This document shows positions 1 through 64,000 of a stretch of 64,000 nucleotides of DNA, in pieces. The stretch's first letter is position 1. The number at the start of each line of letters is the position of its first letter. The stretch is from Forficula auricularia (taxonomy: Eukaryota; Arthropoda; Insecta; Dermaptera; Forficulidae): contig JALMQS010000729.1 in the NCBI GenBank assembly GCA_024734495.1, positions 1,116,001 through 1,180,000 on the forward strand, read 5' to 3'. Position numbers and translations under genes: made by a program. The notes beneath the pieces are model-generated. The model was not told where the DNA came from. It searched no databases and saw only the letters and a list, made by a program, of their open reading frames with translations.

Positions 1-866
1 AAACTAATATTAATAAAATAATACAAATATTTGACCGGCTCCGATCCCTACACTAATTTACACACACTTCCACACACACAGGAACACTCAATGGCCAAAA
101 TCGTCTATAGTTACCGAAGGCCTTTAAAAAAAAATAATGTCCCCCTGATTTATATCTTTATTTTTTTCATTCTTTCTCCGAAAATTTGCTTTTAAAAAAA
201 TCTGTATTTTGCCCAAAAAATCCTTCAAATATGCAATTTTATGCAATATTCTTCAAATATGAAATTTTATGCAATATTACTCAAATATGCAAAAATATGA
301 AGTATAAAATTTAACCCTCAGAATCCTAGATGCATGATTCGGATAGATAATTGATCCCCTGGGTCAAATGTGGCGACAAACAAAATATGTAATTGCATAG
401 GAATCCGATCTCTAATTAGATATATGGCAAGGGTTTAAAGTGAGGAACACTCACCAAGCAAGGTTACGGCATTCGCAAGTATGAGACGTAAGTATATTGA
501 TTCAAACGAGAATTCAGATGAATCTATTATATATAAGTAGAAGCGAATATAGAACCTTGCTTGTTGGGTGTTCCTCAGTACGCCCAAGCTATTCACTGTA
601 TTTTTGTAATACCTGCCGAGAAATAAAAACATTTGAGAGAGAAAATAACACACAATCCTATTTATTTTTAACATAGATAATGTTAAAGAGTATAATTATA
701 CTAATAAATAAAATAATGGGGCACTCTAATATATAGGAAATAATAACAAATGGCGACGGGTTACATGGATTGAAGTTGTTTACAAGAATCTAACATATAT
801 CGATCATATATGAGTTTTTAGTTAGATTTTCACTACACACCTATCGTCATTTTTTGGAATATATAA
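1..866. other. AT-rich DNA without a recognisable gene
   Basis: I see no coding signal. A short tandem repeat of about 32 bp (roughly 2.5 copies, built on TCAAATATGCAATTTTATG) lies at 222-297. The open frames here are short and AT-driven. Confidence 0.6.
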
Positions 867-1072
867 TATAAATTAATAAAGTAAAGGGTGTGTAGTTTCA
901 CAGTGAATGAAATAAAACTCAAAGAGGTTTATACAAACTCAATATATTTCGGATTATTAGTCCATCATCAGGAGTTTACAGGTTTTAAGTTTTATTTCAT
1001 TCACTGTGAAACTACACACCCTTTACTTTATTAATTTATATCATGTTTCACCTAAAACCTACACCACTTTCT
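867..1072. mobile_element. Hammerhead-bearing palindromic element, family B
   Basis: Arms of about 50 bp at 872-921 and 981-1037 are inverted copies (they share GTGTGTAGTTTCACAGTG and its complement). The loop holds a minus-strand hammerhead motif. Beyond the right arm is an unpaired tail containing TGTTTCACC and ACCTACACCACTTTC; related tails recur at 12424-12472 and 14134-14160. The flanks are so AT-rich that a target duplication cannot be fixed. Likely a non-autonomous retroelement-type insertion. Confidence 0.6.
935..977 (-). ncRNA. Hammerhead ribozyme-like motif 1
   Basis: Read on the minus strand: stem I AAACTC pairs with GAGTTT after the cleavage base (6 bp). The core is CTGATGA, then one extra T, stem II opening GGA and closing TCC, then GAA, self-complementary stem III ATATAT, and H17 = T. 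This is the copy whose stem I is clearest. The extra base between A9 and stem II departs from the textbook core. Confidence 0.6.
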
Positions 1073-1334
1073 CTAAGTAAAATATATATGATATACTGTT
1101 TTAGAATAAATTTCTAGGAAAGTGAAGGAATTTGTAAAGAAAAGTAAATAAATACCCGGTAAAATGTCTTTTGAAAATGGATTTTCAATATTTGTATCAC
1201 AAAAAAAATGTTAAAATATTGAAGAATAAACTCATTTATATTAAGTCTGATTGATTTTATGAGTAAAGCCAAAATGATTCATATTTTAAATATCATAACT
1301 ACATAATTTATTAATATTTTTGTTTAAATCTAAT

Positions 1335-2131
1335 TTTATTTAGAAAATAGCCCAAAATGATGATTATTTTTTCGGGAATCTTGAAATCAAGTTCCAGATT
1401 CAAAATTTAAAATTAGTACTTTGATTTTTCGAAACCTTCACATTAGATTTTCAGATTTCTTATTTTAGAGAAAAAAAAATTATCAGCCCGAATTGTTCTG
1501 TGTTTTCCAGTATCTACATATAAATTTAAATATTTTGAGGATTTTTTTAATTTATATTGGGCCACGGATTGGACAGACCTGGTTTAAATCGAATGGGATT
1601 AAAGAAGGATAATGAAGAATGATAATTTATTTTTTAAAACGGTCACCGATATAATAATCCCTGACTATCCATTATCTATTGACATGAATGAACATACAAG
1701 TCCTGACAAGTTTTATTCCAAGAGAGAAATTATCAATTAATTGTGATTGTTCTAGAAAACCCCAATTCTTTTCTCCTTGTACTAGAATGATAACTATATA
1801 GAGCTGATTAGTGTCATAACATGTAAATTAATGAAATAATAAATATTTTCGAAAATGAAAATATGAGAAGAAGAAGAGTTTTTAAATATTCGAAACTTTA
1901 TTATTTTTTTTTCTTATATAGTTGAGCTTATAATTTTGCTTCTAGTGAATTTTATTCTTGTAAAAAACTTCACGTATTGTACAAATGTACATTCATTTTT
2001 CGAAAAAGCGAATACATATATCTCTACTTATAAATCTGAGTGTTTTAAGGAAGTTTATGATTTTATGTTGGACCCACTCATTGCAGTGCTGGGCCGCATC
2101 CGGCCCGCGGGCCACGGGGTGGACAGCCCTG
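1335..2131 (-). mobile_element. Non-autonomous hAT-like element, truncated copy
   Basis: Homologous, in inverted orientation, to the better-bounded copy at 37277-38290. It shares the segment near 1600-1690 (GACTATCCATTATCTATTGA) and the block at 1360-1500. The right end reads GGACAGCCCTG, the complement of a CAGGGCTGTCC hAT-like terminus; a second internal terminus-like GGACAGACCTG lies near 1573-1583, mirroring the internal terminus of the other copy. The distal end is missing or diverged. No transposase is seen. Confidence 0.6.
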
Positions 2132-2139
2132 GTCTAATA

Positions 2140-3225
2140 GAAAACACGCTTGCAAATGCATAGGCTCGTAAAGAACAACTAGGTCGCCTAAATAAAATCC
2201 CCATTCGATGGCGCACGGGAATATTTTTTCATTGGCACTTTTGTTTGTCTCAAAATTTTCTTTAGGCACAATCATGTTAAAAAATGTTCTTGGTAAAGAG
2301 ATCCTTTTTATATATACTATAATTAGATATATTATGGAATATATTTTGGACATATATGATTAAATTGGATATACCATGTGTATTATTAAATAAAAATTTT
2401 GAAATGAAATACCAAATCAAGCCCCTTCTATTTTTGGGTTATGCAACCATATTAACAGCACTGGAAATCATATGACTACCCATAGGAAAGATGAAGTTTT
2501 CTCGCCCATAACTCCAGTGATAAATTCATTTATGTTTTGTAATATTTAACAGCCCCCCTCCCCCCACTCATATAAATAATATAAAATAAATATATTGGTT
2601 TAAATTTTGTTTTCTCTATCGCACGAAAAAATCAAGAATATTAGCAGTCTCATTATTGCAACAAATTATACTATTTAGCACATACCATATCTATATTGTA
2701 TCGAATTGTCATTAAAAGAGAAGCAAATGTTTTTTATATAAATACAATGATAATTACTTTCGTATTAGACAGTGATTTTACATGATTTTACAAGTGATTC
2801 ATCATTTTTTTTACATTTGATATTGTTTTTGTGTACATTAGCACATTGCTCTGTGGAAATCATTTATTTTGGAAAAATTGTTATTATCAATTTATATAAT
2901 AAGATTGTAGTTAATGTCTTAAGCTTTATCAACCTATTATTTTTAATATATGAGGCGTTCAATAGCAATAGGGTACCAATCCACAAATCAAATCTCATCT
3001 TCGTTGATAAACCTCTATTATCAAGTAGGTTTTAGGTTTTTGATAAAACTAAATAGACAAAGTGGTTCAAACTTAGTTTTTAAACGCCCTTCTAGATTAC
3101 AGCACAGGTACCACTTTTGCCTTGAACCTTTACCTCTATTTTACTGGATTTTTCATAAAAAAACCAAAAGTGGGATGGTCCAATCTGATTTTGAACGACT
3201 CATATATACTTAACATTTAGGGAAA
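2140..3225. other. AT-rich DNA, no supported gene
   Basis: Two overlapping open frames near 2772-3213 have low-complexity, AT-driven composition, no motif and no splice context that I recognise. Confidence 0.5.
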
Positions 3226-3233
3226 GCGATGTT

Positions 3234-3287
3234 GATTGAAAAGTTTTTGTTTTGCCGAGAGTAGCAGAGTTGTTTCTCTTTGTGAAA
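3234..3287 (+). mobile_element. Minimal family A remnant
   Basis: Carries the family A end (GAAAAGTTTTTGTTTTGCC, then GAGAGTAGCAGAG) and the TCTCTTTGTGAA end, with everything between removed. Imperfect direct repeats GCGATGTTG and GGGGTGTTG flank it. The split target, reading GGTGTTGGTTTATAGTGAAA, belongs to another repeat seen inverted at 12424-12472, so this is an insertion into an older repeat. Confidence 0.55.
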
Positions 3288-3321
3288 GGGGTGTTGGTTT
3301 ATAGTGAAACATATTAAACAC

Positions 3322-3890
3322 ATGAGTTTTTTGACGGGTTATAGTGGTGTTTCACAAAGAGGAAATAAAAATTAAAAAAATTAAAAAAAATTTTTAATTA
3401 TATTTTGGAGAATTTTTTATCAATCTCTATACATATTTCGGGTTACAAGCCCTTCTTCAGGAGGTTTAACAAAAGACAGGGAGATTTCTTAATTGGTTTC
3501 TTGAAAAATAGTGTCGAATTCTGTCGAGTGTAATTCCTGGGTCAAAGATTGATGCACATATTTCAGATGGAGAGCAATACATCTCGTCTGGAATACCACT
3601 ACTTCAAGTCGGCTTTGATCCAAGAAGTTTTGGCCTGGAAGATAGCTTTGTGGGCGTTTGGAGAGGTAGATTTAACTTTTATTTGAATGTATTTGGGGAA
3701 AAAAATGTCTTAATGCATCAGGAGAGAAACCATATATGACTGCTGAAACGTTCTTTTGTTAAAGCTTCTGAAGAAGGGCTCGTTACCCGAAATATGTATA
3801 GAGATAAATAAAAATCTCCAAAATATAATTTTTTTAATTTTTATTTCCTCTTTGTGAAGCAGCACTATAAGCCGTCAAAAAACTCCTGTG
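3322..3890. mobile_element. Hammerhead-bearing fold-back element, family C
   Basis: Inverted arms at about 3330-3472 and 3768-3890 share TTTTTTGACGG, CACAAAGAGGAAATAAAAATT and the region CATATTTCGGGTTAC. Each arm has a hammerhead-like core: minus strand 3424-3460 and plus strand 3768-3800, both CTGAAGA, extra A, GGG...CCC, GAA, then ATATGTAT. Read strictly, the base after ATAT is G, which would block cleavage; an 8-nt stem III with a central G-U pair would instead place A at H17. The 295-bp loop contains an exon-like segment. Confidence 0.55.
3567..3665 (+). other. Possible captured exon, 33 codons
   Basis: The 99-bp stretch is clearly less AT-rich than its surroundings. It is preceded by an acceptor-like CACATATTTCAG and followed by a donor-like GAG|GTAGAT. 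It is open and exactly 33 codons long from an ATG (begins MESNTSRLEYHYFKSA, ends LWAFGE), so it would be a phase 0-0 exon. A second frame is also open. I do not recognise the peptide. It sits in the loop of a hammerhead fold-back, so transduced host sequence or chance are both possible. Confidence 0.25.
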
Positions 3891-3894
3891 CCTC

Positions 3895-5040
3895 ATATAT
3901 ATATATATATAGGTGGCGAATTCAGTTAACCTAAAATAGGAGAGGCTACTTCATATTAATTTTAAGGAAAAAAAAATAATGATATAGAAGTAATATAAAT
4001 TACATATTTTATAAGGTTAAGCGTCTTGTTTCAAAAACATGGACTCGAATGAGACAACATAGCTTTATGAAACTTTTTTTTTAATAAATTATCTAAATTA
4101 AAGTAACCTTTAGACATTCTTAGGACATAACACGATTTTTTAGACTTAGAAAAATAACATTTTTTCATCAATTAAATAATGATACGTACAATCTAAAGAA
4201 TTATAGAAATATTTGATTAGTTTTGGAAAAACAAATAATTAATAGTAAGCAAATAATTCATTGAATTTGAATTGTTAAATTTTCTCTGCGGGTCAGCCAA
4301 CTTGTAATTAGAACATTAATTGAATTCAATTAATCAAATCACTAGCCTGCGGCTCTAAAATATTAATTGAATTTTTAATTACATCATATGTAATTTATAT
4401 TTACAGATCATGAAATGGAAAACACAATTGAATATAATTGAAAAAAAAAATATATTTATCTTGTATGATTTTATCTTTAAAATTTCTGATATTAATAAAA
4501 GAAAAATCTAAAATTCAAATAATTAGTTTTTAATCAATTTCACCTATAATCGACAGGATTCTCCTTAAAAATGATTAAAAAGAATAATTAAAACAATCTG
4601 CCTGCTTACGAAAATTTATGATCAAAAATAAATAATCCAAAATTATATTTATCTGTAAGTATCAGAATTGTTCAAATGAATAAGTAAATATTATTAATAT
4701 TACTATTTCTGCTTTAATACAAATATTTGTAGTTATTCTAAGGCCCGATAATTATCTTTTCAGTCTATACAAATATTTCTCATATGGATATTGATTAATA
4801 TAGAATTTACTTCTATCTGGAAGTTAGTTGACTCATTTAATTTTCTTGAAAGAAGTTAATTCTATTCCGACAAAAATTCTATCAAATTTTAATTCGAAAG
4901 ATATTTAAATTAGACTAGTAGCAAATAATAAAAATCTTTTTATCATATAACTGTGACAAATGTTTGTTTTAAGGCACGCACGTGAAAGTATGTACCTAGA
5001 ACAAAGGCAGAGATTTCTGGAAATCATTTAACGGATGTTG
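3895..5040. other. AT-rich DNA, no feature seen
   Basis: Starts with a short (AT)n run near 3896-3912. I see no coding signal or structured repeat. Confidence 0.5.
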
Positions 5041-5055
5041 AACTTATATTTTATC

Positions 5056-5185
5056 AAATTAAAAGTTTCTTTTTGCCGAGAGTAGCAGAATTTTTATAAA
5101 CAATAAAATAGTGTGTCTTCTGCTCGAAAAATTAAAAAATATATTTTTCCAGCAGGTGACACACTCTTGTATAGTCTCCTTTAAT
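5056..5185 (+). mobile_element. Family A element, short copy without hammerhead
   Basis: 130 bp between exact 12-bp direct repeats TTATATTTTATC (5044-5055 and 5186-5197). It begins with the family A end (TTTTTGCCGAGAGTAGCAGA), then inverted arms built on GTGTGTCTTCTGCT and its complement close to each other. The central part that in other copies carries the ribozyme-like core is absent. The clean target duplication shows that even the short form is an inserted unit. Confidence 0.7.
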
Positions 5186-5199
5186 TTATATTTTATCGA

Positions 5200-6960
5200 A
5201 TTTATTTCATTATTTTTTTCTTTAAGAACAGCAAGTACGTTAGTTAAAGAATTCAATCTGAAAAAACTATTTTATCTAAATTCATGAATGTTTGTTTTTA
5301 TTGTAAATTTCCTAACAATGCTCACACGTAAAGTTTTATTGTAGAATTCTTATTACATAGAAGCAAATATGTACAATATTAAATTAGATGATAAATATGT
5401 TATATTATTTTCATAAACTGTGGTAAGAAAGGTATGTTTTTAATGCCGTTTACTATTATTTTATTATTCTTTGATATCATTTTTTGTTTGAGTGAAGAAT
5501 TAAGTTGTTGTCGCACTGCAGGGTTAAATAAATATTTTTCAAACTGACGAAAAGTTTGACTTTTCGATCGGGAATGAGAGAAAAATATTTAAAATAAGCA
5601 GAATATAAAATCCCCAATTTATTCCTTATAAACAATATTAATTGTGAAGAGAAATATTCGGATAAAATCGCGCCTATTGAAATTTACTTGATAAAAAATT
5701 TAAATTTTAGTTTAATATATATATACTTTTAACCCAGATAGCACAATCGATCTAGAAGATGTCTTATCTAGTTTTTATTGTTTATAAGATGTATTTAAGA
5801 TGTCTATAAGATATCGTAGTTTCTAGAAAAGATCTTTTAGAACGAGGCATTTTATTTGTAGCGAAAATTATTAGAAACAAAAATAAAAATAAACTACACT
5901 GAATATCTTGACAAGTATTGGAAAATGAAGGGTTTTTTAAGGGGGGAGGGGGAGGAATTTCGATACATGAAAATAATATTGGGGGTTATAATTTTTTTTT
6001 AAGATTCAAATTAATAGTTTCTCGTTGGTATTTTTAAAAATATTTTCAGATAAAATAATGTAGTATGAGAGAAAGAAGGGGTTGACGATATTGGACAACT
6101 TGTTAATCACAATGATTATTGCAAACCAGATTTTCAATGTTTTTATAAGATTTAGATTTCCAAATAATTGAACTAAACTGTTGATACAGTCACAGCAGCC
6201 ATTTGTAAAATAATTCCATATCTGTAATTATTAAAATAGGAGACGGATTGTTGATATTTTCTTACGCTATTCAAAATAGATAACTATTCTGATTTCAAAA
6301 ATTTGAATAGATATATTTTTTACATAAGAGAAAATTGTAATATTTATTAATAACTTAAAGATAATGTTGGAAGAAATTATATTTTAAAATATTCTTAATG
6401 TTTTCTTGATGTTTTATAATGTTGATATTTTTTTCCTCTCGAATATATATTTCACCATATACTTAAACAAAATAAAAATTCTTAAAAAATATTTTTGAAA
6501 AATTAAGTAAAAATTTTATATTTTACAGATTACTAAATAAATTTAAGAAAAATATACTGCTAATAAATTAAATTTTAATAAAATATATAGCTAAATATTT
6601 TTACGAAGACAAAAATATATAATTATATGATGAGAAGTATAATAAAGTTTATTTCTAAATATAAAATCTAAATTTGTAATCGTAAGTACTTTAATTGTTT
6701 AGTAATCAAAGAAATAGCCGATTGTTGATTTCCACTATTTCTAATTTCGAAAACAACAAATATTGTTTAAAAACATACAATTGTAAACAAATTTATAATG
6801 TGCCTTTCTTAAGTATAGATGAATTGCACTAGTCGCGGTTTCTGTTCAATTTCTTTGTTCGAGATTAAAACAGTGAAGTTGAAGGGTTTCCCTCGCAATC
6901 AATTAATATTCGAGTGTTAATGTATCGAATAGGATCAATAGTCTAATTCAATATTCTCGA
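5200..6960. other. AT-rich DNA, no gene seen
   Basis: No open frame with protein-like composition. A short G-rich run (GGGGGGAGGGGGAGG) occurs near 5941-5955; otherwise unremarkable. Confidence 0.5.
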
Positions 6961-7017
6961 TGGTCATGCAATATTAATTGAAAATGCGTTGTGTTATCGT
7001 GTAGGTAAGAAAGACTC

Positions 7018-7345
7018 ACGTCGGCTAGAGTTGCTCCGTCGGGGTCGACGGCGGCGGCGGCTGCGGCGCTGAAGAAAAGGGCCAGTCCGCCAGCAAACTC
7101 ACATGCTGGCCCCTGGGTTGGTTTCCAATCCGTGGTCGGGGGTTCGCGTTTGTCGCTTCACCTGAGCAAAGGCAAGTTCTGATGAGCCGGTTCGCGAGTA
7201 GCGGCCGGGCAGCCAGCCGCGAGCCACACTGTCCGGGGTTCTGGCTGGTTCGCAGCCGCCGCCACCATCATCGGCCACGCTTGCTGCGCATGCGCGTCGC
7301 CCTTGCACCCCACGTGACGTCACCAACCCCCATGGCCCGGGCAGC
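7018..7345 (-). promoter_or_regulatory. CpG-rich block, candidate promoter and first exon
   Basis: A sharp jump in GC and CpG in an otherwise AT-rich window. It contains the palindrome TGCGCATGCGC (7285-7295, the NRF-1 consensus), CACGTG (7311-7316) and GTGACGTCAC (7314-7323, a CRE-type site). Reading leftwards, an open frame with an alanine run (SAAAAAAVDPDGATLAD) ends at a donor-like GAC|GTGAGT (7020/7019), consistent with a first exon on the minus strand, but an in-frame ATG is not seen: the nearest ATG is followed directly by TGA. Gene identity unknown. A GC-rich repeat is the alternative. Confidence 0.4.
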
Positions 7346-7349
7346 CGGC

Positions 7350-7625
7350 CACAAAAATGAAAGAAACTTTTTAAGAATGCAAGGCGAAACCCCGGACCAC
7401 CCTCTACACCACTTTCGCTAGCCCTCACACCCCCACTTCTTATATACAAAATATTAATAAGATCTTCCGGCCACAAAGAACAATCACGACTGGCTTCGCT
7501 TTCCATTTCAAAGAGCATTTTCTCTTTCTCTTCGCGCCATCCCCTGTCTTCTTTTTTTGTTATCAATTTCAAATAATAAATTGATTCAATCTAGTTAGCA
7601 ATTATTATTATTTAATATTAAAGAT
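7350..7625 (+). repeat. Dispersed 270-bp repeat T, copy 1
   Basis: Shares with 9520-9790 and 10645-10925 a core AAAGAACAATCACGAC, then GCTTTCCATTT, a pyrimidine-rich stretch and an AT tail TAGNAAT...TTTAATATT. This copy directly abuts the CpG-rich block. Confidence 0.65.
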
Positions 7626-7812
7626 TCTTGTGGATGTGAGTTCAATAGTAATAAAAGAAATGATATGATTTGAAAAATAGCATCATTTTGGTTAAAAAAA
7701 AATTATAAATTATAATTGAATGTAATGGAAGGCAGACCAGGGGTAGCGAGGAAAAAAATTAACACATCAAATAAGGTTTAATTTATTGGAGTCCTTCCTC
7801 CTTTTTCAAACC

Positions 7813-7845
7813 GACGTTTCGGAGGATTCTTCCTTCCTTCTTCAG
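7813..7845 (-). ncRNA. Hammerhead ribozyme-like motif 2 (family D, left arm)
   Basis: Minus strand: CTGAAGA, extra A, stem II GGA...TCC, GAA, stem III ACGT, H17 = C, then GGTTT, which can pair with AAACC upstream (one bulged T) as stem I. Confidence 0.55.
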
Positions 7846-8111
7846 AGGTTTACAAGGGTCAATGAAGTGAAACAAATGAAGTGCCTCCTTCCTCTCTCCA
7901 CAACAGTGTTCAAAACCTTCTTCTTCTTTGAACAAAAGCATAGAAAAAACAATTTTTTTCCTACTTTTCTTAATTAGATGGGGGGAGGGAAGGAGGAAAA
8001 AAATTGTTTTTCTATGCTTTCTGCTAAGGAAAGAAAAGGAAGTTTCAAACACTGCTGTGGAGAGAGAAGGAGAGCATTTATTTGTTTCCTTCATTGACTC
8101 CCTTGAAAACC

Positions 8112-8150
8112 CTGAGGAAGAAGAAGAGGCGGGGAATCCTCCGAAACGTC
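8112..8150 (+). ncRNA. Hammerhead ribozyme-like motif 3 (family D, right arm)
   Basis: Plus strand: CTGAGGA, extra A, a long imperfect stem II closing on CCTCC, GAA, ACGT, H17 = C. It is the mirror partner of the left-arm motif, with N7 changed from A to G. Confidence 0.5.
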
Positions 8151-8319
8151 GTTTTGAAAGGAAGGGAGGAAGGAATCCAATAAATACACCTTAATTGATA
8201 TGTGTTAATTTTTTCTTTCCTCACTGCCCCTGAGCTACTTCCATTACATTCAATTAAATGTTCTACCAGTCCGTCTCTCTCCAGAGAAAATTTCGTTGCA
8301 AAAAAATTATAAATTATCA

Positions 8320-9515
8320 TTAAGACAGGAGGCCCCCAGAGGGAAGAGAGATATACTCGATAATGTTTTGAGGGGTTTGAAAGTTGTTGCATTTTAGATT
8401 TAAATGCTAAAAATCAAAGCGGCCAAGTCTTAAAACATCAACAAAAGGTAATAAAAAGCTCTTCTAATTCTTAACTGAATAAAAAAGGGGGGGTTATTTT
8501 TCATGAAATTGGGGGAGGGGATCATGAAGCTAGGAGGGATGGTCACCCCTGATTACAGGGAAAGATTTTAAAACTCAAAAAATTTTAAATCTTAATATTT
8601 AATAAACCGAAAGAATTAAGTATTTTTTTGGAAAATTAGATGGTAATTTTTTTCAAAAATCAACTAGATGGCTGATATCAAAATAGTATATTATTAAGAA
8701 AGAAATAATTTTACCTAGTTTTTTACATCAAGTGTATTGGACAAATTTTTAGTTATCAACTTGAATCTAAATAACATTTTCAAAAAAAGAAGCAAAAAAA
8801 AAAACATTGAAGTAAAAAATTTCATTATTTGTTAGTTTATTAGTGTGTATGTTAGTGTATAAATAATTAAGATCTGGATGAGTGAAATTTAAAATATTTT
8901 TTATTTCAAAAACTATTCATTTTATGTATAAGGGAATATTTAATAAACTACTATTGGATTTTTATGTAGAATTCAAAAATACTAAAAATGTATGCCATGT
9001 TCTATTTGAAAAAATTGAGTATTAACATCTTTTTGATTTTCAGAAATAAAGGATTATTATGGTCATCCTGGATATAAAATTTGTATTTTTATGATTTACT
9101 AAGATTATTTAATGCCTAATTAAGAGTTCTGATTGATCAAATTACTTATACAAACAATAGTTTAATTATTATTAATTTTTAAACATGAACGCTAAATTGG
9201 TAGATTTTACTAATTATCTAAAATAACACAGAAATGATAAATTTTAGACATCAAGTGCATTATACAAAATCATCTTAGTTTTTAACACTTAATCTAATGA
9301 TATAAAAATATTTGGGGAGTTCTATAGAAAAATAAGAAAGTTGATTGCGATTGTGGCAATGCAGAAAGTGTCCCAAAGTGGTTAATAATTTAAAATAAAA
9401 GAGCATATTCCAAAACATAAATATGTCATAGTTCAAAATTTTCTCTCAACTCCTTCCATGAAAACTTTTAATGAACGAGTTCTGTGGAACACCCTGTATA
9501 TTAGTTCAGATGACA
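8320..9515. other. AT-rich DNA, no gene seen
   Basis: A short G-rich patch lies near 8486-8560. No coding signal. Confidence 0.45.
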
Positions 9516-9519
9516 GATT

Positions 9520-9790
9520 AAAAAAATTATTAAGAGTTTTTTAAGAAGATAAGACAAAACTCTGACCACCCTCTCCGCATTTTTCCCTAGCTCCATCCCT
9601 CCTAAAAAATATTAATTAATAATTCTGGGCCCAAAGAACAATCACGACTCGTTTTGCTTTCCATTTGAAAGAGTCCTTTCTCTTTTCCTCGTGTCATTCC
9701 CTGTCTCCCTTTCGTTTCAAATATCAAATAATTAATTGATTCAATCAAGATAGCAATTTATTATTAATATTTAATTTTTAAATTGAATTG
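9520..9790 (+). repeat. Dispersed 270-bp repeat T, copy 2
   Basis: Same order of blocks as copy 1 (AAAGAACAATCACGACTC, GCTTTCCATTTGAAAGAG, TTGATTCAATCA, TTTAATTTTT), diverged throughout. No CpG-rich neighbour here. Confidence 0.65.
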
Positions 9791-9904
9791 GAAAAGTAAT
9801 AAATAAAATAGATAAGAGATATAAAGATTTGTCTCAGCTCAAATAACTATTTGGCGAGGCCAAAGCGATTTCTCTATCACTATAAGGAGTGCTCAAAATT
9901 AAAA

Positions 9905-10225
9905 AAAAAATTGGATAAGTCATTTTCAAGAAATTTAGAAAAAACTACAAAAGTACTAAAATAAAGTACTAATGTTTGTAGGACCGATATGTACCAAAAA
10001 CTAATCAGCGCTTCATTTTGTTAAAATAATGGTAGGTTTTCAATTTCATTTCAATCGGTGCAACGGTGTGGAAAAAATCGTAGACGAAAAAAGATAACAT
10101 ATATACATACATACATCCGCAGGCACTTCCTGAAAAAATGACACTTTTTGGCCTCTCTACGAGACCCCAGGTAATTTTTGGCAAAACCGTCACGTGCTAA
10201 AATTCAATCTAATTGAATACTACAA
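9905..10225 (-). repeat. Dispersed repeat R1, copy 1
   Basis: Inverted copy of 21237-21560. Shared blocks include CCACACCGTTG, GATTGAAATGAAATTGAAAA, AAAATGAAGCGCTGATTAG, GGTACATATCGG and the AGCACGTGACGG end. Non-coding. No terminal inverted repeats are visible, so the class is unknown. Confidence 0.65.
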
Positions 10226-10644
10226 AGTAGTCGAAGTCTTTTTTGCTTCCCATTGGATAAAGTAAAAAAATATATTTTAAGATATATTAAGAAAACGGAT
10301 TAAAAAATATGTTCCCAAAGATGTTTCACGCAATGTTAATTTTCTCGGCCAATTAGCATCCCCTTTTAGCAGTGTAACTTTATAATTTTATGTTATGTAA
10401 CTGTTATGATTTGTTGCTGTTTTATAATGCTCCACAATTAATAATAACTCGTATAAAACAGCAACAAATCTAGCTGTTGTATTACTTAAAATAAAAATAA
10501 TAAGACATTTTTGCTAGTAGTGTGGGCTCCTACAAACTTGTAATTTAAATAACTTAAGAAGTAAATGAAGGTAAAGCTTAAAATGAGTATTTAAGATTAA
10601 AATTATTTTGCATACTATAAAATAATTTGTTTGGATTACAGATA

Positions 10645-10925
10645 AAGAAAATTACTAATAACTTTCTAAGAATGGAAGACGAAAATCCGGAAACTATCTC
10701 TACGCCACACTACTTTATCTGACACGCAATCCCCCTCCCCACCCCCTACAAAAATATTAATATGAACTTCTGGTCTCAAAGAACAATCACGACAAGTTTA
10801 GCTTTCCATTTAAAATCTTTCATTTGTACGATTCTCTGTTTCTCTTTCATTTTCAATATCAATTAATAAAATGATCCAATTTAGTTAGTAATCAGTAATA
10901 TTTAATTTTTATATTGATAAAATGA
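10645..10925 (+). repeat. Dispersed 270-bp repeat T, copy 3
   Basis: Third copy in the same orientation: CAAAGAACAATCACGACAAG, GCTTTCCATTTAAAAT, then the AT-rich tail. Spacing between copies is unequal (about 2.2 and 1.1 kb), so this is not a simple tandem array. Confidence 0.6.
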
Positions 10926-10989
10926 AACATAAGAATTTCTGCAATTCGAGGTATTTCGGATAGGCGAGTATCGAATTATTGGATTTTTA

Positions 10990-12070
10990 AATAATTTTTA
11001 TAAAAAAAAATAAAACCGACCTCACAAAAACTAAATGCAACAAATAAAATAATAAGAACTCAAAAATCAAATAAAATGCACTAAAAGGTATAATAATAAT
11101 TATCTAATTTAGTTACAACTAAACGACGAAATTGTTACATGAAATCACTTTTTGAAGTAGGTGCCAAACATATACATTTTATGAATCAAACTCGACGGAT
11201 CTTACTTAGTACGTTTAGCGGGTAAGCTCGCTTATATAGTGTGTTTAGCACCGACTTCAAAAAGTGATTTCATGTAACAATTTCGTCGTTTAGTTGTAAC
11301 TAAATTAGATTAATTATTTTATACCTTTTAGTACATTTTATTTGTTGCATTTAGTTTTTGTGAAGTCGGTTTTATTTTTATTTTTTTTTTTATAAAAATT
11401 ATTTTTATTTTCTCTTTTTTAGTGATGTTATTAATAGTGACTTAATATAATAACTTTGCATGTATCTCGTAAGAGAAAGCGTCGAGCGAATGAATGAGAA
11501 AAATGATAATAAAATTCAATTCATAAATATAGAAATTCTCATCGAAACGTTTGAGGGTTCTAAATGAATGTTTTAAAAATTTTTTACACAAGATTTTATT
11601 TATTATAATTTTGATAATTTGTTCATAAGAATTGGAGATTTACGTTATTTCGTCATTGATCATATCTTCAGAACTTGACCAAATTAATATGGGACCACCC
11701 TCAAGGTACCCACTTTCGAATAAAAAAAGAATCATCGAAATCGGTCTACGTGGCAAAGTTCTCTCTGAACATACATAAAATAAATAAAGAAATAAAGGTA
11801 TCTTGACTATCTTGGAGCTATACTGATCCAAACGCAGAAAGAATCATTAAAATCGGTTCATAAACAAAGTTATGCCTGAACAAACATAACAAAAAAAGAC
11901 CAATACAAATAAAAAAAAAAACGGAACTAATCGGAAACTAGACTGAATGAACCCAATGCAAAAAAATTTATCAAAATCGGTCAACAATTGGCGAAGAAAT
12001 CAGGTAACATAGACTAAAAAAAAATTAAGTCGAATTGAGAACCTCCTCCTATTTTGAAGTCGGTTAATAA
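10990..12070. mobile_element. CCGACTTC fold-back family X, copy 1
   Basis: Ends in CCGAC(T)TC-type sequence at both sides (ATAAAACCGAC at about 11010 and GAAGTCGGTTA at 12055-12066). The first 390 bp form a palindrome: AACTAAACGACGAAAT pairs with ATTTCGTCGTTTAGTT, and GAAATCACTTTTTGAAGT with its complement, around a loop containing CTCGACGGATCTTACTTAG. A non-palindromic tail follows (ATCATCGAAATCGG-type blocks, ending CCTCCTCC...GAAGTCGG). Two more copies lie at 41165-41892 and 45500-46155. No protein is encoded. Confidence 0.65.
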
Positions 12071-12094
12071 AAAAATAGATCAGATATCTTCAAG

Positions 12095-12315
12095 CTAAAA
12101 GTCTTGGAATAATTATAGATAAATTTTTCACATCGCAACCTCATGTGGAAAAGACATGTAGACACTTCTTCTGATACCTCCATAAAATAAGTCTCTGCGG
12201 CAATAGAGTCTAGTAATGCCCCATTTCAGGTACTGCGATATGAATTATAGCGATATGACAACTCCACTAGTATCAAGACTACAAAGAGCCCAAAACTCCA
12301 TTCATATGTTTCGTA
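12095..12315 (+). pseudogene. Non-LTR retrotransposon RT, C-terminal remnant
   Basis: Translates as KSLGIIIDKFFTSQPHVEKT, then after a stop YLHKISLCGNRV, and after a frame change PHFRYCDMNYSDMTT..SRLQRAQNS. The order LG(I/V)..D..., a histidine-containing helix, then PH..YCD..Y.D.T...RLQR.QN is the familiar region downstream of the RT catalytic core in Jockey/CR1-type LINEs. Two in-frame stops and a frameshift show it is dead. The catalytic YADD part is absent. Confidence 0.7.
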
Positions 12316-12329
12316 GCTGGGAAGTATAT

Positions 12330-12780
12330 TTTTATTTTTACTTTGTTATAAAAGTAATTATATATATATATATTTGTATTTTAATTTTTTCTCCTTGTGA
12401 AACACCACCAACTCCAACCTAATTTAATTTTAACAATGTTTCACTATAAACCAACACCGCGTTCCCTAAATTTGATATATAATATAGTTAAGTTTAAGAA
12501 TTGTAATAAACATTTTCATTTGCTGTAATATGTAAAAAACAAAAAACATGATTGTAAAATTCGAAGAGGAATAATAGGGCTAATAATCCCTGACCCGCTA
12601 ATAAAATTATTATTATTATTATCTTTAAGTGTATCCTAAACACATATCAATTTTTAGAAATATCTCTCTTTTGAGATATAAATTTAATGTCTTTTCGTTA
12701 AAAATATAACGAAACAAATAAGAATTGCGTTTTTTAACATTTTGGTCAAATCTATATATAAAAAAAAATGTGTAAATTCT
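12330..12780. other. AT-rich DNA with a repeat-end fragment
   Basis: 12424-12472 is the inverted form of the sequence split by the family A remnant near 3230 (AACAATGTTTCACTATAAAC). An ATT microsatellite lies near 12605-12621. No gene seen. Confidence 0.5.
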
Positions 12781-12781
12781 T

Positions 12782-12985
12782 GCCTTTAAAGCAAACTCAA
12801 CCAAATTTTGTATACATAATCTGTGGGCCTCTAGAGAGCTAGAAATACAAAAACTAACCAGCCAAATTGGGGAAGGGATCAAAAAATGAAAATTCTTTCT
12901 CTTGGACCAAACTCAACCAAATTTTGTATACATAATCTGTGGGTCACTAGCAAGCTAGAAATGCAAAAACTGGGTGCAGGGGTGG
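12782..12985. repeat. Tandem duplication of a 120-bp unit
   Basis: Two units share AAACTCAACCAAATTTTGTA and TACATAATCTGTGGG, followed by GCTAGAAAT.CAAAAACT. A third, diverged unit lies at 14310-14400 and another, inverted, at 54680-54760. These belong to the end region of dispersed repeat Y. Confidence 0.7.
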
Positions 12986-13437
12986 AGTGATGGTGCGGCT
13001 GCGGATGTGGGTTAGGGTATGAGATGCGGGGGGATGAGTGTGGGGTGAGGGAGCAAGACGGAGTAGGGTGGAGCGGGATGGAGTCCGGGGGGTGTAGTGG
13101 GTGTAGGGGTCCAGGGGCTAGGCGGGGGGGGGGGGGGTGTTGGAGGGCATGGCCTGGGGTCCGGGGCGGAGGTGGTGGTGCAGGGTGGAGTAGGGGTTCA
13201 GGTGAGGGCCCAGAGGCGTAGTGGGATGGTGCGGGGCGGGGTGGAGGGGGTGGGACGAGGTGGAGGGGTGGGGCGGGGTGGAGGGCGTGTGGCGGAGATG
13301 GGGGTCGCGGGAGGTGTGGGAGCGGGGGTGGGCAGGGGTTTGGGGGTGGGGGTGCTGGGCAGGGGTTTTGGGGTGTGGTGGGTAGGAGTGGGGTTGGAGG
13401 GTAGGGTTCGTGGGTTGGGTCCAGGGGTCGTGCCCCC
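12970..13437 (+). repeat. G-rich low-complexity tract
   Basis: About 460 bp almost free of C runs on the plus strand but packed with G runs of 3-12 (for example GGCGGGGGGGGGGGGTG near 13122-13138), giving a minisatellite-like GGGGTGG/GGTGGAG texture. The proline- and glycine-rich open frames on both strands are by-products of composition. Many G-quadruplexes could form. It abruptly interrupts repeat Y-type sequence, so expansion of a short G-rich seed or an assembly artefact are both possible. Confidence 0.75.
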
Positions 13438-13499
13438 TGGCTAGCAAGAAGTCCTCCGAAGGCGGGACGTGCAGCTAGTGATCTATACAATTCAGAGAA

Positions 13500-14280
13500 A
13501 GAAACTATAAATTAACGCTTTTAAGTACTGCACAATATCAACAATGCATTTAATTTCCAGTCTAGTTTGCCGTATTATTGATACTATTAGTGAGTGCTTT
13601 GCCATTTCTGATCACGACCACCCACTCATTCACACAAACAGCCATTCCGAGAGCCTCTTAGCCCTTGAGTTGCAATGAAGAGCGGTTAGCCGTTACCATT
13701 CCCAGTCATGAGGAGGCGGACTATCAATCTTATGCTGAAATGATATTACTAAATCTATCCATTTACTAAATTACTCAACTAATTGAGTTTCATTTGAGTA
13801 TTCAAAATCAATGAAATGTTCCCTTCTTGATTTGACTCCCCTTAGTTTCATTGGACTGTTAATTAGAGTAAGAGTGGGAAACCAGGATTGGAGATCCAAA
13901 AGAGACAACAAGACCAGAGAAAAGATTCACTTTCAATACACCTGTGACATTAATCTTATTGGGAAAAAAATCTTAAGTTTAATTAAATCAAGTTCATTCA
14001 TAGATCACTAGGATATTTATTTAATGTAAGATCTCCTTAGATCCGTGGTTTTCATACATAAAGTCTAATAAAGTATACATAAAGTCAAAAAAATTTTAAT
14101 TTTTTTTAAATTTTCTTTACTTTATTTAATTATGTTTCACCAAGAACCTACACAATTCTTGATTTTTCGTCTTATTTTGACGAGTTCTATAAGAATCTGT
14201 CGTCAAATCGCGGCGCCACGGAAAGCGTGATTCTAAAATTACCATATGTTTGGCCCCTGTCTTATATTTAATATTTAATA
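13500..14280. other. No gene seen
   Basis: Single-copy-looking AT-rich DNA. 14134-14160 (TATGTTTCACC, ACCTACAC) matches the tail of hammerhead family B without its arms. Confidence 0.45.
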
Positions 14281-14608
14281 AAATCATTTAGAGGGTGGGG
14301 TAGGGTCAAAAAATACAAGTCTTGTACAAAACTCAACCAAATTTTATATACCTACATAATCAGTGAACCCCCAGAAGACTAAAAGTGCAAAAACTAAATA
14401 AAACTATTCAATATTTGGTTCGGTTTGGTCCAAGGGCCTAGGTTTTATTTTTTTACCCCCCCCCCCTCCCCCATAATTTTTTTTCCCAAAAAATATAATA
14501 TCTTTTCGTTTTATAAGATCATGTTATAGTATATTTCCTTTTTCTTGTTTTTTTAGTTTGAAAATCTTATAGATTTAATTTTATGAAAGATATTAATTTG
14601 CCGATGGT

Positions 14609-14945
14609 AATAGATTCAAATTTACTAGAAATTATAGATCAAAGATGGTGTCATCTATTACTCCTGATGGAGTGGAATATTTTTAATTATATGTCAGAGG
14701 GGTTGTTTTTCACCCCCTCGGGAATCGAACCCGAGTGCCAGTAACAGCAATCCGGACCACCTGGCTCACCTGCGGGATACGAACCTCTCTGACATATGCA
14801 AACGCGTAAAATTGCATTGCTGTTACTGGCACTCGGGTTCGATTCCCGAGGGGTGAAAAAACAACCCCTCTGACATATAATTAAAAATATTCCACTCCAT
14901 CGGAATTAATAGATGACACCATCTTTGATCTATGAATTTCTAGAT
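14609..14945. mobile_element. tRNA-derived SINE arranged as an inverted repeat
   Basis: Arms 14609-14745 and 14813-14945 are inverted copies (GATCAAAGATGGTGTCATCT, GTCAGAGGGGTTGTTTTT, CGGGTTCGATTCCCG). Arms extend past the SINE ends into shared flank, so the symmetry includes target sequence. Only the left copy keeps the complete tRNA-like head; the right copy is cut in the middle. It sits in repeat Y, whose second copy lacks it. Confidence 0.7.
14700..14790 (-). repeat. tRNA-like head of the SINE with A and B boxes
   Basis: Minus strand: A box TGAGCCAGGTGG (14757-14768) and perfect B box GGTTCGATTCC (14721-14731), spaced as in RNA polymerase III promoters, with a CTCGG/CCGAG T-arm. It does not fold as a complete tRNA at the acceptor end, so it is a SINE head, not a tRNA gene. 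Decayed relatives occur near 52670-52740 and 60820-60870 (ATGTCAGAAG.GTTATATTCA). Confidence 0.65.
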
Positions 14946-15419
14946 TTAATTTTAACCCCTCCTTAATTTTGGGTCCGATTTCAATCAAAATCTAATTACC
15001 TCTTAATCTCAATGCACCAAAACTACATGTGAAATTTCGTTTTCAAATTCACATTAGTTTTTGAGTAGAGCGTCCACAACAATTTGGAAGCGCACGCACC
15101 TACTAACGTACTAACTAACAGACATTTTGACAAAACAGTTATTATCTCGAAAAATATAATTTTTTCGAGGATTTTTTTTGTAGACTGCGTAACGACATGG
15201 TTTCGCTCAATTTTGTTTTTTAATTAAAATAGTTTCAGCAGTTTTTGAGATAATTCGAAAAAACGAAGCAAAAAAACACTTTTCTCATGAACTATTACAA
15301 TACTTGACCTGTATAGTAAAGTAAAAACAATTAAAAAAAAATCGAAATTTTAAATAACAAAAATTCACTTAACAGAAGGTCAGATGACATGGACTGTTTT
15401 AGTTTTGAAAATATTTTTA

Positions 15420-15930
15420 ATCCCCCCCCCCCTTTTTCTTTGGTCACTATCAATATCAATATCAATGGGAAACTGCCCCCGTGAAGAATTTCCCCTGGAA
15501 AATTACAATGGAGAGGATACTCTTCACACTTAATCGTCGAGTCTCGGAATTGAATATGCCACTTGAAGAAAAAGAATCTTCTCTAGATATTTAAATAGTA
15601 ATCGGAGTGAATTATAGATAATGAACTTAATTTGATAAATTTGGTAAATTAAAATATCAATGTTTCTTCATTAGAGTTTTTGTATATGAAAAATATCTAA
15701 GCCTCTAGGGCAGGATTTATCTAACTTTCGGCATAAATTTCACCATCACTGCCTAACCCTTTGAGTCACACGAATTTATATAATGATCTTTATTAAAAAA
15801 GATTTTATTTCCAACAGAAAAGTTTATGTAAGTAAAATGTCTAAGATCAATAGTTTGCGCGTTAAAAAATATTCCAATATTGTAGAGTGAATGGACTTGA
15901 ATCAATGACAACAAGGTGTCTGATGGTGAG
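15420..15930. other. No gene seen
   Basis: Begins with a C run (15422-15433). Otherwise AT-rich without motifs. Confidence 0.4.
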
Positions 15931-15934
15931 ACAT

Positions 15935-17540
15935 CATCTGGATATAACAGACCAAATTAATTATCAATAAGAAAGAAATCGATCTTTTTTTATCGATTTC
16001 ATCTATCTGAAGGCTCACACTATGTCTATTATATAAGAAAATAGCATTTTGATTAAGAATTTTGTAGTTTAAAAGAAATTGTATCAAAAGATTCAATTTC
16101 TTCTCTCCGAAAGCGAATCAACTAGAATTGGCCAACAGTTTTATTTTTTTCTCATTAGATATTTATTCAAATCTATTGAAATTTCATATGTGTGTGTTAT
16201 TTTTATTTATTTTTAAATGAAATAATTATTATTAGTAAATTTGCATTTTAAAGGGTTGTTTATTTGAGGTCCAATTTGAAAAAACGGTAATAACTCCGTT
16301 GAAAATTTAAAAAAAATATAAAATTAATAGATATTATAAAACAATTAATTATGAATCATTTAATACCATTTTGAACGAAATTGATTGGGTACTTTTAGAG
16401 AAAATCGTCAAAAACCTCAAAAACCGCCTATGAAAGGCCGTTTTAGAAACATTTTAAAATTGACCTCCATGTCACAAGTCAATGTTTCGTTTCATATGAC
16501 TTTTTATCTTTTTTTTCAACCCATCTCGTGCTTTCAAAAGACATCGTTTTTTGACTGTTCAGATGGTTTTTGACAATTTTCTCGAAAAGTACCAAATCGA
16601 TTTCATTCAAAATGGTCTTAAATGATTAATAATTAATTGTTTTATAATATCTATTGATTTGATATTTCCTATAAAATTTTGAACGGAGATATTAGGATTT
16701 TTCAAAGTGAACTTCAAAATAAACTACACTTTCAAATACAAATTTCCTAATAATAATTATTTCCTATAAAAAATAAATGAAAATAACAGACAGATATGAA
16801 ATTTAAATAGATTTGAATAAATATCTAATGAGAAAATAAATAAAACTGTTTGCTATTTTGTAGTTGATTCGCTTTCGAGAGAAGAAATTGAATCTTTTTA
16901 TATCATTTCTTTTAAACTAAAAAATTATTAATCAAAATGCTATTTTCTTATATAATAGACATAGCGTGAACCTTCAGATGGAGGAAATTGATAATATAAG
17001 ATGGATTTTTTCTCATTTATAATTATTTGGTCTATTTTAATAAGAGGCTGGGTCCCAATTCACTCGGCATCAGAAAGCCATTTGTTACGGTTTTCTAGCT
17101 TTTTACCGTTTTCTTAAAAAATAATAAATCAATTTCGTTCAAAATTGAATATAATTATTATTCATCGATTGTTTTATAATATTTATTAATTATATATTTT
17201 CAAATAATTATTTCAAAATAGTGATTAGCGTTTTTTCTAATTAGACGTCAAATAAACTATCCTTCAAAATAAAAATATTCTAATAAAAACTATTTGATAT
17301 AAAAGATAAAGAAAATATTTCATAGATATGAAATTTCAATAGATTTTATTGAATATCGATCTTATTTTATCGAAGGTTCACAGTATGTCTATTATATAGA
17401 AAATAGCACTTTGTTTAAGAATTTTGTAGTTTAGAAGAAATTGTATGAAAAAGATTCAATTTCTTCTCTTGAAAGCGAATCAACTAGAAATGGCCAACAG
17501 TTTTATTTTTTCTCATTAGATATTAGTTATTAGTTGTGTC
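15935..17540. mobile_element. Large fold-back element with partial third copy
   Basis: Arms about 15935-16430 and 16550-17045 are inverted copies over roughly 500 bp around a centre near 16490 (AGATTCAATTTCTTCTCT, GAAAGCGAATCAACTAG, GTCTATTATATAAGAAAATA and complements). A third, mosaic partial copy in the orientation of the left arm follows at 17090-17540 (GCGAATCAACTAGAAATGGC). No transposase. Arms are diverged by scattered changes, so it is old. Confidence 0.7.
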
Positions 17541-17600
17541 AAATTTTTAATCCGATTGAAATAAAGGAAGGGGTGTAAATCAGGAGTGTCGTGAAATAAA
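17520..17600 (+). repeat. Dispersed repeat Z, short fragment
   Basis: Shares AATCCGATTGAAATAAAGGA and GTGTAAATCAGGAGTGTCG with 18110-18175 and with the inverted copy near 63185-63260. Confidence 0.55.
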
Positions 17601-17667
17601 TATTTTATTCATTCATATCGCAGAGACTTGACAGTTGAAACTTAAGCTGTCCAGAGACTACACTAAG

Positions 17668-17853
17668 GGCCGGTTGTATGTCGCAAAGTAAATGTTTTTT
17701 ACAAGTGACAAAGGGAAGATGGTAAATGGAGGGACTTGAATGGCCTGTGACAGGCACTGAAAGTGCCTGATTGGCCATCCCAGTCCCTCCATTTACCATC
17801 TACCCTTTGTCACTTGTAAAAAGCATTTACTTTTTCGACATACAACCGACGCT
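17668..17853. mobile_element. Compact hairpin element (MITE-like)
   Basis: Arms of about 85 bp meet at a tiny centre (GGCACTGAAAGTGCC, about 17754-17768). They pair from GGTTGTATGTCG / CGACATACAACC through ACAAGTGACAAAGG and GATGGTAAATGGAGGGACT to the centre. No coding capacity. Flanks may extend the pairing weakly with CTTAAG. Confidence 0.7.
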
Positions 17854-17869
17854 TAAGTACGAGAAGCTT

Positions 17870-18240
17870 TTAGCTAAAAGAACAACTGTAATTTATTGTT
17901 TACGTTCGTAATAATGTACCTCCTGCGTTTCGCAACTATAAATCTCAGTGCTATGAAATTCGAAACGATATATGCTAGGAGTATAGCGATCTTTTGGTTG
18001 AAATCAGAACACCGGAAGTGAACATTTACATGAAAAATTTTTCGTTTTTTTTTCTCTCAAAATCGGAACTAAAGATTTTGCTTAAAATTCGAGTATTATC
18101 AATAAGAGTTATTAGTCGTGTATAAATTGTAATCCGGTTGAAATAAAGGAAGGGAGTATAAATTAGGAGTGTCGAGATGACATCAATTAATTAAAAATGT
18201 GAAAGTTGTGTGGTGAACCCACCAGTTGATTTAATTACAT
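17870..18240 (+). repeat. Dispersed repeat Z, copy 1
   Basis: Inverted relative of 63125-63500: GCGTTTCGCAACTATAA, CATTTACATGAAAAATTTTT, AGTTATTAGTCGTGTATAAA, AATTAGGAGTGTCG and AATGTGAAAGTTGTGTGGTG all recur complemented there. Non-coding; class unknown. Confidence 0.65.
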
Positions 18241-20420
18241 TTGTGAATATAAATCTCAAGTTTGTTGTTCATTTATTTAATTTATTCTATCACATTTTTG
18301 TATCTGGCAGCGAAAAAAACAGAAAATTCGCATTGTTTTGGCATAATATTGAAAATTTGTTCATAAATAGCTTAAATAATGTTTTATATCTAAAATAATT
18401 ATTTTACTAGTCTTTATAATTTAGATTGAATAAAAATTTCATGAAATAAATGCCGATCTGAATTGGTAAAAGCAGGAATCAGACTTAATGTCCGGTTGCA
18501 TAAGTTCCAGGGACTACCAATTGAAAATAGTCATTTGTCTGCGTGCCTTTGGGTTTTCTCCAATCAAATTTTATTTGTACCTTTTAGAATCTACTATATG
18601 TCGTTTGTCTCTATACTACCTCAACTCCTTTATTCGTTAATAACACTTTCTACGTCATTTAAGCTAATCCACCAATCTAAAGAAGAATTTTGTTAGATCA
18701 ATTTATACTTAATTCTAAGCTATTTGACGATATCTTGAGACTTTCATTTATCTCTTGAGAATTTGTCTGTTTCTCTTCATAGTAATGCCAAAAACATACG
18801 AAAACCTTATACGGTATATACCTATATTTAAGGAATTTACTTATTTATATTATTTAACTTCAATATTACAAATCCCTTTATGCCGTTAATATTTATTCTT
18901 TTTTAATATATTTTAACAACATTTTTTCAACAAAATTACCGTAATAAAACGCTATAATAGAATTTAATACAATATATAAAACCAGAATTTTTTCTTAAGC
19001 TTATATTTTATATTTTCGTTTTAGAAATCAATTAATATTTTTGAAAAAAAAGTAAGCTATGTTATTTTATCAATTATTTTACTCAAATTACTAATCTTAA
19101 AAAAAAAACTTTGGAGATTTGAATTAATTAGATCACTTTTTATTAATAGATCAAAGATTTCTTTTAAAAAAGAACTTCGCTGACTGCAAGATCGTCCAAA
19201 GTCACTGACCGATTTTATCTTCTTGTTTTTATAGAAACGTTTTACAACAAGGTTAATCCAAAGACAATATAAGAAGAATACTTTTATCTCCTTACGCCCC
19301 CATTTTTCTTTTTATTGGTTCATAACTTTAGAGCATTGAAGGGCTTTCCAAAAAGATTCAGGATTTTATGTTTCTTAACATAAAGTCGAGTATACTGAAT
19401 ATTACTTTACTCTAATAAAAATTATGACTGATCTTGAAAATATAATACAAGATATCGAAATTAAATTCCATCAGTATCACTAGAAAACAAATAAAATATA
19501 TTATAGTGGATTTTTATTATATTATCATAGCCATTTATTATATGAGAAAGGTGTAGTATCTATATATTTAATAATATAAATTTTGTTAAAAATATTTTCT
19601 TCCTCAACAGGAAAAGACAAGGTAAGATAATATTTTTTGGATAAAAGAGGTAGATACGAATAGCAATTACATTAAAAACAAGATATGCATTTCATTAAAT
19701 TGCAGAGATATAAGATATTAAATTTGTATCTCAATTAGATCAATGCAAGACATACCAATTATAAAACTTATAGACTTACTTGGATAAGTAATTTCAGTAA
19801 AAATACGTATTTGAATTACGTCTTTATGACGTCTTAATTTTCCGTTTCATAAATATGTTGATTCTCATTATTTAATTTAGTTCATAGCCATTTATTAGTG
19901 AATTGGGTAGAAATGACATCATATTACGGAAAAAGAAGCTAATATAAATAAAAAAGTATCTAATTGGAATAAACAACATAATCTAATGTACTTAAGCGTC
20001 GTAAAAATGATATTAATTATTTTTTATTACGCCACAGTAGGCCAAATTTATCAAGGGCATGAAATTTAATTTAAAAAATATTTATAATTGTTTAAATAAA
20101 AATTTATCAAATGTTAGCGGCGTATACGAAAGTTTATTTTACATAAGGTTATTTATTGATAAATTTCAAAAATTGTAAATTTTTGACAAAAAAAGGAGTG
20201 AAAGCTATTGCGCTTGCATCTCCCTGCCTTTAAGGTACACCGCTAAAAACAAAAAGAATCGGGAGCGTGCGAAACATTGAATTCTCTTTTAATAGATAGT
20301 TGAATTGAAAATATTGAATGAGTAAATAAAAAAGTTAACTAGTCAATTTCAAATTTTAAATTTTATCTTAAATCAGAAAAAAAAGAAAATGAACAAAACT
20401 TACTTAAGTGACTTGTAGAA
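18240..20420. other. AT-rich DNA, no gene or clear repeat
   Basis: Open frames up to 77 codons are AT-driven. A GGTTGCATAAGTTCCAGGGA segment near 18490-18520 is less AT-rich but has no visible partner. Confidence 0.45.
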
Positions 20421-20423
20421 TTT

Positions 20424-20971
20424 AATTTTATAAATTGAAGGGTTTGTTCAGTCACATAAAATAAATAAATAGAGTAATTTTAGACAATTAACATTATTTA
20501 TTAGATAGATTTACTAAACAGATTCGGTCACCCCTGGTAGACCATCTTCAGTAGTACTGAAAATTGAAACATTTTTTTATATATACAACAACAAAATAAA
20601 AACCATAAAATTTCACATTCATACATACAATTTCGTTCAAGATTTGGAATTTGTCACTCTGCATTCAATTCAATGATAAGTGTTTATAAATTATTTATCT
20701 ATTGAAAAAGTTGAAATATTCATGTTAATAAATTGAGAATGAGTTCTATGTATATCCAAATCTTGAACGAAATTGTATGTATGAATGTGAAATTTTATGG
20801 TTTATATAATTGTATATATTAAAAAATGTTTCAATTTTCAGTACTACTGAAGATGGTCTACCAGGGGTGACCGAAACTGTTAAGTAAATCTAACTAATAA
20901 ATAATGTTAATTGTCTAAAATTACTCTATTTATTTATTTTATGTGACTGACCCTTTAATTTATAAAATTAA
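20424..20971. mobile_element. Hammerhead-bearing palindrome, family E
   Basis: About 550 bp with arms running from TTTAATTTTATAAATT to its complement. They contain TCAGTCACATAAAATAAATA, GACAATTAACATTATTTATT and the block GGTCACCCCTGGTAGACCAT, around a centre near 20700. The right arm has CTGAAGA, extra T, stem II GGTC/GACC, GAA, ACTGT (20847-20880, plus strand). The left arm has the same, with the base after GAA mutated. Stem III is no longer self-complementary, so both motifs look decayed. Confidence 0.7.
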
Positions 20972-21236
20972 AATTTGTATTTCCACATTGTGTGGAAAAA
21001 CACTATTTATAATTATAATATATTTTCATTCATTTAAAAATTGTATTCTGTGTCTATATTGTGAGACTAGGGACAAGTGTCTAAGCAGACTCGTGATGTC
21101 TCACATAGTTTTTACTTTATCCAATGCAAAGCATGGGTAAAGTATTGTAATCGCTTTCGGGGCAAGCGTGGCTTCAAAGGGTCCTCAGGTAAAGACTACG
21201 GAACCCATGGACTCAATTAAAGTCACAAATTGTAGT

Positions 21237-21560
21237 ATTCAATTAGGTTGAATATTAGCACGTGACGGTTTTGCCAAAAATTACATGGGGTCTCGTCGAG
21301 AGGCCAAAAAGTGCAATTTTTTCATTTAGTGCGTGCGTATGGATGGATGTATGTATGTATGTTATCGCTTTTTTGGCCCACGATTTTTTCCACACCGTTG
21401 AACCGATTGAAATGAAATTGAAAACCTACCATTAGTTTAACAAAATGAAGCGCTGATTAGTTTTTGGTACATATCGGCCCACAAACATTAGTACTTTATT
21501 TCGGTACTTTTTAGTTTTTCTAAATATCTTGAAAATGACTTAACCAATTTTGATGAAATT
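21237..21560 (+). repeat. Dispersed repeat R1, copy 2
   Basis: Direct counterpart (inverted) of 9905-10225; see shared blocks there. It contains a GTATGTATGTATG run near 21349-21361 at the place where copy 1 has the complementary CATACATACATA. Confidence 0.65.
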
Positions 21561-21833
21561 TAATATCCTAATTAAGTACCTTGGGGACCACAAAAAAGGT
21601 TAAATAAAGTTTTTAGTAAAATTATATTTTAAAGTACTTTACTCTAGAGTAAGATGGTACTTTTTAATTTTTTAAATTCTCCAAAATTTATTCATTTGAA
21701 AGTTTTAATATAGCTCATTTAGCCTTGCCTAAGTAAGAATGGATAGGCTTCTCTCTGTGAAATGCTAAAAATTTGGGAGGAATTTTTATGAGTAACCATA
21801 GCAACTGCGTTGTTTTCTTATCCGTTACCTTTG

Positions 21834-22985
21834 CTGAAGACAGAGAAATCGATTTTAAACCAAAAATAGCGATTGATTCTCATCTAGTTCTTGAGGAATA
21901 ATCATTCTATATTGGATTTTTGACGTTTCGGTTTTTATTAGTAACCATTGCTGAAGACATAGAGAAATCGACTTTAAACCAAAAATAGCGATTGATTCTC
22001 ATCTAGTACTTGAGGAATAATAATTCTATATTGGATTTTTGACGTTTCGGTTTTTATTAGTAACCATTGCTGAAGACATAGAGAAATCGACTTAAAATCA
22101 AAAATAGCGATTGATTCTCATCTAATACTTGAGGAATAATCATTCTATATTGGATTTTTGACGTTTCGGTTTTTATTAGTAACCATTGCTGAAGACATAG
22201 AGAAATCGACTTTAAACCAAAAATAGCGATTGATTCTCATCTAGTACTTGAGGAATAATCATTCTATATTGGATTTTTGACGTTTCGGTTTTTATTGGTA
22301 ACCATTGCTGAAGACATAGAGGAATCGACTTAAAATCAAAAATAGCGATTGATTCTCATCTAATACTTGAGGAATAACAATTCTACATTAGGTTTTTGAC
22401 GTTTCGATTATTATTGGTAACCATTGCTGAAGACATGGAGGAATCGACTTAAAATCAAAAATAACGATCGATTCTTATCTAATACTAGAGGAATAACCTT
22501 ATTGAATTCCATTTTTGATGTTTTGACTATTAATGGAAACCTCTACTGAAAATGTAGAAGAATCGACTTAAAATCAAAAAGACTAAATTCTTTTTTGGTA
22601 AACAACTCAAGCTTGAGTTGTTTGCCATAAAGAATTAGTCTTTTTGATTTTAAGTCGACTCTTCTACATTTTCAGTAGAGGCCTCCATTAATAGTCAAAA
22701 CATCAAAAATGGAATTCAACAAGGTTATTCCTCTAGTATTAGATAAGAATCGATCGTTATTTTTGATTTTAAGTCGATTCCTCCATGTCCTCAGCAATGG
22801 TCACCAATAATAATCGAAACGTCAAAAACCCAATGTAGAATTGTTATTCCTCAAGTATTAGATGAGAATCGATGGCTATTTTTGATTTTAAGTCGATTCC
22901 TCTATGTCTTCAGCAATGGTTACCAATAAAACCGAAACGTCAAAAATCCAATGTAGAATGGTTATTCCTCGACTCTTAAATGAGA
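21834..22985. repeat. 119-bp tandem repeat folded into a palindrome
   Basis: Seven units start with CTGAAGACAT-type sequence at 21834, 21951, 22070, 22189, 22308, 22427 and 22546: a period of exactly 119 bp after the first. Each holds GACGTTTCGGTTTTTATTAG, GAAATCGACTT and GATTGATTCTCATCTA. The array then turns back on itself at a perfect dyad CAACTCAAGCTTGAGTTG (centre 22611), and about three inverted units follow to 22985. Units near the centre are the most diverged from the outer consensus, and each matches its mirror unit better than its tandem neighbour. Confidence 0.85.
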
Positions 22986-23114
22986 ATTATTTTTGAATTA
23001 ATTTCAATATGAACTACAAATTGCAAGTGATATCTGATTAATAATAAAGGAACAAACATATTAATATTTCAAATGAATTTGGATAAAGTTTAGCAACGAT
23101 CCGTTGCAGTTTAT

Positions 23115-24170
23115 TTTTTAATGTAAGAAGGGGCGCACCATTAAAGATGCAGCCCCTATGGATCTCGAAAGAACCTTGCATTACCGAAGAGAAGGGAAAG
23201 TTGATTGAGTGATAGTGTGGAGACGTAAGTGTTTATACACTCGGGGTTTGAAGGATTGAATATTAAAAGTGCTGGGAAAGATGGAGGATGGGAGAGAGTT
23301 CCAGTTCCTTGAAGTCATGGGGATATACGTATTGGCGAATGAAGTGGTCCGGCACTTTTCTAATATGACCGCGAGTCGGCAAAACGCGTGCTACCCACAA
23401 AGTATGCTTTGGGGGGAATTATTGATTTCATCTCATCAGAGCACCTGCCGGGATAGTATCTATAGAAAAGGGAAAGGGCAGAGACATTTCTTCGATGAGC
23501 TAGCGAGTCGAGGGAGTCGGTGAGGGTAGAATCGTCTATTAGCCTGACGGCTCGTTTCTGAATTGCATCCAGGGTAGCAAGGGAATATATAGAGGCTCCT
23601 CTCCATAGATGAGAGCCGTATTCGAGACAGGGGCGGATTTGGGCCTTGTAGATGGTGAGAATATGTGGGGGCTTGAAAAATCGCTTGGACCTGAATAAGT
23701 AGTCAATCTTCCTTGCTGCAGATTTCGCCACAGAGGAGATGTGTTTATTCCAAGACAGGTCAGATGCGACAGAGACGCCCAGCATGGATAGGCTGTCACA
23801 CATTTTCAGGAGATTCGAATCGAAGTGAATATCAGGGAAATCTTTATTTTCGCGCCTAGAAATTAGACAACATTGATTGTATCGCGATTTTGGTCCACAT
23901 GACATCAAATTCATTGGATTCTAGACTAGTTAAACGCCTACTGGGGATGTCCTTAATATAACACCGACCCCTCCTTTTTTTCGAAATTTTGAATGAAGTG
24001 TATAATTTTCGAATTGGTAGTCGCGACCGTTAGATTTATACGCATCGAGTATAGTTTCAGATAGGCCTAAAAGAGCTGGTTTATCGTTTTCCAGATGTTG
24101 GTGAACGTCGTTTAAATTCGATTTACGAGATAGACCGCGAATGTTGCAAAAATTTATTTTAATGGTTGTC
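23115..24170 (-). pseudogene. CR1/Jockey-like LINE with large internal deletion
   Basis: Minus strand. An N-terminal endonuclease fragment (about 24170-23935) reads TTIKINFCNIRGLSRKSNLN then LLGLSETILDAY and KKGGVGVILR, as in AP-endonuclease domains of CR1/Jockey elements. It is joined to the RT C-terminal region (23914-23360): LGVSVASDLSWNKHISSVAK, YKAQIRPCLEYGSHLWRGA, IQKRAVRLIDD, DSLAHRRNVSALSLFYRYYPG. Everything between (rest of endonuclease, YxDD palm) is missing. 23246-23360 continues the C-terminus in another frame. The truncated arrangement cannot be active. Confidence 0.85.
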
Positions 24171-24299
24171 ATTAGTAAAGAGTATTTGTAAAGGAAATAA
24201 AAAGATGATAAGAAAAGTAAAGAATAGAAATCGGAACACCAATTAAAGTTCTCAAACTTGGAAATATTTTTCAAAATATTCAGTCTCACAGAGCCCTTA

Positions 24300-25600
24300 A
24301 GGAAATTGGACAGTGGTTTTAAGCTGGGAATTTCTGATTTGTGGTCGAATTTTTAATTTTTAATTGACTTAAACTTTTTATTTTACAATATTTTTCAAAA
24401 CGAAGAATAGTATTCACTATTTTTGAATAAATTTTCTATTAAATAAAACTAAAAATTTTTAATATACCTACATTTTTATGCACTAGAATACATGTCGACA
24501 TTTTTAACTAAACAAGGTGAATTATTGTATAACTTCATTTTTAAAACACTCCTAAATTTAATTTTCCTTTCAAATTTAGTAATAATTCAAAGCATTCTTT
24601 TTTAATCAAACTTGAAAGTTCTGGTCCGTTTTCCCGTTAGAAATAATTTTATTAAGTATTTCGATATTTATTAAAGATCCAAATAAAATAGATACCTATA
24701 GTTTACATGGCTCGTTCCAATATGCCAGGGAATTTATTTATCCAAGATTCTTTATATGTTGTCAATAGATATATAAAAACGACTTCGGGCGAGCTCCCGG
24801 AAATGAATGGATTCAAAGAAAGAGGTGGAAGTGTACGCCCTAAACAAAAGAAGTCGATTCTTTATAGGGTGAATGTCAAACACAGCTATTACCATTGAAT
24901 TTATATTAGGAAAGGTGCAAAGGCAAAAACAAGAAAAGAGGACAAATTAGTGAGTGACTCGACAAAAAAAGAAAGAAAGAGGAGGATAAGAATGGATGAT
25001 TTGAAAAATGAAAGAGTCAATTAAACACGATTTGACGCGGATTTAATTGCACGAAATTATATATTGCCATTCGAATAAATAAAGTGCGCGAGCCAAGTCC
25101 GATATAAATAAACTTCCTATTTCGTTTTCGCTAAGCTGGAAAAACTTCACGTGAAATTTAAAGGCAATCACTTTCATGTTATAGAGAAACAAACATATAG
25201 ACAAACAAATTCTGTAAATGAATTTATCAACTTTAGTATCATTAAACAAAGTGAATAATTTTACAAAAAACCTGTAGGTACTTAAGATTTATTTGTTGCT
25301 TAATTTACTCATTCGTAGTTTGTACAAATATTTGAATAAGAAAGAAAAATTATGCAGTTAATTTAGTCTTAAAGTCCCCTTTGTTTAAAAAATGTTTTTT
25401 GTTTTAAGACTAACTTCTTACGAGAGTTCAGGTTGCCAATTTTTAAATATTTAAACCAGGGGGTTGCGTATGCGCATTGAATATGGTATATGATACTATG
25501 TTAAGCTCAACCTATTGTGAATGTTTTTGAAAATTTATTTTTTAAAAATATTTTTGATACCTTAGAAGTTTTTCTTTGGAGACAGACTGATAGATTTATA
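24300..25600. other. No gene seen
   Basis: AT-rich. An open frame at 24707-24898 has no recognisable motif. No repeats identified by eye. Confidence 0.4.
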
Positions 25601-25606
25601 GCTCAG

Positions 25607-25715
25607 AATTGGATGGAAGGCAGTCCAGAAATAAATAAGAGACTATTACCAATAAAATAAGTATTTATTGGAAATGTTTTCCCTTTATAATATTTTGAAA
25701 CCGACGTTTCAAATT
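25607..25715 (+). mobile_element. Family D fragment
   Basis: Shares TGGATGGAAGGCAGTCCAGA and the CCGACGTTTC block with the family D palindrome and with 28066-28170. It stops before stem II, so no hammerhead core remains. It runs straight into the tandem repeat W. Confidence 0.5.
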
Positions 25716-25985
25716 CAAAGATATTTTTATCGATTCTAATACATTAGTATGTAGAGAGACCAAATATGGTAATAAATTTGATATAAAGCAAAAAAAAAAT
25801 ATTTTTTCACCCTGGAAAAAATCTGAAATGAATACAAAGGGTACCCCCGTGGTCTCATTCTTGGGTTATTTTCGAAAAATAAAGTTTCAGATTCAAAGAT
25901 ATTTTTATCGATTCTAATACATTAGTAGGTATATAGAGAGAACAAATATGTTAATAAATTTGTTATAAAGAAAAAAAAATTCAGC
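25715..25985 (+). repeat. Tandem repeat W, two units of about 170 bp
   Basis: Both units contain TCAAAGATATTTTTATCGAT, TCTAATACATTAGTA and a CCTGGAAAAAA end. Inverted, diverged relatives lie at 34875-34995 and 36425-36640 (CATTTCAGATT.TTTCGAGGG, TTCTTCTCTCTAAATACTCT). The 36425 copy flanks the outer end of fold-back H. Confidence 0.6.
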
Positions 25986-25989
25986 CTGG

Positions 25990-26830
25990 AAAAAAAATAA
26001 TTTGATTTTGGATAAGTAACATATATTAAAATATCCAAATATATTCGAGGTCTCTATATAATATACTATTGGAATAAATTAAAATTTCTTGAAAAGTCAA
26101 ACTTTATTTTTATTTTTTAAATCCGAAAATGATAGGTGAGGGAAGACCCTTTGTGTCACTTCAGGATTTTTGAAGTGGTTCATAAATTTAATTTTTAGAG
26201 ATATAAAAATAAATATTATATTCGAGCTCTGTATATGATAATATTAAAATAATTTAAAATTTCTTTAAAAGTAAAACTTTATTTTTTAAGAAGGGGGTCT
26301 TCCCAAAACAGAAAAACATGGCAAGGACTCTACGATACAAAAAAGTTTGGTTTGGGAATCTCTGCTTTAGAGTGTCCGGATGTAAAACGCATTTCATTTT
26401 GTCTTCTGAATGGTGATAATAATAAATAGGTTATGATTTCTATTTTGGATTTATTTCAAATAAAAAATAAATCATTAAAATCTCGTTATTCTACTACGAC
26501 TATGTTAAATAGTCATAAAAACACTAGAGTAAAATAAAAAATATATATAACAAAAGCACTAGTGTAGAATTCCAACTTAATTTCATGAAATCATTTTTTG
26601 TTAAATGTTTTTATAATGAGAAAAATTTTATCTCAATATTCTTTTTATTAATATTATCAAAACAAAGGTTTTTATTCGAAATTAACCTCATTATTAACAT
26701 TTTTTTTTATTAAAAAATTTAGTATGCAGATGTTGTCACTCTGGAGAAATACCAAAAGGTTTTTTCGAAGATCAACCAGATAGATAAGCTGTCTCGAACT
26801 CCCTTAAAGGGAAGTTTAATAGATTAGGTG
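25990..26830. other. No gene seen
   Basis: AT-rich with a loosely repeated TTAAAATTTCTT.AAAAGT motif near 26085 and 26250. Confidence 0.35.
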
Positions 26831-26839
26831 AAAGAGTAA

Positions 26840-27125
26840 ACCTGATAGCATCCAAAACAAAAATACTCACCTAGACGTTTCGGCTAATATTAAAAAATGA
26901 TAAAAAATCTTCGAGGAGAGATATCCTCGGCTTTCAAGTGCTATTACATATAAATATATATTAAATTAAAAATCTAACATATTTTTAAATGTAATTTTAT
27001 ATGTGTTCTCAGGGAAAAAAATTTAATACCTATTCTCATTGTGACTGAAGAAGACAAAATAAAATGACGAAACGTTACAATGATCATTTTTGTTTTTCTT
27101 TACTTTGGCTGCTATCGCGTTTTCC
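26840..27125. mobile_element. Decayed hammerhead-bearing inverted repeat
   Basis: Outer arms GATAGCATCCAAAACAAAAAT and its diverged complement (ATTTTTGTTTTTCTTTACTTTGGCTGCTATC) enclose GACGTTTCGGC on the left and, on the right at 27045-27076, CTGAAGA, extra A, GAC...GAC, GAA, ACGT, T. Stem II has a mismatch at its second pair, so the motif is probably inactive. The interior is AT-rich and not symmetric. Confidence 0.5.
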
Positions 27126-27129
27126 CTTT

Positions 27130-28060
27130 GACATAAAAGAAAATTATATAAATTATTGAAAGATAAATGACCCCACTGTCATCTTCTTATGACAACCGAT
27201 AATATTACTAATTCCCTTAGGATCTAAAATTACTTACAACATCCACTTACCACCTAGGGAAAAAACCTTTACGACTCTATAAACAGTTTGATAAGCCTGA
27301 GAAAATATAGAATGGAGCAAATAAAAAAAATTGACTTGTTATGATTATTTAACAACTGTTTTAAAGTGATTTTAATTTCACTTTAATATGAAATCTTACT
27401 CCCGAACGGATATTTCTTCTTTTTTTAATGTAGATCAAAGGTATAAAATAATTAAATTAATATAATAAGCCTTTGATTCAAGAACTAAAAAGTGAGAAAA
27501 AAAATTAAAAAGATAAATGAGACAAGAAGTTTGAAGGCATTTATTTAGTTAGCTCCCTCGCCTTTATTCTGGACCATCGGCTAATAGCCGGAGGAATCTT
27601 CTATTTATAACGAAGCAAGTTTTTTTTTAATAAATTACAAGTTTTCTTTTTAGAAACTATCTTGAGTACCGCCTCGTTCTTTTTTAATTTTAAATCCAGT
27701 CGCATCTATGGTCCCCTTCTCTCCCTCTTCAGGGATGTCATCCTGCATACAGGTAAGTAAATAATATAATTGCAGATACATTTATAGATGTTGCTATAAA
27801 TTTAACGACATGTGGTTCTGTCTGGTTGTACCTCAATATGGAATTAATTAATGTAAATTCAAGTTGAGACAAATTAACCATCATAATATAATATTGAAAT
27901 ATTGCAGGGGCAGCGCTTTTCAACGGATAATAATAAGTGAAGAGCAGGTAATTGGCATTGGTTTTGTGTGTAAATGAATTAATAGATAGCCTATTTATTG
28001 AACTTTTGATTAGCAATATTCATTGAAATATACATTATGTTGAAAAATATTTTTAATTGA
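27130..28060. other. No gene seen
   Basis: Mostly AT-rich. 27540-27740 is less AT-rich (GGACCATCGGCTAATAGCCG hairpin near 27570) but not assignable. Confidence 0.35.
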
Positions 28061-28065
28061 GGGTT

Positions 28066-28170
28066 TAATGGAAGGCAATCCAGAAATAAATAAAAGAGTA
28101 TTGGAAGGTTTTATATTTAAAGTTTTTGAACCGACGTTTTGAAGGATCTTCCTTCCTTCTTCAGGGTTCA
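28066..28170 (+). mobile_element. Family D fragment with mutated hammerhead core
   Basis: Starts TTAATGGAAGGCAATCCAGA. It contains on the minus strand (28132-28164) CTGAAGA, extra A, a GGAAGG/CCTTC stem, then CAAAACGT where GAAACGT is expected, so the essential G12 is lost. Confidence 0.5.
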
Positions 28171-28645
28171 CTGGATCACCAAAGGTAACATGTAATAATT
28201 TTTCTTCCTGTCTTCTTTTCCAGTCCCCGTTCGTGTTGAGAAATTATATTTTGGCTTTCCATCCTCAATACTCTATTCAAGGTGTCGGCAAACTACGGCC
28301 GCATGTTTTTATATCTGGTAATCTGGTCCGCGAAATAATATTGTTTTTTAAATAAAAAAATAAAAAATAAAAACAAATGCTGTAACTATGGTGTCCATAT
28401 TTAGCTCATTGCAATCACGACATCTACATATAAACCAGAGATGTTGAGGATATTGACTTCCGCATCGATTTCGACATCTGCATCCGCAACAATCAATGCG
28501 GAGTTCATGTGGATGCAGATGTAGCGCAGATAGCGACAAGAAAGAATTTCGAGGAAGCCACGCAGCGCGGGAACTAAGCAATTAACCCTTATTTCATCTG
28601 TAATGACTATTTAACAAGATCACACGATTTTGATCCAATTCGACT

Positions 28646-29260
28646 GGCCGTCACGACTCTGAAAACTGAACTTTCAGCAAAGTTTTCTACTTTGTTAGAA
28701 GAGAACAATTTATATGCCATCGCCACCTACTTAGACCCTTTCTATAAGCAAAAGTTTTTTACAACAGTGACCGAGGAAAAGATTAAAGAAGATATTTTGA
28801 AGATGAGAAACAGTGACTTTTCAGGTTTTCTTAATTCCTAACGGGTTAAAAGAATGAGAATGAGAGATTCCTTGGAAAATGATACGGAATAACCAGGGAC
28901 GTTTGGTACGGTCAGAAAGCCATGCTTAAAAAACGATCTTGCCATGATGATGGATTCGTCAAGTGAAGACGAGGGTCAAGAAACACCAGAAAATGGTAGC
29001 GCTGACGCTGTACTCAAGAAGGAATTGCTATCTTATAGCAATAAAAAAGGGTCAATATAAATGAAAATCCACTTAAATGGTAGAGAGTAAAATATTATCA
29101 ACAATAGTACGCAGAATTTAATCTCCAGTACGCAGAATTTTATCTCCAGTGTTCCTAGTGAACCGTTGTTAGGTAACGAGGATTTAATTTATGAACCTCT
29201 GTGAAAAACGACTTGAACCTGAAATGGCGCCGATTTTACTTTTTATTAAATATAATGCAC
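28646..29260 (+). pseudogene. hAT transposase, C-terminal half, degraded
   Basis: Three frames carry successive pieces. They are: AVTTLKTELSAKF...YAIATYLDPFYKQKFFTTV (the LDPxxK block upstream of the dimerisation region), NINENPLKW (the hAT NPLxWW signature, cut by a stop after the first W), VPSEPLL (normally VPSERLFS) and GNEDLIYEP...KRLEPEMAPILLFIKYN (terminal RLxPE...LLFI.YN block). Order and spacing match hAT transposases of the ZBED type. Frameshifts and stops between the blocks make it non-functional. The BED finger and the first catalytic residues are absent. Confidence 0.85.
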
Positions 29261-29294
29261 CAATTTTTAATTTTACTTACTAAATATTTAATTA

Positions 29295-30135
29295 TTTTTA
29301 ATTTTAGCATATTTGACGACCCATCTTTTATACAAAATGGGAGAAAACTCCATACAGGCTGTGTGCTATGCTGATGACGTGGTTTTGGTGTCGGGCAGCG
29401 AGCAAAATCTGCAAACTCTCATATTCCAATTCGATCAAATGGCAGAAAGATTAAATATGGAAATGAATCCATTGGAAAAACAAAATGTATTGTGATAGCG
29501 AAAGAACAGTTTAAGTGTGAAATCAAACTTAAAAATATAACATTAGATCAAGTTGAAAAATTTAACTATTTGGGAGCAGAGATTTCGGCGCACAGAGATC
29601 TCAGCCAAGAGGTTAAAACTCAAGTAACAAAAGGAACTAGAATAGCTGGATGTCTATATGGTTTGGTCTGGAAAAACAAATATATGTCAGCAAAATGCAA
29701 AGTACGAATTTATAAGACCTGCGTAAGTCCCGTGTTAACATATGCAGCAAAAACCAGAGCATCAACAATTACCACCCAACAAATACTCCGAACAACAAAG
29801 ATGAGAATAATAAGGGCTATAGATACATGGGAAAACATTAAGAGATATAATCCGCAGCAAAGATCTAAGAGAACTAAGCGAAATCCAGGATATAGTGGAA
29901 TGGATCGATGTGAGAAAGAGAGGATGGGGGGAACATGTGGGAACAAATGACGAATGACCGCCTTGCAAAAATCGTGAAGTAAAATCGCCCAGGTGGCACG
30001 CGGAGCATAGGGCCGCCGAAAAAAAGATGCAAAGATGTGGCATCAAGAAACTAACATCTTTATTATTTTTTTCTTATTGGAAGAACAGGCGAAAGCCTAT
30101 AGAGAAGATGAAGAAGAAGAAGAAAAAATATTAAA
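29295..30135 (+). pseudogene. Non-LTR retrotransposon RT 3' half (RTE-like)
   Basis: Begins in the palm: AVCYADDVVLVSGSEQNLQT contains the catalytic YADD. A one-base frameshift at about 29490 separates it from MIAKEQFKCEIKLKNITLDQ..FNYLGAEIS, NKYMSAKCKVRIYKTCVSPV, TYAAKTRASTITTQQILRTT and a tail continuing in another frame (DLRELSEIQDIVEWID). The 3' end is an AGAAGAAGAAGAAAAAAT tract. It is 5'-truncated, typical of target-primed insertion, and lies inside the hAT element. Subfamily is inferred from the TTQQILRTTxMRI block, so RTE-like is tentative. Confidence 0.85.
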
Positions 30136-30478
30136 AATTACTATCTTTTTATTTTATTTCTGCCACCATACGAAGTTTCTTAAAAAAAATCTTAAGATCC
30201 GCATCTGCTGATGTGAAAAAATCTGCATCCGCAGAATCCCTGATATAAACATATACTACTATATTTTATGTATCGGCACCAGCATTATGTATCGGCACCA
30301 GTCATTATTAATTCAGATTTCAAATTTTCAATATGTCAGTTTTAAATTTTGAACGACAGATTTTGTAAATCATAAACCAAATCAAACGCGACGAATCTCG
30401 AATATGGCAATTTTTAACGCGAAGATATAATGTGAAGCCAGAAAACACTAAATCTTAACTACAGGAATTAGTCGCAGC

Positions 30479-30532
30479 CATTATTATGCATACGGCCTTT
30501 GTGCCTTTATAAAAGGCCGTATGCATAATAAT
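30479..30532. repeat. Perfect 21-bp hairpin
   Basis: ATTATTATGCATACGGCCT and two more bases pair perfectly with the complement across a 12-nt loop (GTGCCTTTATAA). It is an isolated structure with no flanking repeat that I can see. Confidence 0.75.
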
Positions 30533-30688
30533 TTTTTATTATATTTGGAAAGGTTCAAGACGACGACTCCGTTGGAAAACGAAAACGAGTATGTTTTTTT
30601 CTTACTTAATTCTCTCTCTCACTTTGTTGCTGTGTACCTAAAACAACCAAAAGATATACTTCTTAGCAATGTAAAGTTGAATTGGAGG

Positions 30689-30717
30689 CTGATGATGGCT
30701 CTTCAAAAGAGCCAAAA
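30689..30717 (+). ncRNA. Decayed hammerhead-like motif, solitary
   Basis: CTGATGA, extra T, perfect stem II GGCTCTT/AAGAGCC with CAA loop, then AAAAATG where GAAANNN is expected. G12 is lost and no stem III palindrome remains. Not part of a visible inverted repeat. Confidence 0.35.
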
Positions 30718-30719
30718 AT

Positions 30720-31890
30720 GTTTCTAATTCTAATTTGATTGAAGTAAAAAAATAAAAAACATCATTATATTTTTTTCTTTAAAAATTGAGCAACTCCAGC
30801 TGCCACGTGGGCTCAATTAACCTCACGAAATTCCCTAAGGAAATTTTTCTAAATATAATTCTCTTAGTTCTTTTTTAATTGAATCTAAAGAAAGAGAAAT
30901 TTTATTTTTTCAGACTCCCAGGGTGATTTACTCCAAGTAATTCAATTTCTTAATTTGAATCCTTAAGGTGTAACACATATGATGAAAAAACACTAAAAAT
31001 TAATCATAAAAAAGCTATAATTGATGTATCATATTTTCAATCTTTCCATTAGCAACATTTTACATGAAATAAAGCGAATTAGATCTCCTTTTTTTTATTA
31101 TTTTTTTTTTTTTTTTTTTTGAGAACCCTTTAAATTCTTTCTCCTTTTCGTGCAAACAAATTGAAATGAACCAGAAAGGTCTGGAGTGATGGGAAGTCGT
31201 CAAAGCTTCTTTATTAAGGTGTAACAAACAACAGAGTATTAAACCTCAACGGGCAAATATCTAAGGGTTGAAAGCTATTAGGTCAAAGAGATACTCACTT
31301 ACAAAATAAGTAGTTTCGAGGAGAGTTTTTGATGTGCGTTTTCTGACAAAAAATACTCTAGAGACTAAAGTAAATAAGTTACATATAATGTCTATATCAG
31401 TGGCGGGCGGTGCCTTTTCAACCAGGGGATGCTGTCAAAAAATAGACCTTAATTCTTTTTTAATTTTATTTTATTCTTCGCTTCTTTTTGCAAAATTTAT
31501 CGATAACCGAATCATAGATTTTTTTTTCAAATTTAACATTAGATTTTTTATTAATTGATATTTAAACAGACCGGATACTCTATATTCACTTCAGCTTCTT
31601 CTGGTCTGATGTTTCATTCTTTTCATAGTTGAAATCTGACTGACACGCTCGTAGAAGGAAGGCATAATGCAAATTAAATGTATCAAATCACACATAAAAA
31701 TACATTAAACTTCTACTTTAAAATGTCTGAAACGAGGAGAAAACTATTTTTCAACTATGATTTTTTCACTTTGTGTGTCTGAATTCCGATACTCACGTTA
31801 AGCCAAGAAAAGAAAGCCAAAAAGTTATTTTGTATCAGCACAGAGTACCTACTGATTAAATTTTGCAATATCTGGTTCCAAAGGCAGAAA
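30720..31890. other. No gene seen
   Basis: Contains 30790-30840, distantly like the AACTCCAACCACCTCTGGGG arm of the inverted repeat at 45161-45496, and a poly-T run near 31097-31120. A CAGTGGCGGGCGGTGCC segment near 31391 resembles a transposon end, but no partner end was found. Confidence 0.4.
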
Positions 31891-31892
31891 AT

Positions 31893-32222
31893 ACATTTTT
31901 TAAACAAAATATATTTATAGCGCTAGACCACTGGTTGAGCCTATTAGGGTCGGCTAAATCTTAAATCTGAACCAAGAGAATGAAAAAGATATGATCCATC
32001 TAGGGGGCTAATCGCGATATGATGCTGGATCATACCTAGAAGGATCATATCTTTTTCATTCTCTTGGTCCAGATTTAAGGTTTAGCTGATAGCTCTCAAC
32101 CAGCAGTGATCTAGCGATATATATATCTTTTTCATTCTCTTGGTCCAGATTTAAGGTTTAGCTGACCCAGATAGCCTCAACCAGCAGTGATCTAGCGATA
32201 TATATATCTTGTTTAAAAATGT
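31893..32222. mobile_element. Palindromic element with one arm duplicated
   Basis: The left arm (31893-31998) pairs with 32041-32222 through GATATGATCC, AAGAGAATGAAAAAGATAT, GGTTGAG and TAGCG blocks. The right side contains the 80-bp segment CTCTTGGTCCAGATTTAAGG...CAACCAGCAGTGATCTAGCG twice in tandem (about 32058-32120 and 32133-32205). The second copy, not the first, continues the pairing with GTCGGCTAAATC of the left arm. No hammerhead motif. Confidence 0.7.
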
Positions 32223-32229
32223 CGCGGTC

Positions 32230-32815
32230 TAAAATAACTCTCTGATATATATTCACTTAATATATTAATTAGAAAAATATTTTTGAAATATTTCACATTG
32301 GATTGGAAATTTGAGTGAAAATTCAAAAGGAGAACTTTTATAGGGAAACCTTGAAACTCACCGAGCTGACAAATGATTATGTGGAAATATAAATAAAAGC
32401 TTAGATTGAGAAATAGGGCAAAAGAAAACAAAGGAAAAGGAGAAAGTCGAGTTTGAGAAAATAAAGAAGAGAGGTGGAATTAGGGATTGAATGAGACGAG
32501 CGGCAACTACTGCTAACACAAAAGAGCGAGGGAGGCTCAAGGGAGATTTTGTCGTCGACCAGATTGACCAATGAGGAATCCCGCGGGAGGAAACTGCACA
32601 GGAACAGGAGCAGGAAGAGGGAAAGGACGAATGCCAAAGGAACAACAAATGCTGTGAACTTTAAATCCTATCCACTAACTTACATTAATGAAATCTTATC
32701 GATTCTTTTCAGAAGTACCTTAAACGAAAAGAGAGTCATCAATCAAATTAGAAGAATAGAAGAGTAAATAAGATTATTTAAAAGAATTTTGCTGGCTTGG
32801 TGTGTACTGGAAATA
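32230..32815. other. No confident gene; short GC-richer stretch
   Basis: 32490-32660 is less AT-rich. On the minus strand it reads as a hydrophobic segment (LAFVLSLFLLLFLCSFLPRD), which could resemble a signal peptide, but it lacks an ATG and the plus strand reads as arginine-rich, as expected of simple AGG/CCT-rich DNA. Confidence 0.3.
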
Positions 32816-32897
32816 TTAATTTTTTTATTGTTAAGGATAAATAAATTGAATTTGCTTCTTTCCAGTAATTTATTTTGTTATTCAAATGGTTAATCCA

Positions 32898-32933
32898 AAT
32901 ATTTCGAGAGCGTTCTCAGCATCTCTTCCTCAG
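32898..32933 (-). ncRNA. Hammerhead ribozyme-like motif (family F, left arm)
   Basis: Minus strand: CTGAGGA, extra A, stem II GAGA/TCTC, GAA, ATAT, H17 = T. Stem I CCA/TGG forms across the ends. Confidence 0.6.
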
Positions 32934-33074
32934 TGGAAGCTGTGGGACCACACAATAGGCAAGTCAGTGAGTTATTATAATTACAGGTGTCAAAAGGGGG
33001 TGGGTGAGTACTTTTTGACACCTGTAATTATAATAACTCACTGACTTGCCTATTGTGTGGTCCCACAGTTTCCA

Positions 33075-33110
33075 CTGAGGAAGAGATGCTGAGAACGCTC
33101 TCGAAATATT
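33075..33110 (+). ncRNA. Hammerhead ribozyme-like motif (family F, right arm)
   Basis: Plus strand: TCCA, CTGAGGA, extra A, GAGA...TCTC, GAA, ATAT, T, TGGA. Stem I TCCA/TGGA has 4 bp. Same sequence as the left-arm motif. Confidence 0.6.
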
Positions 33111-34091
33111 TGGATTAACCATTTGAATAACAAAATAAATTACTGGAAAGAAGCAAATTCAATTTATTTATCCTTAACAATAAAAAAAAAGATTATTTAA
33201 TACCTTAATTTTTTCTTTTAATGAAATAGATGCACCTGGAAGATCAGCAATTATAGCTTTTGATACATCGCACTTCCGGAGAAACAATGAATAAATTAGG
33301 AAAAGCTAACTAAAGTAAGAAAAACTAAAAAAGGAGAATTCACTAGCTCTACATCTAAATTCAAACAATCATTCGTTCCCAGAAGGTACAGGAATTAGAT
33401 TAATTAAACAAGAAAGAAATCAAAAATTAATAAGCGCCATCGCATCTTTAGAAATTTTAAAGTAATATAACAAGAATTCTGACCTCTGTTTAAATAACTG
33501 ATATCCGATTACCGCAAATGAAGCAACATACACTGCTGAAGCAACATAATCCGATATGTTAGTTGGGCTGTATGCTTCATTAGTAGAGCATGTGTTTGGA
33601 ACTAAAGTGTCACAAAAGTAATTATGACAAAAATTAATAATATTATATTTGAGCGAAACAAAGTCTTAAATGTACTTTTATTGTACACAATATTGGAACA
33701 ACCTGTACATTATTGGATCAACAAAGACGCAAAATTATGACAAATTGTGAATCTCTAGGACAACAATGACATAATTGAGATGATTTACCATCTTAAGCCT
33801 ACCTAACAGGGGCTTATTGAAAAATTTTGATAAAAAGCCAACCAAAGATAATAGTTATAGAATATAAGAATCCACAACACATTTATGGTAAATTCTCAAC
33901 AAATTGTATTTTATTGCCGTCGTTTTGAGGTTTTAGAAATTTATTCAAATTTAAAGTCGTTTTCCCAACATTTTTAAAATTTGCACTTTGGTCGTTATTC
34001 CTCCTGAGATGCGACATGTGGATTGTTTTTGAAGGATTGAAAATCCTATGACCAAAGTTTTCAGCTTTTTTTAGAAAATAAAATAATGAAT

Positions 34092-34496
34092 AATGAAGGC
34101 AGGTCGAAGGACAGTATTTGAGATTGTTCTGTTGGAATAACTTGTTTTACCAGTGTAATGATTCTTAATGTAAAACGTCTGCTGGAAATAGATTTTACGT
34201 GTTTTTGTGACTTGGGTGAGTAGTATATAATCCTCATTTCCACCCTTTAAAAATTTATTATAAATGTTAAAACAAAAAATTAAAACATTCAATGATCTTT
34301 TCCAGTTGACGTGCACTGATGAAGAGCAGCGGTATAGCGCTCGAAACGTTGTAAAAATATCGATTACGTCTGCCCAAAATAAAGTAACAAATAGAAGTTG
34401 ACTTTTATTTCAACTTTTTATTTTCCCCTTACTGGCCCCTTAGCCAATTCAATTTAAATAAAATAGGGCCACCAAACACGGTTCTTTTTTTAAAAT
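34092..34496 (+). mobile_element. Single-unit hammerhead element, family J
   Basis: 405 bp between 9-bp direct repeats ATAATGAAT (34083-34091 and 34497-34505), splitting an arm of fold-back H; the other arm gives the uninterrupted sequence. Unlike the other families it is not a palindrome and holds a single forward hammerhead motif about 225 bp from its start. A GACTTTTATTTCAACTTTTT segment follows. It may be a monomeric form of the same kind of element. Confidence 0.65.
34316..34350 (+). ncRNA. Hammerhead ribozyme-like motif (family J)
   Basis: Plus strand: CTGATGA, extra A, perfect stem II GAGC/GCTC with a 10-nt loop, GAA, stem III ACGT, H17 = T. Stem I is weak here. Confidence 0.6.
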
Positions 34497-34874
34497 ATAA
34501 TGAATTTTTGTTCGATTTGCTTGTTTGGTCTGAATAACAGCAGGCCTGTTTCATAAAAGTCAGTCGATTCGCAACCTTATATTCAAGAACTAAAATATCT
34601 CCAGATAAATCTTTCTAACTGCATGTTTAAACATTTGCTTGAATTCGAGAAATACCAACAAAAATGAATTATTTTTTTAACTTAGACATCTCCGATTTAC
34701 AAGATTCCTGTTCAAAATAAAAACATGGCAGATTTTCCATACGAAGAAGAAAAGAAAGATCAATAGCAAACAAATCACCCATATTAAAACATAGGACATG
34801 AGACTTGATTGTGTAAACAAGCTACAAAAGAAAGACAAATCAATGCAATTCAGAATTTCCAAGTTATTCAAATT

Positions 34875-34995
34875 TTATTTTTCTATGAAAATCACAGATT
34901 CATTTCAGATTTTTTCGAGGGTGTTTAATTTTTTTTGTTTAATATCAAAACAAATACCATATTTCTTCTCTCTAAATACTCTACTATTAGAATCG
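34875..34995 (-). repeat. Repeat W fragment, inverted
   Basis: Contains TTCTTCTCTCTAAATACTCT and CATTTCAGATTTTTTCGAGG, complementary to the tandem units at 25715-25985. Confidence 0.5.
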
Positions 34996-35046
34996 ATATA
35001 AAATTATATCATTGGAATTAATAGTTTATTGTTCTATATATGTATA

Positions 35047-35451
35047 GTAAGATGGTATTGAAGACATATGTATGGATCATAGCCATGTACGGGGGGTGTG
35101 AAACCTGGACAATTGGAGAATCGGAGAGAAAAAAAACTGGTAGCTTTCGAAATATGGTGCTACAGAAGAATGATGAATATCAAATGGATGGATAGAAATA
35201 CAAATGAAGAAGTACTTGGAAGAATTGGAGAAAGAAGAACTTTGTGGAAGAGTCTGAAGAAGAGAAGAAGTCAGATGATGGAGCACACACTAAGACACGG
35301 GGGATTGCTTAGGGATATCTTGGAGGGGGAGGTGGGAAAGAAAAGGGGAAGCAGAAGGCCCCGATCAAAATATTTCGACCAAATAATTGGGGATATGGGA
35401 TGCGAGACATTTAGAGAGGTCAAAGAGCTGGCGGAGCACAGAACTGAGTGA
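35047..35451 (+). pseudogene. Non-LTR retrotransposon C-terminal region, remnant
   Basis: Reads KTYVWIIAMYG, a frameshift in a G run near 35090, then CETWTIGESERKKLVAFEIW, CYRRMMNIKWMDRNTNEEVL, GRIGERRTLWKSLKKRRSQM and GSRRPRSKYFDQIIGDMGCE. The YGCETWT ... AFExWCYRRMx.I.W.D..TNEEVL.RIGE.R.L...KKR order is characteristic of the region after the RT domain in an insect-type LINE group (different subfamily from 23115-24170). Frame from 35098 onward is open for 117 codons, but no catalytic domain is present. Confidence 0.85.
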
Positions 35452-35935
35452 GACAGGTGGTTTCGTCAAACCATTCTTATGACTGCCGTCTGAATGTGTG
35501 ATATTCATAGAACATCATCATTTAGTATACATTCCTAAGACTGGTTTGACGAAACCGTTGTTGGTATTTCTCGAATTCATGCAAATGTTTAAACATTTTA
35601 GATCTTGACTATAAGGGTGCGAATCGACTGAATTCTATAAAACAGGCCTGCTGTTATTCAGACCGAACAAACAAATCGAACAATTATCACCGAAAATTCA
35701 TTATTTTATTTTCTAAAAAGCAGAAAAACTTTGATCATAGAATTTTCAATCCTTCAAAAACAATCCACATGTCGCACCTCCGGAGAAATAACAACCAAAG
35801 TGCAAATTTTAAAAATGTTGAGAAAACGCCTTTAAATTTTATTAAATTTTTAAAACCTCAAAACGACGGCAATAAAATACAATTTGTTGAGAATTTACCA
35901 TAATGTGTTGTGGATTCTTATATTCTATAGGTGAA

Positions 35936-36212
35936 TTTTTTTCACGATCCCTTAGGGTTTTTTTTCCAACCCCATAGCTAACCCCATCACCACGGTGGAC
36001 AATCCCAATAACCCACCCCCCAACCATCATTCTAAGTAAATTGATTGTCCCCGACCGGGCCCCTTTGATTGGAAGTCAAAGATACTTCTCCTATACTAGA
36101 CAAACCTACAACCATCCAAACCTACCCCCCTCACCAGTAAATTCTTAAATACAAAAACAGTCAAACCACATCTACGAAATGCCAATACCAAGCAGCTGCC
36201 TCGAACCCAAAA
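35936..36212 (-). mobile_element. SINE-like insertion with tRNA-like segment
   Basis: A 277-bp block present in one arm of fold-back H and absent from the other. On the minus strand TAGTATAGGAGAAGTATC, TTTGACTTCCAATCAAAG and GGCCCGGTCGGGG resemble the D arm, a TCC-anticodon arm (5-bp stem TTTGA/TCAAA) and part of a T arm of a glycine-type tRNA. The B box is eroded. No clear target duplication because the junctions lost a few bases. Confidence 0.45.
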
Positions 36213-36424
36213 TGATGAATTCGGCTAAAATGTCCTACTTTACTTGGCTTTTTATCAAAATTTTTCAATAAGCCTCTGTTAGGTAGGTTTAAGATGCTAA
36301 ATCACCTCAATTATGTCATGGTTGTCCTAGAGATTCATAATTTGTCATAATTTTGCGTCTTTGTTGATCCAATAATTGTTTCGCTCAAATATAATATTAC
36401 TACACACATTTAGACAGGCGAAAC

Positions 36425-36640
36425 GCTTTCTATTCATTTCAGATTATTTCGAGGGTATGAAAGTTAATTTTTTTTCGCTTTATATCAAAACAAATAAGAT
36501 ATTTCTTCTCTCTAAATACTCTAGTATTAGGATTAATAAAAATTTTATGGGAATTTTATGAAAATTTTATGAAAATCACAGGTTCAGACCTCACCCTTTG
36601 TATTCATTTCAGATTTTTCGAGGGTGTCTGAGTTCTAGGT
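36425..36640 (-). repeat. Repeat W, inverted copy
   Basis: Two partial units: TTCAGATTATTTCGAGGGTA...CTAAATACTCTAGTATTAGG and CATTTCAGATTTTTCGAGGG. Ends in a C run (36648-36660). Confidence 0.5.
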
Positions 36641-36664
36641 TATAGCTCCCCCCCCCCCCCGCCC

Positions 36665-37268
36665 GACCACACTTGTCTGTTCACTCATCCAAGAACTAAC
36701 TATTTAACTTCCGATAGCTATGGTTCTGGATCCTCGCGCAAACACAATAAATATCAACTTGAGTAATAACAATAATTCACCTCCGAAATTCTTTTTCCAA
36801 ATATTAGTTCTCGTTTTCTCAAAAAGTTTTCAATTATGTCAACAAAAGAGATCGTTCTTTTTTATTGATATTACTTTTTCTATTCTATAGACTAAATTCC
36901 ACAATTTTCGAATCCGTAAATTATCTCATATAAAGAAGTAAAGATTAGTGAGCAATGAGTCCAGAGCCCTTAAAGGAGATATCTTCTATAAGAAGAAGCG
37001 AAATCAATTCTGATGGATTTTAATTTAATTCTACAAAAGTTACACAATTCGTACTAAAAAAAAGTATAAAGGGATTCGATTTGTTAAGAAAACCAATTTG
37101 AGAAATCGGACTCGTTAGGCGCTGGGGACGATTCAAAATGGCTTAGCCCATTATTGACCGCCGTATGGAAATCACGACTCATAGTTTCAATTAATTTTTA
37201 CCAATATGATATTTTATTTAGCTCTAAATCATTAGAAGCAATACTTAATACATTTGTCTTTAATAATT
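36665..37268. other. No gene seen
   Basis: AT-rich, no motif recognised. Confidence 0.4.
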
Positions 37269-37276
37269 ATATAAAT

Positions 37277-38290
37277 AAGGGCTGTCCAACCCTTGGTCCG
37301 CATGTGGCCCAGCACTGCAATTAGTGTGGCCCAATATAAAATCATAAAATTCCTTAAAACATTGAGATTTATATGTATTTATATGTAGAGATATATTTAT
37401 TACCTTTTTCGAAATATGAATGTACATTTGTACAATACATGAAACTTTTTCAAGAATAAAATTCACTAAATGCAGAATTATATAAAAAAATAATGAAGTT
37501 TCGAATATTTAAAAATTATTATTTTTCTCATATTTTCATTTTCTAAAATATTTATTATTTCAATAATTTATATGCTACGACACTAACCAAGTCTATAGCT
37601 ATCATTGTAGTACAAGGAGACAAGGAATTGGGATTTTCTAGAACAATCACAATTAATTGAGAATTTTTCTCCTGGATTAAAACTTGTCAGGACTTGTCTT
37701 TTAGATCTTTGCACGTTCTTACATGTCAATAGATAATGGATAGTCAGGAATTATTATATCCGTGGCCCTTTTAAAAAATAAATTATCATTCCTTATATCC
37801 CCTTCTTTAATCCCATTCGATTTAAGCCAGGGCTGTCCAACTCGTGTATATAATGTCATAAAATTCCTTAAAACATTGAGATTTATATGTAGATATACTG
37901 GAAAACACACAACAATTTGGTTTGATAATTTTTTCCTCTAAAATAAAAAATCTGAATATCTACTGTGAAGTTTGCGAAAAATAATTTTAAATTTTTAATT
38001 TGGAACTAGATTTCAAGATTTCCGAAAAAATCAAATACTTTCACTTTTTGTAAGTATGTAGGTGTGTAGTTACATAAACTAGAAGCTATTTTCAAGTATA
38101 AAATTCACGAAAAGTAAAATTAAAAGCTCACTATGAACTAAAAAATAATAAAGTTCTTATTTCTATATTATCTATTAACTATCTTTTTGAATAATAAATA
38201 TCAATAGAATTAGAATATTTTATCCGCGGTAGGCGACAATTTCTTTTCTTCAAATGTGGCCCGTGTAAGCCAAACAGTTGAACACCCCTG
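37277..38290 (+). mobile_element. Non-autonomous hAT-like element with target duplication
   Basis: 1,014 bp between identical octamers ATATAAAT (37269-37276 and 38291-38298). It starts AAGGGCTGTCCAACCC and ends with the complement of CAGGGGTGTTCAACTG, hAT-like termini. A second terminus-like CCAGGGCTGTCCAACTCG at 37825-37842 begins a partial repeat of the first 110 bp (both followed by TCATAAAATTCCTTAAAACA), so the family carries an internal duplicate end. The same arrangement is visible in the copy at 1335-2131. No transposase. Confidence 0.75.
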
Positions 38291-38474
38291 ATATAAATCA
38301 CTAATTTCGATTCATATTGATTACTTTATTTCTAATTAACGCTTGTTTAGAAGGCTTTTTCTTTCTTTGTTCAGGTAGGAAATTTTTTAGAGAGAGTTTT
38401 TTTATTTCCTACCATTTGTTTTAGAATGAAAATGAACTTTTTCAATTATATATTCATATATATATATATATATG

Positions 38475-38820
38475 TTCAGTGAGGCTTCCGCGGATAGGTT
38501 CTATGCCATGTCCGCGTGGGTTTGAGAGTTTTACTCGACGTTTCGGCTCTGCTTTTGGAGCCATTTTCAAGAGAGGGAGTGGGTGGTCTACGTGGTCTTA
38601 ACCTTGTAGTCCAAGGTTCATTTTGGAGGGTGTCTTCCGAGTGAATTTCTTCAGTCGGAAGGTTGGGTAGATTTAGATATTTAGGAAGTTTTGGGTGTTT
38701 TGTGGTTGAGGGTGTATTACTTACATTATGGTGGCTGACGTATGCTGTTTCTGTTTTGAGAATGTTGGGCACTATCGATGCGTTCGCTGTCACTGTTTGT
38801 AGGGAAATGTGGAGCGCAGA
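38475..38820 (-). other. GC-richer segment with decayed hammerhead motif
   Basis: Much less AT-rich than its flanks and open on the minus strand for about 105 codons (contains EPWTTRLRPRRPPTPSLENG and SRAETSSKTLKPTRTWHRTY). On the minus strand 38537-38570 shows perfect stem II GGCTC/GAGCC, GAA, ACGT and C, preceded by TTGAAAA instead of CTGANGA. This combination of proline-rich frame overlapping a hammerhead-like 3' half fits the border of a Penelope-like element, but no RT is present to confirm it. It starts after a (TA)n run at 38453-38472. Confidence 0.4.
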
Positions 38821-38903
38821 AACATGTACTTTTATTTTAGGCTAAAAATAAAATGAATGAGTCTTCTGTTTTTTAAATAAAATAATTTTTAATTAATTCT
38901 AGA

Positions 38904-38938
38904 GACTATAGTTTCGAAGGCATTGCCTTCATCATCAG
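38904..38938 (-). ncRNA. Hammerhead ribozyme-like motif (family K, left arm)
   Basis: Minus strand: CTGATGA, extra T, perfect 6-bp stem II GAAGGC/GCCTTC with a 3-nt loop, GAA, 8-nt self-complementary stem III ACTATAGT, H17 = C, then TCTAGA, pairing with TAGA upstream as stem I. Confidence 0.65.
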
Positions 38939-39147
38939 TCTATCACAAATATTTCAAATTAGTTACAAATTAAGATTTATACATTGAAAATTTTGAAAAA
39001 TATATAATGTCTTTTTCTTCATGTTTCCTCTTGGGAGATTACATTCTAATCTCCAAGAGGAAACATGAAGAAAAGACATTATATATTTTTCAAAATTTTC
39101 AACGTATAAATCTTAATTTGTAACTAATTTGAAATATTTGTCATAGA

Positions 39148-39182
39148 CTGATGATGAAGGCAATGCCTTCGAAACTATAGTC
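39148..39182 (+). ncRNA. Hammerhead ribozyme-like motif (family K, right arm)
   Basis: Plus strand, identical core to the left arm: TAGA, CTGATGA, T, GAAGGC/GCCTTC, GAA, ACTATAGT, C, TCTA. All core positions are intact apart from the extra base after A9. Confidence 0.65.
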
Positions 39183-39309
39183 TCTAGAATTAATTAAAAA
39201 TTATTTTATTTAAAAAACAGAAGACTCTCTCATTTTATTTTTAACCTAAAATAAAAACAATTCTGTTACCATCGACAGTGAAATCTTTTTATTCAACATG
39301 TACTTTTAA

Positions 39310-39640
39310 TTAATTTTTACAAAGAGCCACACGATTTTTGATTTTTTGTTTATTACCTACATTATTTTGTACTTTTTAGAAGCGTGTTTTTTAGTTTTTT
39401 TAAAATATAATTTATTTTTTTACTTTTTAGTCTTAATTATTTTTATAGAGAAAAGTTTGCGGAATTTAACAAAACAAAAGTCACATTGATGCATAGACAA
39501 ATACATACATACGTACATACTGGTGAAGCTAATATAAACCGTAAAAAGCACACGTTTTTAATATTTTTAATTTTAATATTATTAAATAAATTAAAATTTA
39601 AAATAAATTCAGTAAAATATTTAACGACTCTGCGCAGCTC
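39310..39640. other. No gene seen
   Basis: AT-rich flank between two hammerhead elements. Confidence 0.4.
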
Positions 39641-39654
39641 AAAGAATATGCTTC

Positions 39655-40084
39655 GGTTAATTGAAAAGTTTTTGTTTTGCCGAGAGTAGCAGAGTTGTTG
39701 ATTCACAAAGAGAAACAAAGAGGTTGTCCTCTGCTTGATGCAAATAAACATACACACATATATATCGAGATGATATATCTGTATATATATTATTTATTTG
39801 TTTGAGACTATAGTTTCGAAGACTTGGTCTTCATCATCAGTCTTTCTTCAGAGTTCCTAGCCGACCAGCAGTGACGAAGGAACACCAAGTTTTCAATATC
39901 CATATGATATTGACTCCATGAAAAACATTTATAATTGAAGAAAGACTGATGATGAAGACCAAGTCTTCAAAACTATAGTCTCAAACAAATAAATAATATA
40001 TATGTATACAGATATATCATCTCGATATATATGTGTGTATGTTTATTTGCATCAGCAGAGGACAACCTCTTTGTTTCTCTTTGT
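39655..40084. mobile_element. Family A hammerhead palindrome, complete copy
   Basis: 430 bp between 11-bp repeats GAATATGCTTC (39644-39654 and 40085-40095). The left terminus is the family A end (TTGCCGAGAGTAGCAGAGTT). Arms 39709-39850 and 39940-40084 pair through CACAAAGAGAAACAAAGAGG, TTGTCCTCTGCTTGATGC, ATATATATCGAGATGATATA and the hammerhead cores. The loop (about 39851-39939) includes CGACCAGCAGTGACGAAGG. This copy shows the full plan of family A: end tail, inverted arms, two opposed motifs, loop. Confidence 0.8.
39806..39840 (-). ncRNA. Hammerhead ribozyme-like motif (family A, left arm)
   Basis: Minus strand: CTGATGA, extra T, perfect stem II GAAGAC/GTCTTC, GAA, ACTATAGT, H17 = C. Its right-arm partner (39946-39980, plus strand) has AAA in place of GAA and is probably dead. 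Confidence 0.6.
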
Positions 40085-40099
40085 GAATATGCTTCACGA

Positions 40100-41160
40100 C
40101 CCATAGCTTAACAATCACTGCAATATATCACAATGAAGATGAATATTTTGTTTAACAACATGGTGAGTTTGTTTCCCTCCCAATAGGGTCCTCATATAAA
40201 TTTCCCTAATAAAAGTGTCTACTTGCACACTCTACAAGAGCTAATAAAATTAATGCTTAGTTTATGGTCGCTGGTCTGCTAAAAAGAGTGCCTCTTGTCG
40301 ATGGTCAATTTTAAACAATCCAAAAGTATTCTTTGATTTCTCCGCTTGGCTAGTATCATCGCATTTATCGTTTATCTTAGCTTCAAGGTAAACACAAAGT
40401 GGATGCAAAAAAGAGAAAAATGATGTAATAATCTTCTTAAAAAAAACTTAAAACTTGTATAATCTCGTTAAATTATAATAAATGAATTTTCAAGACGGAA
40501 AAGGCTCATATAATTATTTTAAAGGATGACATCTCTTGTTTTTGCTCAAGTCTTTTAACTTTAAGTTGTGCTTGATTTATTACTTTTTGAAACGATTTTA
40601 ACTTGACTTTCAAATTTACTATAAAGTATAAAGTACTTCCTAAATCTTAATTCAACCAGCGTCGTTGTTTTTCTTTTATCCAACTTGTTTGATTATTTTA
40701 AAATTTTCACTAGAAAGAAATAAAAACTTTTTCTCTGAGGCGATTTATTTAAATTATGACATTTCCCATCCCTTTCATTGCTATTTCCATCGTGTATCGA
40801 TTTGTTCGACGTATATTTTATATCATTTAATAACATCTTTTTCTTTAGAGATACTTTATTAAAGAATGAGTTCTATTTCATTTATAGTATGAATTTTTAA
40901 TTTAATTTATATTTTCCATTATAATATGTATATTTACAGTATCTAGATATATTATTGTTTAATTTATTTTATTTTTTTTAGCTGAAACTTTATTTTTGGG
41001 AGAATGTTCCAACAGTTTTTATGTTGATGAGTTTATGACATTGAATCAAAAGTCAATCCTGAATGGTTTCTATCATTGACAGAGAAACATTAGATTAACT
41101 TCTTTGTCTCATTAATAAAAAAAAGAGGGCAAAAATAGTAAATCAAATTTGAAGGAAAAA
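40100..41160. other. No gene seen
   Basis: AT-rich, apparently unique sequence; open frames lack motifs. Confidence 0.4.
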
Positions 41161-41164
41161 GTGA

Positions 41165-41892
41165 AAACTTTTTCAAAAAAATAAAACCGACTTCAAAAAT
41201 TAAATAAATTAAATGCAACAAATAAAATTCACTAAAAGGTATTAAATAATTATTATCTTTTTTAGGTACAACTAAACGACGAAATATTAACATGAAATTA
41301 CTTTTTGAAGTCGGTGCCAAACATATACCTTTTATGAATCGCACTCGACGGATCTTATTTAGTACGTTTGGCGGATTCGCTCGCTTATAGGTATAGTTTG
41401 TTTGGCACCGACTTCAAAAAGTAATTTCATGTTAATATTTCGTCGTTTAGTTGTACCTAAAAAGATAATAATTATTTAATACCTTTTAGTGAATTTTATT
41501 TGTTGCATTTAATTTTTTGAAGTGGGTTTTTATTTTTTTCTTAAAAATTATTTTTATTTTTCTATTTTTAGTGATGATATTAATAGTGATCATATCATCA
41601 GAACTTGACCAAATTAATATGGCACCATCCCTAAGATACCCCTTTCCAATAAGAAAAGAATCATCGAAATCTGCTCATAAACAAAGAAGTAAGGCCTGAA
41701 CGAACCTAACAAAAAAGGTCTAATACCAATGAAAAAAAGGGACCAATCGGTAGCTAGACTGAACCCGATGCAAAAAATTGTTCAAAATCGGTTCACAATT
41801 GGCGGAGATATGAGGTAACATAGACACAAATAAAAAAATAAAAAAAAATCAGTCGAATAGAGAACCTCCTCCTTTTTTGAAGTCCGTTAAAA
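41165..41892. mobile_element. CCGACTTC fold-back family X, copy 2
   Basis: Starts AAAACCGACTTCAAAA and ends TTTTGAAGTCCGTTA. The internal palindrome pairs TACAACTAAACGACGAAATA with its complement and GAAATTACTTTTTGAAGTCG likewise, around a loop with CTCGACGGATCTTATTTAG. The tail (GAACTTGACCAAATTAATAT, CAATCGGTAGCTAGACTGAA) matches copy 1. Confidence 0.7.
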
Positions 41893-41899
41893 ATAGGTA

Positions 41900-43010
41900 A
41901 ACACCCTGAATTTTGCAGATGGTCGGTAAAGAGGTAAAAGCTATCGACTCCAGCTTAGAGTTTGAGCTGTACTTCCTAAAATTATTTTTTTATTTTAATT
42001 AACATAATTTCAATCTCTTCCTATTAATATATAATAAATAATAATTTTTTAGTGGGTTTAAGATAAGTAAATTGATTAATTCAATTTACAATGAATAACA
42101 TATCGTCGCTGATCTTACAAAACCTCGTAAGTCCTAAATTCATTGTTTGTCAGAAAACAAGAAAAACCATTTTAAACAACAATACATACAAATACAATGC
42201 AATATTTATTATTTGTCCGTAATTAAATTGGAATAGAATACTTAATAAGGTTTCAATAGACAGATGCGCCGTGAAAAGTTGGACAGTATAAACCTATAAT
42301 ACGCATTTGACCAAAAATCGGACTTGGAATTTTTTTTAAGATCAGGGACGTAATATTATGTCTGTTTACTTGTGCTTTAACGTGACATGCCTTAAAATCT
42401 CGATAAGTTTATTGAAAAAAAATTAATTTACTTTAAACACATTGAGAAACAAAAAAGCGTGAATTCAATACTATAGGCTCGCCTGGTAGGCAGGCTTTTG
42501 ATCTGACATACCGAGCGAGTGTTTGCTTAATACATGTACCATATATATGTATAATATGCCTAAAAGGTACAGAAAAATAATTTTAGACATGATTTTTCTA
42601 TCCAACTTTTGTCTAGAACCATAATAATACTTAGTCGTAGTTGATTAGCTGAAAAAGTTTGAATTAATAAATCGCAAGTTTCAGTCAAATTTCATTTATT
42701 CATCTTAAACCGACCGTTGACAAAAAATACTAAAGCCCTAAGAGGTGAAGAGAATGTAAAGTTTTACTTTTTTCTACCAATAACCAATAAATATTTGGTT
42801 TTAAATGATAGTTTAATATTAATAAATAACCATGATTTGGCGTGTTCATATTAACTCATTCTAATGGAAAATGGAACTAAATATTAGTTACAAATCTATT
42901 GGTATATCTCCGTTGGTAAAAAGAGCCAAATGGTGGTCAAAATAAAAACTAACTCATTCGGGTCATATTTATTTTTATTGTATAAAGAAAATTATTTTAA
43001 AAACATTCAA
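41900..43010. other. No gene seen
   Basis: AT-rich without recognised motifs. Confidence 0.4.
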
Positions 43011-43210
43011 ACAAGATTTATTATTTGAAATAATTGAAAAGTTTTTGTTTTGCCGAGAGTATAGTAGAGTTGTTGATTCACAAAGAGAAACAAAATGTTT
43101 TTTAATTCTATCTGGCTATTCAGCTGAGAAAGAAAGAAAAAAAATTTCAAAAATTTTCAATATCCGTGCGATACTGATTCCATGAAAAATAATATTTATC
43201 ATTAAAAAGA

Positions 43211-43245
43211 CTGAGGATGAGGGCCAAGCCTTCGAAACTATAGTC
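43211..43245 (+). ncRNA. Hammerhead ribozyme-like motif (family A, 43-kb copy)
   Basis: Plus strand: CTGAGGA, extra T, stem II GAGGGC/GCCTTC (one G-U pair), GAA, ACTATAGT, H17 = C. Confidence 0.6.
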
Positions 43246-43619
43246 TCAAACAAATAAATAATATATATGTAAGTTCGAAACACCCACACATGAAGACGAG
43301 TGGGAGGGGAAGACAAGGACAAGCGAGCGCCATAATAGATTGACACGTCAAGCAATAGAGAGACTGTTTAAAACGCTCAAGTCAAATACAATTGTTAATA
43401 CACAATTTAATTATTATATATTATATAAAATCACTTATAGATTAATATCATTGTTAAAACTAAGTAAAGGACCTGAAATTTCGAGTTTCACATTTCAGGT
43501 AATTAATATAAAACTTATTGTAAATAACTGTATATATTAATAAACACTTCACATTTCAGTGGAACACGATTTTTATCTACCTCGCACCCATTCCACTTAT
43601 ACTAGTATATATATATATA

Positions 43620-44140
43620 TGTAGGAGGCGGCGGGGTTTCACCCCTTCGCTCATAGGGGTGAAATAATAACACTTATTCATTCTTTATATATATTTATTT
43701 ACAAAAGGGGGTTTATACATATTCGTGTCTAGGGGTCGTCGTCAAACGTCATAATACACATCATCTTAAAATTAACGTGTCATCTTAAGCGGCTCTCGAC
43801 TTCAAAACTATATCAAATCGACGAGCATGTCATTTCGACCAGGGCTCGTTTTCAACTAACTGCCTTGCCTTGTCAACGACTGCCTCTCTGCTGAAACACG
43901 TACACCTATACACATGCATATGAGTGTCAGCTGACCAGCCCTCTCGAACACAAGTTGTCATAATAATATTTATTACATGCTTTTAGCCTGAAGGGACAAT
44001 ACCCAGCTAAGAAGAAAGAATGCCGCCTTCACAAGGGCACAAAGCCCAGACGGGACATGTGGCAAACATATGATCTTAAACAGAATTCAATATAATTCAC
44101 TTTTAAATTAAATGCTTAATTAAACAATTAATTTCCTACA
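43620..44140. repeat. LTR-like block
   Basis: 521 bp beginning TGTAGGAGGCGG and ending AATTTCCTACA, i.e. TG...CA ends extended to a 7-bp inverted repeat TGTAGGA/TCCTACA, with a TATATATATTTATT stretch inside. Composition is less AT-rich than the flanks. No matching 4-6-bp target duplication: the left flank is a TA run and the right flank is AATTCGG. No second LTR or coding region is in the window, so a solo LTR is only a suggestion. Confidence 0.35.
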
Positions 44141-45160
44141 AATTCGGCCATCCTAATAGTTTTAAAGCCCCATTAAAACAAAATAATCTTAATCTTGTAT
44201 AGAAAAACAAATTATACAAAAGTCCACAAAAATCGTATGAAAAATCCCTCGATACAATTTAAATCAAATCACTCTTAACACATAAAGCAATTTTCAACGT
44301 CTTAAACATAATAATTATATAGAAATAATATGTAACTTAATTTTAAAAGAAGATCATTTTAACAAAAATGGTGATCTCCACATCTATAAGAATAATAAAG
44401 TATTAGACTTCCTCTTATATCTAAAATTGTTTCATTCCTTCAATTCAAAAATTAAATTCTTCAACGTTTAATTTAAATTTAATTAATAATCATAAAAATT
44501 TAAATTTAAATTCTCTTTTCAAATGATCTCATTGAATATCCCAATTATATTTATATTATATTATATGTGTGTATATTTATTTGTATCAAGGATAGGAGAA
44601 CCTATTTGTTTCTCTTTGTGAAGATTTATTATTACTTTGTTGTTTACTATTGAGTGATTTATTTAAATATTTTTCGACATCTTAATTTTGAAAAATTATC
44701 CTCGGCATGGTAAAGATAGTAGTTTAGTTATATTTTTGGCCACGAGAACCACTTATCAATAGTCCACGTGCTTTTAAATTATTTATTTTTTCTATCCTAT
44801 CGTCTATTCTCAACAAAATAAGAGAAGCAATTCTTTAAGAGAAAAATTCTGGAAAGAGAGAGAAGAAATCGGTGTATTTAATCTTGACCTTTAGTTAAGC
44901 CGATAGCAATCTTCCTGTTTTCCCGTAGGCTTTAATTGCTCTAGATGTTGGTAGTTGCTAGGCCAATTACGTTATTCCAACTAAAGACCCTTTCGGGTTC
45001 TGCGCAGCTTGCGACTCTTCCGGAAACTCATCTAAAGTCTTTCCTTTTCCTCCTGAGGATAATAAAAGTAGAAATTCGTCTAAAGAAAAATTGAGAAGAA
45101 ATGAAAAATCAAAACATTTTCTCTGAATATCATTGTTCTATGTAGAAATTTTCCTTTTTT

Positions 45161-45496
45161 TGGGAATTCGTGAGGCTTATTTAGCCCCAGAGGTGGTTGG
45201 AGTTCTTCAAAAAATTTTAAAGAAAAAATATATATACTAATGTTCTTTCTTTATTCTAATCAAATTTATAAATCGAATCAGTTTCGGCCGGCCCAACCTG
45301 CCAAATTTAACTAAAATTAAGAAAGAACATTAGTATATACTATATATTATATTCAAAATTCAAACGCCTCCCAATCTATCAATCCAAATCATCTAATTTA
45401 ATTTAATTAGTATATATATATATATTTCCTTTAAAATTTTTTGAAGAACTCCAACCACCTCTGGGGCTAAATAAACCTCGCGAATTCCCAAATAAT
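45161..45496. mobile_element. Fold-back element with TCTGGGGCT arms
   Basis: Outer arms 45161-45250 and 45410-45496 pair through TTGGGAATTCG, AGCCCCAGAGGTGGTTGGAG and TTCTTCAAAAAATTTTAAAG. An inner stem AAGAAAGAACATTAGTATAT pairs with the segment near 45236-45255. Family X copy 3 begins at its right border. Confidence 0.65.
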
Positions 45497-45499
45497 TTT

Positions 45500-46155
45500 T
45501 ATAAAAAAAAAAAAAAACAGACTTCAAAAAAATTAAATGCAACAAATAAAATAATAAAAGTCAAAAATAAAATAAAATACACTAAAAGGTATAAAATAAT
45601 AATCTAATTTAGTAGAAATATTTACATGAAATCACTTTTTGAAGTCGGTGCCAAACATATACATTTTATGAATCAAACTTGACGGATTTTACTTAGTACG
45701 ATTGGCGGGTACGCTCGCTTATGTAGTTTGTTTAGCACCGACTTCAAAAAATGATTTCATGTAAATATTTCGTCGTTTAGTTGTAATTAAATTAGATTAT
45801 TATTTTATACCTTTTAGTGTATTTTATTTTATTATTTTATTTGTTGAATTTAATTTTTTGAAGTCGGTTTTATTCTTTTTTTATAAAAATTATTTTTATT
45901 TTTCTCTTTTTAGTGATGTTAAAAAAAGAATCATTAAAATCGGTTTATAAACAAAGAAGTTATGCCTAAACAAACATAGCAAAAAAGGTCCAATACCAAT
46001 GAAAAAACGAGACCAATCGGAAACTAGACCGAACCCAATGCAAAAAAAATCATCAAAATCGGTTCACAATTGGCGAAGATATCAGATAACATAGACACAA
46101 AAAAAATCATTCGAATTGAGAAGCTCCTCCTTTTTTGAAGTTGGTTAAAAATGGG
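45500..46155. mobile_element. CCGACTTC fold-back family X, copy 3
   Basis: Same plan as copies 1 and 2, shorter: starts near ACAGACTTCAAAAAAATTAA, palindrome with GAAATCACTTTTTGAAGTCG and loop CTTGACGGATTTTACTTAG, ends CTCCTCCTTTTTTGAAGTTG. It lacks the GAACTTGACCAAATTAATAT block of the other two, so it is an internal deletion variant. Confidence 0.65.
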
Positions 46156-46439
46156 AAATTTTCACTGATTAGTCATCTGTGTCCATCTACATATCATTAT
46201 CCTAATTTTTGGTGAGCTTCTGCATGAACAGACAAATTTACTTTTGAGACGTCTAGATCCTGAATAAAGTGTAGGAAAAGTCAAAGATAGTAAGTGGCTC
46301 GATTTTTTTGCCCGCAAGTGTTAAGTTAAAAAGTTATAGGCATGTGACAGAATTTACAGGTAGAAGAACAAGAAAGTCCCATAAGGGTTTCATTTTGACT
46401 AATTTTGGTACGAAATTCTAAACTTGATTATAATGGATT

Positions 46440-46935
46440 TTTTTTAGATATTTAAACGAAAATATACGTTTTTAATTCTTTATTAAATATACTATTTAAA
46501 ATGAGTTTAGTTTTTTTGAAAATTAATATTTTTTCCCCTAAAAATTCTCAATAAAGTTGATAAGGGTCCCCCTTATCATCATCTTTCCTTCCAACAGGGG
46601 GTTCAAAATGTAATTTTTTTTGAGATATTTCAAATAAAATATATTTTTTTAATTCTCTAGGACCTATACTAAAATTTCTATAATTTGGATATTAATTAAT
46701 ATTTTTTCCCGCTAAAAATTCCCAATAAAGTTGATCAGGTTTCTCCTTTATAATCATCTTTCCTTCCAACATGGGGTTCATAAGGTAATTTTTTTTTTTT
46801 TGAGATATTTAAACGAAAATATACTCTTTTAATTCTTTATGAAATATACTTTTTAAAATGAGTTTAGTTTTTCGAAAATTAATATTTATTTTCCCTAAAA
46901 ATTCTCAATAAAGTTGAGAAGGGTCCCCCCTTATT
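46440..46935 (+). repeat. Tandem repeat, 179-bp period, 2.8 units
   Basis: GAGATATTTAAACGAAAATA-type starts at 46442, 46621 and 46801, each followed by CTAAAAATTC.CAATAAAGTTGA and a CATCTTTCCTTCCAACA end. Confidence 0.75.
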
Positions 46936-46944
46936 GTACAAGCA

Positions 46945-47240
46945 CCTAATAGCTAAAAGGAAAATCCTAGAAGTTTCGAATTTAAAGAATTTTTCCAATT
47001 CGAGCAAACAGGTCGGAGCTTGTTTACGAACAAATCGGAGCTTGTTTTAGAACCTCTCACTATATACAGTTAAATCTATTATAATTCCTATATTATAAAC
47101 TGTAAATAAATAAGTGTATTAAAAGAAATTCTCTTTAACATATTTTTTATATACCATTTAATTGCTTTTTCTACTAATTCTAATCAAGCATTGTAAAATG
47201 TACCTATACGAGTAAATGCAATTCAAATCTTAAGAACCTG
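46945..47240 (+). repeat. Dispersed repeat V, copy 1
   Basis: Shares AATCCTAGAAGT.TCGAATTTAAA, CGAGCAAACAGGTCGGAGC and TTGTAAAATGTA blocks with 52270-52760 and 60230-60870, but lacks their 5' part. Confidence 0.65.
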
Positions 47241-47244
47241 GAGC

Positions 47245-47550
47245 CGCCGAGCAATGCACGGTAACCAAATTAAAAAAATACAAATATATATAGTACACGC
47301 CCCCTGGACCCCCCCCAGAAACCACGCACCTCGCCCCCACCACTGCACAATTTTTTACCCCAAGATTTCATCTTCATCGTTAAAAAATTTTCGTCTAATC
47401 ATTCTAATCTAGAGATACAGGGATACCATATTTTTAGTTAGAATATTTTGAGCATCTCGATTTATGAAAATTTTCAAAATCCGAATGTGAATGGAATGAC
47501 TATAATTAAATGTCTACATAAAAAAATGCTTAGTAGATATCTGGAGTGTG
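47245..47550. other. No gene seen
   Basis: Contains a C-rich stretch (47285-47340) without coding frame. Confidence 0.35.
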
Positions 47551-47552
47551 AT

Positions 47553-47902
47553 TTTTTAAGGGGGATAAACCTTAGACCATGAAATATATAGACACGCCCT
47601 GGTGTCGATATGGTGAGGCCAACATCTCCTATAGAACTTGACGTCATCTGTAGGTAAGAACACCCAGAAATAGCATGGCCACTATAGGAATTATTATACA
47701 TTGAGATAAATTTATCGTAGCTTAGATTATTTATTTTGGTTTCCAATAATCGCAAATTAATATTAAATTAATATAACCAAAATATTTATGCGAGAACGTG
47801 ACGTCATCTGTAGGCGATGTTGGCCTCGCTTCACTCTGTGTGGAGAGTAGCAGAGGGCGTGTCTATATATTTCATAGTCTAAGGGATAAACTTTTTAACT
47901 TG
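47553..47902. mobile_element. Inverted-repeat element with GACGTCAT inner ends
   Basis: Arms of about 110 bp pair through GGGATAAACCTTAGACCATG / CATAGTCTAAGGGATAAAC, AAATATATAGACACGCCCT, GGCCAACATC and TGACGTCATCTGTAGG. The right arm has about 20 extra bases (TGTGTGGAGAGTAGCAGAGG). The loop 47670-47785 is unique. Confidence 0.65.
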
Positions 47903-47909
47903 ACACGCT

Positions 47910-48970
47910 GTCTTCGGACTCCTCGAAGCGCGTATTTAAATAATTATTAAAAATGCTTGTTTTTGAGCTTCTTTTTAGTAGAACAAGAAGAATTTTATTA
48001 AAAATTAAATACCGCTATAGAAATATTTTATTTAAAATTAAAATGTCGTTTTTCCAAGAATAAAAAGAATTCATAATTCATAAGGAGAATATATTAAAGA
48101 ATATGTTTTAACAACCTTCGAAGCTATGGTCTTTAATTAATTTATACATTATAGATTTTATTTGATTTTTAACAAGAAAAAGCGTGGACATGTCACAAGA
48201 AGGTATATTATATTCAATTTTACAAAAAAATATGAAAATATTGACAAGTCAGTCAATAATAAAACCATTTTTTTACTTTATTTTTTAATAGGAAAAAAAT
48301 AATTTAATTTCTAAGCCATAAAATTAAGTGGAAAATAAACAAGAAATTAAAAGTGTTTTTATATCATTGAATTTGAGTATATATTTTCATTTCAAGAAAA
48401 TGTATAATTATTAAATTGGGGATATTAGGGTATATCGACTGCTAGGGTCATTCCGTCATTAGCGTATATTTTATTTATTTTATTTTATTTTATTAATATG
48501 TTATATTTATGTTAATACCGAGCGGTGAACCGCGATTCGAATTAGGTGTACACGTCTTTGGAATTATGTGGAATTATTTTGGAATTCATTAGATAATGCC
48601 CCTGTCATCCAGTGGCGTAACTAGATTTTTTAAGCTCATAAACAAATTCTAACTACGGGGCCCCTACTAACATTTTTTTATTTCAACTGTTTATACAAAG
48701 GAAAATTATTTTTTAACTTAAGAGCAGAGAATGAAATATGATATATTAAATGGAACATATATATATTTAAGGATTTTAAAATACTTTAAACTACCTAAAT
48801 AATGCTAAACAATACTATAAAATACTAGAAATACTTGTAAAACGTAGTAATAATAAAATTAGGGTGATTATGCATCAGTGCCACTCAACGAAAAAAATTA
48901 CTTATTCATTATAAATATGACCAGGGAGGATAGTTAATTAATTTCCAATATATCTTTTACTGGGCATCTA
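47910..48970. other. No gene seen
   Basis: AT-rich. A CCAGTGGCGTAACTAG segment near 48610 is a common transposon-end-like word, but no opposite end was found. Confidence 0.35.
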
Positions 48971-48984
48971 CTAATTAATTTTTA

Positions 48985-49142
48985 TTAAATTGATAGTTTT
49001 TGTGCCGAGAATAGCAGAATTTTTATATATTGAAGGGGACAATAAAAGAATGTGTCTTCTGCTGGAATTATAAATTTTAACTCGTTATAAATAAATAAAT
49101 TTATAATTCCAGCAGAAGACACACTCTTTTATTGTCTCCTTC
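48985..49142 (+). mobile_element. Family A element, short copy
   Basis: 158 bp between exact 12-bp repeats AATTAATTTTTA (48973-48984 and 49143-49154). Left end TTTTTGTGCCGAGAATAGCA, then arms GACAATAAAAGAATGTGTCT / AGACACACTCTTTTATTGTC meeting at ACTCGTTATAAAT. The hammerhead-bearing centre is deleted precisely at the arm tips. Confidence 0.75.
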
Positions 49143-49789
49143 AATTAATTTTTAATTAATAGTTATATTTTGGCTTTTGGTTTTTCCTTAATGTGAGAAT
49201 ACATTTTTAAAAATGGGAATCATAAAACAAAACATGTTAAAATATTTTCAGTTTTTCATTTAATAATTCCCTCTGAAAATTTCAAATAGGATGAATAGGT
49301 TAAAACAAGCCCCTGACATCCTGTCATTGATTTAACTTCAAAAAATAAATTTTTTCTCCTTTTTAGAGCAAATTTGAAGTCATTTTGATCATTTTCCGAA
49401 ATTTTTGGGAATCTACCCTGTTGGTCCAGCTGTGAGAAATAATATATTCGTAATTCGCCTTTCTCCAGTATCATAAAAATTATATCGCATTCGGGATTCA
49501 ATAGTTGTAAATAAATAATAATAAATATTTAAAAAAGCGGGTGTGGCAATGGGTTCCTCTTTAGAAGAGATAGAGAGGACGACCCCCGAGGACCTACCAT
49601 CAGGACATGCTGAGTTCGATGAATACCCGGGGACTGCTGGAGGTATATTGGAATTATAGACAGAGGTGGAAAACGGGATGCGATATGCGGGATATTACCA
49701 GTGAAATAATGGCAGATATACGTTATATACGATATATAAGTTATAAGACAGGCAGAAAATAATAACTTTTGAAAATGATTTTTTTTCAC

Positions 49790-50440
49790 GTTTTTTTTTT
49801 TTTTTTTTTTATAATGATATTGATGAGAGAAGAGGATACACCAAAATGGTGCATCCCCTAAAGACCTGGGTTGGCTCCTCCAACGTGAAAAGAAGAAGAA
49901 GAAGAGGGGATTTTATGGGCTGGGTAGGAGTTAAAGGTATCTGTGGATGCGGGTCTTAAACAGCTGAAGGTAATAAGTTGAGGGGAAAACGGTGGCTGGA
50001 AGTATGTTCCAGTTTCTTGAGGTCATAGGGATAAAAAGTTGGTTGGGCTTTTATCCAATTTGAGAGCGAAGGGGTGCTGAGCTTTCGAAAACCGCGTGTT
50101 TCTAGCAAAGAGGGCTCTAGGGGGGATATTTTGATTTCAGCCCTAGTGAACAGACACCATGATAGTATCTGTAGTACCTACAGGGAAAGGGCAGAAACGG
50201 CTCTACGGTGAGCCAGGGAGTCGAGTGAGTTAGTTAAGGCCGGGTCTCCTATTAGTTTAATTGCTCGCTTCTGAATTGCATCCAGTCTGGCAAGAGAATG
50301 CTTGGAGGTCCCCCTCCACAGATGAGAGTCATATTCGAGACAGGGACGAATTTGAGCCCTATACAGAGTAAGGAGTTGACTGGGAGTATAGTAGCGTTTA
50401 GACCTAAATAGGAGACCAAGCTTGCTAAACAAAAATAACT
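49790..50440 (-). pseudogene. CR1/Jockey-like LINE 3' end with poly(A)
   Basis: Minus strand: LGLLFRSKRYYTPSQLLTLY, RAQIRPCLEYDSHLWRGTSK, IQKRAIKLIGDPALTNSLDS and LAHRRAVSALSL match the C-terminal RT region of the copy at 23360-23914. The rest of the C-terminus and the 3' UTR (ACGTTGGAGGAGCCAACCC and GATGCACCATTTTGGTGTAT) follow, and the T run at 49791-49810 is the poly(A) tail read backwards. It is 5'-truncated near 50440; no RT catalytic residues are present. Confidence 0.85.
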
Positions 50441-50509
50441 GTAATAATATTAATTTTGAAGAAATTAAGTGAAGGGAAAATAATACGGAGGAGCGTGCCA
50501 AGTAATAAA

Positions 50510-51055
50510 ATGTTTAGTAATTAAAGAGAAAGTAGGTGATATTAAATAATTTCCAAAACTCGCCCTTAAGATCATGTGAACGGTCATCTACTACGGATCA
50601 CGAATCCTTCGTTTTTGACTTGGAGAGAATCTGAAAATAAAAAATAAAAATATTATAATTCGTTTAGAATAAGTCGTTTACAACATTGGCGTTTGGGTCG
50701 CCCAGAGACGTTGAGCAAATATTTTACTACATTATTTTTCAATAGGTTTAAAAAATATTTAATTTATTCAATGCTTTTAAAAGGAAAAATAATAATAAAA
50801 ACAAGTACCAACTTTTTAATTATTTTCCTTAAAGTACATTTGTTTATCTTAATAGATAAAAATTTATTTAATCATTGTAAAATTGAAGACAATTTCTTAA
50901 GTATTACCTAAAAAAGGCAATAAGGCAATGAAAAAATGTGGGTTTTTTTTGGATAGCGACATGATCATATTTCTCAAATTTGGGTGGCAGCTTAAAAAGA
51001 TTATGGGTTGTTTACAATATGAGTCATTAAATGTTAATCCTAGTTAAGTATTTGA
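50510..51055. other. No gene seen
   Basis: AT-rich flank of the satellite. Confidence 0.4.
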
Positions 51056-51059
51056 AAAA

Positions 51060-52285
51060 GTATTAGAAACCGAAATATTAAAATATAATGGAATATAATC
51101 GAATATAATGGAATATTTTGAAATATAATGTAATATAATTTAATATGATCTAATAAAATGGAATATAATGAAATATAATATAATGTATAATTAAAGTTTT
51201 GAGCATCTTTTTTTGAAAATAGTTGGTAGTTTTTTCAAAAAATCAGCTCGGGTTCAGATTAACCAAGATGTATTTTAAAAGAGACAGAATTCAATCAATC
51301 TTTTTCGGACAAATTCTAAGATTTTAGTAGAAATATTATTAAATTGGGATATCAGAGGGGATGAATCCCCTTTTAAAATCTTTTAAAATATAATATAATG
51401 TAATGGAATATAATAGAATATATTGGAATATAATTTAATATGATGTAATAAAATGCAATATAATGGAATATAATGAAATATATGTAATATAATGGAATAT
51501 AAAGGAATATATTGTAATATAATGTAATATAATCGAATATATATTGGAATATAATGGAATATAAAGAAATATAATGGAATATAATGAAATATAATGGAAT
51601 ATAATAGAATATAATTTAATATGATGTAATATAATGGAATATAATGAAATATAATTTAATATTATGAAATAAAATGAAATATATTGGAATATAATTAAAT
51701 ATAATGTAATATAAAGGAATATAATGTAATATAATTTAATATGATGTAATAAAATGGAATATAATTGAGTATAATCGAATATAATGGAATATAATCGAAT
51801 ATAATGAAATATAATGAAATATAATGTAATAAAATGGAATATAATGGAATATAATAAAATATAATGGAATATGATGGAATATAAAGGAATATAATGAAAT
51901 ATAATTTAATATTATGAAATAAAATGAAATATATTGGAATATAATTAAATATAATGTAATATAATGGAATACAATGGAATATAATTGAATATAATGGAAT
52001 ATAATTTAATATGATGTAATAAAATGCAATTTAATGGAATATAATGAAATATATGTAATATAATGAAATATAATGAAATATAATGGAGCACGATGGAATA
52101 TAATGGAATATAATTTAATATGATGTAATTAAATGGAATATAATGGAAAATAATGAAATATAATTTAATATAATAGAATATAATGGAATATGATGAAATA
52201 TAATGGAATATAATTGAATATAATCGAATATAATGGAATATAATTTAATATGATGCAATAAAATGGAATATAAAGGAATTGTGGA
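51060..52285. repeat. 10-bp satellite array, GGAATATAAT
   Basis: About 100 imperfect copies of the decamer GGAATATAAT. Variants have AAAT, TTAAT, GTAAT or CGAAT at the variable positions, and an interruption lies at about 51190-51385. Higher-order repetition is visible: the string around TTTAATATGATGTAATAAAA recurs several times at multiples of the unit. Open frames across it are by-products. Confidence 0.9.
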
Positions 52286-52760
52286 TTTTGGCCTGGCGGA
52301 GTCACATGGGCTCAAGGGTCATGGTGGGGAGTGAACTTTGGACTTTGCAATAGAGAGTTCTAGTTATAGTACAAGCACAAAATAGTGAAAAGTGAAATCC
52401 TAGAAGTATCGAATTTAAATATATCTTCCAATTCGAGTGAACAGGTGGGTGCTTGTTTACGAACAAGTTTGAGCCTGTTTTCGAACCTCTCCATATATAC
52501 AATTAGTCTCTAACTAAATACATGTATTAAAAGAAATTCTCTTTTAAGATATCTTATACGATTGTTTTGTCTACTTATATTCTAATCAATCATTGTAAAA
52601 TAAAAACTAATTAGAATAAAAATGAAGAGATTATTTATTACTTAATCCGAGCTGTTATGCATGATTTTATTACATGTCAGAAGAGTTATATTCATCCTCT
52701 CGGAAATGTAATATCATCAATACCACCTCGGAATCAAGATAATCTCATGATTTTTTTCCA
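52270..52760 (+). repeat. Dispersed repeat V, copy 2
   Basis: Begins at the satellite edge with GATTTTGGCCTGG and CACATGGGCTCAAGGG, then AATCCTAGAAGTATCGAATT. It ends with GAGCTGTTATGCATGATTTT and a decayed SINE-like ACATGTCAGAAG...CTCTCGGAAAT. Confidence 0.65.
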
Positions 52761-52764
52761 GGAT

Positions 52765-53535
52765 GATTGAATCATATATACAATATGAAATTTGTTGAGG
52801 TCCAGACCTAGCCAGATCGTTTTCTCATCCTCAAAATTTGTTAATAGATTATATATATTATATATACAAACAAATAAATAAATATATAAACAATTTTTGC
52901 TCGTTTAATAAGAGTAGATATACTTCAATCCCCCAGTCCAGCGCGCTTAGTCTATTAACACACATGTAAGGTGTTGCTATCAATTAATCAATTAACTAAT
53001 TAAAATATTTAAAAATTCATTATCTCTTATACATAAATATATAAATTCAGTTATTATTATTACTTAATATCTGATAAAAATTACCACCATTCAATTCGCG
53101 ATTGAATCAAATGTAGGAAACTCATGATTTCTTTTTTTAAATTTTAATATAAATATTTTATTCTTTATAGGATCATTGTTCATGACCATTGCACGCCCTT
53201 TAATCGTAATACCTAATTTGAAAACTTTCAACAACCATTTGTGTACAATTTGGATAAAATATTTACCCACTCATTCGTCAATATGTTTTTTCCTATATGA
53301 CTTTTCGAGATCGTAACTTCTTTCTTACTTCTCTCTTTCGCAAGTGCTACAATGTTCAGCTCTTCCAATGAAATTTTCATAAACACAATAACCTACAGCT
53401 CAGTCTCTTTAAGTGGGAGATAATTTTAACCTAATTATCCCACGGAGAATTTAACACAGCTCAAGATGGTAAAAACTCAGTAAACTAGATTGCATCTAAC
53501 TTTCTGAGATCTGACTTGTGATTCCGTTTTCTTTC
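52765..53535. other. No gene seen
   Basis: AT-rich with a TATATATAT run near 52850. Confidence 0.4.
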
Positions 53536-53539
53536 TATT

Positions 53540-53795
53540 CTAGTCCGTAATTTACTCTTTTATCCTTATGGCCCCCAGAGACTGGAAGTCGCTCCCTGCC
53601 ACCATCTTTTCCGCGACTTATAACCTTCAGCTGTTTAAGACCAATATCTACAGAAACCTGCGACCCCTGCCCAGCCCATAAAATTCCCTCTTCTTTTTCT
53701 TTTCACGATGGAGGAGCCAAACCAGGCCTTTAGAGGATGCACATTTTTGGTGTAAATCCTTCTCTCATCATTTTCATTAAAAAAAGTCCAATAAT
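53540..53795 (+). pseudogene. CR1/Jockey-like LINE, last coding exon end and 3' UTR
   Basis: Reads MAPRDWKSLPATIFSATYNL then QLFKTNIYRNLRPLPSP and a stop: the W.SLPA..F...YNLQ.FK....R.L C-terminus of this LINE family, followed by the 3' UTR TTTCACGATGGAGGAGCCAA and GATGCACATTTTTGGTGTAA seen (complemented) at 49850. Only the last 60 or so codons remain. Confidence 0.8.
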
Positions 53796-53799
53796 TCAC

Positions 53800-54635
53800 A
53801 ATAATATACAATATGTACTACATCTGGATACAGGTAAAGGAAAGATCAGCGTCCCCTGTGAGGGACTAGATATGCATTCAAATAGAGCGCTCGGTATAGC
53901 GGGTTGCGTCAGCAGGCGATAAATTTTAATTAAAAATTTAATTTTTGAGAGTAAATAAAATGTTTAATTAAATTAATTTTGATATTTCATAAATTAATTG
54001 ATTTGGAGCTTAGTTTTGCTGGACGAAAAAGTAATTATATTAAAAAAGACAAAACGAAATTCCGATTTCCTCGGCTCGTTCTAAAGACGACACATTACGT
54101 TATTTCAATACTACTGCCTACAGTACTACATTTAAAGTTTGAATCTAGACAAAACTAAAGGTAATGGATTCTTTTAGAAGAATCAATATATTTTATTTAA
54201 AGTAAATCAATAGGTAAATTAAAAATAAAAATAAAATATAGTAACATATCTATTTAAGAATAAAATATATTGCTTTGTAGCATTATATAAATTTTTCACA
54301 GAGATGAGCATGGAAAAATAAATTGAAGAATTGTCCCACTACAAATGAATGTATTTTTTATTTGCTGTCTACATCCCTGTGAAATATTGAAAAATAATAG
54401 TATTTTTTTTAATGTAACTATTTCAATCGGAACTTGAAATTTAAATATAAATACGAATTTTTCATTCTATTAAATAAATTGGGAGAAAAAGTAAAAAATT
54501 TTAAGACTCGGTACACTCGCCCAAAATGTTAGAAATTTCATAAAATTTCATGAAGTTTTTTAATGCCACCCTTTGTGTCCTATTCAACTAAAACCTTTCA
54601 AAAATAAGCTGACGTATTCATGGTGTGGCCATCCA
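53800..54635. other. No gene seen
   Basis: AT-rich, nothing recognised. Confidence 0.4.
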
Positions 54636-54639
54636 CTTG

Positions 54640-55275
54640 ACTTTACCATACAACATTGCCCCTAAAATTATTATAAACATGTAGGGGGGGTTAGTTTTTG
54701 CATTTTTATACTTCTGGGGTCCCACTAATTATGTATACAAAATTTTGGTTGAGTTTGGTAAATGGCAAAGATTTCTTTTTGACCCTACACCCCCCCCCCC
54801 GACAAAATTTTGTTGAGTTTGGTACAAGAGCCTAGATTTTTAATTTTTAACTCCCCCTTAATTTTGGGTCGATATCCACTAAAATCTAATCAGCTCTTAA
54901 TCTCAATGGACCAAAACTACGTGTGAAATTTGATTTCGATATTCACACTAGTTTTTGAGCTAGTTCGTCCACACAAATTTGGTAACGCCACAAACAAACA
55001 ACCAGACTAACAGACTAACATACATTTTGACAAAACAATTATTATCTCTAAAAATTTAATTTTTTCGATGTTCATTTATTAGAGCTTTTTTGTAAAGCGA
55101 AATGCCATGGTTTTGCTTAATTTTTTTAATCAAAATAGTTTCGGCCGTTTTTTAGATATTTTGAAAAAAAGAAGGAAAAAAACACTTTTTTCATGCACAA
55201 TTACAATACTTGACCATACCCTGTATGGTAAAGTTAAAAATTCTCAAATAACGATTCCATGTAGGCATTTCTTTT
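54640..55275 (+). repeat. Dispersed repeat Y, copy 2, uninterrupted
   Basis: Aligns in blocks with 14285-15415 (CCTTAATTTTGGGTCGATAT, CTCTTAATCTCAATGGACCA, CATTTTGACAAAACAATTAT, ATTACAATACTTGACC), giving the state without the SINE palindrome. A C run sits at 54789-54800 where copy 1 also has one. Confidence 0.65.
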
Positions 55276-55619
55276 TTTTAATTTTTTCAGTTCTGAAACT
55301 TCAGTTTAGATCATTCTTTTGGAATTACAGAAATTTTCACACCAAAACAAATTTTATATAACTTCGAATTCTAACTTAACTTAACTTAAGAAAGTTATTT
55401 CGAGTCTCTGAATTCAAAAAACGAAAAGTTTTATTTTTCTCTACGTTACAGACAATTTCAAACACGAATAAGTAAAAGAAGAGTAACATTTTTAAGTGAA
55501 TTTTATATTCCTATCTCTGAGAACTTTAATGTTCACTGAACCTGAAAATAATCATATCTAAGTTGTTTCTGCTATTCATGTTTACCCTGGCTTTCGGGTT
55601 CTCTAAATTCATCCAATAC

Positions 55620-55785
55620 TTTTTTTATAAAAATGATGAGAGAAGAAGTTACATCAAAAAGGTGCAACTCCTAAAGGCCTGGGTTGGCCCCTCCATCGTG
55701 AAAAAGAAGAAGAAAGAATTTTATGGGCTGTGCGGGGGTCGAAGGTATCTGTGGATACGGGTCTTAAATAGCTGAAATACTTAAA
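55620..55785 (-). pseudogene. CR1/Jockey-like LINE 3' tail fragment
   Basis: Complement of the same 3' UTR: GATGGAGGGGCCAACCCAGG and GTTGCACCTTTTTGATGTAA. It also carries the last residues of the ORF. About 150 bp remain. Confidence 0.7.
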
Positions 55786-55789
55786 TTAT

Positions 55790-56535
55790 ATTAATTTTAC
55801 TGAGGACCAGGTTGGTTGAGGTGCGTCATTTGAGTTTCTAAGCTTGGTACTCGTGTTTAACTTTCATTATTTACAAATTAATCCGAATAAAACTTAACTT
55901 CTAGATTTCATTAGTCTCCAAAGAAATCCACATCGAAAGTGGCCAAAATGGACAATTATCACATCACATGATCATTGACAATCTGTAAAAGTTTAAAACA
56001 AATAAAATAAAACCTATATTAGTATCAACATTTTAAAATTTTAATTCCCTCGATGAATTATTAATTTTTATATTAGCAAATTAACTTGAATGACAATAAA
56101 AATGTATTAAAATCAAGTGATGTCGCCATCCATATAACTTGTCTCCTAACTTATATTTTATATCTAATAAAATAATTTATCATCATTTACGAATTTAATT
56201 TTTTAATAAAGCCTTCAACTTTCTTCGAGTTTCGTTTTGAAATTTTTATTAATTTAAATTATTAATCCTTTGAGTTATTGTTAATTCCGCAAAGGGACTC
56301 ATTTTCAAGAAGTCGTTTAGAGTGAATAAACGAAATTTTATACAAATCAATCAGGACTTATATTGACAATTTCATTTTTTGAACCTCCGCCCCCCATTTT
56401 GGTTCCTAAAGTAATAATGGCTATCTTTTTTTTATTAAGAACCCTTTCACAAAAATGTCAGCTAAAAATTTTATAATTTAACGTTGCATCACTACCATCC
56501 ATAATAAATATCAATAAAAACAAGAATAGTAGTGA
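55790..56535. other. No gene seen
   Basis: AT-rich, nothing recognised. Confidence 0.4.
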
Positions 56536-56578
56536 ATTGGACAATAAATAAAAAAGAGAGTTTTTATTAAATGGGCTA

Positions 56579-56610
56579 GACGTTTCGTCAATTTATTTCG
56601 ACTTCCTCAG
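56579..56610 (-). ncRNA. Hammerhead ribozyme-like motif (family G, left arm)
   Basis: Minus strand: CTGAGGA, extra A, stem II GTCG/TGAC, GAA, ACGT, H17 = C. Confidence 0.6.
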
Positions 56611-56636
56611 TGGCCCAATCTATCACTCTTTGTCGA

Positions 56637-56668
56637 CTGAGGAAGTAGAAATAAATCGACGAAACGTC
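56637..56668 (+). ncRNA. Hammerhead ribozyme-like motif (family G, right arm)
   Basis: Plus strand: CTGAGGA, extra A, GTAG...CGAC (one mismatch), GAA, ACGT, H17 = C. Confidence 0.55.
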
Positions 56669-56699
56669 TGGCTTATTTAATAAAAAACTCTTTTTATGC

Positions 56700-56850
56700 A
56701 ATTGGATGTTGATGAAAGCAGTCCACGGTGGTTGTAAAAAATAAGACTATAGAGGTTTTATTATTTTACATTTATTTGTTAAACCGACGTTTCGGAGATT
56801 TATTCTCTCCTTCTTCAGGGTCTATATAATTGAGGGGAAGACGAACATTA
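56700..56850 (+). mobile_element. Family D-like arm with intact hammerhead motif
   Basis: One arm only: GAAAGCAGTCCACGG, TTTTATTATTTTACATTTAT, AAACCGACGTTTCGG, then TTCTTCAGGGTC. It resembles the left arms at 7714 and 28066. No opposing arm was found within the next 500 bp. Confidence 0.5.
56786..56818 (-). ncRNA. Hammerhead ribozyme-like motif (family D-like, 56.8 kb)
   Basis: Minus strand: GACC, CTGAAGA, extra A, perfect stem II GGAG/CTCC, GAA, ACGT, H17 = C, then GGTTT. Stem I GACC/GGTT has 3 Watson-Crick pairs and one wobble. Confidence 0.65.
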
Positions 56851-56859
56851 ATTAGTATT

Positions 56860-57860
56860 GGGATTTTCACAAGTCATTCATAATATAAAAACAATATACA
56901 CAAAACAAAAATAATAATCATAAATCTACTTACAACAAAAAGTCAATGAAAGTAGTTCAAAACATAGTTACTTTCTGTCTCCTTTGACAATGCCAAAAAA
57001 ACATTATAAAATTTTTTTCATCTCGAATAGAAAATAAAGTAAAAAGCAATTGATGATCAATATGTAAATGAGATATATATAAATGAATGAATGTATAACA
57101 TGTCCCCACCAATCATTGGATGCGCAGAATATCGTTGCGCATATCGGTATAGTTGTTGGTTTTTTTTAAATTTATATTACAATTATTTACAAATTTATAA
57201 ATATGGTCATTATCAGTCCCAAAATTTTTACAAAATATATACAAAGTTCTTTTTTTTTTTTTTTTTTCCTTTTTAAAAAACATAGTTCGAAACGTCATTA
57301 ATATATTTACATATTATTAATATTTTTTTTTAATTAAATTCGTCAGTATTTGCTGGGATGGCTTAATTAATAATTTAAAACTCCTGTGACGGTGTTAATT
57401 TTATTCATATGGTAACACAGATAAATGACTTCATAAAGGTAGTGATTAATAATGTCGTTCATAAGTGTCCTTACCGTCCCTGCGATAACAAGTAATATAA
57501 AAATATTTATTTAAAAAAACTTTCTAGTGTAGTTTTACTTTTATTGAATTGTAACCAAAATTGTAACCTTCTATATTTTTAAGCCACTCTCTGCCTATTT
57601 TACCAAATCAAACGTCTCTAATGACAATTCCGCCCCCTTATTGTCACACCTGAATGGGAAAAATCATAAAAAATTGAAAAATATTTTTTAATTCATGACG
57701 ATTATTAGAATTTGGTCTATAGATAGTTGAGCTACAAAACTATATTGTTGGGCTGCGATAAAGTTATATTTTCAAATTTTTAGGTAAAAAAAAAGTTGGA
57801 TTTACTCAAAAACAATTGAAAATTAAATTAACAAACTCTATCGGAATTCTCCATACTTAT
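56860..57860. other. No gene seen
   Basis: AT-rich, with a T run near 57250-57267. Confidence 0.4.
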
Positions 57861-57879
57861 TATTACATATTTCAGTATT

Positions 57880-58074
57880 AAAGGTAACAATAAAAGAGTG
57901 TCTTCTACTGGAAAAATAAGATTTTTTAAATTTATTTATAACGAAACTATAGTTTCGAGGGCTTTGCCCTCTTCATCAGTCCAATACAATTGGTTCACAG
58001 GAATTGATGTGTGAAATAGTGTCTTCTTTAATTTATAAATTCTGGTATTCTCGGCAAAAAGAAACTTTCAATTT
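57880..58074 (-). mobile_element. Family A element with one hammerhead arm
   Basis: 195 bp between 12-bp repeats TATTTCAGTATT (57868-57879 and 58075-58086). Minus orientation: the right end is the complement of the family A end (TTCTGGTATTCTCGGCAAAA). Outer arms GTAACAATAAAAGAGTGTCT / AGTGTCTTCTTTAATTT are shortened. The right arm has lost its hammerhead copy, so only one opposed motif remains. Confidence 0.75.
57945..57979 (-). ncRNA. Hammerhead ribozyme-like motif (family A, 58 kb)
   Basis: Minus strand: CTGATGA, extra A, perfect 6-bp stem II GAGGGC/GCCCTC with AAA loop, GAA, ACTATAGT, H17 = T. Confidence 0.65.
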
Positions 58075-58089
58075 TATTTCAGTATTCAT

Positions 58090-58970
58090 TATTCAATAAG
58101 TCTCCAAATTCAGTGGCATTGTTTATTAATTTAGATAAATAATCCCTAATATTTTTAATAAGTCGATCAAACCATCTTGATATTAGTTAAAATTTAAAAT
58201 TCTTTCTCATGAAGAAAAAATCTTCGAAGACAGGATCCTTTTCATTTAATTTATTGATTTTTCAATATCCCTAATGCCTCATTTCCAATCTTTAATTCAA
58301 TTCATGATTTTCTCTTTATTCTGAGTTTCTTTATCGAGGGATGAACGTATTAATTTGAACATGAATTATATAAAACGATGAATAGGCGTTTGAAATCATT
58401 CCTCAAGTGCTTATTAGAAATGTTGCTTTTTTAATCATATCTTCTGATTAGCTCCATTTTAGAAAAATCTATGACTTAAACAAGATCCCTCCTATCAATT
58501 ACCAAGAGTATATAGATTCGATCCACTAGATTGTCTGGACTGTGTAAGCAGCTACATTTTAAATGATTTAGAAAAAAGTTTTCTCGTAATTCATAATGGT
58601 AAAAAATGTCGATTTTTACAGCAGCTGGTGCTAATGGCCTGGTGATTAATCACCACGCTGTTAATTACCCCGTCTCACACCGAGAAAATATGGATGCACT
58701 TGATCATGGATGAACGCATTCAAATATGAACGAATGCAAAAATTGCATCTGTCCTAGGAGATGGCGATTTAATTGCCACTCAATGAAATAGAAAATTAAA
58801 AAGAAAAAAAATATTTTTCAAAGACATAAATGATATATCGTTTTTTATATCGGACAATAAGATATGTATTTATTACCTAAATATTGATTGATTAATCAGG
58901 AGGAAATTTTTCTAAAGAATCAATTGAATTTATAATAAAACCAAGTGGATAATAAATATCGTTTAATAAT
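58090..58970. other. No gene seen
   Basis: 58620-58790 is somewhat less AT-rich (GGCCTGGTGATTAATCACCA hairpin near 58640) but not assignable. Confidence 0.35.
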
Positions 58971-59311
58971 GAATGGAAGTTGGAAAAATAAATAAATTGT
59001 ATTTATTTATTGGATGAAATAATAAAAAGTGAACTTAAATATATGAATGCGCTAGATAAGTGTGAATTAAAATACATACAAGGTTAAATTTTACATAAAT
59101 AAATAGATACTGAGCGGTCACTAGAGCAACAACAATAAACAATAATAACGACATAACTTGGTTGTAATTTTGAACTTTAGTAGCGGGGGGTCGATTTAGG
59201 CTAGGTGGTACCGTGTCAACCTGCGCATTTTCCCAGATAAAAATAACCAAAAACCCCCGATACTCCACTTAATAATCAATAGAATAAAATTTACCACATG
59301 ATTACTGTATA

Positions 59312-59555
59312 TTGAAGAAGACAATAAAAGAGTGTGTCTTCTGTTGGAATTATAAATTTTATTTATAACGAGACGATAGTTTCGAGGGCTTTGCCTATTT
59401 CTGTAAATCAATTGTAATAGACTGATGAAGAGGGCAAATCCCTCGAAACTATAGTCTCGTTATAAATAAAATTTATAATTCCAGCAGAAGACACACTCTT
59501 TATTGTCTCCTTCAATATAAAAATTCTGCTACCCTCGGCACAAAAACTTTCAATT
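59312..59555 (-). mobile_element. Family A element nested in the SINE-like insertion
   Basis: Flanked by 13-bp repeats TGATTACTGTATA (59299-59311 and 59556-59568). Arms GACAATAAAAGAGTGTGTCT, TGGAATTATAAATTTTATTT and complements. The right end is the complement of the family A end (CTGCTACCCTCGGCACAAAA). The left-arm hammerhead copy has lost its CTGATGA part; the right-arm copy is intact. Confidence 0.8.
59422..59456 (+). ncRNA. Hammerhead ribozyme-like motif (family A, 59 kb)
   Basis: Plus strand: CTGATGA, extra A, stem II GAGGG/CCCTC, GAA, ACTATAGT, H17 = C. Confidence 0.65.
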
Positions 59556-60229
59556 TGATTACTGTATAAATAAAATTACGAATAGCCATATAGGCGAATG
59601 CGCTTTGCAGGGCAATGTACGATTTTTTCATTCCACTCTGTAAATAAAAATCCCACATGTCTTGGGATGAAACTATATATATATTGTATCAAATTTGCTA
59701 AATAAAAAAGACATTATGAAAAAAAAGCGTGTCAGCTTGATAACCAAGTGGACCCGGGTTAGAATCCGACTCGAGGCATCCGGCTAAAATCTGATGCCGG
59801 GATTTTAAAAATATATAAATAGTATCGTAAATTGGCCAAAAAAAACTTTAGTAGTCGATACATATAGTTTTGGATTTAGTATAGTAAAAAACATTAAAAT
59901 GTGTAAAAAAATTTACTAAATATTTATTGAATGGTTCAGTAAAAAAGTGAAAAAACTAAAAAAAATGTGAAGAAAAAATTGCTAATTAAATAGTTTTAAA
60001 TAATTTAAACATTTAAAATTATTTAAGCAATTATTTTATTTATAAGTCTCATAGCTAGATTTTTGAAGGATTTCAGGTTATAAACGAGAAAGAGGAAGGC
60101 CTGGAGAGAGTTCCAGTTTCTTTAAGTCAGTGTTCTTCAACCTTTGTCAAAAGTAGTAGAAATCGAAATACTAATATTAAGATAATTTATTTTTTTTAAC
60201 TGTGAAATAAATATATAAATAAAGAATGG

Positions 60230-60870
60230 GCAGAATAAAGAAAATTCAAAAAAGAATGGAAAAAATCTCACCTGGAAGACGCGTGGGGAGCGCGCAGAAT
60301 CACTGGAGAGTCTTCAACCCGCAGGAACCCTTGCTGGAAAGCGTTGATTTTGGCCTGGATGGGTTCACAATTCACGTCGCATGGGCTCAAGGGGTATGGA
60401 GTCATGGTGTGGAGTGAACTTTGGACCCTGCAATAGAAATTACTAGTTATTGAACAAATATGCACTAATAGTTAAAAGGGAAATCCTAGAAGTATCGAAT
60501 TTAAAGATTTTTCCATTTCGAGCAAACAGGTCGGAGCTGGTTTACGAACCAGTCGGAGCTTGTTTTCGAGCCTCTCGCAGTATACAATTAAATCTATTCT
60601 AATTCCTATATTATAAACTCTAACTAAATACGTGTATTAAAGAAATTCCCTTATAAGATATGTTTTAAATACGATTGATTTTTCTACTTATTCTAATGAA
60701 GCATTGTAAAATGTATACGAGTAAATGCAATTAAAATCTTAATATAAAAACTAATTTTAATAAAAATTAATATAATTATTATTATAATTACTGAATCTGA
60801 GCTGTTATGCAAGATTTTCTTACATGTCAGAAGCGTTATATTCACCCATTCGGGAATTCAATATCATCAT
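60230..60870 (+). repeat. Dispersed repeat V, copy 3, longest
   Basis: Contains the upstream block TTGATTTTGGCCTGGATGGG, GCATGGGCTCAAGGGG and GGAGTGAACTTTGGAC shared with 52270-52365, the AATCCTAGAAGTATCGAATT core, and the GAGCTGTTATGCAAGATTTT end with a decayed SINE-like tail. It lies between the two halves of the local duplication. The 63-codon open frame in it is not supported by anything else. Confidence 0.7.
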
Positions 60871-60884
60871 CAGCGCAAAATAAA

Positions 60885-61335
60885 ATAATTGTATTTATTT
60901 ATTGGATGAAATAAAAAATAATAGAAATATGAAAGTGAACTGAAAAATAGGAATGCGCTAGATAAGTGTGAATAAAGGTAATTTCACATAAATAAATTGA
61001 TACTGAGCGGTCACCAAGAGCAACAACAATAATAACGACTTAACATGGATGTAATTTTGAACTTTAGTAGTGATAAATAGAGTTTGGATTTGGTATATAG
61101 TAAGAAACAATAAAATGTGCAGAAAATATTTACCAAATATTTAATGAATGATGCAGTAAAAAATTTAAAAAAAATGTGATGAAAAAATTGTTAATTAAAT
61201 AATTTTGAATAATTTAAACATTAAAATTATTTAAGCAATTTTTGTTAGAAGACTCTAGCTACAGTTTTGAATGTTTTCAGGTTATAAATGTCGAGAAAGA
61301 CGAAGGCCTGGATAGGAGTTCCAGTTTCTTTAAGT
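60885..61335 (+). repeat. Local duplication, copy 2 (empty-site copy)
   Basis: Same blocks as copy 1 without the 660-bp insertion: GAACTTTAGTAGTGATAAAT runs straight through. It ends in the LINE-derived GGAGTTCCAGTTTC just before the hAT MITE. Confidence 0.75.
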
Positions 61336-61722
61336 CAGTGTTTTTCAACCTTTGTCATCCCGTGAAACCCTTTTTGAGATCATTATTTTATGGAACCCTT
61401 CGTTCAGTAGCACACTTAGATTTAAGGGGGGGGGGTCATATTACATATTACAAGTTATGAACAAGATGCGTCCCTCCCTTTGTTTTCAAAAACTTTATAT
61501 ATGAAATAAATTTCCATGTATTCAAACAAAAAGATAAATATTTCATATAAAATATAAAGTATTGGTATTATACATTCATATGTAATTGAAAAAGAAAGAA
61601 AAACAAAACGTCTCTGGTTGTGAACGTGGGTTAACGTTCAAATTTTACCAGTGACTCACGGAACCCAGAAAGCGTTTGAGTGGAACCCTACGGTTCCGCT
61701 TAACATAGGTTGAAGTACTATG
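61336..61722. mobile_element. hAT MITE with 8-bp target duplication
   Basis: Begins CAGTGTTTTTCAACCTTTGT and ends with the complement of CATAGTACTTCAACCTATGT. Octamers CTTTAAGT (61328-61335) and CTTTAAAT (61723-61730) match at 7 of 8. The interior pairs GAAACCC / GGAACCC-type subterminal sequence. 387 bp, non-coding, inserted into a LINE remnant. A truncated start of the same element occurs at 60135 at the same LINE position in the duplicate, so insertion predates the duplication. Confidence 0.8.
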
Positions 61723-61734
61723 CTTTAAATACTA

Positions 61735-62752
61735 GAGACAAACGTATTAGCGAATGAAGTGGTCCGCCACTTTTCTAATTTAAATGCGAACTAATGTTCT
61801 TCGGCGTATATGTCAAAAGTGAGTTCCTTAATGGTAGTTTCGACATGTTCGATGGGCGAGGGAGCGTATCGTCTATTAGTATGATAGCTCGTTTCTGAGT
61901 TGCATCTATAGTGGCAAGAAGATCCTTGGAGGCCTCATGATGCGAACTGTATTTAAGACAAAGAACTTATAGGCACCGTGCGTCCGAAAAATATAAGCTT
62001 TGGGTGATGATTTATTAAACGTCCAAGACAAAAGAGACTCGCTCTAGGCTAGTGTTTTTACCATTTTTTACACGAACATTTGGGTATGCGAAAGGTCTGT
62101 GCAAAGTGGGTGCCGCGTGAGCTCACAGTCGACCAAAAACAACTACGAATCGATGCTTCAGAGGAGTGTTTGGCGCTGTTAAACCGCAATAAAATGGAAT
62201 TCTATCGTCGATATGTGACAATGGCTTCACTATTACACACCAGAATCCAAAAGAAGTCCAATGATGAAGTAATCGCTGAAACTGAGGCGTATTTTGACGA
62301 GAAAGAGAAATCGTACTATAAAAGTGGTATCGAAAAGTTAGAAAATCTCTATACTCGTTGTATCGCCCTCGAAGGCAACTACATATGTTGAATAATAAAA
62401 TCGAGTTTTGTCAAAATTTTGTTTTTTTCTTACTTATCCTACGGACTTATTGAATGACCTGTTATACTATAATACAATATTTTCCCCAATCCTCCCAAAA
62501 TATTTGAATAAATAAACACAAGCGCTACCTTTGGCAGCAGTGTCGCCTCTATGTTTAACGCACAGTCCCTATAGAAGGTGAGAAAGCTGCAGGGGCGTGA
62601 AAAATCACCTGGACATGAATAAGAAGCAAATTATCTTTGCTACATATTTCGCTTAAGAAAGAATTCATGTTTATTCCAAGAGAGGTCAAATTGAGAAACC
62701 TAATATGGACACTGGACAGCCTGTCACACATATTCATGGTATTAAGCACATA
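61735..62752 (-). pseudogene. CR1/Jockey-like LINE remnant, interrupted
   Basis: Minus-strand counterpart of 23360-23830. 61741-61960 and 62570-62752 preserve, with indels, the sequence around CAAGAGAGGTCAAATTGAGA, CAGCCTGTCACACATATTCA, GAATGAAGTGGTCCGCCACT and AGCTCGTTTCTGAGTTGCAT. The 3' part continues on the other side of the hAT MITE (about 61280-61335). About 600 bp containing the mariner remnant splits it. No open frame survives. Confidence 0.75.
62080..62391 (+). pseudogene. mariner transposase with in-frame internal deletion
   Basis: The first 47 codons read GMRKVCAKWVPRELTVDQKQ..DASEECLALLNRN and end at RRYVTM, just before the first catalytic aspartate (normally VTMDETW). They join in frame to the C-terminus NDEVIAETEAYFDEKEKSYY..GIEKLENLYTRCIALEGNY. 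All three catalytic acidic residues lie in the missing part. The DNA-binding N-terminus is also absent. The right end (about 62450-62475) reads GACTTATTGAATGACCTGTT followed by a TA, consistent with a mariner terminus. It is clearly non-functional; the 103-codon frame survives by chance or recent deletion. Confidence 0.9.
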
Positions 62753-62754
62753 TT

Positions 62755-63120
62755 ATTAAAAAAGGCATACTATCAGGTTGGCGAGTTTTTAGACGACGAT
62801 CATGGCTGGATTTGATTTTTGACATATTCACAGCGGAATTACTTTTGTATATTTGTGTTTTATCTATTTATTTATTTTATTTGCTTTTGTTTATTTGTTT
62901 ATTTAATTATTTTATTTTTTTGAATCATGGCTTTCATCAAGCGCTCCTCCGGGGAAGCCATGATGAAAAAAACTCAAGAAAGAAAGGTATATTTGAACTA
63001 AAGAGGATGTCAGAGAAATTAAATAGTTTTTGATTTGGATCCAAAGCAGCTAGAAAATGGTTATTCATCCCCTGAATTTATATTAAGAGAATCATTAAAT
63101 AGAATTATCATATTACTATT
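62755..63120. other. No gene seen
   Basis: AT-rich. A small hairpin TCATGGCTTTC / GGAAGCCATGA lies at about 62928-62964. Confidence 0.4.
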
Positions 63121-63124
63121 ATTT

Positions 63125-63500
63125 AAAATCAACTGGTGTGGGTGGTCATCACACAACTTTCACATTCTCATTTATTTGAAATCATTGCAGCACTCCTAAT
63201 TTACACCCCCTTACTTTGATTCATTCGGATTAAAATTTATACACGACTAATAACTCATGACATTTGATAAGGAGGTTTACACTAATTTTTAAAAAAATCG
63301 TTAGTACCGTTTTTGAGAAAAAAAAAAAAAACGAAAAATCTTTCATGTAAATGTCAAATTCCGGTATTCCGATTTCAACTAAAAGTTTGATGTACTCCTT
63401 CTAGTCTATATCAAGCTTAAGTTTAGAATTTCGTAGCTCTGAGACTTATGGTTGCGAAACGCAAGGGCGGTACATACATTCGTAGACACGCACTGAACAA
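63125..63500 (-). repeat. Dispersed repeat Z, copy 2
   Basis: Inverted counterpart of 17870-18240 (see shared blocks there), including the poly-A run at 63319-63333 opposite the T run of copy 1. Confidence 0.65.
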
Positions 63501-64000
63501 TGGATTTTTGGTCCCTTTTTGGCCTCTGGGGACCACAATATCCGGTTTTATGTCCTAAATCCAGTTTTAAACTATTAAGGGCATCAATTTGTTCCACCTA
63601 GAAGTTACAAAATGAAATTAACTTTTTTTCATCTCTGAGATACAAGCTCTCAAAGAGACAGGACCTAGACAGGCAATCGCAATACTTCACATTATATTCT
63701 ATAGAATATAAATGTGAAAGTAAAAAAGGAGGTTATTTATTGCCACCCTGTGTCTGATTTTGAAGAAGAAAAAATGCAGGAAGTGAATTCCAGTTTCTAG
63801 AAGATGATAAGATGTTATTAAATAAAATTTATTAATATTTTTATTTTTATTTTGAATTTTCCATGGTCATATTGACTATGAAGGCCTTTGACCATAAATG
63901 GTGGAAAAATACAAAAACATTCTCATATCTATTATATGTTTAAACGGAAGTTTTGCGATTTCGAATTTTCACAGAAAATAAAATGTTTTGTTTTACTGTG
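63500..64000. other. No gene seen
   Basis: Right edge of the window, AT-rich. GAAGTGAATTCCAGTTTCTAGA near 63779 hints at another LINE 3' scrap, too short to call. Confidence 0.35.

Follow-up and report, generated by a model that had tools for sequence, protein, structure and literature searches.

A stretch of 64,000 nucleotides of the Forficula auricularia genome (hereafter, the window) repeats a motif resembling the hammerhead ribozyme, mostly as opposed pairs inside palindromic elements, which raises the question of whether these motifs are ribozymes and what kind of element carries them. All 15 sites listed in a first-pass annotation of this DNA were present at the coordinates it gave. A strict descriptor (CTGANGA, 0-2 inserted bases, a contiguous stem II of at least 3 bp, GAA, and a self-complementary stem III starting with A) accepted 13 of the 15, the other two (8112-8150 and 56637-56668) each having a mismatch inside stem II, and added two absent from that list (3432 and 3768), for a window total of 15 matches with palindromic stem III versus 0.04-0.06 per Markov-simulated window (50 windows each at orders 1, 2 and 3). 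In the 1.06-Gb genome, the pattern CTGANGAHGN{8,24}CGAAAC had 95,402 exact matches versus 48 for the reversed pattern, and 20 systematically sampled 4-kb stretches (the 80-kb sample) held 13 such motifs versus 0.06 expected. The conserved core CUGANGA ... GAAA was present in the window descriptor matches, the candidate alignment and the genome pattern. Under the strict rule, H17 was other than G in 13 of 15 window motifs; with a G-U tolerant stem III, a choice favoring non-G, this held for 15/15 in the window and 13/14 in the 80-kb sample. Stem I was short, spanning 2-4 bp in 11 of the 15 window motifs, and the motif at 34316 was without any.

Present Rfam models miss this window's hammerhead motifs: the Rfam hammerhead models, which the first-pass annotation had named as a check, gave zero matches in the window at the gathering threshold or up to E 10. 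RF00163 also had no match in the whole genome, in a search that recovered none of its controls either. Rfam miRNA matches within palindromes (e.g., mir-4716, 39001-39085, both strands) were discarded, all being below gathering score, and four window ORFs had no Pfam match. A model built from six window motifs (R1) recovered its six sources plus 39940 and a truncated copy at 59364, gave 56786, 28125 and 34316 only 13.5-15 bits (E 0.2-0.54), and missed the remaining window families (e.g., 32898/33075, 56579, 7813 and 941). The elements and motifs of the window are as follows:

38835..39294: palindromic head-to-head pLTR pair, ACTATAGT family (arms 38830-39015 and 39071-39256, 97% complementary; tail on right arm, ~39257-39294)
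38821 and 39295: duplication AACATGTACTTTTA flanking this pair
38904..38938, minus: hammerhead, left arm (stem II 6 bp, stem III ACTATAGT, H17 C; descriptor; 74.8 bits with R1, being in the model)
39148..39182, plus: hammerhead, right arm (descriptor; 74 bits with R1, being in the model)
39655..40088: head-to-head pLTR pair, tail on left arm (inverted repeat 39701-40088)
39644 and 40085: 11-bp duplication GAATATGCTTC flanking this pair
39806..39840, minus: hammerhead (descriptor, R1), core sequence same as in the tandem full-length PLE array L088
39940..39988, plus: partner of 39806, predicted inactive (R1, 66.7 bits)
43211..43245, plus: hammerhead of the same family as 39806, in another pLTR remnant (descriptor, R1)
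59308..59555: head-to-head pLTR pair, left arm 5'-truncated, tail right (inverted-repeat analysis)
59299 and 59556: exact 13-bp duplication TGATTACTGTATA flanking this pair
59422..59456, plus: hammerhead of this pair (descriptor, R1)
59364..59413, minus: its truncated partner (R1, 25 bits)
57945..57979, minus: hammerhead in single pLTR remnant 57876-58004 (descriptor, R1)
32782..33188: head-to-head pLTR pair, ATAT family (arms 99% complementary; tail left, 32782-32819)
32766 and 33185: duplication flanking this pair, 1 mismatch in 16
32898..32933, minus: hammerhead, left arm (descriptor)
33075..33110, plus: hammerhead, right arm (descriptor)
7713..8299: head-to-head pLTR pair, ACGT family, tail right (arms 78% identity)
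7696 and 8300: A+T-rich 22-nt duplication flanking this pair, 1 mismatch
7813..7845, minus: hammerhead, left arm (descriptor)
8112..8150, plus: worn hammerhead, right arm
56551..56695: short head-to-head pair (inverted-repeat analysis)
56579..56610, minus: hammerhead, left arm (descriptor)
56637..56668, plus: hammerhead, right arm, one stem II mismatch
56786..56818, minus: solo hammerhead, ACGT family, stem I 6 bp (descriptor)
863..1044: head-to-head pair, ribozyme kept in one arm only, at the palindrome center
941..971, minus: its hammerhead (stem I 9 bp, stem II 3 bp, stem III ATATAT; descriptor), from a family found 4 times in the 80-kb sample
34316..34350, plus: solo hammerhead without stem I pairing (descriptor)
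3428..3460, minus: newly added hammerhead (stem III ATATGTAT and H17 A if G-U is allowed; H17 G under the strict rule)
3768..3800, plus: its opposed partner (stem III ATATGTAT and H17 A if G-U is allowed; H17 G under the strict rule)
20421..20972: palindrome with a weaker pair of hammerhead-like cores, 20522-20551 (minus) and 20847-20876 (plus), stem III not clear

The motif at 39806 pairs with 39943, in which G12 has become A, and not with 43211; no intact partner was found for 57945, 43211, 56786 or 34316. Because the five window flanking duplications score 11-19, where random placements (n = 200) have a 95th percentile of 11 and a 99th of 23, no single one is convincing alone, and the elements at 863, 3311, 20421 and 56551 had no clear flanking duplication. 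We rejected the hairpin-tip hammerhead of 863-1044 as a new architecture: inspected by eye, its right arm proves to be a shorter copy of the pLTR, and its inner stem I has the ordinary form. A core related to 20522/20847 occurs at L112:3759, with a G-U tolerant stem III.

The first-pass annotation had read a hammerhead layout with one base after A9, and stem II pairing agrees: among 41 candidates selected for a self-complementary stem III, 86% of the first four stem II cells paired when one base after A9 was skipped, as against 43-47% when skipping 0, 2 or 3. The base left out is A or T, so the motifs depart from the canonical hammerhead, in which stem II follows A9 immediately. All 122 strict matches (35 distinct; 114 sequences) have this single inserted base, and all sequences examined yielded 161 one-insert motifs versus 1 no-insert and 5 two-insert motifs, overlapping loci being counted repeatedly in both tallies. 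The covariation formerly noted by eye also held up in two shuffle tests, both of which ignore kinship among copies. For 27 distinct stems, again with self-complementary stem III demanded and with 3 of the 41 candidates omitted as false, 92 of 108 cells paired versus a shuffled mean of 62.6; for 32 distinct genome stems, drawn from the first 100 places listed and not at random, 75 of 96 paired versus 40.8; none of 2000 shuffles reached either value. This combination of stem II covariation and one-base insertion recurs in many families. Since the self-complementary stem III (ACGT, ACTATAGT or ATATAT) pairs only between two copies, the active form would be a dimer, in line with the tiny stem III and dimeric action proposed at first reading. 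Judged from sequence, the repeated motifs of the window are real motifs of the RNA-cutting type.

The suggested kinship with Penelope-like elements (PLEs) was confirmed by linkage to PLE ORFs and to a tandem array. Arm 38830-39015 has at least 52 matches in the genome (40 of 94 candidates scored; 30 loci retrieved) and lies directly after an ORF at loci L003, L018 and L020, the ORFs of L018 and L020 matching GIY-YIG. Among 20 GIY-YIG loci taken from 150 scored matches (some being near-identical pairs), 14 are followed on their own strand by a one-insert hammerhead and six are not, two of the latter (L035 and L036) resembling, by eye, another GIY-YIG gene; all six further regions, picked for long ORFs, also carry a hammerhead. 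Locus L088 is a tandem array with a 2,909-bp period and open 858-aa ORFs, whose hammerheads (990, 3899 and 6808) are all on the same strand, and because same-direction pLTR ribozymes lie ~2.9 kb apart in such tandem full-length copies, one transcript can join two. The ORF of L041, for which a search of solved structures returned no match, contains RVT_1 (27.1 bits, just below the 29.6 cut-off) followed by GIY-YIG (31.5 bits, above the 22.6 cut-off), and an 864-aa ORF (L089) has 51 homologues at E<=1e-20, 45 with RVT_1, 45 with PF26215 and 4 with GIY-YIG called. The features of endonuclease-bearing (EN+) PLEs are thus present: a reverse transcriptase followed by a GIY-YIG endonuclease, pLTRs in tandem (L088) or inverted (pairs of one family), and, in that family, a one-sided short tail with target duplication.

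We examined the anatomy of the palindromes in this one pLTR family, sampled as 66 loci comprising 42 script-called pairs, 19 single arms and five loci set aside (L018, L019, L059 and L068, which have the same upstream ORF as L003 yet are different places, and L023, which has three arms). Rejection of L003 as a pair, its second arm being a 77% match to another family, left 41 pairs and 102 arms; L005 was omitted as the same element as L001, and only arms reaching past u120 were counted, which drops the second, opposite arm of L052 and L069. In all 41 head-to-head pairs the ribozymes point outward and exactly one arm bears a short tail; the tail-less arm ends at u181-188 in 32 of them (range 170-192). 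A flanking duplication of at least 10 bp was found in 35/41 pairs versus 6/420 random placements, the search allowing 12 bases of slack at each end; its length is variable, mostly 10-17 bp and up to 20 bp, and several duplications are A+T-only. Arm 5' ends are independent, with 45 of 102 arms beginning at u-38 to u-28 and some running into the PLE ORF (L004, L013, L025 and L080); transcription presumably starts at the pLTR 5' boundary. Across all families in the genome list, same-family neighbors within 1 kb are outward in 21 of 22 cases and inward in one, and all neighbors within 1 kb are outward in 23 of 28 and in the same direction in 2 of 28; L023 (1 of 66 loci) has two same-strand arm pieces. 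The original description of two copies facing each other does not hold as stated: of the two motifs in a pair, the left-hand one is on the minus strand and the right-hand one on the plus strand, and their predicted cut sites are outermost. The corollary that one transcript would carry one motif and its complement holds for read-through of the whole element, but a transcript starting inside an arm and running outward would carry the active-sense motif only.

If cleaved RNA served as template, arms might be expected to start at the predicted cut site. Arm starts fell within 2 nt of it in only 3 of 102 cases (3/42 truncated arms; one family), where ~1.25 would be expected if truncated arms began evenly over u-27 to u140, so that there is no clear sign of cleaved RNA as template: inserted copies in the tested family come mostly from uncleaved RNA. 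An early impression of arms starting at the cut site (L017 at u114, L073 at u113, L066 at u111; window fragment 49081, by eye) failed this counting.

The palindromes are short head-to-head copies of PLE ends, an arrangement already described for PLEs, and their outward pairs, one-armed tail and flanking duplications are consistent with a single staggered cut of which each side primed a reverse transcription. In this scheme, the PLE protein would make a staggered cut in the target, and both target ends would serve as primers for copying pLTR RNA, with reverse transcription beginning at two neighboring internal sites ~40 nt apart; each cDNA would extend toward the RNA 5' end, and the two would join head to head, leaving a target duplication around a palindrome whose ribozymes point outward and of which one arm has a tail. 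We therefore consider it highly probable that the motifs are minimal type I hammerheads in the pLTRs of endonuclease-bearing PLEs, and the palindromes non-autonomous pLTR-only insertions arising from bilateral priming.

Other readings account for parts of the evidence. An artefact of chance or low complexity might be suspected in an A+T-rich, repeat-rich window on which Rfam is silent, but with genome matches at 95,402 versus 48 and window matches at 15 versus ~0.05, its probability is negligible. The motif could instead be a conserved DNA or protein-binding site (e.g., for endonuclease or reverse transcriptase recognition) that merely resembles a ribozyme and whose RNA no longer cleaves, as the near absence of a cleavage footprint at junctions and hammerhead mutants without effect on insertion in vitro, reported among the experiments of PMC11167929, would allow. 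However, substitutions occur in both halves of stem II against a fixed unpaired core, which fits selection on RNA structure, and the Anolis PLE hammerhead does cleave, with protein help (PMC11167929), leaving this reading improbable.

The palindromes might also form a distinct viroid- or retrozyme-like class, rod RNAs with a ribozyme on each polarity that spread via circular RNA. Because the two best elements have arms 97-99% complementary (78-87% in other window elements), a whole-element transcript would indeed be rod-shaped, each of its strands holding a motif, and retrozymes with dimeric type I hammerheads exist (as introduced in PMC7229834); retrozymes are described, however, as direct tandem repeats, whereas the 41 pairs examined here meet head to head, carry a PLE tail, mostly have duplicated flanks, and have arms with independent 5' ends, some entering the PLE ORF. 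We rate such a class as still less likely than a binding site. The inverted-repeat shape and flanking duplications would equally suit foldback or MITE-like DNA transposons that captured a hammerhead sequence as terminal repeat, but duplication length and internal truncation of the arms are variable, the ends are asymmetric with one tail, and the arms match PLE pLTRs adjoining GIY-YIG ORFs, so that we regard this origin as very unlikely indeed. More speculatively, within the PLE reading that we prefer, the motifs may belong to a separate hammerhead lineage with an unpaired A/T after A9 fixed in the active core, the pLTR-only palindromes being a non-autonomous class of their own, each firing two identical outward ribozyme transcripts that pair as trans-dimers, with the cut regulating or destroying template RNA rather than preparing it; we hold this extension to be doubtful, though better placed than any of the rivals above.

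The role of PLE hammerheads is called "still a mystery" in a passage of PMC7761336. The ~95,000 exact-core copies in many covarying families of one genome amount to a large natural mutant series, and ribozyme chemistry faces an immediate question in the near-invariant extra base. Junction counts provide a genomic test of whether and when cleavage happens relative to reverse transcription; in the one family tested, cleavage is mostly not the earlier event.

Minimal type I hammerheads of PLEs were reportedly described by Cervera and De la Peña in 2014. PLE hammerheads with tiny stem III are in print, and what those accounts say of pLTR location, reduced stem III, expected dimer and PLE ORF association is the same here (PMC7761336, PMC6155905). 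A possible difference lies in the extra A/T after A9 in nearly every copy that we examined. One extra core A is likewise present in the plus-strand hammerhead of CChMVd, which is a viroid, and is said to sit between A9 and G10.1 (De la Peña and Flores, 2001); that hammerhead differs in having tertiary loop contacts and activity as a monomer. A figure legend marks this "extra A" in the core (PMC3705267). Metazoan non-LTR retrozymes share type I hammerheads, some acting as dimers, but are outlined in PMC7229834 as direct tandem repeats giving circular RNA, in contrast to the head-to-head palindromes here.

For this type of element as a whole, precedents appear in PMC3846280, PMC11167929 and PMC7761336; the extra core base, the abundance and the one-tail statistics may be new. 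The account of Adineta vaga Penelope in PMC3846280 includes inverted head-to-head pLTRs, palindromes, a 31-bp tail on one inverted pLTR and 8-10 bp target duplications, whereas here there are ~95,000 motifs, many in pLTR-only palindromes, and longer duplications. The Anolis PLE PAc likewise has a hammerhead in its pLTR region, and the sections of PMC11167929 on its insertion describe cutting and extension of both target strands and reverse transcription beginning internally at two adjacent sites, explaining the tail. That work is the biochemistry of one element; the insertion junctions of one family presented here fit the same model.

All fifteen hammerhead-like motifs claimed by the first-pass annotation are present in the window sequence, and 13 of the 15 pass a strict descriptor (CTGANGA, zero to two inserted bases, a contiguous stem II of at least 3 bp, GAA, and a self-complementary stem III starting with A); the two that fail, at 8112 and 56637, are worn copies with a stem II mismatch. 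The descriptor adds two sites to the claimed fifteen, at 3432 and 3768, and Markov-simulated windows contained 0.04-0.06 strict hits each. The proposed check with Rfam covariance models returned zero hammerhead matches in the window, whether at gathering scores or at E values up to 10. A custom covariance model, its six source motifs all taken from a single family in the window, recovered those six and two further ones; three window motifs from other families reached 13.5-15 bits and the remaining window motifs were absent from its results, so the model does not unite the families (labelled by their stem III, for example ACTATAGT, ACGT and ATATAT). The two further motifs recovered by the model and, as separate observations, decayed copies are as follows:

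39940-39988, seventh motif by the custom covariance model, core base G12 changed
59364-59413, eighth motif by the custom covariance model, truncated
27044-27075, plus strand, decayed hammerhead belonging to the ACGT families, recognized by similarity
28125-28170, minus strand, decayed hammerhead copy of the ACGT families, 14 bits under the custom covariance model

Throughout the sequence analyzed, strict hits carry exactly one extra base after A9 (122 of 122, of which 35 are distinct, overlapping loci being counted more than once), and bare patterns in the same sequence set gave 161 matches with one insert, 1 with none and 5 with two. Information-matched patterns found 19 motifs with one extra base versus none without it in the window, and 14 versus none in a systematic 80-kb genome sample, in which all 13 motifs detected have one extra base. 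Across the 1.06-Gb genome, which size and content mark as eukaryotic and in which the window belongs to one contig, the exact one-extra-base pattern has 95,402 matches, as opposed to 48 for the reversed pattern. In 100 listed places of the genome, A fills the inserted position 71 times and T 29 times; C, which the pattern permitted, is absent, and G was barred.

The pairing register agrees with a single inserted base: when candidates were chosen by core and self-complementary stem III, with stem II not required, skipping one base gave 86% paired cells at the first four stem II positions, versus 43-47% on skipping none, two or three (41 candidates). The stem II covariation previously noted by eye was borne out, with pairing in 92 of 108 cells for 27 distinct stems (62.6 when shuffled) and in 75 of 96 for 32 distinct stems from the genome list, chosen by pattern only (40.8 when shuffled); none of 2000 shuffles was as high in either set, although the shuffles ignore kinship of copies, so these figures are not probabilities. 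The genome list likewise showed 87% pairing in the one-base register versus 49-53% in the others (56 distinct sequences), and three of the four stem II positions display several Watson-Crick pair types.

The suggested kinship with Penelope-like elements (PLEs) is supported by hammerheads downstream of GIY-YIG ORFs and by a tandem array of full-length elements. The arm of the 38.8-39.3 kb palindrome matched the genome 52 times; 30 loci were fetched, 29 of them distinct; 18 of these are two-arm palindromes, and some of the rest immediately follow an ORF carrying a GIY-YIG domain at its end. Conversely, of 20 GIY-YIG loci fetched from 150 scored matches, 14 are followed on their own strand by a one-insert hammerhead; the other six have none, and two of these resemble another GIY-YIG gene by eye. 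The one-insert hammerhead also occurs in all six regions picked for long ORFs. The head-to-tail array (L088) has a 2,909-bp period and units 99.6% identical to each other, and it contains three ribozymes on one strand along with two open frames of 858 aa; its 5' side terminates at L088:7993-9000 in an inverted 1-kb stretch that matches part of the units at 100% identity and forms a head-to-head junction. Among the candidates sharing most words with an 864-aa ORF, which were those scored, 51 are homologues (RVT_1 in 45, PF26215 in 45, called GIY-YIG in 4), and those with names come from Parnassius, Diabrotica and Rotaria. In another locus, L041, a single ORF has an RT match just below the Pfam cut-off and then GIY-YIG; this order and the repeated pseudo-LTRs (pLTRs) match the published description of endonuclease-bearing PLEs (PMC11167929).

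We measured arm anatomy at 66 loci of one pLTR family, 41 of them true two-arm copies. The motifs had been described as facing each other, but in all 41 pairs the arms lie head to head with ribozymes pointing outward. Exactly one arm of each pair bears an extra tail of ~40 nt (41/41), and the tail-less arm of 32 of the 41 ends at position u181-188 (overall range 170-192). At 35 of 41 pairs there are flanking duplications of at least 10 bp, versus 6 of 420 random placements; they were sought with 12 bases of slack at each end, and some are A+T-only. The arms' 5' ends are independent: 45 of 102 lie at one boundary in the final codons of the PLE ORF, 15 lie farther upstream in the ORF and 42 are truncated. 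Five window elements (7713, 32820, 38813, 39701 and 59308) combine a one-sided tail with a duplication, with duplication scores that reach or exceed the 95th percentile of 200 random placements and stay under the 99th; four other window elements show no duplication. For all families in the 100 listed places, outward order holds for 21 of 22 same-family neighbors at most 1 kb apart, and for 23 of 28 such neighbors of any family (3 inward, 2 in the same direction).

Other repeats occur in the window. Two 5'-truncated head-to-head pLTR pairs, seen by eye at 5050-5200 and 48980-49140, have the tail motif and no ribozyme; the right arm of the second begins at or beside the predicted cut site. At 14584-14938 lies a palindrome with tRNA-like stretches (GGTTCGATTCCCG), extended on the left by sequence similar to the PLE tail (TTTGCCGATGGTAATAGAT) and flanked by a 17-nt repeat that has one mismatch; the descriptor detects no hammerhead in it, and it is possibly a PLE-mobilized, tRNA-derived palindrome. 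At 21842-22931, ~119-bp tandem units end in a near-perfect 297-bp inverted repeat that is, as far as seen, separate from the hammerheads. A long simple tandem repeat with several open frames spans 51040-52318, around which GC skew is an unusual 0.24 across 48-52 kb. By eye, fragments at 23360-24352 and 50178-50513 resemble an ORF of a non-LTR retrotransposon; the former region has zero Pfam matches.

Adineta PLEs are reported to carry inverted pLTRs, one of which has a tail, together with palindromic junctions and target duplications (PMC3846280). For an Anolis PLE, the protein is reported to cut and extend both target strands and to start reverse transcription from two neighboring internal sites, the distance between which corresponds to the tail (PMC11167929). 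Combining these reports with the outward, one-tail and duplication counts, each palindrome is most simply read as two cDNAs from both sides of one staggered cut, a chain that we infer from the ends and junctions observed. The cDNAs would be primed from the two sides of the cut, each starting at a different site, and would join where they meet; pLTR-only copies would derive from RNA starting at the pLTR boundary. Self-priming, which the Adineta authors proposed for such structures (PMC3846280), may also explain the palindromes here, but 3' ends of two kinds together with 5' ends that do not match arise more easily from two separate cDNAs.

Stem III in strict window hits is a loopless palindrome of 4-8 nt, so a monomer cannot form it; judged from sequence, it could form between a pair of copies on the same tandem transcript or between two transcripts. 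Cleavage ahead of reverse transcription would be expected to leave many arms starting directly after H17, the predicted cut site. Only 3 of 102 arms start within 2 nt of it, about the level of scattered truncation (expectation ~1.25 of 42 truncated arms), which does not imply that the ribozyme is inactive. The scarcity accords with the Anolis PLE, for which unprocessed RNA is reported as the main insertion substrate in vitro (PMC11167929).

That PLEs bear hammerheads with a tiny stem III was, as the annotation held, already in print: they are described as minimal type I hammerheads without most of helix III (PMC6155905, PMC7761336), possibly dimeric and with a role stated as unknown (PMC7761336). 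The literature searched, which misses most subscription journals, contained no mention of an extra base as an invariant part of PLE hammerheads; this base may be new, as may the abundance and the one-tail statistics. Known alignments tolerate one to two inserted bases between CUGAnGA and its stems (PMC10085705), and one viroid hammerhead has an extra A (PMC3705267).
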